Positions 1 through 64,000 of a DNA stretch of 64,000 nucleotides are shown here, in pieces (positions within the stretch are counted from its first letter, which is position 1; every line of letters begins with the position of its first letter). The notes under the pieces were generated by a model. The model did not search any database. It worked only from the letters and a program-made list of their open reading frames with translations, and was not told the DNA's origin. The translations under genes and the position numbers were made by a program. The stretch comes from Youxingia wuxianensis (lineage in GTDB: Bacteria; Bacillota; Clostridia; Oscillospirales; Ruminococcaceae), in assembly GCF_014385085.1 (NCBI RefSeq), contig NZ_JACRTD010000003.1, positions 1 to 64,000 on the forward strand, in the 5' to 3' direction.

Positions 1-152
1 GCGTCACATAACCACATGGACATTGCGTCTCTAGCCATTTGGATTGCATCTGGCAAATTTTTTCCAAACGTTACACATCCTGGAAGATCAGGAACTACCA
101 CGTTATAATCTGTACCCTCTGGTGTAAAGATTACTGGATATACATATTTCAT
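1..152 (-). CDS. HicB-family antitoxin, 3' end cut by window edge
   Basis: The minus-strand frame begins MKYVYPVIFTPEGTDYNVVV and continues with PDLPGCVTFGKNLPDAIQMA, the N-terminal half-RNase-H fold of HicB antitoxins (the xPDLPGCxTxG motif is diagnostic). An AGAGAGGTGT ribosome-binding site precedes the ATG at 150-152. HicB proteins normally neutralise the HicA mRNA interferase and repress their own operon. The usual upstream partner hicA is not visible: the region behind this start has stops in all likely frames. It is either an orphan antitoxin or has its toxin downstream, beyond the window. It may lie outside the mobile element. Confidence 0.8.
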   Translation of the reverse strand, partial: MKYVYPVIFTPEGTDYNVVVPDLPGCVTFGKNLPDAIQMARDAMSMWLCD

Positions 153-486
153 GACATACACCTCTCTAGTTTAGGATATTTCTTGCCGTTCCGATGGGGA
201 TATCGCCTTTATACCTATAGAAGATAATTTAATAAGTGGGTTAAAAAGTGGGTTATTAAAAAATAAAAATCCGCATAAACGAACTGTTTATGCGGATTTA
301 GCATGCAAAGGACGGTTAAAATCGATATTTTTGTTTTTGGTGTAAAAGGGTCCACAGCTTATAAAACAGGACCAAGCTACTGGATGCCAGTTTCCTGTGC
401 AGGGTTGATATTTAGTTCAGGCAAATCTTTCAGGCATCATACTTTATCGCTCTCAATTAAATATGAGACTACATCAACATATTGTT
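153..486. other. Intergenic region with tandem AAGTGGGTTA repeats and a hairpin
   Basis: No gene is convincing here. The decamer AAGTGGGTTA occurs twice in direct orientation (234-243 and 246-255, 12-base period). A perfect hairpin follows at 267-299 (14-base stem, GAACT loop) with an A/T-rich flank, so it can act as a terminator for either strand. Nothing recognisable was found between 300 and 486. The position, between a stray antitoxin gene and the first cargo gene, makes this a candidate for the left end of the element. Confidence 0.4.
267..299. terminator. Perfect hairpin, probable bidirectional terminator
   Basis: The arms AAATCCGCATAAAC and GTTTATGCGGATTT flank a 5-base loop. A-rich sequence (259-269) lies on the left, so the minus-strand transcript from the yolD-polymerase side would end in U residues. 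It separates the cargo genes from the hicB-like gene. Confidence 0.6.
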
Positions 487-909
487 TCAAAAAAGACCTT
501 CGAAATATGCGCTTTCCAGCCCGATGATATGGCTGATCGGTATGTTTGATCCGTCTTTCAAAAGCAGCATACACGCGGATTCATCAAACCTTTTCAGCCG
601 TCCAGTAGTCGTAATATATTGGCCGCCATCCTTTTTCTCATCCGGCTGGAACCATGTCACCATGATCTCCGGGTGTTCATTGATATGCCCCAATAGGATG
701 CGCTGCTTTTGATCGAGCACAGCCTTATCATCATCGCTCAACTCGATTTGCTGGTCCGTCAGCCGTGCTGTTTCGGCAAGTGCAGCACTATGGCCGGAGA
801 GAGCGGCAAAGGGTGAAAATTGTGCCGCACGGTTTGAGAGGGACATCCTCGGATGTCTGGCCGAAGTGGGATGCGGCAGCTGGATGATATCATCGTATGG
901 TCCGCTCAT
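487..909 (-). CDS. YolD-like family protein
   Basis: This 140-residue protein has the YolD-like signature: an N-terminal stretch with HPRMSLSNRAAQFSPFAAL, a central helical segment, then a beta domain ending in IPISHIIGLE. YolD-like proteins are encoded beside Y-family polymerases of the UvrX/YqjW type in Firmicutes and their mobile elements, and are thought to accompany them in SOS mutagenesis. Here the start codon overlaps the polymerase stop codon in an ATGA arrangement, so the two genes are translationally coupled. The molecular role of YolD is not established. Confidence 0.85.
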   Translation of the reverse strand: MSGPYDDIIQLPHPTSARHPRMSLSNRAAQFSPFAALSGHSAALAETARLTDQQIELSDDDKAVLDQKQRILLGHINEHPEIMVTWFQPDEKKDGGQYITTTGRLKRFDESACMLLLKDGSNIPISHIIGLESAYFEGLF

Positions 910-2426
910 GCCTGGTGCCCTCCAATCGTCTGGTTTCGCTCTCTGGCGGTTGCCCCATCCTCCAGGTTCATACCTTTGAGGATGGCATTCTTTCCGAACT
1001 TCTTTTTGATCCTAAGCATGGTCTTCTGAATCTTCCGCTCCCGAGCGTGCTCAGCCTCATACTCCGCCTGTTGCTCCTCCCTCGCCACATAGTCGGTGAA
1101 AAGATCCAGCTGCTCGGTCTCGTCCTGCTTGGGCGCTTCATCTTCACGAAGCAGGCGATTGGCACTGATGCTGAGACGGCGGATCAGCAGAGTCCTATCC
1201 ACGATTCGGTCATAGAGAGTAGTGACGGCTTCCAGCAGGTCGTTTGCCGAAGAGGTATAGGAGAAGTTCTCCGTCCCCACTGCATGCTTGGGGATCTTTC
1301 GTCCGTAGCAATCCGTGGTGACCGCTCCGGTATAAGCCGCGGTGCCCTGTGTGAATACCAGATTTTCAATATCATAGCCTACGGTCAGCACCAGCTGATT
1401 GGTGACCAGCCCCTTGTCCACCAGATCCAACGCCAGTGCATCCGCCATCTCCCGGACAACCAGTCGCGCCTTGTCAAAGGAATAGGGGCACTGGAGTACC
1501 TGGCCGGAAACAATGCTCTTATTTTCGGGCTTATATGCCTTCACATCCGCTATGGTACAGGGTTCCCAGCCCCAGGCATGATCAATGAGCAGCTCTGCGT
1601 TGACTCCAAAGAGCCGATAGAGCAGCTCCTCATTGTGATAGTCTGTCGGTTTCCCGATGGAGCAACGGGCAATATCACCCATGGTGTATAGGCCATGGGC
1701 TTCCAGCTTGGTGGCATAGCCTCTGCCAATCCTCCAAAAATCCGCAAGCGGACGATGGGTCCAGAGCAGTTGCCGATATGTCATCTCGTTAAGTTTGGCG
1801 ATCCGTACCCCATCCTTGTCTGGATGGACATGCTTTGCCACAATATCCATGGCGATTTTAGCCAAATAGAGGTTGGGACCCATTCCAGCGGCAGCAGTGA
1901 TCCCGGTGGTTTTTAAGATATCCAGAATAATTGTTCGTGCTAAATCCCTGGCAGTCATCTTGTAGGTATCCAAATAGTTGGTGACATCCATGAACACCTC
2001 ATCGATGGAATACGGGAAAATATCCTCGGGCGCCAGATATTTCAGATACACACCATATATCTTGGTACTCCAGTCAATATAATGTGCCATCCGGGGCGGA
2101 GCGACAATATAGTCCAACGCCAGGGATGGATCGTTCTGTACCTCCGGATCGTTCCAGGACGAGCCGGTCAGCTGCCGGTCGGGGGCTGCCTGCCTGCGTC
2201 TGGCATTGACTTCCGCCACCTTCTGTACCACCTCAAAGAGCCGTGCCCGTCCCGAGATACCATAGGCTTTCAAGGATGGAGTGACCGCCAGGCAGATGGT
2301 CTTTTCCGTGCGGCGAAGATCTGCCACCACAAGATTGGTGGTCATTGGGTCCAATCCTCGCTCTACACACTCCACGCTTGCGTAAAAACTTTTCAGATCG
2401 CAGCAGATGTAGGTCCGTTCCTTCAT
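906..2426 (-). CDS. Y-family DNA polymerase (UvrX/ImuB-like)
   Basis: This 506-residue translesion polymerase opens with ICCDLKSFYASVECVERG, the first metal-binding motif of the Y family, and contains the catalytic YSIDEVFMDVT motif near residue 140. Palm, fingers and little-finger regions follow at the usual length for phage- and plasmid-borne UvrX proteins. Such enzymes copy damaged DNA and are common ICE cargo. The gene is preceded by GGAAGTGAGCCAGGT and overlaps the YolD-like gene. I did not find a clear LexA box directly upstream (2427-2530), so SOS control is not shown by the sequence. Confidence 0.92.
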   Translation of the reverse strand: MKERTYICCDLKSFYASVECVERGLDPMTTNLVVADLRRTEKTICLAVTPSLKAYGISGRARLFEVVQKVAEVNARRRQAAPDRQLTGSSWNDPEVQNDPSLALDYIVAPPRMAHYIDWSTKIYGVYLKYLAPEDIFPYSIDEVFMDVTNYLDTYKMTARDLARTIILDILKTTGITAAAGMGPNLYLAKIAMDIVAKHVHPDKDGVRIAKLNEMTYRQLLWTHRPLADFWRIGRGYATKLEAHGLYTMGDIARCSIGKPTDYHNEELLYRLFGVNAELLIDHAWGWEPCTIADVKAYKPENKSIVSGQVLQCPYSFDKARLVVREMADALALDLVDKGLVTNQLVLTVGYDIENLVFTQGTAAYTGAVTTDCYGRKIPKHAVGTENFSYTSSANDLLEAVTTLYDRIVDRTLLIRRLSISANRLLREDEAPKQDETEQLDLFTDYVAREEQQAEYEAEHARERKIQKTMLRIKKKFGKNAILKGMNLEDGATARERNQTIGGHQA

Positions 2427-2534
2427 ACCTGGCTCACTTCCTTTCTCCGTATAGTCTTTCCTGCTTGTGCAAGGTTATTGTACCACATAAGAGATTTTCA
2501 GTCCATTTTGAATCTGGGAGTCTCCACTCAAAGC

Positions 2535-2567
2535 CAACAGCGGATGGTCATATACCACCCGCTGTTG
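2535..2567 (-). terminator. Hairpin downstream of the recombinase/phosphoesterase operon
   Basis: CAACAGCGGATGGT pairs with ACCACCCGCTGTTG (one G-T pair) immediately after the metallophosphoesterase stop codon. There is no clear U-tract, so it may be a weak terminator or an RNA-stabilising 3' structure. Confidence 0.45.
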
Positions 2568-2570
2568 ATT

Positions 2571-3317
2571 TTAAAGCTCTAATCCGGAGATTTGCTCCCA
2601 CTGGAGAATGTATCTATTATCGATGATCCGATTGTCGTGGTAGTGTCCGAAGAACCAGTATATAAACTGGCACCGCTGATTGACCATGTCCAGAAAATTG
2701 GTGAGTTGATCACTTCCATAGGAGGGGTCGATTTTCCGCACGATACTGCTGGGGCCGCAGTGGGTTAGGATGCAGTCTACTTTCCAATTCATTCGGTCCA
2801 AACTGCTCAGTGCGTCTGCGTATTCTTGACTGTTGGGCATTTCTTCCGCCCACCAGCTCACGCCCTTGACTCGGAACATGGCCCGCATTCGGCGCAGCAG
2901 CCAATACCGCTGTTCAAAGTCAGGCTCTTTGGGATCGAGGATGCCATCCCGAATATCGTGGGAGGACGCCCCGCCCATCGTGAACCAAGTGAGGCCACCG
3001 AAGGTGAATACCTGCCCCCGCATCAGATGGAGGATATTCTCCCTCACCTCGTGTACCCGGCCTCCATGCCATTCTTTTTCCGGCAGGGCATTCAGTAGGT
3101 CGAAATTCTCGTGGTTTCCATCCACAAACAGGGTGGTGAAGGGTTTGCCGGACAGCCAGTCCAGCCAATACCAGTCTTTTGGGCCTCCGTCCCACAGCCC
3201 TCCGAAATCGCCAGTGATGATGACATAGTCCTCGCGGCTCATGTGCTTTTGCGGCGGAAAATATTTGTTTCCGAACCTCTGGAATCCACCGTGGGTATCG
3301 CCAGTGATATAAATCAT
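2571..3317 (-). CDS. Calcineurin-like metallophosphoesterase
   Basis: This 248-residue protein carries the full metallophosphoesterase motif set: GDTHG near the N-terminus, ITGDFGG, VDGNHENFD, LTHCGP and the C-terminal GHYH. Proteins of this compact class hydrolyse phosphodiesters or phosphomonoesters with a two-metal centre; the substrate here cannot be told. Its ATG overlaps the stop codon of the upstream serine recombinase (ATGA), so it is the last gene of the recombinase operon. That coupling suggests a linked role, but this is inference. Confidence 0.88.
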   Translation of the reverse strand: MIYITGDTHGGFQRFGNKYFPPQKHMSREDYVIITGDFGGLWDGGPKDWYWLDWLSGKPFTTLFVDGNHENFDLLNALPEKEWHGGRVHEVRENILHLMRGQVFTFGGLTWFTMGGASSHDIRDGILDPKEPDFEQRYWLLRRMRAMFRVKGVSWWAEEMPNSQEYADALSSLDRMNWKVDCILTHCGPSSIVRKIDPSYGSDQLTNFLDMVNQRCQFIYWFFGHYHDNRIIDNRYILQWEQISGLEL

Positions 3318-4963
3318 GCGGTCTGCCTCCTTTGCATGGCCTGGGTGATCTCCGTTCCGTCCTTGAAGCAGATGAGCAGGCTGTCCTTATCCAGCACCTT
3401 GATGTTGCTGACCAGCTGTCTGACCGTAAGTTCATCAAAGTCTGTGAGTGCGCCGCAACTTTGTTCCAGTTCCGCATCCAGTTCCGCCAGCCTTTCTTCG
3501 AAGGCTGCCGCGCCACGCTGTTCCTTTTCCAGCTCCGCTTTTTTTGCCATGAGTTTGGTCTTGGCCATGTTGACCTGTCGGAGCTCCTCATCGTAGTCGG
3601 TACAGTCGGCGCCGGCGCTGACGATCAGTTGGAACAGCTCCAGCTGGCGCTCCTGCAGGTTTCGGATCTGAAGCTCCACAGCGGGCAGGCTCAGTGTCTG
3701 TTCTTCTCCCGCCAGAACAGCCGAAATACTGGCTTTCACCGCATTTCTGGCTGCCTGCGTCCGGAATAATTCATTCATGGCGGAGATAACAGCGTCATGG
3801 ATGTCTCCCTCATCCAGGGTAGGGGAATGTTTGCAGATCTTCCTGCCATGCTCCAAGCGGTTCTGACACCGCCAGACCACCCGCTTGACCCCTTTCTGGG
3901 TCCAGATCACCCGGCGGTAAGGGCTTCCGCATTCCCCGCAGACCAGCAGCTCGCTGAGTACATACTTTCCGCAGTATTTCCCCAGCTGCGTCTTGGCTTT
4001 GGAGGATGTTTTCTTGAGACTGGACCGGCGGGCCAGTTCCTCCTGCACCTTTTGGAAGGTTTCCCGGTCAATGATGGCCGGATGGCAGTCATGGACATAG
4101 TATTTGGGCAGTTCTCCGTTGTTGATCCGCTTTTCTCTGGTGAACAGGTCCGCGATGTAGGTTTTCTGGAGGAGGGCGTCACCGATGTATTTTTCATTGC
4201 AGAGCATCTTCTGGATCACGCTGTCATGCCATACCGTTTTTCCGGTCGCTGTTTTGATCCCGTCCGCCATCAGATCTGTGGTGATCTGCCGGACGCTGTG
4301 TCCCAGCAGAAACCGGGAGAAGATGCGCCGCACAACGGCCGCCTGTTCCGGGTCGATCTCCGGCTGGCCATCCGCTCCCCAGCGGTAGCCGAGGAAGTTT
4401 TTGCAGTGGTAGTAGACCTTGCCATCCTTGAAGTTTTTCCGGTGCCCCCACTTCACATTGCCGCTGAGGGATTCACTTTCCGCCTGGGCCTGGCTCATCA
4501 TGAAGGTGAGGATCATCTCGTTATCCATGAAGAGGGTGTTCACATTCTCTTTCTCGAAGTAAACTCCCACGCCATGCCGTTTCAGGCGGCGGACATAGTT
4601 CAGGCCATCCAGAGTGTTGCGGCAGAACCGGGATACCGATTTGGTGATGACAAGATCAATTTTGCCACGCTCGCAGTCCCGGATCATTTGGAGAAAATCC
4701 TTTCGCTTCTTGGCCGATGTGCCGGTAATGCCCTCATCGGCGTAGAGGCGAACCATCGTCCAATCCGGATTGGCATCGATTTTTTCCGTATAGTATTCGA
4801 TTTGGGCCTCGTAACTGGAGAGTTGCTCCTCCTTATCGGTCGATACCCGGCAGTAAGGCGCGACCCGCAGGTGCTTTTTTCGGAGATCCCGTTCCGCCAT
4901 CTGAGGGTCAGCCGGGATCATGGTGACCAGTTTAGGGGTCGGGGCGGTTTGCTGTATGTTCAT
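3314..4963 (-). CDS. Large serine recombinase (549 aa)
   Basis: The N-terminal resolvase catalytic domain has the nucleophile motif YCRVSTDKEEQ (Ser about residue 41) and the SRFCRNTLDGLNYVRRLK region. A recombinase domain follows (TPxG-less variant, NFLGYRWGADG), then a zinc ribbon (CGECGSPY...CQNRLEHGRKIC) and a C-terminal coiled coil. This architecture is that of the large serine recombinases that integrate and excise ICEs. I chose the ATG of MNIQQTAP at 4963 because GGAGTGTGCCTC lies at proper spacing; the upstream GTG overlaps that site. It follows two other recombinase genes in the same operon. Confidence 0.93.
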   Translation of the reverse strand: MNIQQTAPTPKLVTMIPADPQMAERDLRKKHLRVAPYCRVSTDKEEQLSSYEAQIEYYTEKIDANPDWTMVRLYADEGITGTSAKKRKDFLQMIRDCERGKIDLVITKSVSRFCRNTLDGLNYVRRLKRHGVGVYFEKENVNTLFMDNEMILTFMMSQAQAESESLSGNVKWGHRKNFKDGKVYYHCKNFLGYRWGADGQPEIDPEQAAVVRRIFSRFLLGHSVRQITTDLMADGIKTATGKTVWHDSVIQKMLCNEKYIGDALLQKTYIADLFTREKRINNGELPKYYVHDCHPAIIDRETFQKVQEELARRSSLKKTSSKAKTQLGKYCGKYVLSELLVCGECGSPYRRVIWTQKGVKRVVWRCQNRLEHGRKICKHSPTLDEGDIHDAVISAMNELFRTQAARNAVKASISAVLAGEEQTLSLPAVELQIRNLQERQLELFQLIVSAGADCTDYDEELRQVNMAKTKLMAKKAELEKEQRGAAAFEERLAELDAELEQSCGALTDFDELTVRQLVSNIKVLDKDSLLICFKDGTEITQAMQRRQTA

Positions 4964-4978
4964 GAGGCACACTCCTTT

Positions 4979-5803
4979 TTATCGGTTTGGATATAAGCTG
5001 ATCTCTCCGCCTTTGCCGATGGATACCTGGGCGATTACCGCCCCGAAAAGCTCCCACAGAGCTTCTTCATCCTCCGGATTCCGTTCCAGCTTTTGCCGAA
5101 GCAGCGCCAGCCTATGGGATGGTGTGGGGTCGCTCAGGCCGGCATAGCGCTCGGCAGCAGCGGCCATGATCAGTGTTTTCATATATTCTGCATTGATATC
5201 TGCCCTGTTAAAGCAGAGAGCCAGTTCATTCTCAATGCGGAGGGCATCCGTTGAAGCTGGGGCAGCTTGGGGTAGTTGGAAGCGCTCGGGGGATTTTGCC
5301 AGCTCTTTGAGTTTCTGAATCATCAGCTCCAGAATGACACTGTCATCAAGATATATGCTGCAACCACACTCCGGATTTTTACACCGCCAGCATGGGCGGC
5401 CATGGGATTTGGTATCCCGTGCCATCTTTTCCCCGCAGAGGGCGCAGACCGCTTTGTCACGTATGGGGAGGATCTCGCTTGGGCAGGGGGCATAGGTATT
5501 CTGTTCTCCCCGCCGCAGGCGGACGGCGAGGAATTCCTCGTCTGCTATCAGCCGAGGATATCCATCCAGCCCCAGATACCGCTCGTTCTCCAAGATCCGT
5601 TTGACCATGTGTTTATTCCACTGGGCAGTATGTTGATGGTAGCGCACACCTTGCTGGGCCATCTCGTCAGCGATTTGGTTGTAGGAACTGCCCAGCAGGT
5701 AGTGGGAGAAGATATACCTTACAGACTCTGCTTCCTCTGGGTGACAGGTGATTCTGCCATTCTGAATCTGGTACCCAAATGGTGTTTTTCTTTGCCACGC
5801 CAT
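4979..5803 (-). CDS. Recombinase-domain protein lacking the catalytic domain
   Basis: This 274-residue protein starts directly in the DNA-binding recombinase domain (TPFGYQIQNGRITCHPEEAE) and contains the zinc ribbon CALCGEKMARDTKSHGRPC. It has no resolvase catalytic domain and no nucleophilic serine. The absence is not a local frameshift: the ATG follows immediately on the stop codon of the upstream full-length recombinase and sits in a normal operon position. It is probably an accessory DNA-binding subunit of a three-protein recombination system. Triplets of serine recombinase genes are known from streptococcal ICEs. Confidence 0.88.
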   Translation of the reverse strand: MAWQRKTPFGYQIQNGRITCHPEEAESVRYIFSHYLLGSSYNQIADEMAQQGVRYHQHTAQWNKHMVKRILENERYLGLDGYPRLIADEEFLAVRLRRGEQNTYAPCPSEILPIRDKAVCALCGEKMARDTKSHGRPCWRCKNPECGCSIYLDDSVILELMIQKLKELAKSPERFQLPQAAPASTDALRIENELALCFNRADINAEYMKTLIMAAAAERYAGLSDPTPSHRLALLRQKLERNPEDEEALWELFGAVIAQVSIGKGGEISLYPNR

Positions 5804-7393
5804 TTACCGCACCATCCTTTCTATGCTTTCCGACAGCTCCAGCCCATTCAGTAGGCGGAATTTTAACCGTGTCGGGCAGATAATAGTGATCCGCTCAATC
5901 AGTTCTCTGAACAGATCCGAGGTGACCTCATCCAGCCATTCTGGACTGTCTGTCAGATACTCCAGCATTCGCTCCGTTTCCTGGATCTGCCGGTCTTCAC
6001 CGGCAGTCTCCAGAAGACGGCGACGGAGCTTTCTAAGCTCTCGCAGCTTGTGTTCGATCTCGTCCATCTGAGATAAATAGAGAGCAGAATCTACATATCC
6101 TTTCGACTTCAGCCGGACAAGGACGAGATTCTGCTCTGAGATACGGGCTATTTCATTGTCAATATCGCTGATTTTACGGTTGGAGCGTAGCTCCCGCTCC
6201 CGCAGTTCCTGAAGTTGGGTGAGGACGGGCCGAAGGACGGTTTCCTGTCCCAGCTTCAGCTTGTGATAGAGCCGCAGGATCGCCGCAGTGATTTCCAACT
6301 CGGGAATCTGAGAAATGGGGCAGTCTGCCTTGTCACTATCATGACGGCGGCAGACCCAGTATGTTTTCCCACCCGTGACCTTCTTGCGGCAGAGAGAGCC
6401 ACATTCCCCACAGTAAATGCGCTTACTATAGAGGGTTTCCCGTCGCTGTGGGACAGTCCCTCGAAATTGCCCATTTCGGAAGGACATCAGCTTCTGTACA
6501 CGCTGGAAATCCTCGCTACTTACAATGGCCGGGTGACTGTGCTCCACAAAATAACGAGGCTTTTGGCCGCGGTTTCGAACCTGCTGGAATGGTATCGTAT
6601 CTGTGGCATAGCTCTTTTGCCAAATCATATTCCCGGTATACGAGATGTTTGTCAGAATGTAGGCCACCGTACTGGGATACCACTTTTCGCGGTTCCGCCC
6701 CCGATCCACTCCAAGCTGGTTCAGTTCTTTGGCGATGTCATCCTTTCCTTGGCCGCTCAAATAGGCCGAGAATATGCGGCGGACCACCTCGGCTTCCTCC
6801 GGCACGATCTCCAGATCCCTTCCAGCCAGCCGGTATCCATAGGGAACGGAGGGTGGGACGAACAGCCCATTTTCCATCCGCATACGGACGCTGAACCGCA
6901 TATTACTGGAGTGGCTGGTGGATTCCATCTGGGCAAACGCTCCATAGATCTGGGCGATCTGTTCCGAGGTCATCTTCCCGGTATCGATGTTCTCCTTTTC
7001 AAAGTGGATGGAGATGCCCAGCCGGAGCAGTTCCCGCACAAACTGGATGTATTCCTGTGTGTTGCGGGCGAAGCGTGAAATGGACTTGCAGAGAACCCGG
7101 TCAATTTTTCCTTCCCGGCAGTCGGCCATCATCCGGTTAAACTCATCCCGGTTTCTGGCTTCCAACCCGGAGATGCCCTCGTCGGCGTAGATGTCCACCA
7201 TCTCCCATTCCTCTTTTCCCGCGATGTGCTTAGAATAGAAGTCGACTTGGGCGATGTAGGAGTTTACCTGATCTTCAGAGTCACTGCTGACTCTGGCGTA
7301 GGCCGCTACCCTCAGCTTTGCTTTTTCAGGGGCTCGTGGATCGATCACGGTGACCCGCGGAGTATTTGTAGCGGTTATGTTTGTTGCGGTCAT
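5804..7393 (-). CDS. Large serine recombinase (529 aa)
   Basis: The catalytic domain has YARVSSDSEDQVNSY (nucleophile about Ser36) and SRFARNTQEYIQFVREL. The recombinase domain (VPYGYRLAGRDLEIVPEEAE), a zinc ribbon (CGECGSLCRKKVTGGKTYWVC) and a coiled-coil C-terminus follow. The length and order match ICE-type large serine integrases. A GGAGGTCAAAAAAGAT site precedes the ATG. It is the first of three recombinase genes and differs clearly in sequence from the 3314-4963 protein, so the pair is not a recent duplication. The two active enzymes may act as a heteromeric pair or on different sites. Confidence 0.93.
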   Translation of the reverse strand: MTATNITATNTPRVTVIDPRAPEKAKLRVAAYARVSSDSEDQVNSYIAQVDFYSKHIAGKEEWEMVDIYADEGISGLEARNRDEFNRMMADCREGKIDRVLCKSISRFARNTQEYIQFVRELLRLGISIHFEKENIDTGKMTSEQIAQIYGAFAQMESTSHSSNMRFSVRMRMENGLFVPPSVPYGYRLAGRDLEIVPEEAEVVRRIFSAYLSGQGKDDIAKELNQLGVDRGRNREKWYPSTVAYILTNISYTGNMIWQKSYATDTIPFQQVRNRGQKPRYFVEHSHPAIVSSEDFQRVQKLMSFRNGQFRGTVPQRRETLYSKRIYCGECGSLCRKKVTGGKTYWVCRRHDSDKADCPISQIPELEITAAILRLYHKLKLGQETVLRPVLTQLQELRERELRSNRKISDIDNEIARISEQNLVLVRLKSKGYVDSALYLSQMDEIEHKLRELRKLRRRLLETAGEDRQIQETERMLEYLTDSPEWLDEVTSDLFRELIERITIICPTRLKFRLLNGLELSESIERMVR

Positions 7394-7442
7394 ATCTTTT
7401 TTGACCTCCTTTCAGCAACACACACTACCACAGCCCTTCCGC

Positions 7443-7499
7443 AATAGCTATTACCAACACCAACGAAAAAGGAGCAGGAAAACTGGGTAATAAGCTATT
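7443..7499. repeat. Inverted repeat upstream of the recombinase operon
   Basis: AATAGCTATTACC (7443-7455) is an inverted copy of GGTAATAAGCTATT (7486-7499) with a one-base bulge. It lies between the small SHOCT-like gene and the recombinase start. It could be an operator, or a recombinase-binding or attachment element. The sequence alone does not decide. Confidence 0.35.
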
Positions 7500-7515
7500 C
7501 TCGTACAGAGCCTAT

Positions 7516-7671
7516 TCATGCGAACAACAGCGTGGGGCGGAGTTTTCGTTCCAGCTCGGTGCGGGACTTCTCTGCCTCCTCCATGGTCAGCAGGCCCTTT
7601 TCGGTGAGCTGCCCCAGCAGCTTCAGTGCAGAAAGAAATACAAGGTTATCTCGAAGTTCTGTCTTGGTCAT
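7516..7671 (-). CDS. Small SHOCT-like protein (51 aa)
   Basis: The frame from the ATG at 7669-7671 encodes 51 residues ending in KLRPTLLFA. The middle, LGQLTEKGLLTMEEAEKSRT, has the leucine-glycine-leucine turn followed by a charged helix that typifies SHOCT-like C-terminal domains. A strong AGGAGGGTG site precedes the start. It stands just upstream of the three recombinase genes and may assist recombination or DNA binding; this is inferred from position only. Confidence 0.65.
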   Translation of the reverse strand: MTKTELRDNLVFLSALKLLGQLTEKGLLTMEEAEKSRTELERKLRPTLLFA

Positions 7672-7694
7672 AAAACACCCTCCTGTTATGGGGT

Positions 7695-7720
7695 GCCGTT
7701 CACCGGAGCCGATGAACGGC
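7695..7720 (-). terminator. Hairpin between the mazF-like gene and the SHOCT-like gene
   Basis: GCCGTTCA (7695-7702) and TGAACGGC (7713-7720) form a perfect 8-base stem. There is no U-tract, so it may be regulatory or an RNA-processing structure rather than a strong terminator. Confidence 0.35.
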
Positions 7721-7782
7721 CCCGGTAGTCTATCGTTTGGTCTATCTTCATGGGTATAAGTTGTCCAGAATACCGGGCAAAC

Positions 7783-8163
7783 TCAAACTGTGTTATAGCT
7801 TGACAGAAGTCCAACACTGACCTCCAGTGCATGGTCGATCTTAAGCATTTGCGCTTTCCCCAATGAACCGACCTTATCCATCAGTCTGCTCTTGTCAAGT
7901 GTGCGAAGCTGCTCCAGCAGAATAATGGAATCGCGGTAGAGTCCAGGCACCGAACTATTCAGGCTTACATGAGTCGGGAGCCTGGGTTTGTGCCTCTGGC
8001 CGGTGATGGCGGCTACAATCACAGTGGGGCTGTGCCGGTTGCCAACATTGTTCTGCAAAATGAGCACTGGACGGATACCGCCTTGCTCAGACCCAATCAC
8101 CGGCCGCAGGTCAGCATAGTAAATATCGCCGCGGCTGATCTCCTGACTGCAATATGTTTTCAC
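7783..8163 (-). CDS. MazF/PemK-family toxin
   Basis: The protein (about 126 residues) has the MazF/PemK fold motifs: an N-terminal RGDIYYADLRPVIGSEQGG followed by RPVLILQNN, and the later HVSLNSSVPGLYRDS segment. Family members are sequence-specific mRNA endoribonucleases. I place the start at the GTG at 8161-8163, eight bases after GGAGG; the more upstream GTG overlaps the ribosome-binding site. No MazE-like antitoxin is recognisable upstream. Solitary MazF homologues next to ICE recombinases are common, and the gene may stabilise the element. Confidence 0.85.
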   Translation of the reverse strand: MKTYCSQEISRGDIYYADLRPVIGSEQGGIRPVLILQNNVGNRHSPTVIVAAITGQRHKPRLPTHVSLNSSVPGLYRDSIILLEQLRTLDKSRLMDKVGSLGKAQMLKIDHALEVSVGLLSSYNTV

Positions 8164-8867
8164 GGGATACACCTCCTCAACATCTTTGGCTTAATACCAC
8201 AAACATAGGGACCGCCTCTACATCTCCCGTATCTGGTCGGAACGGCTGCACACACGGCATATTCCTGTCAATAATGGGTTTTGGACAGAAGCGATCCCCA
8301 TGGCTTCTGATATTAAGACTTTACATTTGTGTTGTCTTTCTGATGCGCTCGTATTCGACACTACTTCCCCAAGCGCAGAACCAGCGAATACAATGCTGGC
8401 TCATAGGGCGATTAGTCTGAACCACGGCTGGCTTCACCGTGTCATGGGAATCTCACCCCCGGCAGGATCTCTGTCGGCCGCCCTCCTTGCGTGATCCCCA
8501 TTTGGGTGGGGGCTGGGACTGGACGGAAGTATCATTGTCCCTGACGGAATCATTGCGATACAGCTTGCCATCGGCTGTTTTATGAACGGATGGACCCGCT
8601 TGGCACCTTATTTGGCCGTCGTTGATAGGTGCTTTTGCAGTCGAGCTTTCGAACTCTTTTTCAGTAAACATTTTCTTCGAGTCGATCCGCAGCACCTACA
8701 GGTGGTCTTGGCGCATCCTCCAAAGTCGCTTGCCCCTGGTCAAGGGGCCCCGGCAGGAAAGTATTCAGACAATCGGATATTCAGTTTTCAAGGAGCGCGG
8801 GGGGGGCAGATAAATTGACCCCCTCACTACTAAGCCGAGTTCGTGAGAGGGTTGAGAACCAAATTTT
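8164..8867. other. About 700 bases with no confident gene
   Basis: Only short or broken frames are present. On the minus strand two 27-codon frames (MSQHC..., MGIAS...) lack ribosome-binding sites. A degenerate-looking frame at 8453-8716 is described separately. The perfect stem GCCCC/GGGGC (8733-8749) and the stem ACCC-CTCAC/GTGAG-GGGT near 8819-8854 (just downstream of the sigma gene) are visible. The latter may terminate the regulatory operon. Confidence 0.4.
8453..8716 (-). pseudogene. Possible small gene with an in-frame TAG
   Basis: Starting at the ATG at 8714-8716, right after GGAGG, the frame reads MRQDHL, then TAG (8696-8698), then continues without further stops for 80 codons as VLRIDSKKMFTEKEFESS to a TGA at 8453. 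The continuation contains the charged phrase DGKLYRNDSVRDND. This could be a gene broken by a CAG-to-TAG change, a short leader peptide followed by an unrelated frame, or chance. I recognise no family. Confidence 0.3.
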
Positions 8868-9290
8868 TTATTTTGCTTTCATCATGCTCCTGAGTTTATC
8901 TAATACCTTCTGACGGCGCTTGTTGACACCCTTCTGAGAAATGCCAATCTGCTTCGCATATTCCCGCTCTGTCAGGCATTCAAAATATAGCGCCTGTATC
9001 AACTCCCTATCCTGGGCAGGAAGCATGGCAAGTTGATAATGCAGTTCTTCGCACAGAATACTGCAAATGGCGGAATCCTCAACTCGTTCAGCGTTCCTAT
9101 CAGGGAGCACCTCCTCGCCCAGCAGCTCATCTGTGTCCAGATCGCTATATAAAACCTTGCCGTTGCGCGTATCCTTCTCGTCCAGGGTGCGAGTGTGGCG
9201 TTCGATGCTGTAATATGCGTGATACACTTCTTTGCTGACGTCCACCAAGATTCCATCTACCCGAATCCTGTATTTTCTTTCTTCTGCCAT
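8868..9290 (-). CDS. ICE-type sigma-70 family sigma factor
   Basis: This 140-residue protein has a C-terminal sigma region 4 helix-turn-helix (LTEREYAKQIGISQKGVNKR, about residues 108-127) and a degenerate region 2-like N-terminus. Small sigma-like proteins of this kind are found beside excision/regulation genes in clostridial ICEs, where they probably direct transcription of element genes. The Shine-Dalgarno CGGAGG (9299-9304) overlaps the base of a long hairpin that follows an 11-codon leader peptide, so translation appears to be controlled by leader translation (see 9302-9349 and 9344-9379). Confidence 0.85.
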   Translation of the reverse strand: MAEERKYRIRVDGILVDVSKEVYHAYYSIERHTRTLDEKDTRNGKVLYSDLDTDELLGEEVLPDRNAERVEDSAICSILCEELHYQLAMLPAQDRELIQALYFECLTEREYAKQIGISQKGVNKRRQKVLDKLRSMMKAK

Positions 9291-9301
9291 GTGGCAAACC
9301 T

Positions 9302-9349
9302 CCGTAGCTTCAAGATTTTGATTGGAAAATCAAAACCTTGGGGCTACGG
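9302..9349 (-). promoter_or_regulatory. Hairpin overlapping the sigma gene Shine-Dalgarno site
   Basis: On the minus-strand transcript CCGTAGC pairs with GCTACGG, and inside it AAGGTTTTGATT pairs with AATCAAAATCTT around a 4-base loop. The 3' arm includes the first three bases of the CGGAGG ribosome-binding site of the sigma gene. The stop codon of the 11-codon leader peptide lies in the 5' arm, so a translating ribosome would open the structure. This is the layout of a translational attenuator. Confidence 0.65.
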
Positions 9350-9379
9350 GTACCTGGCAATGTACGCCTCCCAGCGCAT
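9344..9379 (-). CDS. Eleven-codon leader peptide before the sigma gene
   Basis: A perfect AGGAGG (9386-9391) stands six bases before ATG, followed by MRWEAYIARYP and a TAG stop. The stop falls inside the 5' arm of the hairpin that masks the sigma gene ribosome-binding site. A short frame with an ideal ribosome-binding site ending exactly there is best read as a regulatory leader peptide. No homologue is known to me. Confidence 0.6.
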   Translation of the reverse strand: MRWEAYIARYP

Positions 9380-9399
9380 GCCGGCCCTCCTAATGCCGG

Positions 9400-9436
9400 G
9401 CAGAAAAAAATCCGGGGGCGTTATAACGCCCTCCAG
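9400..9436 (-). terminator. GC-rich palindrome followed by a T tract (terminator-like)
   Basis: GGGCGTTATAACGCCC (9416-9431) is a perfect 16-base palindrome. On the minus strand it is followed by CCGGA and seven T residues, as in an intrinsic terminator with a TTATAA loop. It precedes the leader peptide, so it could attenuate transcription into the sigma gene. Confidence 0.5.
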
Positions 9437-9438
9437 CT

Positions 9439-9469
9439 CATTCCTGCCGCCATATTTGCGGCAGGAATG
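9439..9469. repeat. Perfect 12-base stem-loop in the sigma leader
   Basis: CATTCCTGCCGC and GCGGCAGGAATG flank a 7-base loop. It lies between two terminator-like hairpins in the long untranslated leader and may be part of the same control region. Confidence 0.5.
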
Positions 9470-9471
9470 AA

Positions 9472-9511
9472 AAAGGACCCGGTCACCGCGGAAAGCGGTG
9501 TCGAGTCCTTA
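9472..9511 (-). terminator. Intrinsic terminator after the ArpU-like gene
   Basis: On the minus strand GGACTCGACACCGC pairs with GCGGTGACCGGGTCC (one mismatch region), followed by TTTTTC. This is a convincing rho-independent terminator between the ArpU-like gene and the sigma gene leader. Confidence 0.7.
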
Positions 9512-9611
9512 TGTTAAGTATTCAAATTTTAGAGCATACCTGCCACTGTAGCCAGTATAGCAGGTTCAAAATCGGAAGGGAGTAGGGATTCCGTCGGGGA
9601 TGTATCGGGCT

Positions 9612-10148
9612 TTAGTCGGGATAAAGTCGGGGCACCCCATCCATCAATTCAGGGATAACATAGCCAAACAGACAGATAGAAAACAGATAAATCGCCTCCT
9701 TTTTTCGGTCATAAAACACGCTGCGCTCCATATTCAACTCATCCAGAAGCTCTTTTTCAGTACTGTTGAAACGGTAAATGAATTGCTTGCTGAGGATCTC
9801 ATAGTACAACTCTCCTCGATCTGGATACCGCTTCAGGCGTAGTAATGCACGATTGATTACATCTACCAGCATTTGGCTTTGGATAACGCAGCAGACCTTC
9901 TCCTCAAAATCCTGCAAATCTATATCTGGAGCAAAGTTCTCCAGATAGCATAGTCCGGTACTCAGGTCCTGATCGCCCAATTCCCAGGCATACTCCTGGA
10001 GCTCTTGGGCTCTCTCACTCAACACCCAGACAACATCCCGATAAATTTTGAGAATCAACTTGCTCTTATGAAAAGCCACCGTGCTGTCCAGACCAAGTGA
10101 TGAAAGTCTGCTGTGGCATTTGCGGATCGTTGCACTCTCTTTCCTCAT
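9612..10148 (-). CDS. ArpU-like/sigma-like transcriptional regulator
   Basis: The start is the ATG at 10146-10148, five bases after AAGGAGGAAACC. The product is about 178 residues. The N-terminal half is helical (IYRDVVWVLSERAQELQEYA). The C-terminus contains a sigma region 4-like helix-turn-helix (STEKELLDELNMERSVFYDR) seen in ArpU-type late regulators of phages and ICEs. A perfect 18-base palindrome lies just upstream (10165-10182) and matches one in front of the ImmR-like gene, so it is probably repressed by that protein. It is the likely activator step between repressor and sigma factor. Confidence 0.65.
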   Translation of the reverse strand: MRKESATIRKCHSRLSSLGLDSTVAFHKSKLILKIYRDVVWVLSERAQELQEYAWELGDQDLSTGLCYLENFAPDIDLQDFEEKVCCVIQSQMLVDVINRALLRLKRYPDRGELYYEILSKQFIYRFNSTEKELLDELNMERSVFYDRKKEAIYLFSICLFGYVIPELMDGVPRLYPD

Positions 10149-10164
10149 GGTTTCCTCCTTCCTT

Positions 10165-10182
10165 GTTCGCTGGCCAGCGAAC
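10165..10182. promoter_or_regulatory. Operator palindrome upstream of the ArpU-like gene
   Basis: GTTCGCTGGCCAGCGAAC is a perfect 18-base palindrome about 17 bases before the start codon. The arms GTTCGCTG/CAGCGAAC recur exactly at 11270-11287 in front of the ImmR-like repressor gene. A shared operator for one repressor is the natural reading. Confidence 0.8.
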
Positions 10183-10212
10183 ATTTTGGGCATAAAAACT
10201 TACAAGGGGCAG

Positions 10213-10240
10213 ATATAGGGTCCTGGTGAGGACCCTATAT
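10213..10240 (-). terminator. Perfect 12-base hairpin after the ImmA-like gene
   Basis: ATATAGGGTCCT and AGGACCCTATAT flank a GGTG loop immediately downstream of the ImmA-like stop codon. There is no good T tract, so it may be a weak terminator or an RNA stabiliser. Confidence 0.5.
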
Positions 10241-10255
10241 CCAAGGCACCCTTAT

Positions 10256-10870
10256 TTACATTAAATTGTGCGACTGCAAGCGAATTTGCATAGCTTGTTT
10301 GGAAACCTCAAATATCTGAGCCATCTCTGCAACTATTTGCTCCATAGTTCTTCCGGAGCGGAGACGATAAAAACACTTTTTGATTTGCGGAAGCGGCATC
10401 AGAAGGGCTGTGGCCAACGCATCCGCTTGTCTCTCTATCATTCCATCGCTCTCGTCAGTAGAGCACTGTCCATTGTATGCTGCAATATTCCCAGTCCCAG
10501 AATACAGATTCTTATGTAGCACCCAGTGGGCCAGCTCATGGGCACATGTGAAGCGAAGTCGCCCGATACTGCGAGTTTCACAAAGGCGTTCATCAATCAG
10601 AATCGTTCCTTTTCTGACAGCAATGATTTTATACGACCGTTCATCCATATCATATAGGATGACGGGGCCGTCATCAAAGATGGTTTCTCCCAATACAGCA
10701 CCATTTTTGCGGAGAATGTGATACTCCAGAATCAGGTCGAACTTTACTTCGATGATAGCTTCGATAGGGATCGGTCTCGGTTCACCACTCAGAAGCGAGC
10801 TGTCATATTCCATCAGGATTTTGCGTGCAATAGCTTCAACTGTCTCCAAGCGAATTCGCGGAACTGACAC
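10256..10870 (-). CDS. immA: ImmA/IrrE-family metallo-endopeptidase
   Basis: This 204-residue protein contains CAHELAHWVLH, the HExxH zinc-protease motif of the ImmA/IrrE family, with a preceding ICE-type N-terminal helix-rich region. In Bacillus ICEBs1, ImmA cleaves the repressor ImmR upon RecA or quorum signals and triggers excision. Here it lies just downstream of an ImmR-like gene with only 12 bases between them, and starts with GTG after GGGGGG. A matching role in inducing this element is likely but inferred. Confidence 0.88.
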   Translation of the reverse strand: MSVPRIRLETVEAIARKILMEYDSSLLSGEPRPIPIEAIIEVKFDLILEYHILRKNGAVLGETIFDDGPVILYDMDERSYKIIAVRKGTILIDERLCETRSIGRLRFTCAHELAHWVLHKNLYSGTGNIAAYNGQCSTDESDGMIERQADALATALLMPLPQIKKCFYRLRSGRTMEQIVAEMAQIFEVSKQAMQIRLQSHNLM

Positions 10871-10882
10871 CGTAGGCCCCCC

Positions 10883-11242
10883 TTATCGCGGTCGATTTTT
10901 CATTTGCTCAATGAATGCCTGCCATTCCTCGTCGGTGGCATTCACATCTTTAGAAACACGAAGTGCTGCACGAACGATATCCTTTTGCATGATATACTCT
11001 GGTAGATCGGCAGAAATCCTATTCCGAGACTTTGCAGCTAAGTCAAGCAGCCTTTCATGATCGGTTTTGCTGAGATCCAGATAGCGAGATATCCGTTCTA
11101 CAAAATCACCTTCTGGTGCGGGACGACGGCTCTGCTCAACATCACTGAGATACCCACATGCAATACCAAGATGCTTTGCGGTTTCTCGCAGCGTTAGCCT
11201 AAGTTCTTTACGCTTTGCAGAGATAAACGCTCCAAAAGTCAT
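10883..11242 (-). CDS. immR: ImmR-like XRE-family repressor
   Basis: A Cro/C1-type helix-turn-helix occupies residues 5-60 (LRLTLRETAKHLGIACGYLS). The C-terminal part is helical and is the likely ImmA target. I choose the ATG of MTFGAF at 11242, since AGGAGG lies nine bases upstream; a longer frame has no ribosome-binding site. The promoter carries a palindromic operator and a LexA-like box. Together with the adjacent ImmA-like protease it forms the maintenance/induction switch of the element. Confidence 0.85.
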   Translation of the reverse strand: MTFGAFISAKRKELRLTLRETAKHLGIACGYLSDVEQSRRPAPEGDFVERISRYLDLSKTDHERLLDLAAKSRNRISADLPEYIMQKDIVRAALRVSKDVNATDEEWQAFIEQMKNRPR

Positions 11243-11269
11243 GGTGACTTGCCTCCTGTTATTGAGGGT

Positions 11270-11287
11270 GTTCGCTGTGCAGCGAAC
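11270..11287. promoter_or_regulatory. Operator palindrome at the ImmR-like promoter
   Basis: GTTCGCTG-TG-CAGCGAAC lies just downstream of the -10 box of the ImmR-like gene and shares both 8-base arms with the operator at 10165-10182. Its position fits autorepression. Confidence 0.8.
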
Positions 11288-11294
11288 TCTTAAT

Positions 11295-11329
11295 TTCATT
11301 ATAGTCAGAACAGGTGTTCTATTCAATGG
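11295..11329 (-). promoter_or_regulatory. ImmR-like promoter with a LexA-like box in its spacer
   Basis: On the minus strand TTGAAT and TATAAT are separated by 17 bases, a near-ideal vegetative promoter. The spacer contains GAAC-AGGT-GTTC (11308-11319), which fits the GAACnnnnGTTC core of Gram-positive LexA boxes. The flanking bases are A/T rather than the usual C/G. It would couple repressor transcription to the SOS response. Confidence 0.65.
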
Positions 11330-11381
11330 CAAAAAAAAGAGTTCCCCGCAAGGTGTTAAAATTCTTTAACACCTTGCGGGG
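11330..11381 (-). terminator. Strong intrinsic terminator after the WYL regulator
   Basis: A perfect 17-base stem (11344-11360 with 11365-11381, loop ATTC) is followed on the minus strand by AACTC and eight T residues. It insulates the WYL gene, and hence the immunity array, from the ImmR operon. Confidence 0.9.
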
Positions 11382-11386
11382 GGTTC

Positions 11387-12343
11387 TCATATAAATGTAC
11401 GAGCGATATCCTGCATTTTATCTACACAGGATTGGGGTGACAAAATTCGTATTTTTCCCATAAACTTAAATACCCACCCATAAAAGGTTCCGCTGGGTTT
11501 GACTTCAATTATCACTGTAAAGTGGGTATCATCATATGGAGATATCTCGATGTCTTCACCATAATGGTCAATGATGACCCGCATCAGCTCATTGGAACAG
11601 AGAAGTTTGACCTGCTCTGCATGCTCTGCCGCAAACATATCAACCATTTTGTTCGTATAGGCGGCTACATCAAAATCAGGCATTGGCTGGAACTTGGAAT
11701 CCAACGGCTCCACGCTGGTCAGACGATCCACACGAAAATGGGCAATTCCCTTATGCTTATGAGAGTATCCAATCAAATAATAATGGTCGTTCTTCCACTC
11801 CAAAGCATAGGGGTCCAGAATATAGCGATATCCATCGTGTTTCAGGATTATCTTTTTCTCTGGCGTGTACTCATAGTATTGGAAACTGATTTGGTGTTGA
11901 TCCAAGATAGCAGTCTGAATGCTATCAATGATGTAATAGACCTTTTCGTTATGCGGCTTCACACGGCTGGAGAGGCTGGCCAACCTTTGGAGCTGTTCCG
12001 CCTGTTGGATGCTGGTCAACTGTCCCAGCTTTTGAATTAGTGCCTGAGATTTTTTCGCAGAAATCACCTTGGAGGATGCCACGGCATCTACAAGCATCTT
12101 CAACTCAGGATATTCAAAAATTCGGCTGCCAATGAAATATCTGTTTTGTGTGCTTTTGATTTGGACGATATCAATTCCTGCGGCGTCCAGCGCCTCCAAG
12201 TCAGTATAGACAGTTTGACGCACAGATGGAATCCCTTTGCTTTTGAGGTACTCTATCATCTCAGATACTGTAACCGTATGTGCTTCATCGGTTTGCTGAT
12301 AAAGAAACCGCAGCAGCTCAATGATACGGATATTACTCTGCAT
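11387..12343 (-). CDS. WYL-domain transcriptional regulator
   Basis: The protein has an N-terminal winged helix (residues 1-60, VSEMIEYLKSKGIPSVRQTV) and a WYL domain near residues 150-230 (KHDGYRYILDPYALEWKNDHYYLIGYSHKH in two halves), then a C-terminal WCX-like extension. WYL proteins sense small ligands or nucleic acids and often control defence systems. I take the ATG at 12343 (MQSNIR), eight bases after AGGAGG; the upstream GTG overlaps that site. It sits 56 bases behind the last gene of the immunity array and could regulate it. Confidence 0.88.
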   Translation of the reverse strand: MQSNIRIIELLRFLYQQTDEAHTVTVSEMIEYLKSKGIPSVRQTVYTDLEALDAAGIDIVQIKSTQNRYFIGSRIFEYPELKMLVDAVASSKVISAKKSQALIQKLGQLTSIQQAEQLQRLASLSSRVKPHNEKVYYIIDSIQTAILDQHQISFQYYEYTPEKKIILKHDGYRYILDPYALEWKNDHYYLIGYSHKHKGIAHFRVDRLTSVEPLDSKFQPMPDFDVAAYTNKMVDMFAAEHAEQVKLLCSNELMRVIIDHYGEDIEISPYDDTHFTVIIEVKPSGTFYGWVFKFMGKIRILSPQSCVDKMQDIARTFI

Positions 12344-12399
12344 TGTGATCACCTCCTAAATAGAGTTTTGTGCTCTCAAAATTATGCTCCTGCTGTTTC

Positions 12400-13278
12400 T
12401 CAGCGGCCTCCAGATGCATATTTTCCCATGTTGATGTCCAGCACTCCTCTGGGTGGCTGGATCAGAGCATCCTCATATTGGCACTTCCACTGGATTTCCC
12501 TGCTCATCTGACCATTCTCTACGCCGTCTATCGTTTCTCCATCCTGAATGGGGTTGTCATTGGCCAGAATATAGGACGCCACATTGTAGGCGTGGTTTAC
12601 CACCCAGTTGGGGTCCATATCGTGGAAGTGGTACTGGAGATCCGGCAGAAACAGGGTGCCCATGCCCACCGTGTCAATGAGCATATCCTCAGTGCCCTCA
12701 ATGTTGAAGAATCGGACATTGACGCCAAAGCGGATGAACCGATCCGGGCCCTCAATCTGATGGGAGCGCACATCCTCTGCCAGAAACAGCTTGCCGCAGT
12801 TCTGGAAATAGAATGCTTCGCATGAGGGGTACAGCTCCGCCAGAGCCTCCAAGAAGTTGGCGTCCAGGTTGGCCCGCTCCAGCGCCGGAAGCGCCGCAGC
12901 CAGCATATCGGTGGCCACCACCTGATACCGGCACTCCCGGAAAATCCGCTCTCGGTCTTCCTGGCAGTCCCACATCTGGCTCAGCAAAAAGGCATCAAAA
13001 CCTTTGCCCTTGAACTTGTCGCATTTCATCACCATCAGCTGCACCGGGCATTTGCCGTCCTGAAATTCCGCGATATGATCCAGGGCGGCAAAGCCGGCCA
13101 TTTTCTTATCATAACAGATGCACTCTGCTGATCCGATGTGTTTCCCCATTACGGCAGTCATTTTATCTTTGTCCGGCATGTCCACCGGCTCTTTGAACAG
13201 CATCTGAATGAGATAGGGGCCGCCGGGCTGGGGGCCCTTTTTGTCATCCAGGTTCTGCTGGAATACTTTATCGCTCAT
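12400..13278 (-). CDS. DUF4261-like immunity-type protein
   Basis: This 292-residue protein has the features of the DUF4261 family: an N-terminal GGPYLIQMLFKEPV strand, and a C-terminal NHAYNVASYILANDNPIQDG phrase like the DUF4261 segment of the giant protein at 20236. DUF4261 domains recur in poly-immunity loci. The start MSDKVFQQ at 13278 follows GGAGGTGGAGACCAA. It is the promoter-distal end of the array. Function is inferred from family and context only. Confidence 0.7.
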   Translation of the reverse strand: MSDKVFQQNLDDKKGPQPGGPYLIQMLFKEPVDMPDKDKMTAVMGKHIGSAECICYDKKMAGFAALDHIAEFQDGKCPVQLMVMKCDKFKGKGFDAFLLSQMWDCQEDRERIFRECRYQVVATDMLAAALPALERANLDANFLEALAELYPSCEAFYFQNCGKLFLAEDVRSHQIEGPDRFIRFGVNVRFFNIEGTEDMLIDTVGMGTLFLPDLQYHFHDMDPNWVVNHAYNVASYILANDNPIQDGETIDGVENGQMSREIQWKCQYEDALIQPPRGVLDINMGKYASGGR

Positions 13279-13306
13279 TTGGTCTCCACCTCCTGACAAA
13301 TCCTCT

Positions 13307-14086
13307 TTAATAATCAAGCAGGATGGGCACCTGCTGTTCCTCGGCAAACCGCATGGCCCGCCAGAACATGGAAAAGGCGAACTTGGCCAGGGATTGGGTA
13401 TCGTACTGGGTGTGTTCCGGGATGTCCGCTTTGCTGTACTGTCCGTCCGAGCCTATGGTGCCGTCCACCGGGTAGCCCTCGGTGTCGGCCCAATCGAGGA
13501 TGGTGTCCTCATCCGCCTGCCATGCCAGCTGGTTCAGCTTCTCCAGTTCCTTCCGCAGACCGCCCAGGGTGGCGATCATAGCCTGATCGTCGGTGGGCAG
13601 AGGGGCCTGAAAGAAGAAGGCATCCGACAGAGGCAGCCACCAAGTGGCCCCACGGAACAGGGACCAGACCCGCTCCTCATCTGATGCAAGGCGGGAGATC
13701 AGAGGATGCTCCCCAAAGTCCCAGTTTTTCTCCACAGTAGGCGGCACCGGCTCTCCATATGTATGGCAGGCGGCCACCAGCAGCATGGCGCCGAAGGCGT
13801 CCCAGTCCGGCTTGTCGGTGTAGTAGGGTTTCTCATTGTCCTCCGGCCAGGGGGCGTAGGGCTCCTGCCCCGGCTGGGCGATGGCAGCCAGAATCTGGTC
13901 CCGCCAGTTCTCTACCGCCGCCTGAACCTCCGCCGGGGACAGCTCCTCCCCATCATCGGCAGGCTCTCCATCTGGGGTAATCCGGTTGAAGGTATATCCA
14001 TTTTTCTCAGCCCACTGCTGGACAACGGTTTTCCAGTTGTGAGAGTAGTACCGGGTCAATGTTCCGGCGTAGATGTCAAGTCCCAT
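13307..14086 (-). CDS. Hypothetical protein, immunity array
   Basis: The 259-residue acidic protein starts MGLDIYAGTLTRYYSHNWKT, an opening I associate with uncharacterised clostridial proteins but no named domain. It is tryptophan-rich, has no signal peptide or membrane segment, and is preceded by AAAGGAGGCATCACT. The gene is followed 28 bases later by the DUF4261-like gene. A cytosolic immunity function is likely from context. Confidence 0.75.
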   Translation of the reverse strand: MGLDIYAGTLTRYYSHNWKTVVQQWAEKNGYTFNRITPDGEPADDGEELSPAEVQAAVENWRDQILAAIAQPGQEPYAPWPEDNEKPYYTDKPDWDAFGAMLLVAACHTYGEPVPPTVEKNWDFGEHPLISRLASDEERVWSLFRGATWWLPLSDAFFFQAPLPTDDQAMIATLGGLRKELEKLNQLAWQADEDTILDWADTEGYPVDGTIGSDGQYSKADIPEHTQYDTQSLAKFAFSMFWRAMRFAEEQQVPILLDY

Positions 14087-14110
14087 AGTGATGCCTCCTT
14101 TTTTGCTTGG

Positions 14111-14416
14111 TCAAAGCCGTTCCAGGGTACAGTCGTGCCCGGAATGGTCGGTATCCAAAATGATTTCCACAATGGTGTCCATAGTCTCTTTCCCGAGATT
14201 ACGGACGCCTTTTTCAAAGGCCAGCCACTGGATGTGGATGGGTTGTCCATACTCATGCCGCCCAAAACCGCCCCGGAGAATATCGTTAAAGGCGTTCAGG
14301 TTCCGACCGATCTTCCAGTCCAAACCGAAGGTAAATACCCGCTCCACCTCGTCATAAAAACCGGCCATGTTAGAAAAGCGGCGGCCGTCGATGGTGAACA
14401 CCTCTCTCATATCCAT
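14111..14416 (-). CDS. Barstar-family ribonuclease inhibitor
   Basis: The 101-residue protein matches barstar: IDGRRFSNMAGFYDEVERVF, a GLDWKIGRNLNAFNDILRGG helix-strand and the following WLAFEKGVRNLG. Barstars bind and block barnase-type ribonucleases, which are common toxin domains of contact-dependent systems. No barnase gene is present, so it would protect against a foreign toxin or a chromosomal partner. The gene overlaps the stop of the upstream 117-residue gene. Confidence 0.88.
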   Translation of the reverse strand: MDMREVFTIDGRRFSNMAGFYDEVERVFTFGLDWKIGRNLNAFNDILRGGFGRHEYGQPIHIQWLAFEKGVRNLGKETMDTIVEIILDTDHSGHDCTLERL

Positions 14417-14760
14417 ATAAATGGCTCCTTTAAGTGGTATTTCTCCATGATCTTATTTTCCAAAGCTTCATAGGCATCCATATCCTCTGGCTGCGCCGGA
14501 ATGCCTTTTTCCCACCAGTAACCGTTCCCATAGTAGAAAGACATAGCCCAGTAATAAGGCAGGTCATGGCTGAATACCGCCACTCCCAAGGCATCGGCCA
14601 CTGGCGCTGCCAGCGGTGAGCGTTCCACTGTCTGGGAGGCTTCCGCATAGGAGATCCCCACCAGCTCCACCAGCAGATGCTTCACCAGTTCGCAGAAGCT
14701 GTACTGGTTGAATATGACCTGACCATCCTCATCTTTGAACACAAGTCCATCTCTCACCAT
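14407..14760 (-). CDS. Hypothetical small protein coupled to barstar
   Basis: This 117-residue acidic protein ends in KIMEKYHLKEPFIWI. It has a helical N-terminal half (CELVKHLLVELVGISYAEAS) and an aromatic centre (YYWAMSFYYGNGYWWEKG). Its 3' end overlaps the barstar start by ten bases, indicating coupled translation. No family is recognised; by position it is an immunity protein. Confidence 0.7.
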   Translation of the reverse strand: MVRDGLVFKDEDGQVIFNQYSFCELVKHLLVELVGISYAEASQTVERSPLAAPVADALGVAVFSHDLPYYWAMSFYYGNGYWWEKGIPAQPEDMDAYEALENKIMEKYHLKEPFIWI

Positions 14761-14778
14761 GGTATTTCTCTCCGTTTT

Positions 14779-15987
14779 TTAATCCTCATCCCCGGCCTTG
14801 AAGTTGTAGATGGGGCGGATGATCTTCCTCACCTCCGCCGTGGGGCCGATGTTGTCCAGAATATCCTGCATCCCCTTGTAGGCCATGGGGCACTCATCCA
14901 AGGTAGCCTTGCTCACCGAGGTAGTGTAGACCTCTGCCATCTGCTTTTTGAATTCAGACACCGTGAATGACTGTTTAGCGTCCGCCCGGCTCATCAGGCG
15001 GCCGGCGCCGTGGGGAGCGGAGCAGTTCCAGTCCTCGTTACCCTTGCCCACACAGAGCAGGCTCCCGTCCCGCATATTGATGGGGATGAGCAGCTGCTCG
15101 CCCTCTTTGGCGGACACAGCCCCTTTCCGCAGGATCATGGCATCGGTGTCGATGTAGTTATGGATAGTGGTAAACTGTTCCTCCACATGGAGCTTCATGC
15201 CTTTGATGATCTCATCCATCATGGCCTGCCGGTTAAGCATGGCGAAGTGCTGGACGATCTTCATGTCGTGGATATACTGCTCAAACAATTCTCCGGACAC
15301 ATAAGCGAGAGCTTTGGGGATGTTAGTTTGCTTGATGTTTTTCAGTTTCTTCAGTTCTTTCTGGATTTCATTCTCCCGGCCCTCTGCCTTCATCTGAGCC
15401 ACCAGCGCCTGCAGGGAGGCATCGTCGGTACGGTTGAGCACCTTGTAACCCGCCTCCTGATAGTAGGCGGCCACCTCTACGCCCAGATGACGGCTGCCGG
15501 AGTGGACCACGATGTAGAGATTCCCTTCGTCGTCCTTGTCCACCTCAATGAAGTGGTTCCCGCCGCCCAGGGTGCCGATGCTCTTTTCTGCCCGGAGCAG
15601 ATCCACATGGCGGGCACAGCACAGTTCGCTCAAGTCGATCTGGCTGAGATAGCGGTGGGCCTTATCCCGGATGGAGAAGCCGGAGGGGATCTTCTCATAG
15701 ATCAACTTGTCCAGTTTCTGAAGCTCCAGCCGTCCCTCCCGGATGCGGGTGGTTTCCATGCCGCACCCAATGTCCACACCCACCAGATTGGGTACCACCT
15801 TATCGGTGATGGTCATCGTCGTGCCGATGGTGCAGCCCGCCCCGGCGTGGATGTCGGGCATGAGCCGGATACGGCTGCCCGCCGTAAATTCTTGGTTGCA
15901 CAGTTCCTGAACCTGTGCGATGGAGGCACTGTCCACCACATCGGTGAAGATCTTGGCCTGATTGTATTTTCCTTTAATTTCGATCAT
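14779..15987 (-). CDS. rtcB: RtcB-family RNA ligase
   Basis: The 402-residue protein carries the RtcB motif set: NLVGVDIGCGME (metal-binding Asp/Cys), LGGGNHFIEV, VVHSGSRHLG, and near the C-terminus NCSAPHGAGRLMSR with the histidine that is guanylylated. RtcB joins 2',3'-cyclic phosphate or 3'-phosphate ends to 5'-OH ends. It repairs tRNAs cut by anticodon nucleases and is a splicing ligase elsewhere. I use the ATG at 15987 after GCGAGGAAATT. Its place inside an immunity array suggests repair of RNA cleaved by toxins. Confidence 0.93.
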   Translation of the reverse strand: MIEIKGKYNQAKIFTDVVDSASIAQVQELCNQEFTAGSRIRLMPDIHAGAGCTIGTTMTITDKVVPNLVGVDIGCGMETTRIREGRLELQKLDKLIYEKIPSGFSIRDKAHRYLSQIDLSELCCARHVDLLRAEKSIGTLGGGNHFIEVDKDDEGNLYIVVHSGSRHLGVEVAAYYQEAGYKVLNRTDDASLQALVAQMKAEGRENEIQKELKKLKNIKQTNIPKALAYVSGELFEQYIHDMKIVQHFAMLNRQAMMDEIIKGMKLHVEEQFTTIHNYIDTDAMILRKGAVSAKEGEQLLIPINMRDGSLLCVGKGNEDWNCSAPHGAGRLMSRADAKQSFTVSEFKKQMAEVYTTSVSKATLDECPMAYKGMQDILDNIGPTAEVRKIIRPIYNFKAGDED

Positions 15988-16022
15988 AATTTCCTCGCAA
16001 TATTCTATGGGGCATGGCTCTG

Positions 16023-16382
16023 TCAAGTCATTTCGTACAGCAGGGCCGCGTCGCCCTGCACCAGTTCCAGATGGGAGCGCAGCGTTTCAAGTCCGCTTTG
16101 TACCGCCTGGGTGGTCAGATCCCAGTCCGGGGCTATTTTAGCGGCCAGTTCCGGGAGGTCCTGCTCCCGCAGAGCTGCCAGCAGTTTAGACGCTAACTCT
16201 CCCTCCAGCAGAGCACAGTCCAGGGTGTCCTCCGTCTGGGGAGCAGGAAAACGGACATCCAGATCAAGCTCGCTCTCACACCAGTCCCAGATGGCCATAT
16301 AGACCGCGCCGGAGCAGTCGCCGTTGGACAGTTCCTGCCGCCGGCCGTCTTTGAGAAGATAAAAGGATGCGATCTGTGACAT
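16023..16382 (-). CDS. Hypothetical acidic protein (119 aa)
   Basis: The protein begins MSQIASFYLLKDGRRQELSN and ends QGDAALLYEMT. It is acidic with predicted helices and no membrane segment. AGGAGGAATTGCC precedes the start. It lies 35 bases upstream of rtcB. No family is recognised with confidence; size, charge and position fit an immunity protein. Confidence 0.72.
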   Translation of the reverse strand: MSQIASFYLLKDGRRQELSNGDCSGAVYMAIWDWCESELDLDVRFPAPQTEDTLDCALLEGELASKLLAALREQDLPELAAKIAPDWDLTTQAVQSGLETLRSHLELVQGDAALLYEMT

Positions 16383-16400
16383 GGCAATTCCTCCTGAATG

Positions 16401-16913
16401 TTATTCTTTATCTATCAGCCCTTCTGCCTGCATCCGGATCACATAAAAGGTCCGTACCCAATCCAGCTCCTGCTCCATGGATTTCCCCAAAGCCAGCAGT
16501 CGGCGCTTTCCCAGCCTGCGGTCCAGGAGGGCAAAGATGCGGACAAGAGGATTCTCGCTGACAAGGCTTTTCTCGATGCTCTGGTTGTCAAATTCATGAA
16601 ATGCCTGATAGAAAAAACCGTTGTCAAAACAGCCATCGTTCAGTGTTCCTTCATGGGCCAGCCGGAAAGGGGCCTTTGGATCGTCCTGGCCGATGCCCTC
16701 CCGCCGCAGGGCCTGATATCTGTTCCAGTAGTTCTGTTCATAGGCATAGTAGTTACTTCGCAGCACCTCCACGCCGTCCAGTCGAATGGCTGCCCGGCCT
16801 GTTTGGTCGTGGCTTTCCCAGTAGCTGGTGGCAAAATACTGGATGTGGCCCCGGAGCGCCGGGCACAGGTAGTCATTCTCCAGTTTGTTTCGGATTCCGC
16901 TCCAGGTTGACAT
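16401..16913 (-). CDS. SF0329-like family protein
   Basis: This 170-residue protein resembles the SF0329 family, recognised by SGIRNKLENDYLCPALRGHI and later HDQTGRAAIRLDGVEVLRSN. The C-terminal half is helical with LLDRRLGKRRL. Family function is unknown, and homologues occur in immunity gene clusters. The gene is preceded by AGGAAACAAGTACCT and followed 18 bases later by the next gene. Confidence 0.72.
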   Translation of the reverse strand: MSTWSGIRNKLENDYLCPALRGHIQYFATSYWESHDQTGRAAIRLDGVEVLRSNYYAYEQNYWNRYQALRREGIGQDDPKAPFRLAHEGTLNDGCFDNGFFYQAFHEFDNQSIEKSLVSENPLVRIFALLDRRLGKRRLLALGKSMEQELDWVRTFYVIRMQAEGLIDKE

Positions 16914-16987
16914 AGGTACTTGTTTCCTTTCTGATGCCGTTGCGGGCGTTGCCCTTTCCGCAGAATTTGCCTTTTGTGTTTGAAGTG

Positions 16988-17476
16988 TTATCCGTTGAAT
17001 CCGCCGACTTCAATTTTATATTTGCAGTCGACCTCGATACAAACTAAATGTCCCATGAAATAGTCGGGTTCCGCATCCAAATCGATGTAAAAGCCAGTTT
17101 CACTTCCATTTACAAATATTGTTACATTGTTTACGAATAGTGCTTTTACAAACTCATCTTCTGAAATCTTCCCATCCGCTTCCAGCGTTCCATCTTCGAT
17201 CATTTCATTCACGACGTCTATGCAGTCATCGTTCTCATCCAAAAATGCTTGGATAATGGTATCTTTATGGTCATTGACCCAATTTACCTTTTCCAAAACG
17301 ATATCGCCTATATTTCCCTCTGTGCTCTGAAACTCAAGGAGAATTTTAGTCTTTCTATCCCATACGGTCCATTCTCCAACATGAAAGCCGAGTTTGCGAT
17401 CAAATACAAATTCCGTATTTCCCAAAATGATTTTATCCGGCATTTCGACCCTTTTCTTCTTTGAAAATAGTCCCAT
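16988..17476 (-). CDS. DUF2262-like protein (first of three)
   Basis: The 162-residue protein begins MGLFSKKKRVEMPDKIILGN and contains strands ending in PDYFMGHLVCIEVDCKYKIE, matching the C-terminal DUF2262 layout seen in the proteins at 41384 and 48329. I use the ATG at 17476 after GGAGGTATAT. The gene is visibly richer in A+T than its neighbours, which suggests separate acquisition. DUF2262 proteins are uncharacterised but frequent in immunity loci. Confidence 0.65.
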   Translation of the reverse strand: MGLFSKKKRVEMPDKIILGNTEFVFDRKLGFHVGEWTVWDRKTKILLEFQSTEGNIGDIVLEKVNWVNDHKDTIIQAFLDENDDCIDVVNEMIEDGTLEADGKISEDEFVKALFVNNVTIFVNGSETGFYIDLDAEPDYFMGHLVCIEVDCKYKIEVGGFNG

Positions 17477-17547
17477 ATATACCTCCATAACTTTACATGT
17501 ATTACTGTGCCCGCCAGTCTCGATAGCGTTTTTCATGGGCGATGTTT

Positions 17548-18297
17548 TCAGTGTTCATTGAGATACCTCGCCAGTTTCTTCTCCAGCAGTTCTGTCATAT
17601 CATTGCAGAGGCGCTTTACCTTGTCCTGCTCATGGGCGTAGTACCAGATGGTTTCCTCTCCGGGGCGGAGCAGGAGCTGGTCGCCGTCCGCTTCTTTCCA
17701 GAACTCGCCCAGCACACAATACCGCTCTCCATGGATGGTCAGATCAAACATCCCGGAAAGGGTAAGAATCACGCCAGTGGATACATTGATGCCTGCGGTC
17801 AGCAGGAAAAACTCCCGCACCTGGGACGGGAGCGTGAAGTCCAGCACGCTTTCTTGATCCCTGATCTGTTCCTCCGTGGCGGCAGGCTTGATCTCATCAG
17901 AGGTGTCCAGCACCTTTGCCAGCGCCTTGGAGAACTTGGGGTATCGGCCAAACAGCTCCGGGTGGCTGGCCTTGAATTCCTTTTGCTTTTCCCGCTGCAC
18001 TCGCTCCTGCTCCTTGCAGAAAGCGTCCAGTTCGGCCAGATACCGCTCCTGGTAGAGATTGCTGGCTTCAAATGCTAAGCCGCTCTTTTCCAGAATGGCG
18101 ATGGCTCCCTTTTGGCTGCCAAACACCGGGACCCACTGAAAACCGTGTCGGCAGGGCTTCAGTTTCAGAAATTCTCCCCGACTCAGCAGGGCTTCCAACT
18201 CCGTCTCATGTTCGTCCCACCAGTTCTGCCAGGTTTCAGGAGTTTCCCGCCCCTCGACCAAGTCCAGAAGTTTTTCAGTCAATGATTCTCTGTTCAT
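17548..18297 (-). CDS. SMI1/KNR4 (SUKH) family protein
   Basis: The C-terminal 130 residues fit the SUKH fold: AATEEQIRDQESVLDFTLPS, REFFLLTAGINVSTG, then LGEFWKEADGDQLLLRPGEE. The N-terminal 110 residues form a helical extension. SUKH proteins are the largest family of polymorphic-toxin immunity proteins. The chosen start (MNRESLT, 18297) has only a weak upstream GTGGACACC site, and an upstream start cannot be excluded. The pseudogene at 18323 lies just upstream. Confidence 0.78.
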   Translation of the reverse strand: MNRESLTEKLLDLVEGRETPETWQNWWDEHETELEALLSRGEFLKLKPCRHGFQWVPVFGSQKGAIAILEKSGLAFEASNLYQERYLAELDAFCKEQERVQREKQKEFKASHPELFGRYPKFSKALAKVLDTSDEIKPAATEEQIRDQESVLDFTLPSQVREFFLLTAGINVSTGVILTLSGMFDLTIHGERYCVLGEFWKEADGDQLLLRPGEETIWYYAHEQDKVKRLCNDMTELLEKKLARYLNEH

Positions 18298-18322
18298 AGG
18301 TGTCCACGCTCTTTCTCTGCCA

Positions 18323-18757
18323 TCACGATACTTGTGATTCCATGACTTCACCATTATGGTTGATGTAAGTGTAATGAATAAAATCCTCGTCCACAAGCAA
18401 CAGGTATGGACTGAAAACTTCCCATACATCATGATCGCTCATGATGTCAGAATATTTGCCAAATACATAAATCTCAAATAAGGCGTCTGTTCCCATTAAA
18501 AAGCATAAGTAGGCATTTCCATGGGGATATGGGCAAACTTCTTGGACTGCCAGCTGCCCCAGCTGCTCAAAATTGAGTTTTGAGATAAAGGTTTCAATTT
18601 TGAGTGCTTCCGTTTCATCCGCATATCGGTATTTTTGAGAAAAATATTCGATACCTTTTGTGAGACGGTCCTTATATTACTGTATCTCTGCTCTTTTCTG
18701 CTTTATTTTGAGCTGTGCTTTTTTCTGCTCCAAAAGCAATTTCCTATCATAATCCAT
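18323..18757 (-). pseudogene. Immunity-type gene broken by an in-frame TAA
   Basis: From the ATG at 18755-18757 the frame reads MDYDRKLLLEQKKAQLKIKQ, then KRAEIQ, a TAA at 18677-18679, and continues without a stop for another 117 codons (YKDRLTKGIEYFSQ...HNGEVMESQVS) to a TGA at 18323. The coiled-coil N-terminus runs smoothly across the stop, so this is a nonsense-interrupted gene. No good start follows the TAA. It is AT-rich compared with its neighbours. The product would have been a 144-residue protein of unknown family. Confidence 0.75.
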
Positions 18758-18773
18758 CGTCCATTTCTCCGTT

Positions 18774-19883
18774 TCAGAGGTCGCAGGAATAGATGCTCAT
18801 GGCCCCGTAATCGGTGTGCAGGACAAGCCCGCTTTGGGTAAAAGCAAAATTCACCTGCCGCACCACAAAGGGGTCATCAATGGTGGCCAACAGCTGGCCA
18901 CTGCTGGTATCCCACAATTCTATGGGGGAGTTGCCCCGCTCCTGCTGGACAGCCATCAGGCTGCCCCTTGTCCGCACCATACAGGTGTCTGAAACACTCA
19001 GCCCCTGCCGGACGGAAAACGGGAAGGGATTGTCCATCTCTTCTCCGGTCTGGGTCAGATAGAACTTCCCGCCCACCGAGAAGCACTGGTCATCCGGAGA
19101 GAAGAAGGGATGCCAGCCCGCATTGGGGATCACGACTTTTTGGCCGGACTTCAGATCGACCAGCACATACTCCCCCTCGGTGACGCGGTAAGCCGCTTTG
19201 CTCTGCCGGGGAGAGAGCATCCCGAAGCAGTAATAGGCGAAATTCGGGTCTTTTGACTTCTTGCATTTCACCGTTTCCCGCCACACCTCTGCGTTGCTGA
19301 CAAAGTCAAAGACGACGATCTCCTCTCCTGTGTACCACAAGGTCAGGCTAACGCTCTGGTCCAGCATAGTCCTCATGCTGTTTTTCTTGTTGGCAAAGGG
19401 CGTGATCTCATGGGTGCGGAGTGAAAACTGCTGGAGAAGATAGCTGTTGTTCAGCAGCAGGGTATCATTGGGGCAGAGGACCTGCTCATAGGTCATTCGC
19501 TTGGCGCCCAAGGAAACTGTTTCAAGGATCTCCCCGCTGCCATCGAAGTGATAAAGGATCTCGTCCTCGAAATCGCCGGCTATCCTTGTCAGGAAGAAGT
19601 CATCCCTCTCGGGAGATGTTGCCAGAGGCATGAAGCCGTTGCTGTCCTTTCCGACAAACCGATGGTACCGCGCCTGCCCAACAGCGGCGTCTGGATTCTG
19701 ATAAACAAAGCCCTTCCGCATCTGGCCCATCATGGCGCTGGACGCCTTGCTCCTGACCTGGAAGGTGGAGTCGCACAGGATCTCCTTGACCTTCCCGCCG
19801 TTCAGACAGGTTCGGATGGTATGGCCGTCAAGTTCAATTTGCCACTGCTTGTTTGTGGCGGGGTTGAGAAAGGTTTTTCCCAT
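18774..19883 (-). CDS. WGR-like N-terminal domain plus beta-propeller-like protein
   Basis: The ATG at 19883 (MGKTFLNPATNKQWQIELDG) follows AAGGAGGTGCC. Residues 1-75 resemble a WGR domain, ending in SSAMMGQMRKGFVYQN, although the W-G-R triplet itself is not kept. The rest (about 290 residues) has repeating strand units with WD40-like spacing (FDFVSNAEVW, VLVDLKSGQKVVIPNAGWHP, ELWDTSSGQLLATIDD). WGR domains bind nucleic acids or proteins in DNA-damage enzymes. Here it is probably an immunity or sensor protein; the function is not known. Confidence 0.7.
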   Translation of the reverse strand: MGKTFLNPATNKQWQIELDGHTIRTCLNGGKVKEILCDSTFQVRSKASSAMMGQMRKGFVYQNPDAAVGQARYHRFVGKDSNGFMPLATSPERDDFFLTRIAGDFEDEILYHFDGSGEILETVSLGAKRMTYEQVLCPNDTLLLNNSYLLQQFSLRTHEITPFANKKNSMRTMLDQSVSLTLWYTGEEIVVFDFVSNAEVWRETVKCKKSKDPNFAYYCFGMLSPRQSKAAYRVTEGEYVLVDLKSGQKVVIPNAGWHPFFSPDDQCFSVGGKFYLTQTGEEMDNPFPFSVRQGLSVSDTCMVRTRGSLMAVQQERGNSPIELWDTSSGQLLATIDDPFVVRQVNFAFTQSGLVLHTDYGAMSIYSCDL

Positions 19884-19905
19884 TGGCGCAGGCACCTCCT
19901 TTTCC

Positions 19906-20220
19906 TCACTCAGAACAAAGCCCAAATCTCTGCATGATCCCCAGCAGCACCTCAGCTTCTCGAATTTCTTCATTGAGCAGATCATCATAGTCATGCTCCA
20001 GCTGCTCCGCCTGATCGGAGAGCCAGACAAACTGCTTCTGTGCCTGGTCATACTGCTGATGGACAAACCGGTATTCGCCCAAAAAGCAGCGGACCCGGGC
20101 CTCGCTGACGGTGTCTCCGTCCTGACAGGCAAGTGCCGCCGACAGGCTTTCCAGGGCTTTTTCTTCCAGTCCTCTTGCCATCTGCATTTCGGCTTTCTGG
20201 AGATATAACTGCGTTGTCAT
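19906..20220 (-). CDS. Small TPR-like protein (104 aa)
   Basis: The all-helical protein contains ARGLEEKALESLSAALAC and the second helix pair FVHQQYDQAQKQFVWLSD, with the spacing of tetratricopeptide repeats. GGGAGGCGGTTCCA precedes the ATG. The gene is 15 bases downstream of the giant poly-immunity gene and 22 bases upstream of the WGR-like gene. It may act as an adaptor. Confidence 0.65.
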   Translation of the reverse strand: MTTQLYLQKAEMQMARGLEEKALESLSAALACQDGDTVSEARVRCFLGEYRFVHQQYDQAQKQFVWLSDQAEQLEHDYDDLLNEEIREAEVLLGIMQRFGLCSE

Positions 20221-20235
20221 TGGAACCGCCTCCCA

Positions 20236-23200
20236 TCAATCCCACCAGAAGTACCAGACGATGGACTGCCACAGGACATCTGCCAGTGCGCCCACTGTGG
20301 CGTCCTCCGGCTCCTGATCCACAATGTCTGGACAGAAACCGTACTGTTCCAATGCCACTTCCATGGCGTTCTTCTTGGAAATGGGCGCCGGAAGCAGGAA
20401 CTCCAGCTCATCGTGGCTCATGGCGGCAGGCACCGCGCCGTACCGCTCGAACCAGTATTTGGCCGCTGCCATTAGTTGGGGTGTGTCGGGGCACTCGTTC
20501 CAGTTTCCGAAGGGCAGATACGCGAAGATCTCCCAGGGGTTCTTCACCGGAATTTTCGCCAGAATGAGAGGATGGGTCATATCGGTGTCGGAATCCCAGT
20601 AGCAGGAGATACGGTTATTCTCATAGCCGCCCTCCATCTCGCCCAGGATTTCCTCATCCCAGTCCATATCGTCATCCTCGGCTTCTTCCTTGCGCTGGCC
20701 GGTCAATTCCTCCAAAACCGCCTTTCCGTCTTTGACGGAGGTGGAGAGCATCTTCTTCCGGTACTCCGTTACAGTTTTGAGGTCAAATTCGTAAATGTCT
20801 GCATCATTCTTCGGGTCGGCGTTCATCACCAGACACTCCAACAGCGTTTCGTCATCCGCCTTGATGAGCACCGGCACAAAGCCTTCCTGGGCGCTGTCCC
20901 GCTTGGCATAGTTGTAGGCTGCCATGATGGGGTCATCGTCCTTCATGGAGGGAAAATAGGTGCATTCACAGTCCAGATACTCCATCAATGCCTTGGCCAG
21001 TTCAGAAGGCTCCAGCGTGTCCTCATCGAAGTCCTGTCCCTGCCAGTTGGTGAAGCGTTCCTCGATCACCTCTGCCATGGCCTGGTAGTAGTCCTCGTCA
21101 AAGGGGATGAACAGATAGGCTTCGTCCTGGATCTCGTCGGAATAATTGCGCTCTTGCCCAATGATGCCAATGGCATAGTCGTCGATGTCGCTGGGGAAAT
21201 AGGGGCTGTCCGGCTCCCCATAGTAGTAGGAAGCAAAGGCTCGGCCGATCTTGTTGAACATCGGGCCCACCAGCTGCCCATCCAGCTCATCCCGGATAAA
21301 CGCCCGCAGATCCACGCCGGCAGGATCAGCCTTGACCTTTTCTGCCACCTCTTTGTACTCCGCGAGGAATTCTTCACCCATCAGGTCGTGCTCCATGCAC
21401 CAGCGCAGGTAAATGGCCATGTGGTTGTAGGCGCTCAGCTCATCCACCGGCAGATTCTTTTCCTGAATGGTTTCCAGGTGCCAGTCAGCGCAATCCATTT
21501 CCATCACGCCGCCGTCCTCCACACTGCCAAGTTTGCCCATAGTCATGGCGTTGGGACGGGTATTGTAAGTCACAAAGCTGATGCCGTCCATTTTGTCCAA
21601 CAGAGCATCTGCGTCATGCTCCATCTTATATTCCAATTCCTCTCGGTAGAGGGGAATCACCTGATAGAAGTTGACCTCCTCGCCACTCGGCAGGATGCAG
21701 ACCTCGCTGCCATCTTCGGTGTCCTGGGGACCGGTCAGAATGGCGGCGCACAGCTTTGTGCCCTTTGCGAAGTCCTCCTCATTGTCCATGGTATGGCCGA
21801 AGCCCAGCCAGGTATCGCTGGCAATGGGCAAGCGGGCCAGGGTTTTCAGCAGGCGGATAGGCCAGTACCACCGCTCATTCTTCGAATCCTCACGCTTCAG
21901 CTTCCAGTTCCCCGGCAGCGCGATGGCCAGCTCCGCCCGCTCCAGCTTATATTCCGCCAGTTCCTCCGGCACATTCATCCGGTGAGCGCCCATCCCCATG
22001 GTGACCAGAGTGTAGTAGTCCCGCTTCTCGGAGGGCGGCACCACGCAGATATCCACATGGATGTCCGGGGAAGAAAGCTCATGGAACACATTCTCGAACT
22101 CACCGAAATACTGCTGGATGTGCCCCTCGACGGCTTCCATTTCTTCCTCGGTGTAGACCTCGGGAACACCGGATTCCTCATCCTCGGGCGCTTCACCGTC
22201 CGGGTCATCGCCGTCATCGTCAGGGTCACCGTCCGATGACGCCCAGGAGATTTTCAGGGTCATCTGCTCCTCCGGCAGTCCGACGCCAGGGCTGCGGGTG
22301 ATGGTGTGCTTATCATCCTCCGCAAAACCGATGGTCTCTCCATCGTGCAGTTCCACATCGTTCTCCAGCACATAGGAGGCAAGACTGGCCAAAAAGTCCC
22401 GCAGATCGCCCGGCTCGGCATCGGTGCCCAGCACCTCCATCTCGTCCTTGCCAAACGACGCCATGCCATAGGTGTAGCCGTTCATGCCATGCTCATCCCG
22501 CCAAAGACCGAACCAGATCCAGTTGAAGATGGGCAGTTCGTCCTCCTGCATCATATCGGCAAAGCCCTCATAGAACCGGGGCTCAAACACCACGCCGCTG
22601 GTGTAGATGCCGGTGGCATATTCCTGGCGGCAGCAGGCGGCTACCACCTTGGTGAACAACTTGCCCTTTTCCAGCAGATCTTCCTCTTTGCCCAGCACTG
22701 CTACCATGATGTGGGCGCGGTGCTCCCTGGCAACCTTGACCGCATCCTCCCACATATAGTTGTTTTCCGCGTTGCCCTCGGCCTCGCCGCCGGGGATAGG
22801 ATAGTTATTCAGGCTGACGGCGGCCAGCATATCGCCTACTTCAAACACCAGCGCGTCGTCGTCCTTTTCCTCGCTGGCATCGTATTCATCCACGGCGATG
22901 TCCCACTTTTCTTTCATGTCCCGGATGAACTGCTCCTTATCCCATTTTCCCTTGGACAGCAGTACAAAGCCGGTGAAGATGCCGGTGCGGTCGGCGTCCG
23001 TTTCCTCGGAAGGTTCCGTTTCCTCGTCCGCATCTTCATCGAAGGCGGATTCCGGCTCCAGCCCACGGATAAACTCCTCGAAGCTGTCCGCCAGATGGGT
23101 GATCTTGTAGTCGTTTTCCTGATCCACATGGACCACCGCCGGCTCCCCCTGGGGGCCGCAGGCCCGGTAGTCCAGGAAGATCATGTCGTGCCCGGCGCTG

Positions 23201-26200
23201 GGGCAGTCGCAGATGGCCACGCCGATGGCCGGATACCCCCACTCATCGATCATAAACTGGCTCCCCAGTTCTCCGCAGAGGGAGCAACTCTTTTCCCGCC
23301 CGATGCCGAGGATGCCGGTGATGGCCACATGATCCTCTGCCCAGCTGGTGGGTTCGTCGGTGGGGTAGCAGTCGTTCACCGGGATGCCGCCGTTGTGCCG
23401 CTTCATGAGCCAGATATAGGAGGCGGGCAGCTTGTAGCCCAATTCTTCCTCCACACTGGTGATCAGCTCGTCAGAGGGAGGGTCGCTGACATATTCCTTC
23501 AGGGCGTACTCGTTATCGTCCCAGAAGTTTGTAAAGTCGAAGCCCTCAAAGGGAACGGCGCCGGGGACAAACTTGGCCTTCTTTTTCCGTCCGGCCCGGC
23601 GCCGGCGCTTTGCGATCTCCTCCTGGCACTCCTGAATCACCGCTGGGGCATTCTCGTCCTCCGGGTCCAGCTCCGCCCACCGCTGGGCGTAGGGGATGGC
23701 CTTTTCCTCCTGATGGTAGAGATACTGGTATCCATAAGCCATCCGCATATTCCACTGGGCCTTGTCCTGGCCTTCCTCCCGAACCGATTCCAGTAATTCA
23801 ATGGCTCGGAGCAGGGCTTTTTCTGCCTTGTAGTAGGGTGGTTCCTCTTGATGGTCGCCCAGGATGGCGTAGTTTTCCAGCGCCTGGGCCATGGCATAGA
23901 CGATGCGGTAGTTCCGCCAGTCCTCCGGGATGGCGTTCAATGCCTGGATGCAGCGGGTGTACTCGTCCTCGTCATTCCACTGCTCCAGCTGCTGGAAGAA
24001 TTCTTCTTCGTTCTGCGGGGTGTAAGGGATATAGTCCATGCCCGTCAGCGTCTCGTCCAGTTCGGAGGCCTGATCCTCATCGTCCGGCTCCTCCTCGGAC
24101 GGCGTTTTCAGGTTCACTGTGCCTGCTTCCCGACGGAAGGTGTGGAAGCTGGCCCAAGGGATGTCGCTGTCCTCGAAGAATTTCTTAGCCATCTGGAGCG
24201 CCGTTTGGATGTCCCAGGCGATGAAGTCCACATAGCCGCAGAAAAGGCCGGTGGCTCCACCAGTGAGGGTGAGGATCTCCGGGCCGTCGCCAGTGGTGAA
24301 CACTTCCTCCAGCTTGTCCCGGAAGTCGAAGATCTTATCCGTTCCTTCCTCCTCCCGCAGGGTATCCAAAGGATAGCAGAAGAAGCCAGCCACCGCGCCG
24401 TCGGCATGGAGAGCGTCCATGAAGTCATTGTCGGCATCCAGATAGCCGTTGATGAGCGGCACGCAGTTGGTGGAGCCGGCCATCACATCCAGCCGCCAAT
24501 CGGCATCCGGGTCCTTGTTGGGTTCCATTTTGTAGCCGAGGTAGCTGTTCAGATAGGCTTCCGGGTCGGTGGAGAGATTCGCTCCCTTTTCCTTCAGCTT
24601 GTCCGGCAGCTGGGACATGGGGATGGACGGCTCTGCCCTGGGGGCCTCCAGTACATCAAAGCTGCCTATGTATCTCATGTGGGGGATCTCGCCCAACACC
24701 TGGTCGGTGAGGGTGGTGAGCATCCACCAGACCCGGCCTTCTTCTTCCTCCAGCATGGGCAGCAGCTTTTCGCAGTAGGCGGAGAGGGCGAAACTGTTTT
24801 TGCCCTGCTGCTCCAGCCAAATCTGCACATCCTCCCCAGAGATGTCCCAGCCATCGTCGGTGCGAAAGCCGATGTTTCGGATGGGCTGACGGCCCACCAG
24901 GATGTTCCAGTGCTCCAGCACCTCCTTGGGGGCGTGCTTCTGGAAATAGACCAGCTCAAAGAGCTTGACCTTATCCCCCTCCGGGGTGAGGATCAGCTCG
25001 TACTTCTCGCCGCCCACGCCCATCTCGAAAGAGATTTCGTCAAACGCCTGGTTCAGAATCCCTTCCACCCGGTCCACCAGCTCCTGGCCCCGGGTGTGGT
25101 CCTTGTCCTCATCCATCATCCGGCGAAGCTGGGCTTCCTGCCGAGCAAAGTCCTTCCATGTAGATTCCGTCCGCTCCCGGAAGCACTCCCAGAACTGCGG
25201 CAGAGAAATACCCTTCTTGCACGAGTCAATTAGTTCCTCCATGTCCTGTCGGGTGTTGAGTTTCGGATCATCACCGGGATGCAGTTCCAGAGCTTTTTCA
25301 AAATGCCGCAGAGCGCGGCCCTCCTGATCCAGATAATAATAGGCATACCCCATACGGAAATTCCAGGAATAAGTATCTCCCAGTTCCTCCTCATGGGACT
25401 GCATCAGTTCCAGTGCCTGGTGAAGCAGCTTCCTTCCCTCCGGCTCGCTGGAGTCCGCCAGATTGTTGTAGGCGCGGGCCAGCTCCATATCCATTTCCGG
25501 GGTACGCTCCTCGGCAGAGATTGCCTCCAGTGCGTCAACGATTTTCTGGTGTTTGTCCTCCTCATGCCACTTCTGGCACTGTTTCAAAATGTCCATATCA
25601 GGGCCCTCCTCGTCCTCATCCGGTTTCCAGTCTTTGATCTGCTGGAACACGCCGTTCTCATCCCGCTCAAAGGCGCAGGGGGCGGGGGTGTTCAGCAGAG
25701 GAATGATGTCGGGATCGTCGTTGCAGATTGTGTTCAGCTTGTAAATCCCGGCATTGTTGGGATCGTCCATGTACGCCTCGCTCTCGTCACCAGCGGTGAA
25801 GCGCCAGCCGCTGTCCCAGCCGCCGTCCGGCTTCTCCCGGTAGCAGTAGCTCACCTTACAGCCCTCCACCGTGATGCGGTTGGTGGCGATACAGCCATCG
25901 GCGCCCTCCCAGTCGGGAAGCAGATGTTTCACATCTTCCGCCTTTACATGGTAGTCCCGGTTGCGGCCGGAGGCTTCGTACAGCTCTTTCCGCAGCGCCT
26001 CCACATCCCGAGCCATCTCCTGGATCTCCTCGTTGTCCATCATCTCACTGAGGTCATATTCCAGCGGATTCTGGGCAAAATCCGCCAGTGCCTTGTTCAT
26101 GGCGTCATGCTCCTCTGGCGTGACGGTGATGCGGATGCGGCGGGTAGGGGTGTTGTACTCGTCCAGATCCTGAAGGTTTACACTGCCGCTGACGCTGCAC

Positions 26201-26454
26201 TCCAGCAGGATGGCGGCCAGATCAGTGACCACATCGATGGCGAAGTGGAAGTCCATCTCCACGCCATCGGAGTGTGTAAACTCCAGATACTCCACGGTCT
26301 GGCGGAAGTCCCAGTTCTGCTTGTCCAGCCCAATCTTGGCAAAAATCTCGCTGAGGGGGATCTCCTCCTTCTTCTGATCTACCAAAAAGGCCACAAGGTT
26401 CAGGCTGTCGTCCGAGCCTCCGATAAAGTTGCCCCAGTATTTTTTGATATACAT
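20236..26454 (-). CDS. Giant multidomain poly-immunity protein (2072 aa)
   Basis: One uninterrupted frame joins several immunity-type domains, positions approximate. There is a novel N-terminal region (1-180), an Imm33/DUF2185-like domain (185-270, GWDSGWRFTAGDESEAYMDD), TPR helices (290-400) and two unassigned domains (415-800). A second TPR block (805-950) and a basic linker (950-965) come next, then SMI1/KNR4 (985-1135) and DUF4261 (1158-1400). An acidic linker is followed by a suppressor-of-fused domain (1434-1640, YYTLVTMGMGAHRMN), a DUF7832-like region (1655-1815) and DUF4253 (to the end, YGFCPDIVDQ and the terminal WYFWWD). It has no signal peptide or membrane segment. AAAAGGAGGCGTGACGG precedes the ATG. 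It probably neutralises several toxins as one polypeptide. Confidence 0.85.
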   Translation of the reverse strand: MYIKKYWGNFIGGSDDSLNLVAFLVDQKKEEIPLSEIFAKIGLDKQNWDFRQTVEYLEFTHSDGVEMDFHFAIDVVTDLAAILLECSVSGSVNLQDLDEYNTPTRRIRITVTPEEHDAMNKALADFAQNPLEYDLSEMMDNEEIQEMARDVEALRKELYEASGRNRDYHVKAEDVKHLLPDWEGADGCIATNRITVEGCKVSYCYREKPDGGWDSGWRFTAGDESEAYMDDPNNAGIYKLNTICNDDPDIIPLLNTPAPCAFERDENGVFQQIKDWKPDEDEEGPDMDILKQCQKWHEEDKHQKIVDALEAISAEERTPEMDMELARAYNNLADSSEPEGRKLLHQALELMQSHEEELGDTYSWNFRMGYAYYYLDQEGRALRHFEKALELHPGDDPKLNTRQDMEELIDSCKKGISLPQFWECFRERTESTWKDFARQEAQLRRMMDEDKDHTRGQELVDRVEGILNQAFDEISFEMGVGGEKYELILTPEGDKVKLFELVYFQKHAPKEVLEHWNILVGRQPIRNIGFRTDDGWDISGEDVQIWLEQQGKNSFALSAYCEKLLPMLEEEEGRVWWMLTTLTDQVLGEIPHMRYIGSFDVLEAPRAEPSIPMSQLPDKLKEKGANLSTDPEAYLNSYLGYKMEPNKDPDADWRLDVMAGSTNCVPLINGYLDADNDFMDALHADGAVAGFFCYPLDTLREEEGTDKIFDFRDKLEEVFTTGDGPEILTLTGGATGLFCGYVDFIAWDIQTALQMAKKFFEDSDIPWASFHTFRREAGTVNLKTPSEEEPDDEDQASELDETLTGMDYIPYTPQNEEEFFQQLEQWNDEDEYTRCIQALNAIPEDWRNYRIVYAMAQALENYAILGDHQEEPPYYKAEKALLRAIELLESVREEGQDKAQWNMRMAYGYQYLYHQEEKAIPYAQRWAELDPEDENAPAVIQECQEEIAKRRRRAGRKKKAKFVPGAVPFEGFDFTNFWDDNEYALKEYVSDPPSDELITSVEEELGYKLPASYIWLMKRHNGGIPVNDCYPTDEPTSWAEDHVAITGILGIGREKSCSLCGELGSQFMIDEWGYPAIGVAICDCPSAGHDMIFLDYRACGPQGEPAVVHVDQENDYKITHLADSFEEFIRGLEPESAFDEDADEETEPSEETDADRTGIFTGFVLLSKGKWDKEQFIRDMKEKWDIAVDEYDASEEKDDDALVFEVGDMLAAVSLNNYPIPGGEAEGNAENNYMWEDAVKVAREHRAHIMVAVLGKEEDLLEKGKLFTKVVAACCRQEYATGIYTSGVVFEPRFYEGFADMMQEDELPIFNWIWFGLWRDEHGMNGYTYGMASFGKDEMEVLGTDAEPGDLRDFLASLASYVLENDVELHDGETIGFAEDDKHTITRSPGVGLPEEQMTLKISWASSDGDPDDDGDDPDGEAPEDEESGVPEVYTEEEMEAVEGHIQQYFGEFENVFHELSSPDIHVDICVVPPSEKRDYYTLVTMGMGAHRMNVPEELAEYKLERAELAIALPGNWKLKREDSKNERWYWPIRLLKTLARLPIASDTWLGFGHTMDNEEDFAKGTKLCAAILTGPQDTEDGSEVCILPSGEEVNFYQVIPLYREELEYKMEHDADALLDKMDGISFVTYNTRPNAMTMGKLGSVEDGGVMEMDCADWHLETIQEKNLPVDELSAYNHMAIYLRWCMEHDLMGEEFLAEYKEVAEKVKADPAGVDLRAFIRDELDGQLVGPMFNKIGRAFASYYYGEPDSPYFPSDIDDYAIGIIGQERNYSDEIQDEAYLFIPFDEDYYQAMAEVIEERFTNWQGQDFDEDTLEPSELAKALMEYLDCECTYFPSMKDDDPIMAAYNYAKRDSAQEGFVPVLIKADDETLLECLVMNADPKNDADIYEFDLKTVTEYRKKMLSTSVKDGKAVLEELTGQRKEEAEDDDMDWDEEILGEMEGGYENNRISCYWDSDTDMTHPLILAKIPVKNPWEIFAYLPFGNWNECPDTPQLMAAAKYWFERYGAVPAAMSHDELEFLLPAPISKKNAMEVALEQYGFCPDIVDQEPEDATVGALADVLWQSIVWYFWWD

Positions 26455-26469
26455 CCGTCACGCCTCCTT

Positions 26470-26820
26470 TTATTCCGGCCACTCATCTCCGTCACAACGG
26501 CTGATGAAGTCATAGTGCAGGCTCTCAAAATAGTCGTTGGGATAGGATTCACCGTCCTGATGAAGCTCCAGCCCCTCCAGATCCATCATCTCATTGATAT
26601 ATGCAAGGGTATCGTGGATACCCGCAATATGTTCGTCCTGAAGCATCTCGGCCAGCACATCTTTCTGCTCCGGTGTCAGTGCGGCGAGAAGATCATTCTT
26701 CGCCTTGTTGTCCTCCGTCTTGGGAAAGCCATCACCTTTGACCCACAGGGCCGTCATGCTGCCTTTCCGCTCCACAAGGCCGTCAATGAATGCTTTATAC
26801 AGTTCCAGCTCCTTGCTCAT
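26470..26820 (-). CDS. DUF6547-like small protein
   Basis: The 116-residue protein starts MSKELELYKAFIDGLVERKG and ends DFISRCDGDEWPE; the whole is helical and acidic. The opening resembles the DUF6547 family, but I am not certain. GGAGGATCTGCT precedes the ATG at 26820. It lies 15 bases upstream of the giant gene. An immunity role is inferred from context. Confidence 0.65.
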   Translation of the reverse strand: MSKELELYKAFIDGLVERKGSMTALWVKGDGFPKTEDNKAKNDLLAALTPEQKDVLAEMLQDEHIAGIHDTLAYINEMMDLEGLELHQDGESYPNDYFESLHYDFISRCDGDEWPE

Positions 26821-26845
26821 AGCAGATCCTCCATTCCCAAGCAAT

Positions 26846-27694
26846 TTACTTTCGGATCAAACTCCCGTTATCAATGAGGGCAGCCTCCCGGATGCGCCGG
26901 AGGGATTCCGGCTCCAGCAAAAACTCCCGCAGGTTCGGGTCCTCAAAGAAGGACATGGGACGCACCTGCGTCGGCCCGGCAACCGCCCAGAGCCGCGATG
27001 TTGCCAACCGCTCCGCTGTCTGGAGCGCCTTCTCCCGTTCGCCCAGATAGAGGTAGCGGGCGATTGCGTCCCGATAGGAGGAGTCAGCCATGGGCACGCC
27101 TTGAATCTCCTCAAAGAGATCTACGGCATCCCTGGCGGTTCCGAACATACAGCAGTGGTTATAGAACTTCCGCCTGGCATCGGGATCGTCCTGTGAGAGT
27201 TTCTTATTCTGTTCCACCAGCTTTGCCCAGAGCTGCTCCTTCGTCTGGGGCTCCTCCGGCTCATGGTAAGGGTAGTTCTTGTCATTGTCCGCAAAGGGCA
27301 TCACGCCCCGCTTGAGGTAGTCCATAAGGATGTCACAGAACCGATCCCGCTGGGGGAGGCCGTTCTCAGCCCGGATGCGCGCCTGTTCCTTCGTCAGCGC
27401 CTCAATCAGTTCCTGCTCCCGGTGGAGCCGGATGGCCGCCACCGTCATGGCGATCATGTGTTCATCGCTCACATTGCTGTAATACCACTCCTCCAGCCAG
27501 GGAAGAATGGCCAGATCCAAAGCCAGGGCCTTTTCATAGTCCATGTTAAAATAGGCAACCTCAGCCTTAACCGCTGCTACCTGATGGGGGTATTTATCGG
27601 CAAAGGATTCCAGCGTGTCCAAGGCTTCTTCTTTGCCATCCATGATCTCATAGCAGACCATGCGGACTTTCTTGGGAAGTTTCACGACATCCAT
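26846..27694 (-). CDS. Hypothetical helical-repeat protein (282 aa)
   Basis: The protein contains helical pairs suggestive of TPR-like repeats (AVKAEVAYFNMDYEKALALD; YRDAIARYLYLGEREKALQT). The ATG at 27694 follows GAAGGAGGCGTCAAC. No enzymatic motif is visible. Its 3' end is 26 bases from the next gene. Proteins of this type are frequent in immunity arrays, where TPR modules mediate binding to toxins. Confidence 0.7.
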   Translation of the reverse strand: MDVVKLPKKVRMVCYEIMDGKEEALDTLESFADKYPHQVAAVKAEVAYFNMDYEKALALDLAILPWLEEWYYSNVSDEHMIAMTVAAIRLHREQELIEALTKEQARIRAENGLPQRDRFCDILMDYLKRGVMPFADNDKNYPYHEPEEPQTKEQLWAKLVEQNKKLSQDDPDARRKFYNHCCMFGTARDAVDLFEEIQGVPMADSSYRDAIARYLYLGEREKALQTAERLATSRLWAVAGPTQVRPMSFFEDPNLREFLLEPESLRRIREAALIDNGSLIRK

Positions 27695-27723
27695 GTTGAC
27701 GCCTCCTTCAGCCTTTTTTACGG

Positions 27724-28293
27724 TCAATGCTGTTTCAATTCATCCTCCAAGCGTTTCAGATAGGTCGCAGGAACCACTTTTGTCAGCCAGACTCCATTGG
27801 CGGACAAGTAAAAGCAATATCCGTCCCGGTGCATCTGGCCGGCATCCACCAGGTAGATCACAGGTTCTCCATGCCGGCGCCCAACTTTCTCCGCTGTTTC
27901 CTGATCCGGTGAAAGATGAACATACAGACGGCTCCTGGGGAGTAGTCCCTGGGCCTCGATAGAGGCGGCAAACCGCTGGGCTGTTCCGTGGTACAGCGTC
28001 TCCGGAGGTTCAGTCACGGGGAGTTCCACATCCACCTGGACGGAGTGGCCCTGGTTGGCCCGGATTTTTGTCCCGTCCTGGCTGAAGGAATATCGCTGCT
28101 TTTCATCACTCCGCACAATTTCATCCAGAATGTCCCGGTTGATGGGGTATTTTCTGCTGATACCCGCCAGCAGCGCATTGACATCCGCCCAGCCGTGGGC
28201 ATCCAACTTGATCCCAATGACCTCCGGCTTGTGCCGAAGGATCAAACTGATATATTTGCTGATCCTTGTGAGATCGGGCGTTGTTTCTCTCAT
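27724..28293 (-). CDS. kptA: RNA 2'-phosphotransferase (KptA/Tpt1 family)
   Basis: The protein (189 residues) has the KptA motif set: ISKYISLILRHKPEVIG, RYSFSQDGTKIRANQGHSVQ in overlap, LYHGT and VHLSPDQETAE. Tpt1/KptA enzymes transfer an internal 2'-phosphate from RNA to NAD+. In eukaryotes this completes tRNA splicing; the bacterial role is unclear. With rtcB in the same array it forms an RNA end-repair set. GAGAGGTTACTT precedes the ATG. Confidence 0.93.
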   Translation of the reverse strand: MRETTPDLTRISKYISLILRHKPEVIGIKLDAHGWADVNALLAGISRKYPINRDILDEIVRSDEKQRYSFSQDGTKIRANQGHSVQVDVELPVTEPPETLYHGTAQRFAASIEAQGLLPRSRLYVHLSPDQETAEKVGRRHGEPVIYLVDAGQMHRDGYCFYLSANGVWLTKVVPATYLKRLEDELKQH

Positions 28294-28310
28294 AAGTAAC
28301 CTCTCGAAAA

Positions 28311-28859
28311 TTATCTTTTAAGCCATCGTTCCAGCATATTGATTTCTTGAAATGGATGCCACAGCAATTCTGCCATTTGTATCGATTCCTGCTGCTCTGA
28401 CTCCTCAGAAGGATTAGAGCAAGGCGTTAAGTGCAGTACCAATTCTTTCTCTGTTTGATTTTGGATGGCAATTTGATGACCATGTGTATCCATTGTCAAC
28501 ACCGTGAATTGCCGCTCATACAAATCCAGGAGAAGCAGAGGACACTCCACTCGATTTTGGTCGGATAAGTACACCTGTGACTTCAAACACATATACCGGC
28601 CATTCGCAGAAAACACAGGAGTTTGAGGAGGAAAATGGGCTTTGTATGCGTTCAGTAGCAGGAGGGGATGCTCTCGGTTTTCGAAAACGGCCAGACAGCC
28701 TACCTCGTTGCACATAGTGACTTCTGCAATGGAATAGATCAAGATGGCGTATTTACCAGTTACAGACTGGGTAAGTTGATCATAGACATAGGGAAAATGC
28801 TCCCTAATCCTCCAGTGAGGCAGGTTTTCAAAGAGATAATTCCAGCCGTTGATGTCCAT
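28311..28859 (-). CDS. Hypothetical protein (182 aa), AT-richer
   Basis: The protein starts MDINGWNYLFENLPHWRIRE and has strand-rich core phrases (YAILIYSIAEVTMCNEVGCL; PLLLLDLYERQFTVLTMD) suggesting a beta-propeller fragment or sandwich. It ends EINMLERWLKR. TAGAGGGAAACA precedes the ATG. The gene is less GC-rich than its flanks. No family is recognised. Confidence 0.68.
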   Translation of the reverse strand: MDINGWNYLFENLPHWRIREHFPYVYDQLTQSVTGKYAILIYSIAEVTMCNEVGCLAVFENREHPLLLLNAYKAHFPPQTPVFSANGRYMCLKSQVYLSDQNRVECPLLLLDLYERQFTVLTMDTHGHQIAIQNQTEKELVLHLTPCSNPSEESEQQESIQMAELLWHPFQEINMLERWLKR

Positions 28860-28876
28860 TGTTTCCCTCTATTCTC

Positions 28877-29845
28877 TCAAGTCATCTCCACCCGGATAAT
28901 AGGCCGGTAGAAGTCATAATCGCCGTTCAGTTCCTTGTCCTCCTGCACTTCCGGCTTGCAGTGGGGCGAACAGGGCAGAAAACCGAGAAAGATCCCCAGT
29001 CCGCCGCAGATGCTGCGCCCGCCATCACCGCCGCAGGTGGTAAACTGCTCGGCCTTCACCACCTCCCGCATATAGGGGTCATAGGCAATGGACAGGCCGA
29101 AGAAGTTGGGTTCCTCCATATCGAAGGGCTTGTCCTCATCCTCCGGGCTTTCGAAGTGGTGCAGGTGCATGGAGTAGTCCATTCCATCTCCCCAGGGGAA
29201 CAGGGTGCGGCACCCACCGCCGCACAGATAGGCCCACTCGTCTGCCGCAGGCAGCGAAAGCCCCTGCTTTTCCAGCCCGGCAAGAAACGCATCGTAGTCT
29301 GTGCGGTTATAGATGCAGATCTGAAAGCCCTTTTCCGTCCGCTCAATGCGGGCTGACTGGTGCATAGTAAGGCTGTCAAGGTCACTCCAGGCAAACTCCC
29401 GGAACTTCTTCAGCCAGTCAGGATGGGCGGACAGTCTGGGATCGTCCATTGTGACCGGCTCCCAGCAGAGTTCCTCCAGCTCCCGGCCCACCAGCATAGG
29501 GCCAATAGCTGCCTGACGAACAGGAGCCATTCTTTCCCGGATCATCTCCTCCGGGTCCCGCTCCAACTCCCATTCCCGGAACAGGTACTCCAACTCATCC
29601 CGGCTCTCCTGATTCAGCCCTACAGCAAATTGTTCCCAGCCCAGGGTGATGGTATCACCGGGGACAAAGACGAACTCCCGGCCATCTTTCTCGAATATGC
29701 CGGTGGTACAGTTCTTGCCCCAGCGGTCAAAGGTATGCAGGCCAAGAAAGGTCATATCATAACGAGTAGCCAGGCTTTCCATCAGCGCCTGCTTCTCGGT
29801 GGTTTCCATTTGATTGAATTGGGTGCGAAATAGTCTTTCGTTCAT
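28877..29845 (-). CDS. SUMF1-like (FGE-type C-lectin fold) protein
   Basis: The 322-residue protein has FGE/SUMF1 hallmarks: FEKDGREFVFVPGDTITLG, then LPAADEWAYLCGGGCRTLFP with WGDGMDYS, and a C-terminal GGDGGRSICGGLG. Formylglycine-generating-enzyme-like folds include true oxidases and many binding-only relatives. The catalytic cysteine pair of FGE is not clearly kept, so this is likely a binding or immunity protein. AGGAGGACTTGCT precedes the ATG. Confidence 0.68.
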   Translation of the reverse strand: MNERLFRTQFNQMETTEKQALMESLATRYDMTFLGLHTFDRWGKNCTTGIFEKDGREFVFVPGDTITLGWEQFAVGLNQESRDELEYLFREWELERDPEEMIRERMAPVRQAAIGPMLVGRELEELCWEPVTMDDPRLSAHPDWLKKFREFAWSDLDSLTMHQSARIERTEKGFQICIYNRTDYDAFLAGLEKQGLSLPAADEWAYLCGGGCRTLFPWGDGMDYSMHLHHFESPEDEDKPFDMEEPNFFGLSIAYDPYMREVVKAEQFTTCGGDGGRSICGGLGIFLGFLPCSPHCKPEVQEDKELNGDYDFYRPIIRVEMT

Positions 29846-29856
29846 AGCAAGTCCTC

Positions 29857-30267
29857 CTACAGCCTATCCAGATTTTCCTGTAGATCGCCTTGCCTCAAGT
29901 GTTGGGCAATGGCTTGGTTCAGTGCCTTATGGGGGTGATAGGCTGCCTGCTCTACATCGTGGAGGCACTCCTCCATCAATGCCTCCGGCAAAATGCCTTC
30001 CCGTTTGCCATAAAGATGGCCGAAGGCATAGCACACAGACTTTAGAAAGTCAAAAATGTAGTCGTGATTTCCGCGCATACTGGGCAGATCATTGAATGAG
30101 CCCATACCACCGTATGCCCGAAGATGATGGGCAACCTCCCGCCGCTGGTTCCAGTCCTGAATGTCCCGCTCCAACCAGTCGATCCAGTTCTTGAATTCCG
30201 GATGGTCTGCCTGAAGGATTGAGCGCAGACAGATCAGAGCCTCGGTATAAATATCTGTCTGTTTCAT
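29857..30267 (-). CDS. DUF6966-like immunity-type protein
   Basis: This 136-residue protein contains VAHHLRAYGGMGSFNDLPSM, an HLRA-x-GGMGSFNDL phrase I associate with DUF6966, followed by a helical C-terminus (HKALNQAIAQHLRQGDLQEN). The family is uncharacterised and found in immunity loci. GGGAGGAATCTG precedes the ATG. Twelve bases separate it from the SUMF1-like gene. Confidence 0.68.
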   Translation of the reverse strand: MKQTDIYTEALICLRSILQADHPEFKNWIDWLERDIQDWNQRREVAHHLRAYGGMGSFNDLPSMRGNHDYIFDFLKSVCYAFGHLYGKREGILPEALMEECLHDVEQAAYHPHKALNQAIAQHLRQGDLQENLDRL

Positions 30268-30281
30268 CAGATTCCTCCCAA

Positions 30282-30968
30282 CTATTTTCCGAAATGCTCC
30301 AGATACAAATCCCGCACAGAATAAGGGCCTACAAGGTTCGTTTCCTGTCGGCCATCCCAGGAATACACATGAATTTTGCCCTCGTCCCCAATGTACTGTT
30401 GTTCCTCAAAGGATGCGGGGAATGGGAAACTTTCTACCATGTTCCAGTTGATCTTGGATTTCAGCTCATCAAACTCCTCGCGCTTGAGCCTTTTGAAGTT
30501 AAACACCAGTGCTGCCCCAATCCCATCGAACAGCAAGTCTGCGTATTCTCTGGGGGTGATGCTCTCGCTCACATTGGCGGCATCAATATTGACATCCAGA
30601 ACCTTGTTGCCGCAGTTTGTCCAGATTTTATCGGGAGAGAACCAGGTGGTGCGTTCCTCAGAGTCTGCAAAGTCCTCACGGGGATACCATCCGTTTGCGC
30701 TGTCCGGCTTGACGCCTTCCCGAAGCGGCCCGTTGTACGGGGAAAGTGGATAATATTGGTGCCGCACCGGATCAAATCGGTCAAACGAAGTTTTCAGCAG
30801 ATACCTATGCTTTTCGCTTCGCATGAGCTTATGGGGCTTCACGATATTTTCTTCGATCAAACTCCAAATGTACTCATCTACACGGATGGATACACGGGGA
30901 CGGCTGAATAGTGTGATTTTGTTTGTGTCTGTATCCACATTGAGCCAGACACGATTGATTTCAACCAT
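30282..30968 (-). CDS. Hypothetical protein (228 aa)
   Basis: The chosen ATG (MVEINRVWLNVDTDTNKITL) lies seven bases after GCGAGG; an ATG two codons upstream abuts that site. The protein mixes strands and helices with REDFADSEERTTWFSPDKIW and a C-terminal GPYSVRDLYLEHFGK. No family is recognised. It overlaps no neighbour and is spaced by 14 to 16 bases on each side. Confidence 0.68.
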   Translation of the reverse strand: MVEINRVWLNVDTDTNKITLFSRPRVSIRVDEYIWSLIEENIVKPHKLMRSEKHRYLLKTSFDRFDPVRHQYYPLSPYNGPLREGVKPDSANGWYPREDFADSEERTTWFSPDKIWTNCGNKVLDVNIDAANVSESITPREYADLLFDGIGAALVFNFKRLKREEFDELKSKINWNMVESFPFPASFEEQQYIGDEGKIHVYSWDGRQETNLVGPYSVRDLYLEHFGK

Positions 30969-30984
30969 TGTCATTCCTCGCTTT

Positions 30985-31698
30985 TCAAAACGCTCCGCTA
31001 TAAAATCGGCTCTCCCAGATGGCCTCAAATTCCGCTTTCTCTATTATACAGGCATGGAACTCCTCGCCCCAGACATGGGCGTTCAATTCCTCCACGGTGG
31101 GGATCGGCGTGATCTCGATGGCGCCGTCGTAAAGGTCAGGGATGTTGCGGGTGCGGCCATCCGCAGAGATGTCAATGGAGCGGAGGGCCAGCCGCTCATT
31201 TTCGGTATCCACTTCATAGAGGATGACCGATGGTTCACCCTCCGGTGCGCCCTCCCAAAAGAGCTTGATGTACTCGATCTTGCTAAGATAAGTCCGCATC
31301 GTTTTTTCATCGGCACAGGCCGCCCGGATCATTTTGGACAGTAGCATCAAATCGTCGATGTATTGGGAGTACACGCAGAACACATCCTCGTCAGAGTCGA
31401 AGTGAAACAGACCCACACCGCTGTTGTTTTCCTCGAACTCCCGTATCACGCCCCGGACCAGCCGCTCCCAGTCTCCGCTGCTTCCAGTCAGTCCCAGCCG
31501 ACGGAATTCTTCCGTCCGGAATCCATCGTTGATTTTCAGCAGAAGGGAGATGGCATAGGGGTGGTGGGGAATGAGAAAGAATGGCGCGATCTGCTCCGGC
31601 TTCACCCAGATTTTGAAGGGCGGACGCGGATCGGGTATCCAGGGCAGCATCTCCCACTGGTCGTCCGGTCTGTTTCCGTATTGGGAAAAGTCTTTCAT
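30985..31698 (-). CDS. Imm51 - DUF6881 fusion protein
   Basis: The N-terminal 130 residues resemble Imm51 (YAISLLLKINDGFRTEEFRR, SSGDWERLVRGVIREFEENN, VGLFHFDSDEDVFCVYSQYI). The C-terminal 90 resemble DUF6881 (VDTENERLALRSIDISADGR, TPIPTVEELNAHVWGEEFHA). Both are families of toxin immunity loci, so one polypeptide may confer two specificities. The ATG at 31698 follows GCGAGGGATTAC. Confidence 0.75.
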   Translation of the reverse strand: MKDFSQYGNRPDDQWEMLPWIPDPRPPFKIWVKPEQIAPFFLIPHHPYAISLLLKINDGFRTEEFRRLGLTGSSGDWERLVRGVIREFEENNSGVGLFHFDSDEDVFCVYSQYIDDLMLLSKMIRAACADEKTMRTYLSKIEYIKLFWEGAPEGEPSVILYEVDTENERLALRSIDISADGRTRNIPDLYDGAIEITPIPTVEELNAHVWGEEFHACIIEKAEFEAIWESRFYSGAF

Positions 31699-31721
31699 GT
31701 AATCCCTCGCTTCCCGGCACA

Positions 31722-32180
31722 TCAGCAGCCCAGTTGTCCTCCGTTTACCGGGCGGAATATCCTTCGGCCCGCCAGCAGTTCCTCCAGCTTTTTGGCCAGC
31801 GCCTCCACAATGGCGTGGCAGGGATTCTCAACCCCCACGATCTCCAGCTTTTGCAGCTCGACGCAGTGGAGCGTTCCATAGAAGCCCAGCATGAAGTCCG
31901 TCAATTCAGCAATCATCCCATAGCCTTCCATGTTGCTCACATCCGTCTGACCTTCTTTTGCGGTCATCAGCCCAATGATCCCCACCGCCACGGTGAAAGC
32001 GCCGCAGCAGGAGTGCTCGGTCTGCATCCCAAGGCCCATGACGGAGAACATTTTCCGGGTCTCCTCGGACAAATTCAGATGGTAATATTCATTGCAGGCC
32101 ATGAACATCGCCTCGGCACAGGTCAGTTCCGTGCCGATATGGTAGTGGTTGACCAGTTCATAGAGTTTCATTGTTGCCAT
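31722..32180 (-). CDS. C_GCAxxG_C_C family protein
   Basis: The protein (about 152 residues) carries the cysteine spacing of the C_GCAxxG_C_C family: NHYHIGTELTCAEAMFMACN near the N-terminus, EHSCCGAFTVAVGIIGLMTA in the middle and a later NPCHAI. Family members are putative redox or metal-binding proteins. This one is unusual in an immunity array and may be true cargo. The start MATMKLYELV (32180) follows GGAGTATGGT. The upstream NADAR gene ends inside it (overlap of 13 bases). Confidence 0.72.
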   Translation of the reverse strand: MATMKLYELVNHYHIGTELTCAEAMFMACNEYYHLNLSEETRKMFSVMGLGMQTEHSCCGAFTVAVGIIGLMTAKEGQTDVSNMEGYGMIAELTDFMLGFYGTLHCVELQKLEIVGVENPCHAIVEALAKKLEELLAGRRIFRPVNGGQLGC

Positions 32181-33037
32181 ACCATACTCCAATCGCAAAG
32201 CATTTCATTCTGTGTCACTCTGCGCAGCTCGTCCCGCACCTCCATCAGCGCAAAGCCCAGCAGGTTTTGTCCACGCCACTTCATGGGGTCCTGGGCCTCC
32301 GGCGAACTGGCCGCGAGGCGGATGCCCCAGATGGCATCGTAGGGGCTGGCCTCCACCAGCACGCTGTCCCCGGTGGAAAGGAGAAACTCCCGCAGTTCGC
32401 GGTTCTGGCTAAATTTGTGCCAGTTGCCAAGCAGCACAATGGCGTACTTGAACTTGTCCCATACCTTCTGGTCAAAGCCCCGCACCTTGCGGCCCAGAGA
32501 CTTGATCTGCTTTTGGTCGCTGCATTTCAAAATCTGGTCCCGGATCTCTTTGTCGACGAACAGCTCGGCCTTAGCAGCCATCATATACTGCTCCATGCAG
32601 AGGTAGGAGTCAGCCGTCGTATAGAAGTCCTCCATCCACCACTGGCTGAGGCAGCTTTTTGTCAGCTGGCCGTCCTCGGATAGCTGATGGCCCCAGAACA
32701 GGCACAGCTCTCGTGGTTTCCCCGCAGTAAACTCCTGCTGGAGCCACTGGCGGGTGTACTTGGGCCTGCCCTCTGGCTGCCACGCCTCCACCAGGAAGTC
32801 GCCGTGTACCAGCACTTCACCAGTGTCCTCGTCCTCCCACCAGCCCTTCCAGGTCACCGGCTCAGGAAAGAGGGTGCGGTATTCCGCCCGCTCCTCCGGG
32901 GAGAGGGTGTCCAGCCAATGGCCGAACCGGTCTATGTAATCCTCCCCATAGCCCATGCGCCAGCCGATGGAGTATCGCTCGATCTCCCGGTGAGCCAGCC
33001 AAGGTGGAGGCATGATTTTCTGATCTTGTAGTGCCAT
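32168..33037 (-). CDS. NADAR-family protein (ADP-ribose-linked N-glycosidase)
   Basis: Residues 110-285 match the NADAR (DUF1768/YbiA) domain: LFWGHQLSEDGQLTKSCLSQ, TTADSYLCMEQYMMAAKAEL, VLVEASPYDAIWGIRLAA and NLLGFALMEVRDEL. NADAR enzymes cleave N-glycosidic bonds in nucleotide metabolites, and some remove ADP-ribose from guanine. An added N-terminal region (residues 1-105) is uncharacterised. Inside an immunity array it could undo toxin-catalysed ADP-ribosylation. GAGGAAAACAAT precedes the ATG. Confidence 0.82.
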   Translation of the reverse strand: MALQDQKIMPPPWLAHREIERYSIGWRMGYGEDYIDRFGHWLDTLSPEERAEYRTLFPEPVTWKGWWEDEDTGEVLVHGDFLVEAWQPEGRPKYTRQWLQQEFTAGKPRELCLFWGHQLSEDGQLTKSCLSQWWMEDFYTTADSYLCMEQYMMAAKAELFVDKEIRDQILKCSDQKQIKSLGRKVRGFDQKVWDKFKYAIVLLGNWHKFSQNRELREFLLSTGDSVLVEASPYDAIWGIRLAASSPEAQDPMKWRGQNLLGFALMEVRDELRRVTQNEMLCDWSMVWQQ

Positions 33038-33047
33038 ATTGTTTTCC

Positions 33048-33647
33048 TCATTTCTCTTGCAGCTTCTTCAGCAGCTTCACGATCCGCTCCCGGTTTTTCG
33101 CGGTTTTCATGAAGACGGGGAGATGGTCGGCCTGGGTCATTTTCGCTCTTCCCGGCGGCTTTTCCCGCAGGCCGGCGCTGAGATAGCCGATCAGATAGGC
33201 CAGGTGCTCCCGGTTGAGGGCCCAGACCGGCTTCCCCTGGAAGGAGGTCAAAAACCACAGTTCCAGGCCGAACCAGGGGTCCTTGCCGCCCTGAATCTCT
33301 GCACCATAGGAGAAAGCCTCCGCCGTCTTGTGTACCGCGCCCGGCATGGTTGCCCCGCAATAGGGACAGGTCACATGGAGAACGGAATAGTGCTGCTTTG
33401 CCTCATCTTCAATATCCACCCGGTAGTATCTTCCGCAGTTTTTGCACTGGTTATGGACATCGTAGCGGTAGACCGTCCGATCCTGTGTCATCCGGTGGCC
33501 GCAGCTCAGGCACCGGAAATAGGCGTTATCATCGTCCGCTGTCACCACACCCGCCCCATGGCACTTGGGGCATTTTACCTGGATGCCGGTGGTGAAGGCG
33601 CTGTAGGCACTGTGGGTGAAATAGGGTTTATCGACAACTCGGCTCAT
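33048..33647 (-). CDS. Zinc-ribbon protein (about 199 aa)
   Basis: Two zinc-ribbon motifs are plain: VKCPKCHGAGVVTADDDNAY with CLSCGH, and CKNCGRYYRVD with VTCPYCGATMPG. The C-terminal half is basic and helical (REKPPGRAKMTQADHLPVFM, RERIVKLLKKLQEK). It may bind nucleic acid or toxin. The ATG at 33647 is 11 bases from GGAG; a GTG four codons upstream is possible. The 3' end is 11 bases from the NADAR gene. Confidence 0.7.
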   Translation of the reverse strand: MSRVVDKPYFTHSAYSAFTTGIQVKCPKCHGAGVVTADDDNAYFRCLSCGHRMTQDRTVYRYDVHNQCKNCGRYYRVDIEDEAKQHYSVLHVTCPYCGATMPGAVHKTAEAFSYGAEIQGGKDPWFGLELWFLTSFQGKPVWALNREHLAYLIGYLSAGLREKPPGRAKMTQADHLPVFMKTAKNRERIVKLLKKLQEK

Positions 33648-33710
33648 GCGCCCACACACTCCTTTCGGGTAATTACTTTCACAGCCGAAACCGGAATGGG
33701 TTCAAATCTT

Positions 33711-34136
33711 TCACAGTTTCGCAATCTCATCCAACCAGAAAGTATCAATTTCAGAGGTGTAGTCAAGTGATTTTAACAGATGTTTGTATTCACTCAGATT
33801 GGGATTTTTCTTATCTGCAATGATGCGGAACATGAGAGCAATTGTGTATTCAGTTGGCTTTCTTTTCAGCGATGCGACCAATTCTTCCTCATAGCCTTCA
33901 TGGTAAAACTTCTCCATAAAGCTACCCAACGGCCCAGGACCGCCAAAATCAATATTGGGAGAAGATTCAATCAGTTCCAAGATCGGTCTTACAGCATCAA
34001 AAGGTGTTTCGCACTGTTCCAGTTCATCAGTTAAATCAAAGACCGGATCTATAAACTGATATTTGTCGCCTGTGGTGGCAGCCTTGTCGATTGCCTTTTT
34101 TATCTCTTCCAACAGTTCTGTGATTCTTGTATCCAT
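33711..34136 (-). CDS. Immunity-type helical protein (141 aa), AT-rich
   Basis: The protein contains LELIESSPNIDFGGPGPLGS, FMEKFYHEGYEEELVASLKR and KPTEYTIALMFRIIAD, a pattern I know from uncharacterised immunity proteins with two helical lobes. The start MDTRITELLE (34136) is 11 bases after AGGAGG. It is AT-richer than both neighbours, which suggests independent acquisition. Confidence 0.72.
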   Translation of the reverse strand: MDTRITELLEEIKKAIDKAATTGDKYQFIDPVFDLTDELEQCETPFDAVRPILELIESSPNIDFGGPGPLGSFMEKFYHEGYEEELVASLKRKPTEYTIALMFRIIADKKNPNLSEYKHLLKSLDYTSEIDTFWLDEIAKL

Positions 34137-34152
34137 TGTTTTTTCAACCTCC

Positions 34153-35634
34153 TCAAAAATCTCGAAGCTCATCAAACTTCTCAATCAGGGAATCTTTCTG
34201 GAGTGTGTCGCCTGGCAGGGCATCCAGGATACCCCGCAGGGCCATATAGATTTCATCCCGCTCCTCGGTTTCGATAAAGCCCATCTTGTTGAAGGTCTGG
34301 GTGTAGGCGGCCACCGCCTCCAGCGCCTGGGCCTGGGCGTCCCCGCCCGGTTCCGCGGCCAGCTTCATCAGCTGGGCGCGGGTCTTACGGTATTGATTGG
34401 CTGCCTTTTTCGCAGCGGAGGCGGGAATATGCTCCGCGCCGTCCCAGCCCCGGAAGGGATTGTCCAAATTTTGCGCCAGCCACTCCGGTTTCCGGGGCTT
34501 GGTGATCCGCAGGTCCATGCCCGGCCTGCCCTTCCAGAACCGTTTAGCCGCCTTTGCCGCATCCTCTGGCAGGCTGGTCATCCAGAACCATCTGAGGTTT
34601 GGCATCGGCTCCGGGGTGGGGATGTCGTCCGCCCCGAAGCCGAACAGGTCATAGGTGGAGAGGTTCGTCAGTTCCCGGAACCCTCCCACGGCGAAGAAGT
34701 TCCCCAGGTTTCCCGGCGCGCCCCAGAGCCTCAGCTCTTTCAGGCGGGGATGGACAGCGGCCAGTCCGGTCAGATCAAAGTCCTTCAGCTGGATGCCATG
34801 CAGCCCCCATAGGTTCGGCAGTTCCGTGTGCGGGCGGTATTCCCCGATAAATTGGAGGGTCAAACCGCTGCCATCTTCGGGGGCATGGATGGTACAAGCG
34901 TCCGGCCCCTTGTTCTGGAATAGGAGCTGCTCCGTTCCCTCACACAGCCACAGTTCCTCCAGCCCGGTCATGTCCAGCATCAGCTTTCTGATGCTGGTGC
35001 CTCGCAGATCCAGGGTCCTCTGGCCGTGGTTTAGCAGGGTCAGCTCATCGAGGAAGGGGGTTCCCCGCAAAAACTCCAGCAGATCCGGGTGCCACCGCTG
35101 GCAGATAAGGGCGGAGAGGCAGGGCAGTGCCTCCAGTTCCAGCGCCGAATCGAATGGCTCGTACTGGTCCATGATCCGATGGCTGCTGACCTTCACCGGG
35201 ATGCCGCCGATCTCCGTCACCCCGTCGCTCTCCATGGCCTCCTTGAAGGCCCGCCGCCGTTCCTCCGGGATGGCCTGCCACCGGATCTGGAGGTACACAT
35301 CATAGCCGTCATTCCAGCCGCCGTAGGAGCGGCAGGGCTCATCGGTGAAGGGCGGCAGGGTCCCCACAAGCGTGTACTGGGGCGGGACCTCCACCGGCAC
35401 CCGCAGCAGGTGGAGCTCCCGGGGCCAGTACATGAAGTCCTTGTAGAGCGGGCGGAGATGGGGCAGTTCCTCCGCAGTCAGAGGGGCGTCGCCCACCCAA
35501 TCCAGAGAGAGGACCACTGCCCAAGATTCTTTGCTCACCGAGTCCGGCGGCGCAATATAGGCCACCTGGCAGGCGGTGTAGCGTTTCAGATATTGGTTAT
35601 AGACTGTATAGACCTCTCCGGCGGTGGCTTTCAT
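34153..35634 (-). CDS. Leucine-rich-repeat-like protein with Imm26-like N-terminus
   Basis: The 493-residue protein begins MKATAGEVYTVYNQYLKRYT, reminiscent of Imm26. Irregular leucine-rich repeats follow (TLDLRGTSIRKLMLDMTGLE; ELPNLWGLHGIQLKDFDLTG; RLKELRLWGAPGNLGNF), then a helical tail (NQYRKTRAQLMKLAAE). There is no signal peptide, so it acts in the cytosol. GAGGAGCGTGATACC precedes the ATG. A binding role against toxins is inferred. Confidence 0.7.
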   Translation of the reverse strand: MKATAGEVYTVYNQYLKRYTACQVAYIAPPDSVSKESWAVVLSLDWVGDAPLTAEELPHLRPLYKDFMYWPRELHLLRVPVEVPPQYTLVGTLPPFTDEPCRSYGGWNDGYDVYLQIRWQAIPEERRRAFKEAMESDGVTEIGGIPVKVSSHRIMDQYEPFDSALELEALPCLSALICQRWHPDLLEFLRGTPFLDELTLLNHGQRTLDLRGTSIRKLMLDMTGLEELWLCEGTEQLLFQNKGPDACTIHAPEDGSGLTLQFIGEYRPHTELPNLWGLHGIQLKDFDLTGLAAVHPRLKELRLWGAPGNLGNFFAVGGFRELTNLSTYDLFGFGADDIPTPEPMPNLRWFWMTSLPEDAAKAAKRFWKGRPGMDLRITKPRKPEWLAQNLDNPFRGWDGAEHIPASAAKKAANQYRKTRAQLMKLAAEPGGDAQAQALEAVAAYTQTFNKMGFIETEERDEIYMALRGILDALPGDTLQKDSLIEKFDELRDF

Positions 35635-35652
35635 GGTATCACGCTCCTCTCA

Positions 35653-35886
35653 TCAGTTCTTTTCCAGATAGAATCCCCATACGCAGTTGGAGAACTCCCC
35701 GGCAGCAAAGCGGTGAATCTGCCCGTTGATCTCCACCTGCCAGACCTCGAAGGTATGGTCTTGGTGATAGATTGGGTCTTTGACTTTTACTCGCTTGCCG
35801 GTGGTTTTCCAGTTGTAGTCAAAGATGTTCACACCGAACAATTTACATTGACCGTCTGGGCCAAAGGTTTCATATTCCCAAGCCAT
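35653..35886 (-). CDS. Small hypothetical protein (77 aa)
   Basis: The protein MAWEYETFGPDGQCKLFGVN... is a compact all-beta candidate (KVKDPIYHQDHTFEVWQVEI) ending VWGFYLEKN. The ATG at 35886 follows GTGAGGCATCAC. It is AT-richer than the upstream LRR region. No family is recognised. Confidence 0.62.
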   Translation of the reverse strand: MAWEYETFGPDGQCKLFGVNIFDYNWKTTGKRVKVKDPIYHQDHTFEVWQVEINGQIHRFAAGEFSNCVWGFYLEKN

Positions 35887-35930
35887 GTGATGCCTCACAA
35901 TTCAACACACTTACCTACAAAGCAACGATT

Positions 35931-36386
35931 TTATTCCTGCTGTAAGAGTTCTATCAAAGAATCCAAATGCTTATCCCACGATTCCCAGTTATTACTTTCT
36001 TTCCAAAGTTCTACGATTTCTCTTTCGCCATCTTCATCAGGAACTTGATTTTTAATACTCCTCAATCGCCTAAGAAGGTCTTTTCGAGCAGTAGCTGAAG
36101 CTGAGAAATTCGTTATTGCTGACCAAACATTAGAATCCTCATCATCGTAGTTTAGCTTTCCTGTTTTCTGCCATTCAGAATAAAGTTCTGCGATAGCGAT
36201 GGCGGTATTATCATAGAGAAAGTCAATTTCGTTCACTGTTTCTCCAAGAAAACCTTCCTCTTTCAGAAAGCCTATCAATCCACCCAAAGTCAGTTTCTTA
36301 TGTTTGGGTAAATAATCTGTTTTCAAAAGGAAAATTAAGTCTAAGCCATTATCGCTTTCCAATGCTTTTACACCCCATGAACCCAT
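35931..36386 (-). CDS. DUF4259-like immunity-type protein
   Basis: The start MGSWGVKALESDNGLDLIFL is the hallmark opening of the DUF4259-like group (MGxWGxxxxxxDxxxD). The remaining 120 residues are helical (RKDLLRRLRSIKNQVPDEDG). The gene is clearly AT-richer than the surrounding array. Homologues are found next to polymorphic toxins. GGAGGTGTAGGAAG precedes the ATG. Confidence 0.78.
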   Translation of the reverse strand: MGSWGVKALESDNGLDLIFLLKTDYLPKHKKLTLGGLIGFLKEEGFLGETVNEIDFLYDNTAIAIAELYSEWQKTGKLNYDDEDSNVWSAITNFSASATARKDLLRRLRSIKNQVPDEDGEREIVELWKESNNWESWDKHLDSLIELLQQE

Positions 36387-36419
36387 CTTCCTACACCTCC
36401 AATCTGATTCTCATGAACT

Positions 36420-37379
36420 TCACAATCCCGTGCGCTGCCAGCCGTCCAGCCGCTCCTGAACCCCGTCGATCATCCAGTTATCGCCCACACGCCTCATGAG
36501 GAAGCGGCGGTCAAAGCCGGTGTTTTTCTCCCTGGTGTAGATGTAGAGTTTGTTCTTGGTGATCTGCTCCGCGTCAAGGAATTCTTCCCCGTTGTAGGTA
36601 CCCTGGGCACTGTATGAGAGGCCCAGAGGCCGGTAGCCCGGACGGGGCTTTTCGCTCACATACTTTTCCCAGATCGCCAGCAGGCGGGGCACAGCCTCGG
36701 CATCTTCAAACCCGGCCTGCTCCATGTACTGCTCCCATTCTGTCATTTCCGAAAAGAAAGCGGACAACACCCTGCGGCATTCCGCCGCCGCCTGTTCGTC
36801 CAGCGGGACGGGCTTTTTGGCCTTTTCCCGCTGGAGCTGGGAGAAGTGTTCCATCTGCTCCTTGGTGAATTGCACATGGGCCACCGGCTCGATGCGGTTG
36901 TTGCCAGCGATGGCCAGCAGGCCCTCATAGGTAACGGCGGTATGGTCGATCTGGATGTGGGAGAGCTTGGGGATGGAGGCCGCCTGGAGCAGACCGGCAT
37001 CATCCAGCCCGGTGCGGTTGAGTGTCAGAAGGTCCAGCTTGCAGCCTTGCAAGGCGGGCAGGCCGCTGCCGTGGATGGCGGCGTTGCCGTCCAGCAGCAG
37101 ATAGCGCAGCTTGGGCATAGCGGAAAAAACGGGGAAACAGGCATCAGTGAGCGCACTGTCCTCTACGCCGAAGTTGGCCATGCTTTTATGCCCAGCAAAG
37201 GGGGCAAGCAGTTCATCGGTCACCGGATAGCCTTTCACATGAAAGCCCACCAGGGTGTAAGCGGCCAGCTGCTCCATGATCTCTGCGGTCAGCTCCGGGA
37301 CTTCAAATTGCTTTTCTCCGTCTAAGGTCAGGACACCGCTCTCCCAGTTCACTGTCCGCGCCCGTTTTGGCCAATCCAT
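36420..37379 (-). CDS. LRR-like plus NTF2-like immunity protein
   Basis: Residues 1-170 form leucine-rich-like repeats (SMANFGVEDSALTDACFPVF, LRYLLLDGNAAIHGSGLPAL, LDLLTLNRTGLDDAGLLQAA). The C-terminal 140 residues resemble an NTF2-fold immunity domain (CRRVLSAFFSEMTEWEQYME ... RFLMRRVGDNWMIDGVQERL). The pairing suggests a recognition module fused to an inhibitor. AAGGAGGGAAGCAGCG precedes the ATG. Confidence 0.7.
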   Translation of the reverse strand: MDWPKRARTVNWESGVLTLDGEKQFEVPELTAEIMEQLAAYTLVGFHVKGYPVTDELLAPFAGHKSMANFGVEDSALTDACFPVFSAMPKLRYLLLDGNAAIHGSGLPALQGCKLDLLTLNRTGLDDAGLLQAASIPKLSHIQIDHTAVTYEGLLAIAGNNRIEPVAHVQFTKEQMEHFSQLQREKAKKPVPLDEQAAAECRRVLSAFFSEMTEWEQYMEQAGFEDAEAVPRLLAIWEKYVSEKPRPGYRPLGLSYSAQGTYNGEEFLDAEQITKNKLYIYTREKNTGFDRRFLMRRVGDNWMIDGVQERLDGWQRTGL

Positions 37380-37393
37380 CGCTGCTTCCCTCC

Positions 37394-38125
37394 TTACGCC
37401 TGCTCCTTGTAGCTGGCTTCAATGTCGATGAAGCGCACATACACGGCGCAGATTTCACCTTTCGCGTCATAGCCGAAGTAGACCGGATAGTAGCCGTCCC
37501 CCCAGCCAGAGGCAAAGATGGGCAGATTGCAGTCCGTGTCAGGCACCGTCCAGTTGAGCCAGTCGCCGCAGTCTCCCTGATATTTGGGGTAGGCTTTGGC
37601 GTTTTCCTCCAGGAGATCGCAGAACAGGTCGTTGTAGGGGTCAATGTCCGGGTCTTCTTCCAAACGCTTGGCCCAGTAGGTCTTGAAGGCCGCCTGGGTC
37701 TGGATGTCCGCAACACAGCCCATTCCAGCGTCTACGCCAAAGCCAAAATACTCGTCCTCGCCCAATTCCTCGTCCAGATCCTCTTTGCCGGTCATGCCCA
37801 GCTCATAGCGGACAGGCTTTTCCCGGCTAACTTCCACCTTGACACAGGCATAGCGGTCACCATATTTCTCACTGGGCACCACACAGATCTTTACAGGATA
37901 AGTCCCGGCGGGGATTGTCTGTATAAAGGGCGGTGTGTCCTCCAGCTCCACCAGCGGATCGCAGGCGAAAATTGTTCCGGTAGGAAAGAGGACGGCCCCG
38001 ATGTCCAGCACATCCACGCCCATATTCCCAATCACTTTCTCAGTGAAATGAGCGTCCAGGTCCGTTTTGCAGGCCAGTTTGTCCTTAACGGATTCATATT
38101 TGTTCAGCCATTCTGTTGTCGGCAT
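37394..38125 (-). CDS. DUF4241 protein
   Basis: The protein (243 residues) has DUF4241 features: GTIFACDPLVELEDTPPFIQ, then IPAGTYPVKICVV, FGFGVDAGMGCVADIQTQAA and a C-terminal SGWGDGYYPVYFGYDAKGEI. The family is uncharacterised and frequent in immunity clusters. The ATG at 38125 follows AGGAGGAAACGAGT. Confidence 0.82.
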   Translation of the reverse strand: MPTTEWLNKYESVKDKLACKTDLDAHFTEKVIGNMGVDVLDIGAVLFPTGTIFACDPLVELEDTPPFIQTIPAGTYPVKICVVPSEKYGDRYACVKVEVSREKPVRYELGMTGKEDLDEELGEDEYFGFGVDAGMGCVADIQTQAAFKTYWAKRLEEDPDIDPYNDLFCDLLEENAKAYPKYQGDCGDWLNWTVPDTDCNLPIFASGWGDGYYPVYFGYDAKGEICAVYVRFIDIEASYKEQA

Positions 38126-38161
38126 ACTCGTTTCCTCCTGTTGATTTGGTTTGAGCATAGG

Positions 38162-38509
38162 TCAGCTCTCTACGATGCGAACCTGTTTTCCTCCAATTTC
38201 AAATTCCAGCTTTACGCCATAGTCCGCCGCCCAAGCAGGGCACTTGCTGAGCAGGGCCAGGATGTGCTCATCCGGCTCCCGGCCAAGGGTCACACGCAAG
38301 ATTACGGGCCAGCCACCATATTCCTTTTGAAACTCCTCACTCTGGGTGTGGTTCAGATAGCCCTCCATCTTGTCGAGCAGGGCCTTCTGCGTTTCCGGGG
38401 AGCCGTCAATAAAGCCATTGCAGACCAAAACCATTACCACTTCTCCCGTTTTGGTTTCTGCCAGAATGTCGATCTTATCCAGGTCGCCAAACATATTTTC
38501 AATGGACAT
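38162..38509 (-). CDS. DUF6572-like protein
   Basis: The protein (115 residues) reads MSIENMFGDLDKIDILAETK, then VMVLVCNGFIDGSPETQKAL, LLDKMEGYLNHTQSEEFQKE, as in DUF6572. It is a small alpha/beta protein of unknown function. A GTG three codons upstream is an alternative start. It lies 5 bases or less from the DUF5713 gene, suggesting coupled translation. Confidence 0.7.
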   Translation of the reverse strand: MSIENMFGDLDKIDILAETKTGEVVMVLVCNGFIDGSPETQKALLDKMEGYLNHTQSEEFQKEYGGWPVILRVTLGREPDEHILALLSKCPAWAADYGVKLEFEIGGKQVRIVES

Positions 38510-38514
38510 TGTTT

Positions 38515-38841
38515 TCACCAGTCCCTTTCTCGGATGGCCTCCTCAATATCAATCGGAATGCCGAACCACTCCAGAATGTAGGCCACAGTGACTCCAATAC
38601 AATCCCGGGCCACCGTTTCGATTTCGCTGTCGTTCTCGTCAAACTCCTCCTGGAGATCATTGATGCCGCAGACCGCCTCGTCCAGCATCTCCTGCACCAC
38701 TTCGATGTCGGTTTCGCCGCTCTCCAACAGGTCGATGACCTTCTGGAGCTCGTCCTTTACCTTATCCACCAGAAAAGCAGGATAGTAATCGTCCTGATAC
38801 ATCTCGTCCAGCAGTTTGTAATTGGGGTCAAATGTTTTCAT
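38515..38841 (-). CDS. DUF5713 protein
   Basis: The 108-residue acidic protein shows the DUF5713 pattern: LLDEMYQDDYYPAFLVDKVK, a central helix, and SEIETVARDCIGVTVAYILE ending EEAIRERDW. AAAGGAGCACTTCC precedes the ATG. Function is unknown; it occurs in many immunity loci. Confidence 0.82.
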   Translation of the reverse strand: MKTFDPNYKLLDEMYQDDYYPAFLVDKVKDELQKVIDLLESGETDIEVVQEMLDEAVCGINDLQEEFDENDSEIETVARDCIGVTVAYILEWFGIPIDIEEAIRERDW

Positions 38842-38854
38842 GGAAGTGCTCCTT

Positions 38855-39856
38855 TCATTTTTCCTGTATTACTTGAAGCCTTTCCCGCCACAGCGGTTCT
38901 TCAATCATCTCATCGTTTTGGTAAAAATGTTCCTTGTCACGGGCCAGATGATCGGCAAGCGGTGGTGCGTCTGGCGGGGTGTATACCGTAAAACTGTCCC
39001 GATCCGCCCCCTTAATCTCCCGGTTGAGGTAGTACACCCGCTTGGCATCGCGGGAATACCAATGACCGAGCAATTCCCATGAGGGCAGATCCGCCTTGGG
39101 AAGCTGCTTACCGTAAGCATAGATTCGTTTCTCATCCCTGGCAAAATAGGTGTCGCCCAACGAGAGGAAAGAGGAAACTTCCGCGCCTTTGATGATCTTC
39201 ACCTTGCCGTCTCCGTTGTGGAAGTAGACCTGCCGGCCGTCCTTTGCATATCCCTGGGGCGCACCAGAATCGTTCTGGCCGTTGTCCAACACCTGGAAGG
39301 CTGCCAGCTCTACATCCGGGATTCTCCCGCTGGTAGTGTAGACGGCTGTTTTGTCCATCGCGTAGGCATAGTTTAACACCCGAAACGATGCCGGATCTGC
39401 TCCACGCAGGCGAATCCCACCGAGAAAGCAGGCCGTAGAGGATTTGCCCCAGTAATGCCAGCAGCAGAAGTCTTTGGGCGAAACACCCTTCAACAAGCCG
39501 TTTTCATATAGGCCAGAGAAATATACGGCTCCATCCTGAAAGAAAAACTCATTGTCCACCGGCTCTATGTTTGTGATCGGCTGCAGCAGTTCCTCGTGAT
39601 GATCTGTTATGCTCAGTTCGATTTCGTCGTCGCTATAAACTAAGTAGAGCCCATGAGGGGCCTTTCTATCGAAATGCAGTTCAATATCATGATATTTGAG
39701 GATCAAAGGTTTCCCGTCGCTTTTCATGGTGGAAACAGCATCGGGATTCCCGAAGATTTCTATGACCTCATCCTGCGATATTCCGAATTTCAGCGGTGAA
39801 ATGTTCCGCGGATTCTGCAATATTTGATTGCGCCAAATAGTAAAGTCCTGTTTCAT
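38855..39856 (-). CDS. DKNYY-family repeat protein
   Basis: The 333-residue protein has DKNYY-type repeats in its C-terminal two thirds: YAMDKTAVYTTSGRIPDVEL, YAKDGRQVYFHNGDG, YFARDEKRIYAYGKQLPKAD and YSRDAKRVYYLNREIKGADR. The N-terminal 110 residues are a separate beta-rich domain (GISQDEVIEIFGNPDAVS). DKNYY repeats are found in putative immunity proteins. Its ATG overlaps the stop codon of the SUKH-3 gene. Confidence 0.82.
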   Translation of the reverse strand: MKQDFTIWRNQILQNPRNISPLKFGISQDEVIEIFGNPDAVSTMKSDGKPLILKYHDIELHFDRKAPHGLYLVYSDDEIELSITDHHEELLQPITNIEPVDNEFFFQDGAVYFSGLYENGLLKGVSPKDFCCWHYWGKSSTACFLGGIRLRGADPASFRVLNYAYAMDKTAVYTTSGRIPDVELAAFQVLDNGQNDSGAPQGYAKDGRQVYFHNGDGKVKIIKGAEVSSFLSLGDTYFARDEKRIYAYGKQLPKADLPSWELLGHWYSRDAKRVYYLNREIKGADRDSFTVYTPPDAPPLADHLARDKEHFYQNDEMIEEPLWRERLQVIQEK

Positions 39857-40407
39857 AGTTTTCCATCCAGTGCCTCAACCGTTTTCATGGCGGCGGAATC
39901 AAATTTGCACTGCCGCAGATCCCGTTCAATCAGGGCAAACACATCCGGAAAGCACTCGATCTCGTCCTGATACTCATATTTCGCATACAGTTTCCCATAC
40001 TCGGAGATCCAGACCTCTGCCGGGTAGTAGTAGCCGATATGACCGATGGGCTGGCATTTTTCACCGGCAGCTTGTTCAATCTCTGCCAGTTCACAGCCGG
40101 ACATATCCCGAAAATAGGCTTCTTCCAAATGGTTTTTGATCCCGTTGACCAGGTAAGGGAACAAAGCGAATTGGAAGTCAGCCGCCCAGTTCAGTTTTTT
40201 CTGTTCCAGGTACCACTCACAGCACAGGCCGAAATACTTGCGGTAAAACCGCTGGGTGGTCTTCATCATCGGGACACCATGATCGGCGTAATATTGCTCC
40301 GCAATGGAGATGTCCACTTTTCGTCCTTCCCGCCATCCGGCGTACTCCATCAGCTGCTTGACCTTGCTTTTAAGATCGCCGGAAATGGGGATGCGTTCTT
40401 TGATCAT
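39853..40407 (-). CDS. SUKH-3 family immunity protein
   Basis: The protein (184 residues) fits SUKH-3: LMEYAGWREGRKVDISIAEQ at the N-terminus, FYRKYFGLCCEW in the middle, then QPIGHIGYYYPAEVWISEYG. SUKH-3 domains neutralise toxins such as nucleases in polymorphic systems. The ATG at 40407 follows GGAGGTAACCACC. Translation is coupled to the DKNYY gene by a 4-base overlap. Confidence 0.82.
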   Translation of the reverse strand: MIKERIPISGDLKSKVKQLMEYAGWREGRKVDISIAEQYYADHGVPMMKTTQRFYRKYFGLCCEWYLEQKKLNWAADFQFALFPYLVNGIKNHLEEAYFRDMSGCELAEIEQAAGEKCQPIGHIGYYYPAEVWISEYGKLYAKYEYQDEIECFPDVFALIERDLRQCKFDSAAMKTVEALDGKL

Positions 40408-40439
40408 GGTGGTTACCTCCATTACCAGATTTCAGACAA

Positions 40440-40850
40440 TTACAACTCTGCCACAAACTCATAGGAAACTGCAATGATGTTGTAAACATCATCGTATGTA
40501 AACAGCCGGTAGTGCCGATAGATGCCTTTGTCAAAGTCCTCCCGCACTGGCAGAGACTTCAGCCAGGTGCTGTCCTCAATTAAATCGAAGGAACTGCCAT
40601 CCAGATACTCCGTCCCAGCCATATTTTCATAGGTGTCCAATTCACAGGTAAAATAGGCCAGCACCTGCCGGAAGGTGAGTGTGTAGGGAAACCAGTCTTT
40701 TTCATCCCTGTGCTGGGAGATTAGATGGCCATTGATGTCTCCCGTAAAGGTCAGATTGTTCAGAGCATCCTGTTTCACCTGATCCAGATAGATGCAGTCC
40801 CGTCCCTTCAAAACACCTAAGCAGGTATTAACAGCAGCCGCTTTTTCCAT
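40440..40850 (-). CDS. Hypothetical protein (136 aa)
   Basis: The protein contains CIYLDQVKQDALNNLTFTGD and FTCELDTYENMAGTEYLDGS, ending YNIIAVSYEFVAEL; it looks like a compact alpha/beta protein. I choose the ATG at 40850 (MEKAAAV); a longer start at 40877 overlaps the upstream gene and cannot be excluded. No family is recognised. Confidence 0.65.
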   Translation of the reverse strand: MEKAAAVNTCLGVLKGRDCIYLDQVKQDALNNLTFTGDINGHLISQHRDEKDWFPYTLTFRQVLAYFTCELDTYENMAGTEYLDGSSFDLIEDSTWLKSLPVREDFDKGIYRHYRLFTYDDVYNIIAVSYEFVAEL

Positions 40851-40866
40851 AGGCAATTCTCTTTCA

Positions 40867-41370
40867 TCAGCTTTCATGGGTAATACAGAAAATCTCCTTG
40901 TTCAAGTCAAAGTAGATTACCATCAGCTCGTCGGTGATCTCCGGGTTGAAGGACAGATCCATAATGAAAACTTGTTGATCCATCTCGTCATCCACCAGGC
41001 TGCCGAACCGCTTGAGCTTCAAAAAGTCCACCATCTCGGCAAAGGACAGCTTGGATGGGTCGGTTCCCGGAAAAAGTTCCGCCGCAATATCCGGGCCTAC
41101 ATCGTCCCGGTGGAACTCCATGAAAAATGTCACAACGCTATGGTAGCGGCTGTCCTCGTCCGCCAGCGCCGCTTTGATGGCGGCTTTGGCCTTCTCCGCC
41201 AATTCCTCCGCCTCATCCAGCATTTCTCCCACCGCATCCATGGCAGCAGGATCGCCAGTCAGTTCTTCCTCTACATCGAAGAGAAAGGGCAGTCCCGATT
41301 CCTCGGGAAAGTTGAAGATTTCCTCGCCGGGTGTATATGTAAAATCAATGCGTTTACAGTTCAGTTTCAT
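40867..41370 (-). CDS. DUF2004-like protein
   Basis: The 167-residue acidic protein ends with a pattern I associate with DUF2004: FGSLVDDEMDQQVFIMDLSF followed by MVIYFDLNKEIFCITHES. The N-terminus (MKLNCKRIDFTYTPGEEIFN) starts six bases after AAGGAGGATAACATT. Function is unknown. Confidence 0.7.
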   Translation of the reverse strand: MKLNCKRIDFTYTPGEEIFNFPEESGLPFLFDVEEELTGDPAAMDAVGEMLDEAEELAEKAKAAIKAALADEDSRYHSVVTFFMEFHRDDVGPDIAAELFPGTDPSKLSFAEMVDFLKLKRFGSLVDDEMDQQVFIMDLSFNPEITDELMVIYFDLNKEIFCITHES

Positions 41371-41383
41371 AATGTTATCCTCC

Positions 41384-42223
41384 TTACCCCTCAATGTTGG
41401 CAGTTTTGAGGCCCTTTTTCAAAGAGCCGTAGACCGTCACCGCATGGTCGGTGAAGATCTCGTCGCAGTCAAACCAGGCGGTGAAGCTGCCGCCGGAGGT
41501 GACGGACAGGCTCGTCATGCTGATCCGCCGGGCCAGTTCTCCCTCTGTGATGGGGTCGGTTTCCGGGTCACGGGGATTTTCTTCATCTTGGGAGAGCCAG
41601 TTGTTGGCCAGCTCGGTCAGGTTCTTGGCTGCAAGCTCCCGCATGGCTTTGTCCCAGGTGTCACAGTCGGCCAGCAGCTTCTTGGCGGCGCTGCGAGCGC
41701 GGGTCCAGGAGGGCTTGCTCTCGGCATTGACTTCCAGAGAAAGGCTCACATCCTTTCCGCACCACTGGATTTCGCCCTCGAAGGTATCATAGTCCTTGTC
41801 CAGTGTCAGTTCTCCCAGCACCTGGTCCTGGATCACCACTGGCTTGTGGTACTCGTCCAGAACGGCCTGGAGTTCCGGGCAGTCCTCGTGGGCCTTGACC
41901 ACCTGGGAGATACACCAGGGGCGCACCACCAGATCCTTTGCCAATTCTTCTTTCATCCGGCGGATCTTCAGGCGGCAGATCTGTTCCTTTCCAAAGCGGC
42001 CCCAGCCCTTTTCGCTGTTGCGCTCCTCCTCGGTGACCGGCCATTCCAGCCGCTCCTCCTTGGTGGTGACCTCGCCGGTGTCACAGAACACCATGCCCAG
42101 GGTCACAACAGTCATTTCCCAAAAGCTGCCTTTCCAGTTATATCCGCCACCGATGCAGCGATTGATCAGAGCCACCACTTCCTGCTCCTCGGGCTCGTAC
42201 ATCTCATAGAATTCTTCAAACAT
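41384..42223 (-). CDS. DUF2262 protein (second of three)
   Basis: The 279-residue protein has an N-terminal region with ICRLKIRRMKEELAKDLVVR and a C-terminal DUF2262 domain (LGELTLDKDYDTFEGEIQWC; TDPITEGELARRISMTSLSV; ending LKKGLKTANIEG). It is collinear over its length with the 48329 protein (LGTLTLDREMSIFEGTCKWM, DPITEDEFARRILLTEFTV, ending LKKGPVDADIQG), so the two are diverged paralogues. AAGGAGGCTACACCG precedes the ATG. Confidence 0.82.
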   Translation of the reverse strand: MFEEFYEMYEPEEQEVVALINRCIGGGYNWKGSFWEMTVVTLGMVFCDTGEVTTKEERLEWPVTEEERNSEKGWGRFGKEQICRLKIRRMKEELAKDLVVRPWCISQVVKAHEDCPELQAVLDEYHKPVVIQDQVLGELTLDKDYDTFEGEIQWCGKDVSLSLEVNAESKPSWTRARSAAKKLLADCDTWDKAMRELAAKNLTELANNWLSQDEENPRDPETDPITEGELARRISMTSLSVTSGGSFTAWFDCDEIFTDHAVTVYGSLKKGLKTANIEG

Positions 42224-42237
42224 CGGTGTAGCCTCCT

Positions 42238-42828
42238 TTACAGAAGTTCCAGCACTGCGGCGGCAGGCTCGGCAAACTCCGCCGGGGCTTGCTCCAATAC
42301 GCTCCGATAGGCCAGCATCGCCTGCCAGGAGTAATAATAGAAACTGTAAAACTCGTCTGCTGGGAAGACCTCGTCCTCCTCGTAGCGCATCTCATCTTCT
42401 TCCTCGTCGTATTCCTCCGACCACAGGTATTCTTCCTTCAGCAGATCGGAGAACAGCGTCAGCGGCTCGGCGTGTTCCATCTCATCTCCATCACGGAAGC
42501 ACTGGAGGATGCAGGAGAAGAAGTCCAGCAGCTCCCCGGCCAGGAAATGGGCTGCGGGGTTCTGCCCGCTGTCTGCGAGGGCCTTCTCCAGAATTCGGCT
42601 CAGGAACACCATGCCAAAGGGGGTGGCGTGCCAAAGGGTACTCTGGTGCTCCATGTTGGTGGTGAGCTCGTAGAGGGACTCTTTGACGGACGCCAAATCA
42701 CGCATCTGCTCCAGCACTGTCAGGTGTGTGGGAAAATCCGTCCCCCGGCCATAGGCGGTGGTGAGCCGGTGCCACGGGACATCAGCGACCTTGAGATGGG
42801 TGATGTAGGTTCTGTTCTTCTCTGTCAT
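42238..42828 (-). CDS. Hypothetical acidic protein (196 aa)
   Basis: The protein begins MTEKNRTYITHLKVADVPWH and is mostly helical, with an acidic low-complexity stretch near residue 140 (SEEYDEEEDEMRYEEDE). AAGGAGGGCAGCAAC precedes the ATG. No family is recognised. The strongly acidic segment could mimic nucleic acid, as in some nuclease inhibitors; this is speculation. Confidence 0.68.
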   Translation of the reverse strand: MTEKNRTYITHLKVADVPWHRLTTAYGRGTDFPTHLTVLEQMRDLASVKESLYELTTNMEHQSTLWHATPFGMVFLSRILEKALADSGQNPAAHFLAGELLDFFSCILQCFRDGDEMEHAEPLTLFSDLLKEEYLWSEEYDEEEDEMRYEEDEVFPADEFYSFYYYSWQAMLAYRSVLEQAPAEFAEPAAAVLELL

Positions 42829-42841
42829 GTTGCTGCCCTCC

Positions 42842-43462
42842 TTATCCCGCCGTCTGGCTGAGGTACTCCTTCTCCAGCGCGGTGTACCACCGTTTCAGCA
42901 TGGTTTCCAGACTGCTTTTCCCGCCTCGATCTGTAAAAACAAGGAACTTTTGCATCAGTCTGGGGAAAAAATATTTGCCCGCTGTTGTCAGATCCTGATT
43001 GAGATAGACCATCCGCAGGATACGGCCCTGCCGGTCCAGAGGGTTCTTTTTCAGCAGCTCCTTTTCAAAGCAGAAGCGCAGGAATACCACATTCTCGTCG
43101 TAGAAGTCCTCCACCACAGCCGCGCCAATGCTGGTGTATGTGATGTCGTACACCAAACGGCTCCAGTCAAATTTCTCGGCATAGAGCAGTTTCAGCGCCT
43201 TTGCCCAGTGTTCCTCCGGGATCACCAGCATCCTGTGCTGGGCGGTACTGGAGTAGCCACGGTAGACGGGTTCCGGCTGCCCCAGGAGTTCACTCACACT
43301 GTCGGCGTAGACGAAGCACAACTCCTCATCGAACAGGCCACCGATGAAGTTGCCGTTGCAGTACAACATATAATTCTTGGACTTGGCTGGAGAATAAGAA
43401 CGGCTATATTCCTGCGAGTCCAGGCTTTTATGTACCTTGTTCAGAAAGTCTATTGATGTCAT
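42842..43462 (-). CDS. Hypothetical protein with TfoX-like N-terminus (206 aa)
   Basis: The first 100 residues (KNYMLYCNGNFIGGLFDEEL, CFVYADSVSELLG, YRGYSSTAQHRMLVIPEEHW) recall the TfoX N-terminal fold. The rest is unassigned (FDWSRLVYDITYTSIGAAVV). The ATG at 43462 follows GAGGAGTAAAGCC. It starts four bases after the ankyrin gene stop, so the two are probably coupled. Confidence 0.65.
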   Translation of the reverse strand: MTSIDFLNKVHKSLDSQEYSRSYSPAKSKNYMLYCNGNFIGGLFDEELCFVYADSVSELLGQPEPVYRGYSSTAQHRMLVIPEEHWAKALKLLYAEKFDWSRLVYDITYTSIGAAVVEDFYDENVVFLRFCFEKELLKKNPLDRQGRILRMVYLNQDLTTAGKYFFPRLMQKFLVFTDRGGKSSLETMLKRWYTALEKEYLSQTAG

Positions 43463-43466
43463 GGCT

Positions 43467-44546
43467 TTACTCCTCAAACTCGCCCTCGATCATCCCGTTC
43501 AGATACCGACCGGGATCTGCGATGAAGTCATCCCATTTGGCCAGAGGGTGGAATTCCTCATGCTCGATGTCCAGATACCATAGTTTCTTGTCCCTGGGGC
43601 TCCACAGCAGCAGATAGTCGCTGTAGTTGTCCATCTGCACCATGAGGGAGAGCAGCTTCTTCCGTTTCCAGGTCATCTCCTGCACATCCATGAAGGAGTA
43701 GAGTTCCGCCCACTTCACCCATTCCTGATCCGGGAACTCCAGTCGCAGGGGGCCGGTCTTCAAGTATTCCACCAGCTTGGCGGGCAGCTTGTATGGCATA
43801 AGTTGCCGGATCTTTTCCTGCTCGTTGTGCCATTCCTCCGGTTCCAGGGCCTTCAGGTAGTCGGCCAACTCCTGATTTCTGTTCTGTACCGCCACGGTGT
43901 AAGGCCGGTCGCCGTATTTGTCAGCAATGGTGATGTCGGCTCCTTGCTCAATGAGCCAGCGCACCATGGGGAGATTTTTGTGTCGGACAGCTTCAGTGAC
44001 AGCGGTGGAGGCGTTCGGAAACACCATGTCCGGCTTGTGGTAATTGATGTCTGCCCCTTTTTCCAGAAGCAGTCGGGCAAGTTTGGTATTGCCCTCGGAC
44101 ACAGCGGCCCGGAATGCCTCGCCGCCAAACTTTTCCACTGTGATCCCGGCTTGCTCCAGTACCTGGATATTCTCCGCTCGCTGTCCCCAGCGCACTTCCT
44201 GGAAGGCACGCTCTTTCTGCTTCGGAGTGAGTTTTGCGGCCTGTCCAGCAAAGAGCGCCACCACCTCCGGCCCACAACAGCGGGCGGCGGTGAGCAGCAG
44301 GGGCTGTTCCTCTGCCAGACCGGGATCGGCTCCATGCTCCAGTAGGAAGTGAATCATGGGCACATCATTCCGAAAAACCGCGATCTCCAATGGCATCAGC
44401 TTGATGTATTCGCTGAGCTGGATGGGAACATCCAAATCCAGACCGCCCTGAAGCAACGCCTCCAGCTTGGGAGTATCATGGTCACAGATGGCGGCAGCCG
44501 TTTCCGGGAGGGTCTCCCAGCGGCCAATATATGCAATTTGGTACAT
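43467..44546 (-). CDS. Ankyrin-repeat protein with SMI1-like C-terminus
   Basis: At least four ankyrin units are seen: DTPKLEALLQGGLDLDVPIQ, VPMIHFLLEHGADPGLAEEQ, NTKLARLLLEKGADINYHKP and LPMVRWLIEQGADITIADKY. The C-terminal 110 residues (LLWSPRDKKLWYLDIEHEEF) resemble the end of SMI1/KNR4-like domains. The ATG at 44546 lies behind AGCAGGTGCCTT. Ankyrin immunity proteins are known from polymorphic-toxin loci. Confidence 0.78.
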   Translation of the reverse strand: MYQIAYIGRWETLPETAAAICDHDTPKLEALLQGGLDLDVPIQLSEYIKLMPLEIAVFRNDVPMIHFLLEHGADPGLAEEQPLLLTAARCCGPEVVALFAGQAAKLTPKQKERAFQEVRWGQRAENIQVLEQAGITVEKFGGEAFRAAVSEGNTKLARLLLEKGADINYHKPDMVFPNASTAVTEAVRHKNLPMVRWLIEQGADITIADKYGDRPYTVAVQNRNQELADYLKALEPEEWHNEQEKIRQLMPYKLPAKLVEYLKTGPLRLEFPDQEWVKWAELYSFMDVQEMTWKRKKLLSLMVQMDNYSDYLLLWSPRDKKLWYLDIEHEEFHPLAKWDDFIADPGRYLNGMIEGEFEE

Positions 44547-44572
44547 AAGGCACCTGCTTTCTCGACTTGTAC

Positions 44573-45715
44573 TCATTCATCCCCGAACCGCTCAGCAGCG
44601 TCTTTGTAAACAGTGATGCTCTTAGCCACCTTCTTTTTCTGGCTACGGATGCGGAAATAGTCCCACAGAACGCGCTTCAGTTCCGGGTTCTCCACCTTGA
44701 GGGGTAGCAGGCTGATGAACATTTCGTCGTAGCTTCCATATAGCACACCGCCCCGGTTGTAGGTCTGCCATGTCACCGTAGGTTTGCGGCCCTCCGGGTC
44801 CTTGGCCAAATCAAAGAGCCACCGCTCATCCAGATCCACATAGCGTTCAATCATAAACCTTGTGTCATAGGTTCCATAGCTATAATCCCCCCAGAAAATC
44901 AGAGCGATCATTCCATCCGGGCCCAGGCGTTCATAGGTCCAGTCTTCCGGATAACAGCGGTAATGGAGCATTCCCAGCGCATGGAACAAATAGCCTTTTT
45001 GCGGCGTATCCAGAAGGGGTGAATAGGTCTCGTACACCTGCTCCTTGGGCTGGGTGATGATCGCCTTCATAAAGACCGGCATCAGCCAGCTGCCGCCATA
45101 GCGTTCATTCAGCTCATCAGCCAATGCTTGCAGTCGCTCATCCGGGTTGCGGATCAGGGAGGCGGTAAGTACCACAGCGGGAATTTTCTCTTTTTCCTTG
45201 GGGGTGGCATCCCAAATGCGAAGCCCGTCCGTGATCCACCAGGAGGTGCAGTCATCATCGGAATAAACAGGCGCGCGTTTCAGCTGGGCGATCCGCTGGG
45301 TGTTCTCCGCCAGGAAGCGGTAGACCTCCAGCATTTTAGGCGAGGCTTTCCCCAACATCAAATGGAAACAGAAGTTCAGTTGTTCTATATTCAGTGGCTT
45401 TGTGTCCCCCTCGTCCAGCAGCTGGGAGAGAGTCTTCAGAATAACTGGGGCAATCTGCTCCGATACACAGTCGGAACAGGCATCCGACATGATATTGCTG
45501 CCCATCCATTTGCCCTTGACCAGCTTGGCCCACAGTGGGGCAGCAGGGGCATACTCCAGCTGCGCCAAAGCCTTTTGAGCAGCCGTTTTGCATTTGCCCT
45601 TTTCTGTATTCACAAGCTGGAACAGCAGTTCGCCGTTTGCTTCATCCTTGCCCAGCTCCAAAATGGCCTGTTCTCGCTTTACGCCCTTGGGAGGCAGTTG
45701 TTCCAAAGTCATCAT
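44573..45715 (-). CDS. HEAT-like repeat protein (380 aa)
   Basis: The N-terminal 150 residues are helical repeats (KGVKREQAILELGKDEANGE; KTAAQKALAQLEYAPAAPLW). The C-terminal half is mixed (RYVDLDERWLFDLAKDPEGR). The first 23 codons are duplicated at 46485-46553 on the other side of the 45829 gene, which indicates a recombination event at this junction. No family name is assigned. Confidence 0.72.
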   Translation of the reverse strand: MMTLEQLPPKGVKREQAILELGKDEANGELLFQLVNTEKGKCKTAAQKALAQLEYAPAAPLWAKLVKGKWMGSNIMSDACSDCVSEQIAPVILKTLSQLLDEGDTKPLNIEQLNFCFHLMLGKASPKMLEVYRFLAENTQRIAQLKRAPVYSDDDCTSWWITDGLRIWDATPKEKEKIPAVVLTASLIRNPDERLQALADELNERYGGSWLMPVFMKAIITQPKEQVYETYSPLLDTPQKGYLFHALGMLHYRCYPEDWTYERLGPDGMIALIFWGDYSYGTYDTRFMIERYVDLDERWLFDLAKDPEGRKPTVTWQTYNRGGVLYGSYDEMFISLLPLKVENPELKRVLWDYFRIRSQKKKVAKSITVYKDAAERFGDE

Positions 45716-45801
45716 TCATTTTTCTCCTATCCCACAATGGTGGTTTCCTTGATGGTCAGATTGTCGTAATTCATGGCGATCAGTTTCCCGGCGGTCTCCG
45801 G
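45646..45801. repeat. Diverged direct repeat, copy A
   Basis: About 156 bases are some 94% identical (by eye about ten differences) to 46484-46638. The segment spans the first codons of the HEAT-like gene, the intergenic gap and the last 22 codons of an allele of the 46564 gene (ending IKETTIVG). Copies A and B flank the 45829-46473 gene. Confidence 0.85.
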
Positions 45802-45828
45802 CTCGGCCGAAGGAGCGACTGCATATAC

Positions 45829-46473
45829 TTACTGCTTTTTCTGGCAAAACTCTTTCACATAATCGTATATGCTCTTTATCCCGCCATCGGTTACTGTATT
45901 AAATAGGCCATAAGGTTCGTTTTCCAGCTGCTTTTCTGCAAGGAGCATTGCCTGGCGGAAATTCCCTTCTGCGATTTCACACAGTACGACATTCAATCGT
46001 GCGGCCGGCGCAGTATCATGGAGAATCTCCGCTTTGAAGTCGGAGACTGTACTGCATCGGCTATGATGGTCTTGAATGGACTTGTTAAACCGACAAAACG
46101 CCTCATTCATGACCAAGGTTGCTGCGTCCACCGTGGGGACAGGTAGTTCCATTTCCTTGATGATATGAGCGGAAGGGGAATGTGCCGCTGTGATATGGAA
46201 ACTAAATGATTTCTTCCGGGCTACCTCACCCATTTCATATACATCCCAAAAGACATTGTCAATGACGCATGGCTTTGTGGAAACGACTGCTCTTATGGCA
46301 GTACCACGCCGGACAGGGGGCGCAGATAGAAACACTTCATATAAGAAATCACCCAGGACCTTATAGGCGCAGTCTGCAACCACTTTGAAGCCATGTTCTC
46401 CGGCAACTACTTTTAGGTTTTTGGAAATCATCGCGCTTAATTCCTTGACTGTCTTCTGCTCCTGCCGTGTCAT
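45829..46473 (-). CDS. Hypothetical protein (214 aa) between direct repeats
   Basis: The protein begins MTRQEQKTVKELSAMISKNL and ends IYDYVKEFCQKKQ. It contains TLVMNEAFCRFNKSIQDHHS and an alpha/beta N-terminal half. It is AT-richer than its neighbours and sits exactly between two diverged copies of the same junction, so it was probably brought in by recombination. Its ATG overlaps the TGA of a 27-codon gene fragment. No family is recognised. Confidence 0.7.
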   Translation of the reverse strand: MTRQEQKTVKELSAMISKNLKVVAGEHGFKVVADCAYKVLGDFLYEVFLSAPPVRRGTAIRAVVSTKPCVIDNVFWDVYEMGEVARKKSFSFHITAAHSPSAHIIKEMELPVPTVDAATLVMNEAFCRFNKSIQDHHSRCSTVSDFKAEILHDTAPAARLNVVLCEIAEGNFRQAMLLAEKQLENEPYGLFNTVTDGGIKSIYDYVKEFCQKKQ

Positions 46474-46553
46474 GCTATTTCCACCTTGCCCAGCTCCAAA
46501 ATGGCATGTTCTCGCTTTACGCCCTTGGGAGGCAGTTGTTCCAAAGTCATCAT
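46470..46553 (-). pseudogene. Truncated 5' fragment of the HEAT-like gene
   Basis: The frame MMTLEQLPPKGVKREHAILE then LGKVEIA and TGA repeats the first 23 codons of the gene at 44573-45715 with one amino-acid change (Q to H), then diverges. Its stop overlaps the start of the 45829-46473 gene (ATGA). It is a relic of the recombination that placed that gene here and may now serve as a translational lead-in. Confidence 0.75.
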
Positions 46554-46638
46554 TCTTTTTCTCCTATCCCACAATGGTGGTCTCCTTGACGACCAGATTG
46601 TCGTAATCCATGGCGATCAGTTTCCCGGCGGCTTCTGG
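46484..46638. repeat. Diverged direct repeat, copy B
   Basis: This is the partner of 45646-45801. It contains the intact 3' end of the 46564 gene (VVKETTIVG) and the truncated start of the HEAT-like gene. The differences from copy A include several synonymous changes, so the two copies come from different alleles rather than a fresh duplication. Confidence 0.85.
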
Positions 46639-47151
46639 GGTACACATGAACCAGGTGCTCACGCCCCAGGCATCCATCCTTGTGACGGTGAAGAAGTCGG
46701 TTTCGGCGGGAGAGGGATTTCTGGCGTCAAGATAGCGGTCGGAATAGAGGTAGACCAGATCCACCTCCCGGTCCGGTAGCCACTTGGCCCGGCGCGCACG
46801 CGGTTTACCATTTTTCAGAGTCTTTTCTCTGGGGTTCTCAAACCACGCCAGTTCCTTGATCTTCAGACCGGTGAAGGTATCCATGAGCCGCTGGGCAATC
46901 TCCCGGTGGGTAAATACTCCGCAGTCCCAGGAGCCCATCAGCCATGTCTGTATAAAGTCGCCCACCTTGCTGCCAGGAGCAGGCGGCCCATAGACGCTCT
47001 CGTCCGCCCACATGACCTCCATCTTTTCACATTGATCTGGCCGGGGACAGGACTTCTTGTTGCCGTATCGGTACATGATATTCACATAACCGAAGTCCTT
47101 GCCGGTTCGGTCATGACCAACGGCTTCCACTTTATAGGCAGTTATGGACAT
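46564..47151 (-). CDS. Hypothetical protein (195 aa)
   Basis: The ATG at 47151 (MSITAYKVEAVGHDRTGKDF) follows GAGGTGGAACTGCA. The protein has NIMYRYGNKKSCPRPDQCEK, WLPDREVDLVYLYSDRYLDA and a C-terminal AMDYDNLVVKETTIVG. It looks like a cytosolic beta-rich protein. The last 22 codons have a second, diverged copy at 45729-45801, proof that alleles of this gene have recombined here. Confidence 0.68.
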   Translation of the reverse strand: MSITAYKVEAVGHDRTGKDFGYVNIMYRYGNKKSCPRPDQCEKMEVMWADESVYGPPAPGSKVGDFIQTWLMGSWDCGVFTHREIAQRLMDTFTGLKIKELAWFENPREKTLKNGKPRARRAKWLPDREVDLVYLYSDRYLDARNPSPAETDFFTVTRMDAWGVSTWFMCTPEAAGKLIAMDYDNLVVKETTIVG

Positions 47152-47537
47152 TGCAGTTCCACCTCCTGAGCCAGTACAAATCCGCACAGCCCAAGGGAAG
47201 AGTCGATGACAAATACCCGGATGTGCTCCCGTTCCATGCGCTTCCGCAGTTCCTCGATGCTGCAGCAGGCGGGAAAGCCGTAAGAGATGGTCCCGCCCAG
47301 CAGGTCTTTGTACTGCTGGAAAAACCCGTCCACGGTGATCTCGTCCATGCCGAAGAGGATGTTGTCCTGGATCACATTTTCAAACCAGTGGGCCAGCAGG
47401 CCGGTGAAGCGAACGGATACTTTCTCTCCGGTCTCGGACTGGGTATCCATGTGCAGTGTGTGGGCTTCAAAGTCAGCGCAGTAGCGAAGGACTCTGTTGT
47501 CGTGCAGATTGTCAAAAGATTGAATTACCATACTCAT
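47142..47537 (-). CDS. Hypothetical immunity-type protein (131 aa)
   Basis: The protein contains FDNLHDNRVLRYCADFEAHT, KVSVRFTGLLAHWFENVIQD and ISYGFPACCSIEELRKRMER. The first phrase is reminiscent of small immunity proteins with a conserved HD pair, but I cannot name the family. It overlaps the gene on each side by a few bases, indicating coupled translation. Confidence 0.68.
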   Translation of the reverse strand: MSMVIQSFDNLHDNRVLRYCADFEAHTLHMDTQSETGEKVSVRFTGLLAHWFENVIQDNILFGMDEITVDGFFQQYKDLLGGTISYGFPACCSIEELRKRMEREHIRVFVIDSSLGLCGFVLAQEVELQCP

Positions 47538-48073
47538 GCCAGCTCTGCGTCCAAAATCTGGACTTGTTTTCCTTCCTCGTTCACATAGTAAAGGGCGATA
47601 TAGTCGATGCCGTCCCGCTTGATCTGCTCCCAGGGCATCCGCCCGCCGCTGATCAGCTCCACGGTATCGTTCTCGTCCGGCTCGAAGTCCTCTTTCTCAT
47701 CCTCATAGTCAATGCTGTACCCCAGCTCCAGCACCAGCTTGGAGGCGGGGATCTCATACCGCTTGAGGGGACGGTGTTCCAGCTCGGATGGATCATGTTC
47801 TTCGCAGAACATATTGTCGTAGCCATGCCGCCCGCCATCAAAGATCACGAACTCCTCGCCGCTGGCCGGGTCACGGGCCGCCACCAGTCCGGGAGCCTCG
47901 TCGCCATCCACAATATAGGATTGGGGCTCTCCCTTCACCGTGAGCAAATCTCCGTAATACCAGACCTCCAGCAGTTCACTGCCGGTGGAAGAACACAATG
48001 TCACGGTGGGCAGGCGTTTCTGTGCATACTCCTTCACATGGCCGGTGAGCCAGGTAGGATATTTTTCACTCAT
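47534..48073 (-). CDS. Hypothetical acidic protein (179 aa)
   Basis: The protein begins MSEKYPTWLTGHVKEYAQKR and contains SYIVDGDEAPGLVAARDPAS and a strongly acidic stretch (YEDEKEDFEPDENDTVEL). AGGAGGACGAACG precedes the ATG. It ends four bases into the next gene. No family is recognised. Confidence 0.68.
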   Translation of the reverse strand: MSEKYPTWLTGHVKEYAQKRLPTVTLCSSTGSELLEVWYYGDLLTVKGEPQSYIVDGDEAPGLVAARDPASGEEFVIFDGGRHGYDNMFCEEHDPSELEHRPLKRYEIPASKLVLELGYSIDYEDEKEDFEPDENDTVELISGGRMPWEQIKRDGIDYIALYYVNEEGKQVQILDAELA

Positions 48074-48085
48074 CGTTCGTCCTCC

Positions 48086-48310
48086 TTACAGCACCCAGGA
48101 CATGATGCTGGTCACAATCAGCACGATTCCCAGTAGGAAGAAGATCACCCGCCTGGAGCCGCGGCCATAGCGGTGAGAGTCCGGCTTGCCGGTGGGGTCA
48201 CAGAGCCAGTTCCAGTTCATGATGGCCCCAATCAGCAGGACAGCGCCGATGATCAGGGTTACCCAGTTCCAATGTTCCTGTAAAAAAACCGTGATCTGCT
48301 CGCTGTTCAT
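48086..48310 (-). CDS. Imm17-like small membrane protein
   Basis: The 74-residue protein has two hydrophobic helices (WVTLIIGAVLLIGAIMNWNW at about 16-36 and VIFFLLGIVLIVTSIMSWVL at 55-74) joined by a basic loop, the layout of Imm17. Imm17 proteins protect from toxins acting at the membrane or cell surface. AGAGAGGAGGAAACC precedes the ATG. It is the only clear membrane protein of the array. Confidence 0.78.
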   Translation of the reverse strand: MNSEQITVFLQEHWNWVTLIIGAVLLIGAIMNWNWLCDPTGKPDSHRYGRGSRRVIFFLLGIVLIVTSIMSWVL

Positions 48311-48328
48311 TTAGGTTTCCTCCTCTCT

Positions 48329-49171
48329 TTATCCCTGTATATCAGCGTCAACGGGGCCTTTTTTCAGCGTTCCATTCACCGTGACCACATGGCCCCAGAA
48401 CATATCGTCGTCCTCATACCAGGCGGTAAAACGCCCACCCGGAGATACTGTAAACTCAGTGAGCAGGATACGCCGGGCGAACTCATCCTCGGTGATGGGG
48501 TCTTTCTCCGGGTCCCGGTTAGTCTGGTCATTGTCCGCCAGCCATTCGTTGGCCTGAGCAGTGAGCTTCTGGGCAGCCATCGCTCGCAGGGACTTATCCC
48601 AGGTTTCCTGGTCTGCCACCAGTTTCTTCATCACATTGGTGACACGGGGCCAGGACGCTTTCTTTTCAATCTCCACATCCAACGAGATCCGGACTTCTTT
48701 TCCCATCCACTTACAGGTCCCCTCGAATATGCTCATCTCACGATCCAGCGTGAGGGTTCCCAGCACTTCGTCCTCCAGAAGAATGGGCTTTGTGTATTCC
48801 GCCCAAATCTCCTCCAGTGCCGGACAGGGTACGCCTTCCTCCAGTACCTCCGTGACATACCACTGAGGTTCGTAGAGGGCATCACCTTTCCAGCCGCGGG
48901 CTTTGATCCGGTAGATCTGGCCCTTGGTAAACCGCTTGGAATAGTCGCCGGCATCCCGTTCCTTGTCCGTCAGCGGCCAGCTCAGGTAGCATCGACCGGA
49001 GATCGCCTGTCCGGTCTGGACATCCGCCATGGCGAGGGCATGGGTATGCGCCGCCCAGTAGGTATCCAGAAAGGTTTTGTCCGCGCTGACACCGTCCTGA
49101 ATCAGTACCAGTTTTTCCTCATCTTCTGGGGCGTACAGGGCAATAAAGTCCTTGACCGTTCTCTTTTTCAT
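48329..49171 (-). CDS. DUF2262 protein (third of three)
   Basis: The 280-residue protein starts MKKRTVKDFIALYAPEDEEK (ATG at 49171 after AAGGAGAACGCC). A DUF2262 domain occupies the C-terminal half (LGTLTLDREMSIFEGTCKWM; FTAWYEDDDMFWGHVVTVNG). It is a full-length paralogue of the 41384 protein, about 7 kb downstream. Retention of two diverged copies fits selection for different toxin partners. Confidence 0.82.
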   Translation of the reverse strand: MKKRTVKDFIALYAPEDEEKLVLIQDGVSADKTFLDTYWAAHTHALAMADVQTGQAISGRCYLSWPLTDKERDAGDYSKRFTKGQIYRIKARGWKGDALYEPQWYVTEVLEEGVPCPALEEIWAEYTKPILLEDEVLGTLTLDREMSIFEGTCKWMGKEVRISLDVEIEKKASWPRVTNVMKKLVADQETWDKSLRAMAAQKLTAQANEWLADNDQTNRDPEKDPITEDEFARRILLTEFTVSPGGRFTAWYEDDDMFWGHVVTVNGTLKKGPVDADIQG

Positions 49172-49181
49172 GGCGTTCTCC

Positions 49182-50564
49182 TTACGCAAATACCTGCTGG
49201 TATTTCTCTTTCAGTTCCTTGGGCGCTGTCTTGATGACCTTGCTGCCGCCGTTTTCAGAGGCTGTGCCCCAGATGGCCCAGAGCAGGCTCTGCCAAGCGA
49301 TGGCCCGGAATTTCGGGTCCTTGTCCTCTTCCGGCAGGAGATAAGCGGAAAAGCGGCGTTTGACTGTCAGCAGCGCATCCAGGCTTTCCGCATTGGCAAT
49401 CAAGCTGCGGAATTCCTTGGCAGGCTTCAGCCACTGCATAGACAATGCGCCCCGTACCAATACGCCCAGTGTCCATGTTTGGAAACCAAACTTCCGGATC
49501 AAGGCATGAAGGAATTTCTCTTGCAGGGAGGAGTGCTCGTCGTCGCAGAGATCCAAATACTCCGCCACCAGCGGCGCCCACTGTTCTCCCTCCAGTCCCA
49601 GAGCGAACACAGCAAAAGAGCCGGGCATGGCGCAGGCTTCATCCGCAAGGTTTTGGTACCACTCATACTCCCGCATAGCCAGACGAGTGTATCGCTCTAT
49701 AGCCGGATGCAGATCGGGGTGCTGCACAGCGCAGGCAAAGAGCTGATTGATGCCCTTCTTGGGCAAGCCGGGAATGGGCAGATAGATTTTCTGCTTTCCT
49801 CTGAATTCCACCGAGTAACTGCGGGGGAATTCCTCCTGCTCCAGCACCGCACACAGGTAGTCCAAGATCTCGGCATAGCACTCCTCGGTGGAGTCCTTGG
49901 CGGTGATTCGGATGGCAGCAAACGCATCATTGGCCGATGCGGTGAAATGCTCCGTCTTACGCTGCTGGATGTCCTTTGGTAATTTGCCGCTGCCGGCTGT
50001 TTTCAGTTGCTTCACCATATCTGGGCGAAGCTGGGAGACCAGGCCGAGGATGTGTTCGGTGGTGAGGGATTCAAAACTCTGCCCGTACACGGTATGGCAG
50101 ATCGCCACATAGCAGGCAAAGCGCAGCAGACCTTCGTCCACATCCTCCGCTCGCAATTCCGGCAGTACTGTGCAGGGTGGAAAGACGGTAAAGCCATCAT
50201 CCCGCTCTCCCACAAGGAAGAACCGCTCCTGCACCTGCTTTTCTATGTACTTCTCCAACTTATAGCGAATTTCTTGCCAGCCCACCAGCCGTCGCATGGC
50301 GTCGCAGAGAGAGACAGCATCCTCACAGGGAAATCCTTTCAACGGCAGCCTGGTCAGATACCGCTCCAGCAGCTGATCAGGGAGAAATGGCGTCCCGTTG
50401 TGGTTTCGCACCACGGTCGGGTAGGCGGAGTGATTTTCACGAGCGGTGCCGTTCAGCACATCCTGAATGCAGAGATCCGCCTCCGCCAGCACCTCCGGGG
50501 AAGTGTCCGGCTTGTGGATCAGATAGTAGCGGTTATGCACGCCATCACGCTTTGGCAAACTCAT
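49182..50564 (-). CDS. DUF6138-like protein (460 aa)
   Basis: The C-terminal half has the phrases I associate with DUF6138: GKQKIYLPIPGLPKKGINQL, YTRLAMREYEWYQNLADEAC, FAVFALGLEGEQWAPLVAEY and LDLCDDEHSSLQEKF. The N-terminal half is helical and unassigned. AGAGGAGACCTTGCC precedes the ATG. Function is unknown; the family occurs in immunity islands. Confidence 0.75.
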   Translation of the reverse strand: MSLPKRDGVHNRYYLIHKPDTSPEVLAEADLCIQDVLNGTARENHSAYPTVVRNHNGTPFLPDQLLERYLTRLPLKGFPCEDAVSLCDAMRRLVGWQEIRYKLEKYIEKQVQERFFLVGERDDGFTVFPPCTVLPELRAEDVDEGLLRFACYVAICHTVYGQSFESLTTEHILGLVSQLRPDMVKQLKTAGSGKLPKDIQQRKTEHFTASANDAFAAIRITAKDSTEECYAEILDYLCAVLEQEEFPRSYSVEFRGKQKIYLPIPGLPKKGINQLFACAVQHPDLHPAIERYTRLAMREYEWYQNLADEACAMPGSFAVFALGLEGEQWAPLVAEYLDLCDDEHSSLQEKFLHALIRKFGFQTWTLGVLVRGALSMQWLKPAKEFRSLIANAESLDALLTVKRRFSAYLLPEEDKDPKFRAIAWQSLLWAIWGTASENGGSKVIKTAPKELKEKYQQVFA

Positions 50565-50578
50565 GGCAAGGTCTCCTC

Positions 50579-51694
50579 TCAGGTCTGCTGATGCTGCATG
50601 GATACGATATGGCAGTCCGGGCAGAATTCCACATAGAGCGTGCCCTCCGCACAGTCAAACACCGTATCCCACTGGATCTGCGCCAGATATTTCATAGGTT
50701 TCCCGCAGTGGGGGCAGGTCGTATATTCCGCGTCCTGTACCCAGTTGGCAAAGCCACCCACCGTGTTCACATCCTGGCAGGCCGCACCGTAAAACAGGGG
50801 CACAGGCGCTTCGCCCAGCACAAAGGGATTTTCCGTGAGGGCCTTGTAGTCCTCGGGACTGACATAGCAATCCGTCTTCTCCGCGCCGTCAAATAACTCA
50901 GAGGGAAAGACCTCCACGCCGCCATCCAGGGTAAACCGGTTGAAGGCGGGGCCTTTGAGGAATCCCACGCAGCTGGGGCAGCAGGTGGCAGTCAGGACAC
51001 CATCCAGCCCCAGGAACCGGAGCCGCTCATCCCGGCCATCCAGCACCAGCATGTCCACCATGCGTCCGCCACAGTGGGGGCATGTGTCCTCCCGTGCCCG
51101 GCCAATGCGGACGGGAGATTTCTCGCCGGTGGTTCCTTTGACCATAGGATAGCAGGTATCGAAGTTGAGTTGGATTTTCTGGCCCTCCTTGTCGAAGGTC
51201 CAGCCGCCGATCTGTGCATAGCTGGATGGGTCCACATAGAGGCCCTTGCGCCAGGGCCGGGGATTTCGCTCCAGCTCCAGCAGCGTCTCCATTGCCTTGT
51301 CATCTCCCTGCATAGCAAGGCAACTCATCAGGTTAGAAGCCGCGCTGGAATATTCCGCAGACAACAGCGCATGAATCAGACCATCCCGCACATCGGCGGG
51401 AGCGTGATAATAGATTTCACACGGCCAGAACACCTCTGCGGCCAGTGCCGCCCGCTGAATCTCCGGGGTGATGGCATCATGGTACCCCAGCAGCTGCCAG
51501 AAGTCGGTGAACTCCGGGTCCTCCATATCAGCCAGCCGCTGGATGTTCTGAATCAGGTTTCTTTGCTTTTCTGTGATTTGTTCCGGTGTCCAAGCAAGAG
51601 CAGCCTTCCGCTCCTGTTCAGATTTGCATTTCCAGCACAATCCCTCATAGCCCAAGGGTGTCCCACAGCCGGGGCAGGTGTACTTCAGGCTCAT
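50579..51694 (-). CDS. DUF1963-like zinc-ribbon protein, first gene of the array
   Basis: The 371-residue protein has an N-terminal zinc ribbon (YTCPGCGTPLGYEGLCWKCK), a helical region, a second ribbon (TCPHCGGRMVD) and a C-terminal DUF1963/YwqG-like part (VGGFANWVQDAEYTTCPHCG, YLAQIQ, CPDCHIVSMQHQQT). Its ATG overlaps the TGA of the 64-codon leader ORF, so its translation is coupled to leader translation. GGAAAGGAGTCAAAGAAT precedes the ATG. Confidence 0.8.
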   Translation of the reverse strand: MSLKYTCPGCGTPLGYEGLCWKCKSEQERKAALAWTPEQITEKQRNLIQNIQRLADMEDPEFTDFWQLLGYHDAITPEIQRAALAAEVFWPCEIYYHAPADVRDGLIHALLSAEYSSAASNLMSCLAMQGDDKAMETLLELERNPRPWRKGLYVDPSSYAQIGGWTFDKEGQKIQLNFDTCYPMVKGTTGEKSPVRIGRAREDTCPHCGGRMVDMLVLDGRDERLRFLGLDGVLTATCCPSCVGFLKGPAFNRFTLDGGVEVFPSELFDGAEKTDCYVSPEDYKALTENPFVLGEAPVPLFYGAACQDVNTVGGFANWVQDAEYTTCPHCGKPMKYLAQIQWDTVFDCAEGTLYVEFCPDCHIVSMQHQQT

Positions 51695-51885
51695 ATTCTT
51701 TGACTCCTTTCCAAAGATAGAAAAACGCCCTGCGACACGCTGTCACTTGGACAGGCTGACGCAGGGCGTGAAAAGGCCGCAAGAGAGGAGCCACATCTAT
51801 TTGCCGATGTGGTTTCTTCAACAACTAAAATAATTCGTTCATATCTAAAAGCGACAAATGGCGCTATTCCATTCTGTGTGATCAT
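51691..51885 (-). CDS. Leader ORF of the immunity array (64 aa)
   Basis: The ATG at 51883-51885 follows GTGGAGTAGTCGT and opens MITQNGIAPFVAFRYERIIL, running through both hairpins of the leader and ending at a TGA that overlaps the ATG of the first array gene. The peptide has no clear domain. Its position across an intrinsic terminator is that of a regulatory leader peptide, comparable in layout to the leaders of tet(M)-type resistance genes. Confidence 0.6.
   Translation of the reverse strand: MITQNGIAPFVAFRYERIILVVEETTSANRCGSSLAAFSRPASACPSDSVSQGVFLSLERSQRI
51720..51769 (-). terminator. Attenuator terminator inside the array leader
   Basis: On the minus strand ACGCCCTGCG pairs perfectly with CGCAGGGCGT, enclosing an inner CTGTC/GACAG stem, and is followed by TTTTTC. 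It lies only about 30 bases upstream of the first immunity gene and inside the leader ORF. A translating ribosome would prevent or relieve folding, so the structure is a probable transcription attenuator. Confidence 0.8.
51791..51812 (-). promoter_or_regulatory. Second leader hairpin, upstream of the attenuator
   Basis: CCACATC and GATGTGG form a perfect 7-base stem with an 8-base loop inside the leader ORF, before the terminator hairpin. It may be a pause hairpin or part of the antiterminator. Confidence 0.5.
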
Positions 51886-51939
51886 ACGACTACTCCACAA
51901 TATTAACAGCCCATAAGATATAAGGGCATAAATTTAAAT

Positions 51940-51951
51940 TTTATTATACCA
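51940..51951 (-). promoter_or_regulatory. Extended -10 promoter of the immunity array
   Basis: On the minus strand TGGTATAAT (TATAAT at 51943-51948) is an extended -10 element in an AT-rich region. No convincing -35 box is seen at 17 bases. This is the only good promoter found in front of the array and would give a leader of about 240 bases. Confidence 0.65.
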
Positions 51952-52048
51952 TAATCAGTTTCAAGTTTGATTCTTTTTTATGGAAATTGAGAAGATGTTT
52001 ACATTTTGTTCACGGAATGTTTTTTATTTTTTTGCCTCAACTCTAACT

Positions 52049-52075
52049 CGCTAATACACACTCTGCGTATTAGCG
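52049..52075. promoter_or_regulatory. Inverted repeat operator upstream of the first XRE gene
   Basis: CGCTAATAC and GTATTAGCG form a perfect 9-base inverted repeat with a 9-base spacer, followed by another CGCTAAT half-site (52093-52099). The same half-site GTATTAGC/GCTAATAC occurs at 52557-52595. Confidence 0.75.
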
Positions 52076-52145
52076 TTTCTGTATTGATACCTCGCTAATC
52101 CTTATACTAATTTGTATCGACACAGAAAGGGGCGGTGAAAGTTGA

Positions 52146-52481
52146 ATGATTGATAAGCGTATTGGAGAACGAATCAAGCAATGCCGCGAGCAATTAGGTT
52201 TGACACAAGAACAGTTTGCCGAGCGTCTTGGTTTGACAACAAACTATATTTCCACCGTTGAGAGAGGCGCCTCTTTTCCGCGCTGCGAAAAATTGATTGC
52301 CATCATCAACGGACTTGAAACATCTGCGGATGCGATTTTCTGCGATGTTATAACGCATACCAGTGAGTACCGCTCTGGCATTCTCTCCGAGGAGCTGAAA
52401 GAGCTTCCGGCTGAAGAGCAGCAACGGATACTGGAAATCGTAGAATTAATGATTAAACAAGCAAAAAAGAAGATGGATTGA
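52146..52481 (+). CDS. XRE-family regulator (111 aa)
   Basis: The N-terminal helix-turn-helix (IKQCREQLGLTQEQFAERLG followed by LTTNYISTVERG) is typical of Cro/C1 proteins. The C-terminal helix (LKELPAEEQQRILEIVELMI) is of the type found in clostridial ICE regulators. It is transcribed away from the immunity array; the array promoter and its own operator lie in the shared intergenic region. AAAGGGGCGGTGAAAGTTGA precedes the ATG. It may control both directions. Confidence 0.88.
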   Translation: MIDKRIGERIKQCREQLGLTQEQFAERLGLTTNYISTVERGASFPRCEKLIAIINGLETSADAIFCDVITHTSEYRSGILSEELKELPAEEQQRILEIVELMIKQAKKKMD

Positions 52482-52556
52482 CTCATTTCGAGGGCTGCAA
52501 GGGTTTCTTGCGGCCCTTCGTTTTATTTCGACACATTTTGCGTAGTGTATGCTATA

Positions 52557-52595
52557 CTATGTATTAGCGATATAGCTTAATATGCTAATACATAG
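52557..52595. promoter_or_regulatory. Inverted repeat operator at the SLOG gene promoter
   Basis: CTATGTATTAGC (52557-52568) and GCTAATACATAG (52584-52595) form a perfect 12-base inverted repeat overlapping the -10 region (TATACT at 52553-52558) and ending at the AGGAGG ribosome-binding site. The core half-site matches that before the XRE gene at 52146. Confidence 0.75.
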
Positions 52596-52608
52596 GAGGA
52601 GCATCAGC

Positions 52609-53166
52609 ATGAAAATCACAAATCTATTTCGTATGTCTTCTGATAAAGGCCGAGCCTGTGCTTTCACAGGCCACAGACCTCAGAACTTACCATTCCGTTT
52701 TAATGAGAATGATGATCGGTGCATTGCGTTAAAGCAAAAACTCCGCGATTGTATCGTGCAGTTGATTGAGCAAGAAGGTGTCCGGCACTTCATTTCGGGA
52801 ATGGCTATTGGTGTGGACATGTACGCCGCTGAAATCGTTCTTGAACTGAAAGCAGAGTATCCTTTCATCACGCTGGAAGCTGCTATTCCTTGTGAAACAC
52901 AGGCTGCAAAATGGTCCGAACCTTTGAGAGACCGATACTATAAAATCGCAGAGCTGTGTGATCATGAAACCATGCTCCAGAAACAATATACATCAGACTG
53001 CATGCAGAAAAGGAACCAATACATGGTAAATCATGCTGATATACTGCTTGCCGTTTGGGATGGATCATCGAGCGGAACCGGCTCCACTGTAAGATACGCC
53101 CGTACAAAAAATAAAGCAGTCTGGATTATTGATCCATGTTCCCTTGAGCTTACCCGTGCAGGTTGA
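52609..53166 (+). CDS. SLOG-family protein (DUF1273/YpsA-like)
   Basis: The protein (185 residues) has the Rossmann-like SLOG signatures CAFTGHRPQNLPFRF and FISGMAIGVDMYAAEIVLEL, then a C-terminal VNHADILLAVWDGSSSGTGS. SLOG proteins are predicted to bind nucleotides or nucleotide-derived signals and occur in ICEs and defence systems. The ATG at 52609 follows AGGAGGAGCATCAGC; the frame extends upstream without a ribosome-binding site. The operator overlapping its promoter implies control by the preceding XRE protein. Confidence 0.85.
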   Translation: MKITNLFRMSSDKGRACAFTGHRPQNLPFRFNENDDRCIALKQKLRDCIVQLIEQEGVRHFISGMAIGVDMYAAEIVLELKAEYPFITLEAAIPCETQAAKWSEPLRDRYYKIAELCDHETMLQKQYTSDCMQKRNQYMVNHADILLAVWDGSSSGTGSTVRYARTKNKAVWIIDPCSLELTRAG

Positions 53167-53237
53167 TTGTATATTGAGGTCAAAATGTAGTCTCTATTAT
53201 TGGATATTATAAGATAAATTTCACCAACAATCAATAC

Positions 53238-53263
53238 CATTAGAGTTTATGTCAACGCTAATG
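53238..53263. promoter_or_regulatory. Inverted repeat upstream of the second XRE gene
   Basis: CATTAGAG and CGCTAATG form an imperfect inverted repeat around a 10-base spacer. The TTAG(A/C)G half-site resembles the GTATTAGCG half-sites of the other two operators, so the two XRE proteins may cross-regulate. Confidence 0.5.
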
Positions 53264-53334
53264 GAATGTGTATTCTTTCTTGGACTCAATCTATACTATT
53301 AGTGGTACTATATACACTCGCAGGAGGTATCACG

Positions 53335-53670
53335 ATGGAACTTGAGTCCATAGGAAGAAATATACGCAAGTTCCGTTTGATGAGGAATCTGCGACAAGAA
53401 GACCTGGCAGAGATGGCTGGGTTGAGTATCAACTATGTCGGTGCGCTGGAGCGGGGAGAAAAAATACCATCACTCGAAACCTTCATTGTACTCTTGAACG
53501 CTTTGGAGGTATCATCCGATATGGTGCTGAGCAGTCTATTGGTGGAGAAGCATCAGGCTGATGCTTCTCGTCTGATGGACCGAATGCAAAATCTTCCAGC
53601 TTACGATATAGAACGCATTCTTGCGGTAGTTGATGTGCTTATACAGTATTCAAGTATGGATCAAGAGTAA
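53335..53670 (+). CDS. XRE-family regulator (111 aa), second copy
   Basis: The helix-turn-helix reads IRKFRLMRNLRQEDLAEMAG then LSINYVGALERGEKIP. The C-terminal helices (NLPAYDIERILAVVDVLIQY) have the same design as the 52146 protein, indicating a diverged paralogue. The ATG at 53335 follows CAGGAGGTATCACG. A bidirectional terminator follows about 80 bases downstream. Confidence 0.88.
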   Translation: MELESIGRNIRKFRLMRNLRQEDLAEMAGLSINYVGALERGEKIPSLETFIVLLNALEVSSDMVLSSLLVEKHQADASRLMDRMQNLPAYDIERILAVVDVLIQYSSMDQE

Positions 53671-53752
53671 GTTATTGTTTCTTTTCTGAATTAGTGCTTC
53701 TTAGAGTGGGCACTTCTGGTTGGTTCATCATGACCCTATCCTTGGTTCACCT

Positions 53753-53794
53753 AAAAAGCAGACTCTCCCCCTGGCGGGAAGAGTCTGCTTTTTT
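53753..53794. terminator. Bidirectional intrinsic terminator
   Basis: AAAAAGCAGACTCT and AGAGTCTGCTTTTTT form a long stem with A and T tracts on the two sides. It separates the plus-strand regulators from the minus-strand conjugation operon. Confidence 0.9.
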
Positions 53795-53818
53795 GCGTTT
53801 GATTTTTCAGTGACACAC

Positions 53819-54073
53819 TTAGGTAATCTGGTACAGGTTAGAAGTGTAGCTGCCATTTTCTCGCCAACGAGGATCTTTTCGAAGCAGTCCAGCTCTAACG
53901 AGATCATCCAACGCTCGTTTGACAGTAGAACGGGAAAGCCCAAGTTCCAATGCAATGGTCTTAATGGCCGGCCAGCAGCGGCCTTCACTGTCTGCCCGGT
54001 CCTTGAGATACATATAGACGCTCTTGGCCCGATGGCTCAGATCCGAAGCATAGATACTGCGAAATCCATTCAT
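53819..54073 (-). CDS. Helix-turn-helix protein (84 aa)
   Basis: The protein is a single winged-helix domain (LSHRAKSVYMYLKDRADSEG, IALELGLSRSTVKRALDDLV) of the HTH_36 type found in replication initiators and ICE regulators. ACGGAGGTGAAATAGGAAC precedes the ATG. It is the last gene of the conjugation operon, 18 bases after the coupling protein gene. Confidence 0.85.
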   Translation of the reverse strand: MNGFRSIYASDLSHRAKSVYMYLKDRADSEGRCWPAIKTIALELGLSRSTVKRALDDLVRAGLLRKDPRWRENGSYTSNLYQIT

Positions 54074-54091
54074 GTTCCTATTTCACCTCCG

Positions 54092-55903
54092 TCAGGGGCG
54101 CAATATTGTTTTACGGGAATTTTTCTCAGCCTGCATACCATGATTCATACCGCCGACGGCCGCAGGCACATCCTGCGGCGGCTCCTCCTCAGCCACAGTT
54201 CCATAGTGGCGGCGGATGATGGATTCTTCCAACTCCTGCTTATCTGCATAAGCCACAGCCCGCTGTGCCTTCTCCGGCACCTCATAGGGCTCTCCAAACC
54301 GGATGCCCCAGTCGAGAAACAATCGCAGTTTGACCTTCATGGGATGAACACCGGTCTTGGCTACAATAAAGCTACCCTTGGGCATGGACTTAAGCTCATC
54401 TGGCGTCATGAGGGGGCGCTCTATCATCTGGAGGGACTGGCTGGGGTCATTCTTGCCGCGAGAGATACTTCCGCTCATCACTGTGCGGCTGCCAAGTGCT
54501 TTGGACAGCTCCACAGCTGTCTGGCTGGCCGGAGCGAAACCGCCGTAAAGGTTGACCTGGCAGTTATCCACAATCACTTCAGCGCCTTCCGCACCGTAGT
54601 TTTTCTTAAGCTGACCTGTGATACTCTGTACAATGGGTACCAGCATGAGTCCTCTGGAACGAGAGGCGGAGAACATCAGCTCCAACGACTGGATGGGAGG
54701 GCAGGTGCCCAGCTCATCTGCAAAGAAGACCACTCGATTCTTGAGTCGCCCACCGTTCTCGTCGGCCACGGTGAGGATCTCACGGTACAGATTCTGGAGA
54801 ATCAGGGATACCATGAAATACTTGGTCTGATCCTCCTCGGGCAGTACGATAAAGATGGCAGATTTCTCATTACAGAATTTCTCAGCATCAATGGCGGTAT
54901 CAAAGCAGAGAATCTGCTCCATCTCTGAATCGAGGAAGGCATTGAGCCTGGACAGCACTGTGGAGATTACAGAGGCCATGGCCTGTTCCGCAGTATTGAG
55001 AGCGGAACCTGCAAACCAGCGTGCCTTGTGGTTGGGCGGGAGTTTCTCCAGTAGAATCTGGAATTGGTTTTTCCCCTTTACCTTGGACGGGGCTAAAAGC
55101 TCCTGCACCAGCTTGAATACAGAAACGATGTGCCGTTTCTCAACCGGATTTCCATTCTCATCTTCAGTGGGCAGATATTCTGCCACCAGCAGAAACATGG
55201 CTGTCAACAGCCCCTCGGCACTGTCGTAGAAAAAGGCGTTTTGTCCATACTGGGCGCTGTCGCCGCCGCTGGTGTTGATCAGTGTCTTGGCCAGGATCTT
55301 GGAATACTTCTCCGCTTTTGCCTTTGCAGCCAAGTCGTTGGGATTGGCTTTGTAGATGTCCATATACTTGTTGATGAGATGGAGTAGGTTGTTACCATCT
55401 GACCGAGTGGGATTTCGGAGGTCCAACACAGCAATCTGATAACCATAGAAATCTTTTGCAATGCCTGCATAGTTGCGGTACAGATCTCCCTTGGTATCAG
55501 TGCAGAGAAAGGACATCCCAGACGCAAGGGCATATTCAATGTTGGGGTATAAAAAGAACGCTGTCTTACCAGCGCCGCTGGCAGCGGTGACCATGGCATG
55601 GATGTCATCAGTGTCCACCAGAGCAGTGACATGATTCTTGGGGCCTTCACATCCGAGGATGAGGCCCTGTTTTTCCGGCAGGTGCTCTCCTTTGCGCCAT
55701 AGCTCCGGTTCAAAGGGAATGTGGGCGTAAGTCTGGCGAATCTCCTGCTTGGTAGCCCATCGTGCTGTCCCGTGCTGGCCATCGCCTACTGTTTTGGATT
55801 TGATTCCGTCCAGCGTATAATAGTGTGAGATAAATGCAAGTCCACCGATTACAAGAAACATGACGGCAGATACCGCAATCAGTGTGATTACTTGAGATGG
55901 CAT
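54092..55903 (-). CDS. VirD4/TraG-type conjugation coupling protein
   Basis: The protein (603 residues) has an N-terminal membrane helix (residues 5-25), Walker A AASGAGKT near residue 110, DTKGDLYRNYAG, and Walker B VVFFADELGTC. This is the type IV coupling ATPase that brings the relaxase-DNA complex to the mating channel. It is somewhat shorter than many VirD4 proteins, having a single visible membrane helix. GGAGGAAATC precedes the ATG. Confidence 0.93.
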   Translation of the reverse strand: MPSQVITLIAVSAVMFLVIGGLAFISHYYTLDGIKSKTVGDGQHGTARWATKQEIRQTYAHIPFEPELWRKGEHLPEKQGLILGCEGPKNHVTALVDTDDIHAMVTAASGAGKTAFFLYPNIEYALASGMSFLCTDTKGDLYRNYAGIAKDFYGYQIAVLDLRNPTRSDGNNLLHLINKYMDIYKANPNDLAAKAKAEKYSKILAKTLINTSGGDSAQYGQNAFFYDSAEGLLTAMFLLVAEYLPTEDENGNPVEKRHIVSVFKLVQELLAPSKVKGKNQFQILLEKLPPNHKARWFAGSALNTAEQAMASVISTVLSRLNAFLDSEMEQILCFDTAIDAEKFCNEKSAIFIVLPEEDQTKYFMVSLILQNLYREILTVADENGGRLKNRVVFFADELGTCPPIQSLELMFSASRSRGLMLVPIVQSITGQLKKNYGAEGAEVIVDNCQVNLYGGFAPASQTAVELSKALGSRTVMSGSISRGKNDPSQSLQMIERPLMTPDELKSMPKGSFIVAKTGVHPMKVKLRLFLDWGIRFGEPYEVPEKAQRAVAYADKQELEESIIRRHYGTVAEEEPPQDVPAAVGGMNHGMQAEKNSRKTILRP

Positions 55904-55968
55904 GATTTCCTCCTTTGGTATCAGGAAGACTTAATACCAGAAGGGGGATGTTCAGGACATCATTTGTC

Positions 55969-55977
55969 TGCTATAAT
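55969..55977 (+). promoter_or_regulatory. Extended -10 promoter for the plus-strand zinc-ribbon gene
   Basis: TGCTATAAT is an extended -10 element 23 bases upstream of the small gene at 56001, with GAGGTG between. It supports this small gene being real although it faces against the operon. Confidence 0.55.
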
Positions 55978-56000
55978 GAGAACATATCGAGGTGATTGAT

Positions 56001-56168
56001 TTGATTTGCGCGTGTGACAACTGCCACTATCTGTTTGACGCACCGGAACTGCCGGAGCAGTGTCCGGACTGCGGGAAGTGGGAGACCCGCTTGGCTACTA
56101 AAGACGAACAATCGGAATTTATCAACCGTACCACAAGCGGCAGCGATAAAGAGGAGGAATGGATTTAA
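56001..56168 (+). CDS. Small rubredoxin-like zinc-ribbon protein (55 aa)
   Basis: From TTG at 56001 (six bases after GAGGTG) the frame encodes LICACDNCHYLFDAPELPEQ, then CPDCGKWETRLAT and an acidic tail ending EEEWI. The four cysteines in CxC-x2-C and CxxC form a plausible zinc ribbon. It lies on the plus strand between two minus-strand conjugation genes and converges with the toprim gene. Similar short zinc-ribbon proteins occur in related clostridial ICEs. Confidence 0.72.
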   Translation: MICACDNCHYLFDAPELPEQCPDCGKWETRLATKDEQSEFINRTTSGSDKEEEWI

Positions 56169-56196
56169 TCCAGTCCTCCTCTTTGCTGTTTCAGGG

Positions 56197-57642
56197 TCAG
56201 GCCATTGCTTGGCTGGTCTCGCGCTGTGCCTTTTCTTCTTTCTGTTGCCGCTTAAGTTCATCGGCCTCATACTTGACCGGCACTTTGGCGCAGGAAATGG
56301 CCAGCTCCAGCCACGCACTGGCAGCGGCTTTCTTCTCCACATCGGTACGAATGCCTTCCATGCCATCTTTGGCCAGTATGCTCTGGAACTCCATGCCAAT
56401 CTCAGTGGCGCGGGTTTTGAGCGAACCACGATTCTGGTGCGGATGAATACGGCTTTTCAAAAACAATGCGCCCTGTTCCTCTGTCAGTATACTTCCCATC
56501 TGCCGACACTCCCGCAGTACAACAGAGAGAGCTAATGCTGACATGGTTTCCATGCGTTCCATCGCTTGTTCAAAACGGCCCCAATGAAGGTTGTGCTGGT
56601 ACTGCTGGAGCAGGCGCGGGATCTGGTAAGCCGCCTGCTCTGGCCGGACCTCTTTACACTTGGCACCTATCCGCTCACATATCATTCCTGCAACAATAAG
56701 CTGAGGGTGTTCCTCCGGTGGTTGAGCCTCCAGACCATGCTGTTCTTTCAAATCTTCGTCCCAATCCTTGTTGATAGAGCGCAGCGAAGCGACCTGTGTG
56801 TAACCATGCTCCCGCAGGATGTCTGTGAGCCGCCCCTCTGCCTCGATCCCAGCTGCATCATGATCCAGGCAGAGGATAATCTTTTGTAGCTTTGGATTCT
56901 GCTCCAGCATCCAGAGCATAGCGTGTTCCGCTGTACCGCAGAGAGCCACATAGCTGTGGCGTTGCCAATCCTCCGGATACAAGGTCAGAAAGGCCAACAG
57001 ATCAATGGGGGCTTCGAACACATAGAGTCGGTCGCTGGCACCAACCCAGTGGAAACTGCACCGGGGATCACAGCCCTCCACATTGCCCCGGTAGCTCTTG
57101 CCCTGCGTATAGATGCCTCGCTTATGGGCATGACGGGCAACTCCATGCTCATCGGTTCCGACGAATACAGCATTGTGATACTCCTTGGTCTTATCCGTGG
57201 ACAATTCCCGGCTTTCATAGATCAGCCCTTTCTGGGCAAAGGTATTGAGGATCTCCCGGCTGATATGCCGCTGCTGCAGCAGGTAGGCATACACACGGCG
57301 CATTGTCTGATTGGCGGGGGGCAGGGCAAATTCTTTCGGTTCCTCCTGCTCTTTTTTCTGTGCTGGTTGATACACCTCGCCTTTCTCACCGCCCAGCAGG
57401 CGTGTTACTGCCTCGGGGTAGCTCAGACCATAGAAGGTCTGCACAAAGGAGATGGGGCCGCCGCCCTCCTCGGCCTCATGGTCGTACCATTCGCTGCCGC
57501 GGACGGTGATGCTGTGATCGGAGGCAAGACGCTTATCCCGGCCGGAGGGGATGAGCTTTTCCCCTTGCCGCCGCAAGAACTCCACCAGATCAACGGAGTT
57601 TGCGCGAAGCTTTTGCTCATCAGTGAAGTGGATGTAGGGCAT
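56197..57642 (-). CDS. DUF3991/toprim primase-like protein
   Basis: The 481-residue protein has an N-terminal zinc-finger-like/DUF3991 region (SITVRGSEWYDHEAEEGGGP, YGLSYPEAVTRLLGG) and a toprim domain (VFEAPIDLLAFLTLYPED, ILCLDHDAAGIEAEGRLTDI with the DxD pair). Such proteins are thought to prime replication of transferred single-stranded DNA. The start overlaps the end of a 44-codon gene through its ribosome-binding site. Confidence 0.88.
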   Translation of the reverse strand: MPYIHFTDEQKLRANSVDLVEFLRRQGEKLIPSGRDKRLASDHSITVRGSEWYDHEAEEGGGPISFVQTFYGLSYPEAVTRLLGGEKGEVYQPAQKKEQEEPKEFALPPANQTMRRVYAYLLQQRHISREILNTFAQKGLIYESRELSTDKTKEYHNAVFVGTDEHGVARHAHKRGIYTQGKSYRGNVEGCDPRCSFHWVGASDRLYVFEAPIDLLAFLTLYPEDWQRHSYVALCGTAEHAMLWMLEQNPKLQKIILCLDHDAAGIEAEGRLTDILREHGYTQVASLRSINKDWDEDLKEQHGLEAQPPEEHPQLIVAGMICERIGAKCKEVRPEQAAYQIPRLLQQYQHNLHWGRFEQAMERMETMSALALSVVLRECRQMGSILTEEQGALFLKSRIHPHQNRGSLKTRATEIGMEFQSILAKDGMEGIRTDVEKKAAASAWLELAISCAKVPVKYEADELKRQQKEEKAQRETSQAMA

Positions 57643-57652
57643 ACTGCACCTC

Positions 57653-57787
57653 CTACCGGTTTCTTCCTCGCAGTTTTCGATGGAATAGGATGGGCCTACG
57701 GCGGATCGGTTTTTGTTCTTTCAATTTCTGACCATTCTCTTTCTGAGTCCGCCCAGCATGAAGCAGAAATTCATTCGTGCGTTTCAA
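57653..57787 (-). CDS. Small basic protein (44 aa)
   Basis: From TTG at 57785-57787, seven bases after AAAGGAGG, the frame reads MKRTNEFLLHAGRTQKENGQ (TTG read as Met), then a strongly basic C-terminus (KPIRRRPILFHRKLRGRNR). The stop codon overlaps the ribosome-binding site of the toprim gene, implying coupling. Charge and position suggest a nucleic-acid-binding accessory protein. Confidence 0.6.
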   Translation of the reverse strand: MKRTNEFLLHAGRTQKENGQKLKEQKPIRRRPILFHRKLRGRNR

Positions 57788-57800
57788 AAAACAACCTCCT

Positions 57801-59945
57801 TTATTGCAGACCTATCTTTGGCTCATGGTCATCTGCCTTGTGTCCCTGAGCGATTTTCTTTGCTTTAATTTTTCGTAAAAGTTTTCGGTCGACTGCGACC
57901 ACAATGCCGCTGGTGGGAAACTGGCTCTGCTCTCGGAAAATATTGGCCAGAGAGTGGAGCAATGTGATCACCGCTGCAGCGGTCGACTGCCCCACAGGGT
58001 CATCCATGTGTTTCAGAAAATATTGAGCGTATTCATTCCCCTGATCCGCTGCCATCTGAAACCATTTAGCTGCACTGTCCTTATCTTTCTCTACATCTTT
58101 TCCAAGCAGATAGAGTTTTCCAAGCGTGTACTGGGCATATTGGTTTCCATGCATAGCAGAGACAGTCAACCAGTGAACGGCAGTAGCTACATCCTTGGGG
58201 GCCTCCTCGCCTTGGAGCATCATTTTGCCCAACTGATATTGTGCGAATTGATTGTCTTGACTTGACGCATGCCGAAGTAGCTCCAGTGCTTTGAGAGCGT
58301 CCTTGGGAACAATTTTCCCCTTGAGGTAGGCCATAGCCAAAGCGTATTCCGCATACACATTGCCCTGATCTACTGAGGCACACAACCAACGGAGAGCGGC
58401 ATTGGTATCTTGGGGGATACCATCTGCTCCCTTTAACAGAAGCTTGCCTAAGTAGCACTGTGCAAACTGATTCCCACGCTCTGATGCGTATGTGATCCAA
58501 TTCAGAGCGGCAGCCTCGTCCCTGGGTAAAGAGGCGTCATTACTGAGAAACATCTTTCCAAGGGCAAAGGCGGCGAAGCTGTTTCCCTGCTTTGCCGCAA
58601 GAGTAAACAGCTCCACCGCCTTCTGGATGTTCCTTTCAACGCCCTGTCCGTCTCGATACTTTTTGCCAAGTGCGTATTGGGCGAAACCCTGCCCAGCATT
58701 CGACTCATCTGGCGAATGCCCCTTAGTCTGCTTGGCCTGTTCACCGGCAAATGACGATGCCGCTTCTGCTTGCTCCGCAGGATCGTCATCTTGGATATCA
58801 TCTGGGTGGAACACCTGCTGGCGCTGTCCAAGCTTCACCGCTTCCTCAATGACGAGATTCTTGAGGCGCTTGAATTCCTTTTGTTCGGAGAGCGGCAGCC
58901 GCTCCGGCAAATCATCTTTGTAGGTGCGCAGCACATCTTCCCGCAGTTCATACCACAGATTGTATGCCGAAGCAACACGCGGATCTTTTGCAAGCTCGTC
59001 TACGATTTCATCCACAACGGCTTTGAGCGGGGCCTTGAGATAGCCGTATTGCTTTTTGCCGGACAAGAACCGAAGACGGTCGGCCAGATACTGCAGCCAC
59101 TCCTCAATGTGTGCATTTTGAATGTTTCCGGACTGCATCTCCTCAATCACTCCACGGAGCGCCGCCTGAGCATCTGTATTGAGCTCATTTCGGCGCTGTG
59201 TCTGCTTTTGATAGAGTTCCGTCAGATCCTGCCGGAAGATTTCTTTTGCCAACCCCGACTTGATCTGTGCGATGCCTTGCTTGGTCAGAAATCCTTTGGA
59301 CGGATCTGCACTGAAACAGACCATGTGGACATGGGGGTGGTGCGCCTCATCGTGAAAGGCGGCATACCATCGGAAGTCCTCCCAGGGTATCTTCATCGCC
59401 TCGGCCATATCCATGGCGTACTTGGAGAGCAACGCTTTCCATTCATCCGCCTTGTCATAACCGAGTCTGGCAGCATCCTCCCGGCGCAGGGAAATGATAG
59501 GCAGCCATACATTGCCGGGGTGCATCGCAACCACTTCCGCTATCTGCGCCAGCACAAGGCTGTCTTCTGCGCCGGTAAACAATCCGTGGGAGCCAATGCG
59601 CTGTGCGCGGGGACGAGTCGCAATGTAGTTCAGGTAGTTATCCATTTTTGCAATGCGGTCATAGTTGTCCTCCAGCGCGCGGGTGATAAATTCTGATGCA
59701 TTGGAGCGGGTAGGTGTTACCAGATAATCTTCATACTCAAATATCCCGCGGCTGAGCGGAAAGTCACGGAGGATCTGTTTTATCATTTCCTTTTGCCGCT
59801 TTGTAGCTTGCCACCCATCGCGTCCTGGGTCGATCCGTTCAACGCCATTGCGAGTCGCCATATACTGCACATAGTTTTCCAGGTGTGCGCAAGCGGCAGA
59901 TGTGCCGCCTTTGATATAGGGGCATTTGAAAATCAGTCGCGGCAC
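57801..59945 (-). CDS. MobP3-type relaxase with Sel1-like repeats
   Basis: The N-terminal relaxase domain contains the histidine cluster HDEAHHPHVHMVCFSADPSK (three-histidine metal site) and an early LENYVQYMATRNGVE motif. Residues 430-660 hold about seven Sel1-like repeats (AQYALGKKYRDGQGVERNIQ, AFALGKMFLSNDASLPRDEA, AQYQLGKMMLQGEEAPKDVA and others). The enzyme would nick oriT and pilot the strand. The start is GTG at 59945 after ACGAGGTGACAGCCT. The Sel1 array is a protein-binding scaffold. Confidence 0.92.
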   Translation of the reverse strand: MPRLIFKCPYIKGGTSAACAHLENYVQYMATRNGVERIDPGRDGWQATKRQKEMIKQILRDFPLSRGIFEYEDYLVTPTRSNASEFITRALEDNYDRIAKMDNYLNYIATRPRAQRIGSHGLFTGAEDSLVLAQIAEVVAMHPGNVWLPIISLRREDAARLGYDKADEWKALLSKYAMDMAEAMKIPWEDFRWYAAFHDEAHHPHVHMVCFSADPSKGFLTKQGIAQIKSGLAKEIFRQDLTELYQKQTQRRNELNTDAQAALRGVIEEMQSGNIQNAHIEEWLQYLADRLRFLSGKKQYGYLKAPLKAVVDEIVDELAKDPRVASAYNLWYELREDVLRTYKDDLPERLPLSEQKEFKRLKNLVIEEAVKLGQRQQVFHPDDIQDDDPAEQAEAASSFAGEQAKQTKGHSPDESNAGQGFAQYALGKKYRDGQGVERNIQKAVELFTLAAKQGNSFAAFALGKMFLSNDASLPRDEAAALNWITYASERGNQFAQCYLGKLLLKGADGIPQDTNAALRWLCASVDQGNVYAEYALAMAYLKGKIVPKDALKALELLRHASSQDNQFAQYQLGKMMLQGEEAPKDVATAVHWLTVSAMHGNQYAQYTLGKLYLLGKDVEKDKDSAAKWFQMAADQGNEYAQYFLKHMDDPVGQSTAAAVITLLHSLANIFREQSQFPTSGIVVAVDRKLLRKIKAKKIAQGHKADDHEPKIGLQ

Positions 59946-59966
59946 AGGCTGTCACCTCGTTTTGAT

Positions 59967-60404
59967 TTATTCATCGCCCCGCTGGTAATCAATTGCATCT
60001 TTGAAATTGATGCGGCCGTTGGTCTGCTTGACTTCGCGGATCGCTCGGGCGCGGAGCTGGCGCAGATCCTCATCACTGATCTCCATGCCCGCCGCCAGCA
60101 CATTCATCATCATGTTGATCTCCACTGCCAGCTTGAAGAGCAGACGGGCGATTCGATTCTCACTGTCCTGCACCGTGCCGCGCATGGCCGCCACCAACGC
60201 GGGCGGCAGATAGGCAGTGGCCTCCTGGCCGGAAAGATAGCCCGCATAGAACTGCGCGGCTGTTTCCAGAAAATCACTGCGGCTCTTGCAGTTGTTCTCT
60301 TTGACCAATTTGTCGATGGTCTCCAGCGTGGAAGGGTACAGCCACGCTGGGATGCGCTCCTTGGCCTCCTCGCCCTTGGGGGCGGGTCTCCACTCATGTT
60401 TCAT
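59967..60404 (-). CDS. Relaxosome accessory protein (MobC-like)
   Basis: The protein (145 residues) begins MKHEWRPAPKGEEAKERIPA; the ATG at 60404 follows TTGGAGGGAATTGCAC. Residues 25-70 look like a ribbon-helix-helix (LYPSTLETIDKLVKENNCKS, RSDFLETAAQFYAGYL). The C-terminal helix has IARLLFKLAVEINMMMNVLA, as in MobC-type accessory factors. It stands between oriT and the relaxase gene and would assist nicking. The upstream continuation of the frame lies in the oriT region and is not coding. Confidence 0.75.
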   Translation of the reverse strand: MKHEWRPAPKGEEAKERIPAWLYPSTLETIDKLVKENNCKSRSDFLETAAQFYAGYLSGQEATAYLPPALVAAMRGTVQDSENRIARLLFKLAVEINMMMNVLAAGMEISDEDLRQLRARAIREVKQTNGRINFKDAIDYQRGDE

Positions 60405-60811
60405 GTGCAATTCCCTCCAAAACCACCTGCCCCGGCCACCCAAACGCCGACCGAGGCAGGCTGATATTCCTGCTTCCTGTTCTTTTTCCGACCACCTGCC
60501 ACAGCAAAAAAACGGGAAACCGACCACCTGTCAAAACGCTTCCCGACCCGCATTGCGGGGCGGTGTCAGGAGGCAGGTGGGCGCTTTGCGGCCACCTGCT
60601 TTATCCTGCACCGTTTTCAACCCCTTGGTTCACACCCCCAATACGGAGCAGAGCCCGGCCCGCATTTCAGGGCTGACTGCTATCCCTGTCGGCACACCGG
60701 CACAAAGCCCGCACACGGCGTTTCAAGCCGGTGGAGGGGTACGGATGCCAGCTCGGCGGCAAAACGCCCCACAGGGGCGCACAGCGGGTCAACAGGGCGT
60801 TATCAGGCCGG
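60405..60811. other. Probable oriT region
   Basis: This 400-base gap before the relaxase operon has no credible gene. It holds four direct CCACCTG copies (60423, 60492, 60524, 60592), two of them within CCGACCACCTG, and one inverted CAGGTGG (60574). It also has the hairpin CCCGC-ATT-GCGGG (60547-60559). Iterated sites and hairpins next to MobC- and relaxase-like genes are the usual layout of an origin of transfer. The nick site cannot be placed by eye. Confidence 0.6.
60765..60779 (-). terminator. GC-rich hairpin with T run after the 60812 gene
   Basis: CGCCCC-ACA-GGGGCG is followed on the minus strand by TTTT. It is a likely terminator of the operon arriving from the right, placed 30 bases after the 60812 gene. 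Confidence 0.55.
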
Positions 60812-61855
60812 TCACATCTGCGGCGTTTCCATCGCTGTGATCTCCGATTCCATCTCTGCCGCAAACTCCAGCAGAGATTGCCCGTATTTTTCTCGGCAGT
60901 ACTGGCCCATCTTGTCCAGGATCGCACTCTTTTCCTCGGCATTAAGCTGGTAAGCCATCTCGTAATCAAAGCCATCCTCACGGCAGAGGATGACTTTGAG
61001 AGCGTCGCATACCTGGCTGTTCTCCAGGTCATATTCGGCATAGATATTGAGCCAGTTGTTGTTGTCCGCCGAATCTACATGGGTTCCAAAGACCTCATCG
61101 GGATTGAAAGAGCAGTCCATGTAGAAGTTCAATCGGCCGTCGAGCTCGGAGATCTCGTCGGAGAAAATGATTTCCTCTGGACGCAATCTGCGTGAGCCGT
61201 GGAGCTCGACCGGGGCTTGCGTATGGCTGGTGAGCTGCTTGCCCTCCAGCCGGGAGAGGAAAATATTCCAGCGAACCTCCTTGTTCACATGGCCGCTCTT
61301 GTCCGCAAAGTAGGCGGCGGAGGACACATCTTTGAGCCGGAAGCTCTGCCAGCCATCCATAATATTGAGGGCGGAGAGAAGTCCTTTGTCAAAGTCGATC
61401 TCCACCAGACCGGTGACTTTGCCGAAATTCTCCAGCCTCCATGCGGCCAGCTGCTCAAACCGCTGAGGTGAAATCTCCTCTGCACCATAGATACACCGGG
61501 CGAATCCCTTTTCTTTGTCACCGAATGTGCCGCGCACATAGCGTCGCATGAGGATCGCCATATCCAAAAATTCCTGGCCGCTTTTGGTGGAGAGATAGTG
61601 TTCCTGCCCGTTCTCCGTGATGTGGAGTCCTGCATACCGGGCACTGGCTTCAGCGTTTCGCTGGCTTTCAAGCCGCTCGGCATCCAGCGCCTGTTGGATC
61701 TTCTCCTGCTGCTCCAGCGGAACACGCTGAGCGTAAAGTTCATTGAGCTGCTCCTGCATGGTTCTCTCGACGGTGGTTCCGTCTTCGGTCAGAGCCTGCT
61801 CCAGTGCGGCAAGCTGGCGCTTGTCCAGCCAGAGTTCGATAGAAACAGAGTCCAA
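60812..61855 (-). CDS. ICE-associated hypothetical protein (347 aa)
   Basis: The protein has an N-terminal helical region (LDKRQLAALEQALTEDGTTV) and a beta-rich body (RRLRPEEIIFSDEISELDGR, DCSFNPDEVFGTHVDSADNN). It starts at TTG immediately after the stop codon of the DUF6103-like gene, in a coupled arrangement. Homologues in conjugative elements are uncharacterised. The C-terminus is acidic and helical. Confidence 0.72.
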   Translation of the reverse strand: MDSVSIELWLDKRQLAALEQALTEDGTTVERTMQEQLNELYAQRVPLEQQEKIQQALDAERLESQRNAEASARYAGLHITENGQEHYLSTKSGQEFLDMAILMRRYVRGTFGDKEKGFARCIYGAEEISPQRFEQLAAWRLENFGKVTGLVEIDFDKGLLSALNIMDGWQSFRLKDVSSAAYFADKSGHVNKEVRWNIFLSRLEGKQLTSHTQAPVELHGSRRLRPEEIIFSDEISELDGRLNFYMDCSFNPDEVFGTHVDSADNNNWLNIYAEYDLENSQVCDALKVILCREDGFDYEMAYQLNAEEKSAILDKMGQYCREKYGQSLLEFAAEMESEITAMETPQM

Positions 61856-62116
61856 TTACACCACCACCTCGCTCACCGCAGTGGGCGTATCGACCGGAGT
61901 GCGGGGCTGGCGTTTGGTGCGGGGGCGTGGAGGTTCAGCAGGTTCCTCCATGCTCTCGATATATTCACGGGTCTGAGCCGGAACATACTTTTCGTAGAGC
62001 TTGGCGAGAAAATCCTCCAGCTCCGTTTCCAAAGTCGTTTCCTTCTTCTCTGTATAGAACCGGAGCGCCCGCAGCTTTTCCGCTTCCATGTCGATGCTGA
62101 TACTTGTTTTTTTCAT
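61856..62116 (-). CDS. DUF6103-like small protein
   Basis: The 86-residue protein MKKTSISIDMEAEKLRALRF... has a ribbon-helix-helix-like start, a helix (ETELEDFLAKLYEKYVPAQT) and a proline-rich tail (EEPAEPPRPRTKRQPRTP). This is the layout of DUF6103, common in clostridial ICE operons. The ATG at 62116 follows GAGGAGGATGTAT. It may bind DNA or regulate the operon. Confidence 0.78.
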   Translation of the reverse strand: MKKTSISIDMEAEKLRALRFYTEKKETTLETELEDFLAKLYEKYVPAQTREYIESMEEPAEPPRPRTKRQPRTPVDTPTAVSEVVV

Positions 62117-62127
62117 ATACATCCTCC

Positions 62128-62838
62128 TCACATAAACATCTTCATGGCACTCTCTGCTCTGGCACAGTCCGCGATTGCCTGGTCATACTGGACCAACAAC
62201 TGAGGGTCTACGCCAGCAAGAACCAGTTCTGTCCCGTAGGGACCGGGGCGTACAGCGGAAACCTTGGCATCCAGGAGTTCGGCAAACTGCTCCTTCCCAC
62301 GGTCGCTCAGCTGGGTCAGTTCTGCCGCAGGCACCCATCCGACATCGGCAGTGGTGTGGACCAGATACACATCATGCTCCGGCAGGCCGAGTTCCAGCAG
62401 ATTCCTCAGCCGGATGGCAGGCTCTTGCGCGAGTGCTTTCAGTTCCTGTTCGGGCAACGGTTTTGGAGCGAGGAACACCCTGGTCTGCGCGTGTTCGCCG
62501 CATTCGTAATCGATGCGCCGCCACTCACCGCCGCTGGCAACCTGCAACTCGCCCAGATGGCTGTACCGCCAATCACGACCAGTTTCCTTGCACCAGCGGA
62601 TCACATGTTCGCTGACGCTGCCTTCCGTCCATTCAAAATTGAACAGAGTTTCACCCTGTTTTTTCAGTAGGTCCGTCCATTGGTTCCGGTCGGTAAACCC
62701 CAGACTATGCGCCACAATGGCCTGACACATGCGAATGGCCCAATCAGAAGGCTCGCTTTTGCTCTCATGTCTTTTTCTGAATTCCTCCAGCTGGGAGAGC
62801 AGTGCGAGCTGTTCAGGAGCTATATTTTTCACTTCCAT
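62128..62838 (-). CDS. ICE-associated hypothetical protein (236 aa)
   Basis: The protein begins MEVKNIAPEQLALLSQLEEF and contains WTEGSVSEHVIRWCKETGRD, LVHTTADVGWVPAAELTQLS and VLAGVDPQLLVQYDQAIADC. It is soluble, mixed alpha/beta. AAAGGAGG precedes the ATG. It sits between the M23 peptidase and DUF6103 genes, a conserved neighbourhood of this type of ICE. No function is known to me. Confidence 0.75.
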   Translation of the reverse strand: MEVKNIAPEQLALLSQLEEFRKRHESKSEPSDWAIRMCQAIVAHSLGFTDRNQWTDLLKKQGETLFNFEWTEGSVSEHVIRWCKETGRDWRYSHLGELQVASGGEWRRIDYECGEHAQTRVFLAPKPLPEQELKALAQEPAIRLRNLLELGLPEHDVYLVHTTADVGWVPAAELTQLSDRGKEQFAELLDAKVSAVRPGPYGTELVLAGVDPQLLVQYDQAIADCARAESAMKMFM

Positions 62839-62868
62839 CCTCCTTTCTCATTACTACGACTCGTGATT

Positions 62869-63954
62869 TTACCCTCCCGCTGTAGGTAGATAAGCACGAG
62901 GGTCAGTTTGTTCACCGTCCACACGAACCTCGAAATGCAGATGAGGCCCGGTGGAACGGCCGGTAGAGCCAGAGAGTGCGATGATATCTCCAGCCTCTAC
63001 GGTCTGGCCTACCTGAACGAGCAGTCTGGAGTTATGACCGTAGAGCGTCGAGAGCCCATTACCGTGATCAATCATCACATAGTACCCATAGCCTCCTGCG
63101 TTGTACTGTGATACGGTGACAGTTCCCGGCAGGGCTGCCCGGATAGGTGTGCCAGTGGGAACGGCCAGATCCATGCCGCTGTGTCCTCTTGTTTCTCCGG
63201 TAAAGGGATCTCGGCGGTACCCGAACTCTGATGTCACGATGCTTTCCCAGTTTGCACCCACTGGTGAGCAGAATCCGTCTACACTGATAAACGGCACATC
63301 CGCACCAGGAAACCAATCGCCGGTCCCAGTGGCTGTGCCGTACAAAACGATGTTGTAAATGCTGTCGGCGTTACTCTGATTCTCCGGGGTGACTGTGATC
63401 CCCATAGCCGCCTCGATCCGAGCGTAGACTTCGTTCATATCAGTAACAGGAATGGCCACCGTATAGGTTTCCTCAACCTCCACTTCGTTGCCTTCCTCAT
63501 CAGTGGTAGTCACTGTGCGAGTCCGCTCCTCGTAGTCTACAAAACAATCTGTAAACGCACGAATGCCACTGTCATCAGGGTGTTCTGCCGCAAAATACAG
63601 AGCATAAAAAACAGCCTTGACGCACGTATCATCAAGGCTGTTTCCGTCCTCGCACTGGGCGTTAATTTCCTCTATTGCTCTATCCAGCTGGGCAAAGCTG
63701 CCTCTCATATCTTCGATATAGCCTCGGTACTCTGGAGTAGCACTGGAGGAAATTGTACCGCCTTGGAAACATAATTCCACGGCTGATACATTGTGCTGCG
63801 ACGAGCCGGAGAGAACGGCGCAGATCAAAACCACCAGCACGATCAGCGGAGAGAGTATTGCAACAATGACCCACCCCAATGCCTTGCGGGTCTTCTCGTT
63901 TGAGAGGACTGCGACGGCTGCCTTGGCAATGGCAGCAACAGTCGCTGCGCTCAT
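62869..63954 (-). CDS. M23-family peptidoglycan endopeptidase of the transfer system
   Basis: A membrane helix lies at about residues 26-48 (LGWVIVAILSPLIVLVVLIC). A helical extracellular region follows, and the C-terminal 120 residues are a LytM/M23 domain with HSGMDLAVPTGTPI, YGHNSRLL and GPHLHFEV (zinc ligands H-x-D and HLHF). It would open the cell wall for the conjugation channel, like VirB1/CwlT-type hydrolases. AAGGAGGTGGCGGC precedes the ATG. Confidence 0.92.
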   Translation of the reverse strand: MSAATVAAIAKAAVAVLSNEKTRKALGWVIVAILSPLIVLVVLICAVLSGSSQHNVSAVELCFQGGTISSSATPEYRGYIEDMRGSFAQLDRAIEEINAQCEDGNSLDDTCVKAVFYALYFAAEHPDDSGIRAFTDCFVDYEERTRTVTTTDEEGNEVEVEETYTVAIPVTDMNEVYARIEAAMGITVTPENQSNADSIYNIVLYGTATGTGDWFPGADVPFISVDGFCSPVGANWESIVTSEFGYRRDPFTGETRGHSGMDLAVPTGTPIRAALPGTVTVSQYNAGGYGYYVMIDHGNGLSTLYGHNSRLLVQVGQTVEAGDIIALSGSTGRSTGPHLHFEVRVDGEQTDPRAYLPTAGG

Positions 63955-63966
63955 GCCGCCACCTCC

Positions 63967-64000
63967 TTACCGGCCGCCGGCGGAGCCGTACAGAGCTTCC
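63967..64000 (-). CDS. 3' end of a conjugation gene cut by the window
   Basis: The last codons read EALYGSAGGR followed by TAA at 63967-63969, directly before the ribosome-binding site of the M23 gene. The gene continues to the right beyond the window and belongs to the same operon. Too little is present to name it. Confidence 0.6.
   Translation of the reverse strand, partial: EALYGSAGGR

Follow-up and report, generated by a model that had tools for sequence, protein, structure and literature searches.

A probable mobile operon of 47 immunity-type genes behind a conserved leader RNA in Youxingia wuxianensis

Genes of the array and its mobile context

Analysis of the first 64,000 nt of a Youxingia wuxianensis contig (NZ_JACRTD010000003.1, assembly GCF_014385085.1; hereafter the window) revealed 47 genes running from 51694 down to 12400 (Table 1). 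All lie on the minus strand with open frames, and they fill 95.7% of the block at a GC content of 54.6%. The gaps have a median of 16.5 bp; 38 of 46 are 40 bp or shorter, six gene pairs overlap and only three gaps exceed 100 bp (113, 262, and 476 bp). An earlier sequence-only reading had described about 50 genes in a single orientation with gaps mostly below 40 bases or overlapping, and these counts bear it out. Internal promoter- or terminator-like sites were about as frequent as expected from shuffled sequence. dN/dS had a median of 0.14 and stayed below 0.3 in 44 of the 45 genes tested; by this measure, the tested genes are under purifying selection.

Table 1. Coordinates of the array, its leader and the surrounding element.
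Feature	Position	Strand	Basis or remark
Serine recombinase genes	3314-4972 and 5804-7393	-	Resolvase/Recombinase type by profile scan
WYL-domain regulator after array	11387..12343	-	same family in 17/78 sources
Whole proposed operon (leader RNA, 47 same-strand genes)	12400..51826	-	gene calls, gaps
DUF4261 protein, final array gene	12400..13278	-	Pfam
Array protein, no family	13307..14086	-	weak model match to YfbM
Barstar	14111..14416	-	Pfam
Array protein, no family	14407..14760	-	
RtcB RNA-ligase family	14779..15987	-	Pfam 6.9e-63; RtcB chains in PDB
Array protein, no family	16023..16382	-	
SF0329 family protein	16401..16913	-	Pfam
DUF2262 protein	16988..17488	-	Pfam
SUKH-1 immunity protein	17548..18297	-	Pfam
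Array protein, no family	18774..19973	-	
Polyimmunity protein, 2,072 aa	20236..26454	-	Pfam
DUF6547 protein	26470..26820	-	Pfam
Array protein	26846..27694	-	weak TPR under cut-off
KptA/Tpt1 RNA 2'-phosphotransferase family	27724..28293	-	Pfam 6.4e-46; PDB 7kw8 6.9e-48
Array protein, no family	28311..28859	-	
Array protein, no family	28877..29845	-	relative in P0019 fused in frame to KptA
DUF6966 protein	29857..30267	-	Pfam
Array protein, no family	30282..30968	-	
Imm51 + DUF6881 protein	30985..31722	-	Pfam
C_GCAxxG_C_C protein	31722..32171	-	Pfam
NADAR protein, predicted ADP-ribosyl glycohydrolase	32168..33037	-	Pfam 2e-51; matches PDB 8bau
Zinc-ribbon-like protein	33048..33647	-	below cut-offs
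Array protein, no family	33711..34172	-	
Array protein, no family, 493 aa	34153..35634	-	
Small array protein, no family	35653..35886	-	
DUF4259 protein	35931..36386	-	Pfam
Imm-NTF2 immunity protein	36420..37379	-	Pfam
DUF4241 protein	37394..38125	-	Pfam
DUF6572 protein	38162..38509	-	27.1 bits, cut-off 27
DUF5713 protein	38515..38841	-	Pfam
DKNYY protein	38855..39856	-	Pfam
SUKH-3 immunity protein	39853..40422	-	Pfam
Array protein, no family	40440..40850	-	
Array protein, no family	40867..41370	-	
DUF7021 + DUF2262 protein	41384..42223	-	Pfam
Array protein, no family	42238..42828	-	
Array protein, no family	42842..43462	-	
Ankyrin-repeat protein	43467..44546	-	Pfam
Array protein, no family, 380 aa	44573..45715	-	
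Array protein, no family	45829..46473	-	~160-bp direct repeats either side (45641-45801, 46479-46638); missing in C25
Array protein, no family	46564..47151	-	
Array protein, no family	47142..47531	-	
Array protein, no family	47534..48073	-	
Imm17 protein	48086..48310	-	Pfam
DUF7021 + DUF2262 protein	48329..49171	-	Pfam
DUF6138 protein	49182..50564	-	Pfam
Array gene 1, zinc-ribbon-like, 371 aa	50579..51694	-	no Pfam over cut-off; orthologue in 29/44 carrier genomes
Conserved structured leader RNA	51695..51826	-	directly 5' of array gene 1
Leader hairpin 2, intrinsic terminator	51725..51767	-	96.3% of cells paired
Leader hairpin 1	51791..51812	-	two-sided changes in 6/7 pairs; 81.4% of cells paired
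Predicted extended -10 promoter TGGTATAAT	51943..51951	-	without good -35
Conjugation genes (TraG coupling, Toprim/DUF3991, MobL relaxase with Sel1 repeats)	54092..59945	-	Pfam
TraG/VirD4 coupling protein	54092-55903	-	Pfam
MobL relaxase	57801-59945	-	Pfam

A Pfam domain above cut-off was found in 25 of the 47 products, among them all families that had been named from the sequence alone: barstar, SUKH-1, SUKH-3, Imm17, Imm51, DUF2262 (three), DUF4241, DUF4259, DUF4261, DUF5713, DKNYY, and ankyrin. Seven products belong to named or classic immunity families (barstar, SUKH-1, the 2,072-aa protein, Imm51, Imm-NTF2, SUKH-3, and Imm17). The 2,072-aa protein carries Imm68 (aa 2-158), Imm33 (188-273), SUKH (992-1130), DUF4261 (1327-1402), SUFU (1464-1630), DUF7832 (1653-1766), and DUF4253 (1965-2072). 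This protein had escaped the sequence-only reading, as had RtcB, KptA, NADAR, the leader RNA, and the fixed gene order of related arrays. As the other 22 products have no family, "immunity" applies to them by association, and many of the remaining matches are DUFs. None of ten array proteins lacking Pfam matches was matched in an NCBIfam search, and the barstar had no match among PDB sequences. Ankyrin models named after Dot/Icm effectors matched one member, presumably the ankyrin protein.

The Pfam search of the 47 products found no toxin or HINT domain, as the sequence-only reading had held. No LXG domain above cut-off was found in 25 carrier genomes; RHS repeats occurred in five of these, on contigs other than those of the leader-bearing arrays or more than 1 Mb away. 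Toxins interleaved in related elements were also looked for. The last Pfam scan of relatives covered 54 of 64 representatives, the ten omitted being taken for flank genes, and gave, among the matches listed (25 of 33 families), an AbiEii match in one representative. We take this match to be L031:82-696, which precedes a relaxase and the leader and lies outside the array.

The proposed serine-recombinase conjugative context was recovered as well. The two recombinase genes lie about 5 kb past the array end with an ORF (4979-5803) between them. Relaxase, coupling protein, and recombinase, the hallmarks of an ICE, are all present in the window; an M23 peptidase (Pfam) is also part of the element. 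The window stops before VirB4, which in a 93%-identical relative (G001:C25) lies just past the counterpart of the window. Of the 25 genomes examined, 14 encode a coupling protein on the same strand as an array and 22-51 kb upstream of it, for 15 arrays in all. Against mobility counts OY725843.1, a circular 75.8-kb Subdoligranulum record with a related array, which is typed non-mobilizable.

A conserved leader RNA upstream of the first gene

The leader RNA has a fold z of -4.39 and shows covariation (29 cells vs. 9.1 shuffled, 0/500), and the leader model R1 scores 150 bits at 51695..51826; no Rfam family matched it. The alignment comprised 24 of 31 sequences, some of them close copies, after omission of five duplicates and of L166 and L169, which have no leader directly upstream. 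R1 gave 25 strong matches in 15 carrier genomes. A polyimmunity gene follows 23 of them on the same strand, at a distance of 1-25 kb; no large polyimmunity gene comes after the other two, one of which precedes a remnant. Of 29 strong matches in a family-wide scan, eight lack a recognised array gene within 1.5 kb.

Transcription would begin at the extended -10 near 51951, and the array transcript would have to pass the terminator at 51725-51767, so that expression may be gated by conditional read-through. Terminators often shield cargo, and it is possible, though we favor it less, that this one is a mere insulator against upstream read-through, with constitutive, leaky expression of the genes behind it; consistent with this, no alternative antiterminator fold was shown. 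Yet the 31 nt between terminator hairpin 2 and the first ATG, U-tract included, are too short to hold another promoter, and of 29 distinct upstream sequences 16 have the same extended -10 (TGnTATAAT) ahead of the terminator, 224-272 nt 5' of the first gene. Hairpin 1 also covaries, which insulation would not need.

A leader peptide was considered, as a frame across the 45 nt before hairpin 1 is open in 13 of 14 distinct main-lineage sequences. However, pN/pS was 0.72 in this frame vs. 0.95 and 0.75 in the two others, and the fold persists in diverged leaders that lack the peptide; both results spoke against it. Translation-coupled attenuation at the leader RNA is a lead.

Related arrays and the putative function

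Such arrays occur in many gut Clostridia, in several carriers at more than one locus of the genome. Gene order is largely fixed: after removal of duplicates, the majority order was kept in 9,973 of 10,068 pair observations, compared to 63% when shuffled. For this test the duplicate places L059, L067, and L039 were removed and then identical gene strings, 13 of 95 clusters (flank, backbone, minus-strand) were omitted from the count by judgement, and the test was also run on all 78 sources. The content varies, with 43 pan-array families in the window, 49 in C25, 18 in C21, and 27 in the plasmid record OY725843.1. The array is thus variable cargo, a point that the sequence-only reading had proposed to check in related elements.

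Related arrays differ by presence or absence of whole genes with clean junctions. Where an insert is present, the median end of homology is 3 bp beyond the upstream stop codon, and the next start is crossed in 8% of 48 junction types, vs. 82% of 34 types for junctions without insert. Direct repeats were rejected as cassette borders (median overlap -6.5 bp, 48 junction types), the gene at 45829-46473 being the one clear exception. Single genes are probably gained and lost via homologous recombination between arrays with common flanking slots, and the arrays would spread along with conjugative elements. Enterocloster (Lachnospirales) and Emergencia (Peptostreptococcales) share 25,514 of 25,514 bp, and Holdemania (Erysipelotrichia) and E. 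citroniae (Clostridia) align over 21.3 kb at a mean of 97.4%. With DNA common to distant orders and classes and no toxin among the 47 products, the mobile, toxin-free pan-immunity island of the sequence-only reading still stands.

Three members, RtcB, KptA, and NADAR, belong by sequence to repair or reversal enzyme families, not to toxin binders. Of 75 related array stretches, 32 carry at least one of the three. However, an association of these enzymes with arrays did not hold in 150 family genomes, where the KptA and NADAR places were mostly outside arrays: 2 of 8 KptA places are inside this array type, and 4 of 12 NADAR places are within such arrays, with one more in a diverged immunity-like run. 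L127 was first read as an array from its one-strand layout but, by the apparent identity of its genes, looks like a pyrimidine-synthesis region. RtcB2-PrfH is reported to shield cells from colicin E3 and gave no protection from tRNA-targeting toxins (PMC9223846); some NADAR proteins are antitoxins, and NADARs of other contexts failed against DarT1 (PMC11125620). Reversal enzymes can thus be narrow. None of the 47 array products was recognised as a PrfH.

We consider it likely, judging from gene content, layout and context, that leader and array form one operon of antidotes on a conjugative element, which would make each new host resistant to many toxins that rival bacteria deliver; we infer both this protection and the gating at the leader. 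Toxins would be neutralised by the binding immunity proteins, and their damage would be reversed by RtcB, KptA, and NADAR through re-ligation of cleaved RNA, processing of 2'-phosphate/ADP-ribose ends, and stripping of ADP-ribose. Toxin protection may then travel as one large package between gut Bacillota of different orders and classes, and possibly into a methanogen. More speculative, and rather doubtful at present, is a whole class of pan-antidote operons with about 82 fixed-order slots, occupied or vacant, in which binders and reversal enzymes would be switched on jointly by a new, damage-sensing leader RNA (e.g., upon stalled translation), giving inducible and transferable immunity against bacteria and not against phages.

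Alternatively, the array might help the mobile element to establish itself, neutralising the recipient's own toxin-antitoxin or abortive-infection toxins on entry instead of those of rivals. It travels with conjugation genes, RNA ends and ADP-ribose, on which the three enzymes act, are products of intracellular toxins too, and the NCBIfam model "NADAR family anti-phage protein" weakly matches a single array protein (4.4e-11), which is presumably NADAR. SUKH, SUFU, barstar, Imm33, Imm51, Imm68, and Imm-NTF2 are, however, polymorphic-toxin immunity families (PMC3482391), and we regard this explanation as improbable. An anti-phage defence island is more improbable still: three PADLOC candidate models match one array protein each, but these models carry no description, no other matched the 47 proteins at E 0.001, and immunity families are common. 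A decaying gene store without current function, as a remnant array in G002 (~1583594-1584877) might suggest, hardly fits the low dN/dS, the 47 open frames, and the identical array DNA in distant hosts.

Comparison with known systems

The sequence-only reading had likened the array to the AID systems of Bacteroidales. The orphan immunity array was confirmed, but the heterogeneous polyimmunity locus, not AID/rAID, comes closest as a precedent, and the array is best filed as a very large, mobile, probably attenuation-gated locus of this kind (Zhang et al., 2012). Polyimmunity loci hold unrelated immunity genes in tandem, in one direction, with short gaps and no interrupting toxins; they vary between strains, have recombinases such as XerC/D near several of them, and include fused multi-immunity proteins (PMC3482391). 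The array likewise has unrelated families in tandem on one strand with small gaps and no interleaved toxins, its content varies in relatives, a recombinase is nearby, though of the serine type, and the 2,072-aa product holds several immunity domains in one chain. Polyimmunity loci are usually, though not necessarily, single in a genome (PMC3482391), whereas several carriers here hold at least two arrays. The array also has 47 genes compared to 19 in the Bacteroides example of PMC3482391, and differs from the loci described there in its conjugative context, the slot order fixed across classes, the enzyme members, and the conserved leader RNA. The words RtcB, KptA, and NADAR do not appear within the first 300,000 of the 357,715 characters of that paper.

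AID-1/rAID (PMC12247911) are similarly co-oriented, mobile, and toxin-free orphan immunity genes with SUKH members. rAID, however, are described with a tyrosine recombinase, intergenic motifs, a GC content below 41%, and positive selection (PMC12247911), vs. serine recombinases, 54.6% GC, other taxa, and purifying selection here. The two scanned recombinases were both of Resolvase/Recombinase type, and the YpsA-like neighbor of the array head is not one; a short-word count of the 30 nt upstream of the array genes gave only Shine-Dalgarno-like top 8-mers. The esaG, tsaI, and tipC strings are multi-copy immunity genes of Firmicutes against T7SS toxins, and esaG copies are gained and lost by recombination (PMC9484751); these are paralogues of one family recombining via shared blocks, whereas the array members come from unrelated families and are bounded by clean single-gene junctions.

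RtcB2-PrfH and NADAR/PARG likewise protect from toxins, by rejoining RNA or removing ADP-ribose. The texts compared describe them singly or as small modules (PMC9223846, PMC11125620, PMC11833690), while here such enzymes are cassettes within a polyimmunity array. The array thereby joins binding immunity proteins with RNA-repair and ADP-ribose-removing enzymes, which are separate lines in the literature compared. LoaP leaders also place a hairpin and then an intrinsic terminator ahead of a very long operon (PMC12691694); unlike these, hairpin 1 has variable loops and no conserved UNCG, as read from alignment A5. Arrays with such enzymes or such a leader were not described in the titles and abstract openings searched, a set with few subscription papers. 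The shared leader RNA may serve as a sequence handle for array discovery and for testing if this immunity is switched on at all, and which signal does so.

The most frequent array family absent from the window was UPF0167, present in 41 of 75 related stretches; CbrC, a member of this family, gives protection from colicin E2 (PMC3599342).

Array layout and gene content

The sequence-only reading had described a single-orientation array of tightly spaced genes, and both features held. All 47 listed genes between 12400 and 51694 lie on the minus strand and are open, together covering 95.7% of the block, and 38 of the 46 gaps measure 40 bp or less (median 16.5 bp; six overlaps, three gaps above 100 bp). 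A codon-usage gene caller trained on these genes recovered 46 of them. Promoter-like and terminator-like sites inside the array occurred at about shuffled-sequence frequency; this is consistent with, and not proof of, one transcript, and the block would be transcribed as a unit.

Pfam domains over cut-off were found in 25 of the 47 products, with no toxin family among the matches, in agreement with the claimed absence of toxins. NCBIfam matched 21 families across the products, including ankyrin models named after Dot/Icm effectors, while PADLOC matched three candidate models, none of which carries a description. The large polyimmunity protein (2,072 aa) holds Imm68, Imm33, SUKH, DUF4261, SUFU, DUF7832 and DUF4253 in a single chain (Pfam). 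Its SUKH domain lies within residues 952–1146; many relatives match the protein to either side of this segment and are shorter by about its length; as judged from these alignments, the protein is modular. The conserved motifs in the RtcB, KptA and NADAR alignments we take to be the site of the catalytic residues. Median dN/dS was below 0.3 for 44 of 45 array genes tested (overall median 0.14), in contrast to the positive selection that passages of PMC12247911 describe for orphan immunity genes of rAID, the Bacteroidales arrays.

Coordinates of features in and beside the array
Feature	Position	Strand	Remark
RtcB family enzyme	14779-15987	minus	aligns to solved relatives
Large polyimmunity protein	20236-26454	minus	
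KptA/Tpt1 family enzyme	27724-28293	minus	aligns to solved relatives
Array gene	28877-29845	minus	family joined to KptA in one chain in the related protein P0019
NADAR family enzyme	32168-33037	minus	aligns to solved relatives
Junction repeat	45641-45801		direct, ~160 bp
Cassette gene	45829-46473	minus	bracketed by the junction repeats
Junction repeat	46479-46638		direct, ~160 bp
First array gene	50579-51694	minus	
Leader RNA	51695-51826		
MobL relaxase	57801-59945		run of Sel1 repeats at C-terminus

Related arrays, slot order and mobility

Relatives were collected with the 2,072-aa protein as query against one-per-species genomes. The best 80 of 97 places gave 74 distinct loci and included Faecalibacterium, Flavonifractor, Hungatella, Enterocloster, Anaerotruncus, Holdemania and others; adding the window itself, a plasmid record of Subdoligranulum and two contigs (C25 and C21) of the genome nearest to the window gave 78 sources, three of them duplicates. 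After 13 flank or backbone clusters had been excluded by judgement, gene clustering yielded 82 array families, each in at least four sources and 43 with a window member. The sources held differing subsets (median 16.5 families, a count limited by flanks of up to 10 kb). In de-duplicated sources the majority order was kept in 9,973 of 10,068 pair observations, compared to 63% with shuffled gene strings, and agreement reached 99.4% without one rearranged archaeal-MAG array. As relative order is nearly invariant, every family has a fixed slot, either filled or empty. Among sources spanning the slot (duplicates counted), occupancy was 32/62 for NADAR, 12/65 for KptA and 6/46 for RtcB, and at least one of the three was present in 32 of 75 sources.

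The rearranged array (L072) lies on a 243-kb contig (G037:C5) of a Methanomassiliicoccaceae MAG, which also encodes an archaeal-type topoisomerase I (match over cut-off); the leader model described below found no match in its first 60 kb. Transfer from bacteria to archaea is possible, as is a chimeric assembly. In genome G132, a KptA gene at 9986 (+) and an RtcB-like gene at 11991 (−; 79% identity to the array type) are separated by about 1.5 kb and belong to no array of this type (L108), and a second locus (L126) holds a one-strand, diverged immunity-like run with array-protein relatives at 41–70%, NADAR included. A NADAR gene in genome G117 (L127) sits within an apparent pyrimidine-synthesis operon, its neighbors being presumably pyrimidine-synthesis genes.

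Where arrays differed by one to three genes, homology ended a median of 3 bp past the upstream stop codon; it ran past the following start codon in 8% of the 48 junction types that have an insert and in 82% of the 34 that have none. Direct repeats at cassette borders were not general, the clear exception being the repeat-bracketed gene in the table. The 93%-identical relative on C25 lacks this gene and has a single repeat copy, as if the cassette arrived or can leave by recombination.

The window encodes serine recombinases, a MobL relaxase and TraG. In 14 of 25 genomes examined, a same-strand coupling protein lay 22–51 kb upstream of 15 arrays (distances worked out by hand); none was found on that strand and side within 22–51 kb of the remaining arrays. 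VirB4 comes next in the 93%-identical relative on C25. Near the C21 array a TraG of the window type was not found; at about 5–8 kb past its end there is a MobL-like relaxase (41% identity), together with an integrase-like gene. In another related element of the nearest genome (G001:C26), none of the 47 array genes occurred within the 80 kb examined, and the array is therefore optional cargo. Enterocloster alcoholdehydrogenati and Emergencia timonensis, from different orders, share 25,514 bp of array DNA at 100% identity, and array DNA of Holdemania massiliensis (genus of Erysipelotrichia) aligns with that of Enterocloster citroniae (Clostridia) over 21.3 kb (mean 97.4%).

A structured leader RNA linked to the arrays

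A 132-nt leader adjoins the first gene. In it, hairpin 1 is followed by a conserved CUUUUC stretch and then by a terminator hairpin, which ends 31 nt short of the ATG, U-tract counted. The CUUUUC stretch is able to pair with the ribosome-binding region, a pairing that shows little variation and has been weakly tested. Across 24 aligned leaders, some of which are not independent, pairing was seen in 92.7% of cells, compared to 39–54% for slid structures; 17 of 28 pairs showed changes on both sides, and 29 covarying cells were counted versus 9.1 after shuffling (reached in 0 of 500 shuffles). Rfam (48000–54100, E ≤ 1) gave no match to the leader and two weak microRNA matches on other bases. Of 29 distinct upstream sequences, 16 contained a perfect extended −10 located 224–272 nt upstream of the first gene. 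Terminator read-through would be regulated; the layout parallels that of LoaP leaders as outlined in portions of PMC12691694.

With a covariance model of the leader, each of four sequences (the window, the C25 array, the C21 array and the plasmid) gave a single strong match; four further matches in that search scored about 31 bits or less. With short flanks, the leader was found in 16 of 67 array loci. In fifteen carrier genomes, chosen by us from 44, 25 matches scored 59 bits or more and six scored 34 bits or less. Of the strong matches, 23 had a polyimmunity gene 1–25 kb downstream on the same strand, one preceded a remnant array and one no recognised array gene. Eight of these genomes have no match to the first gene, which was used for collecting leaders, and thus provide an independent test; there, 11 of 11 strong matches stood before arrays. 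In 196 genomes of the class, matches occurred in the nearest genome alone (four), and 350 genomes of the family held 29 in 19 genomes. A recognised array gene lay within 1.5 kb of 21 of these (two weakly) and was not found at that distance for eight (L194, L205, L208, L213, L215, L218, L220, L221). The L205 match is at a contig end; the other seven may precede unrecognised array genes or remnants.

Putative protection and comparison with known systems

The binders and the RtcB, KptA and NADAR enzymes would guard against delivered toxins. Support for this reading comes from parts of the literature on UPF0167/CbrC and colicin E2 (PMC3599342), RtcB2 and colicin E3 (PMC9223846) and NADAR antitoxins (PMC11125620). 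We scanned 25 carrier genomes for LXG and RHS families, a search that is not evidence of toxin-free carriers. LXG was over cut-off in none (one genome had a sub-threshold match), and RHS repeats occurred in five, on separate contigs from leader-bearing arrays or more than 1 Mb away. Genome G003 encodes a short, distant relative of the large protein with an RHS gene about 75 kb away.

The array shows the features that define a heterogeneous polyimmunity locus, as set out in sections of PMC3482391; two tested rAID features are absent. Compared to such a locus, the array is new in its size, its conjugative context with spread across classes, the fixed order of its slots, the enzymes among its members and its leader RNA.
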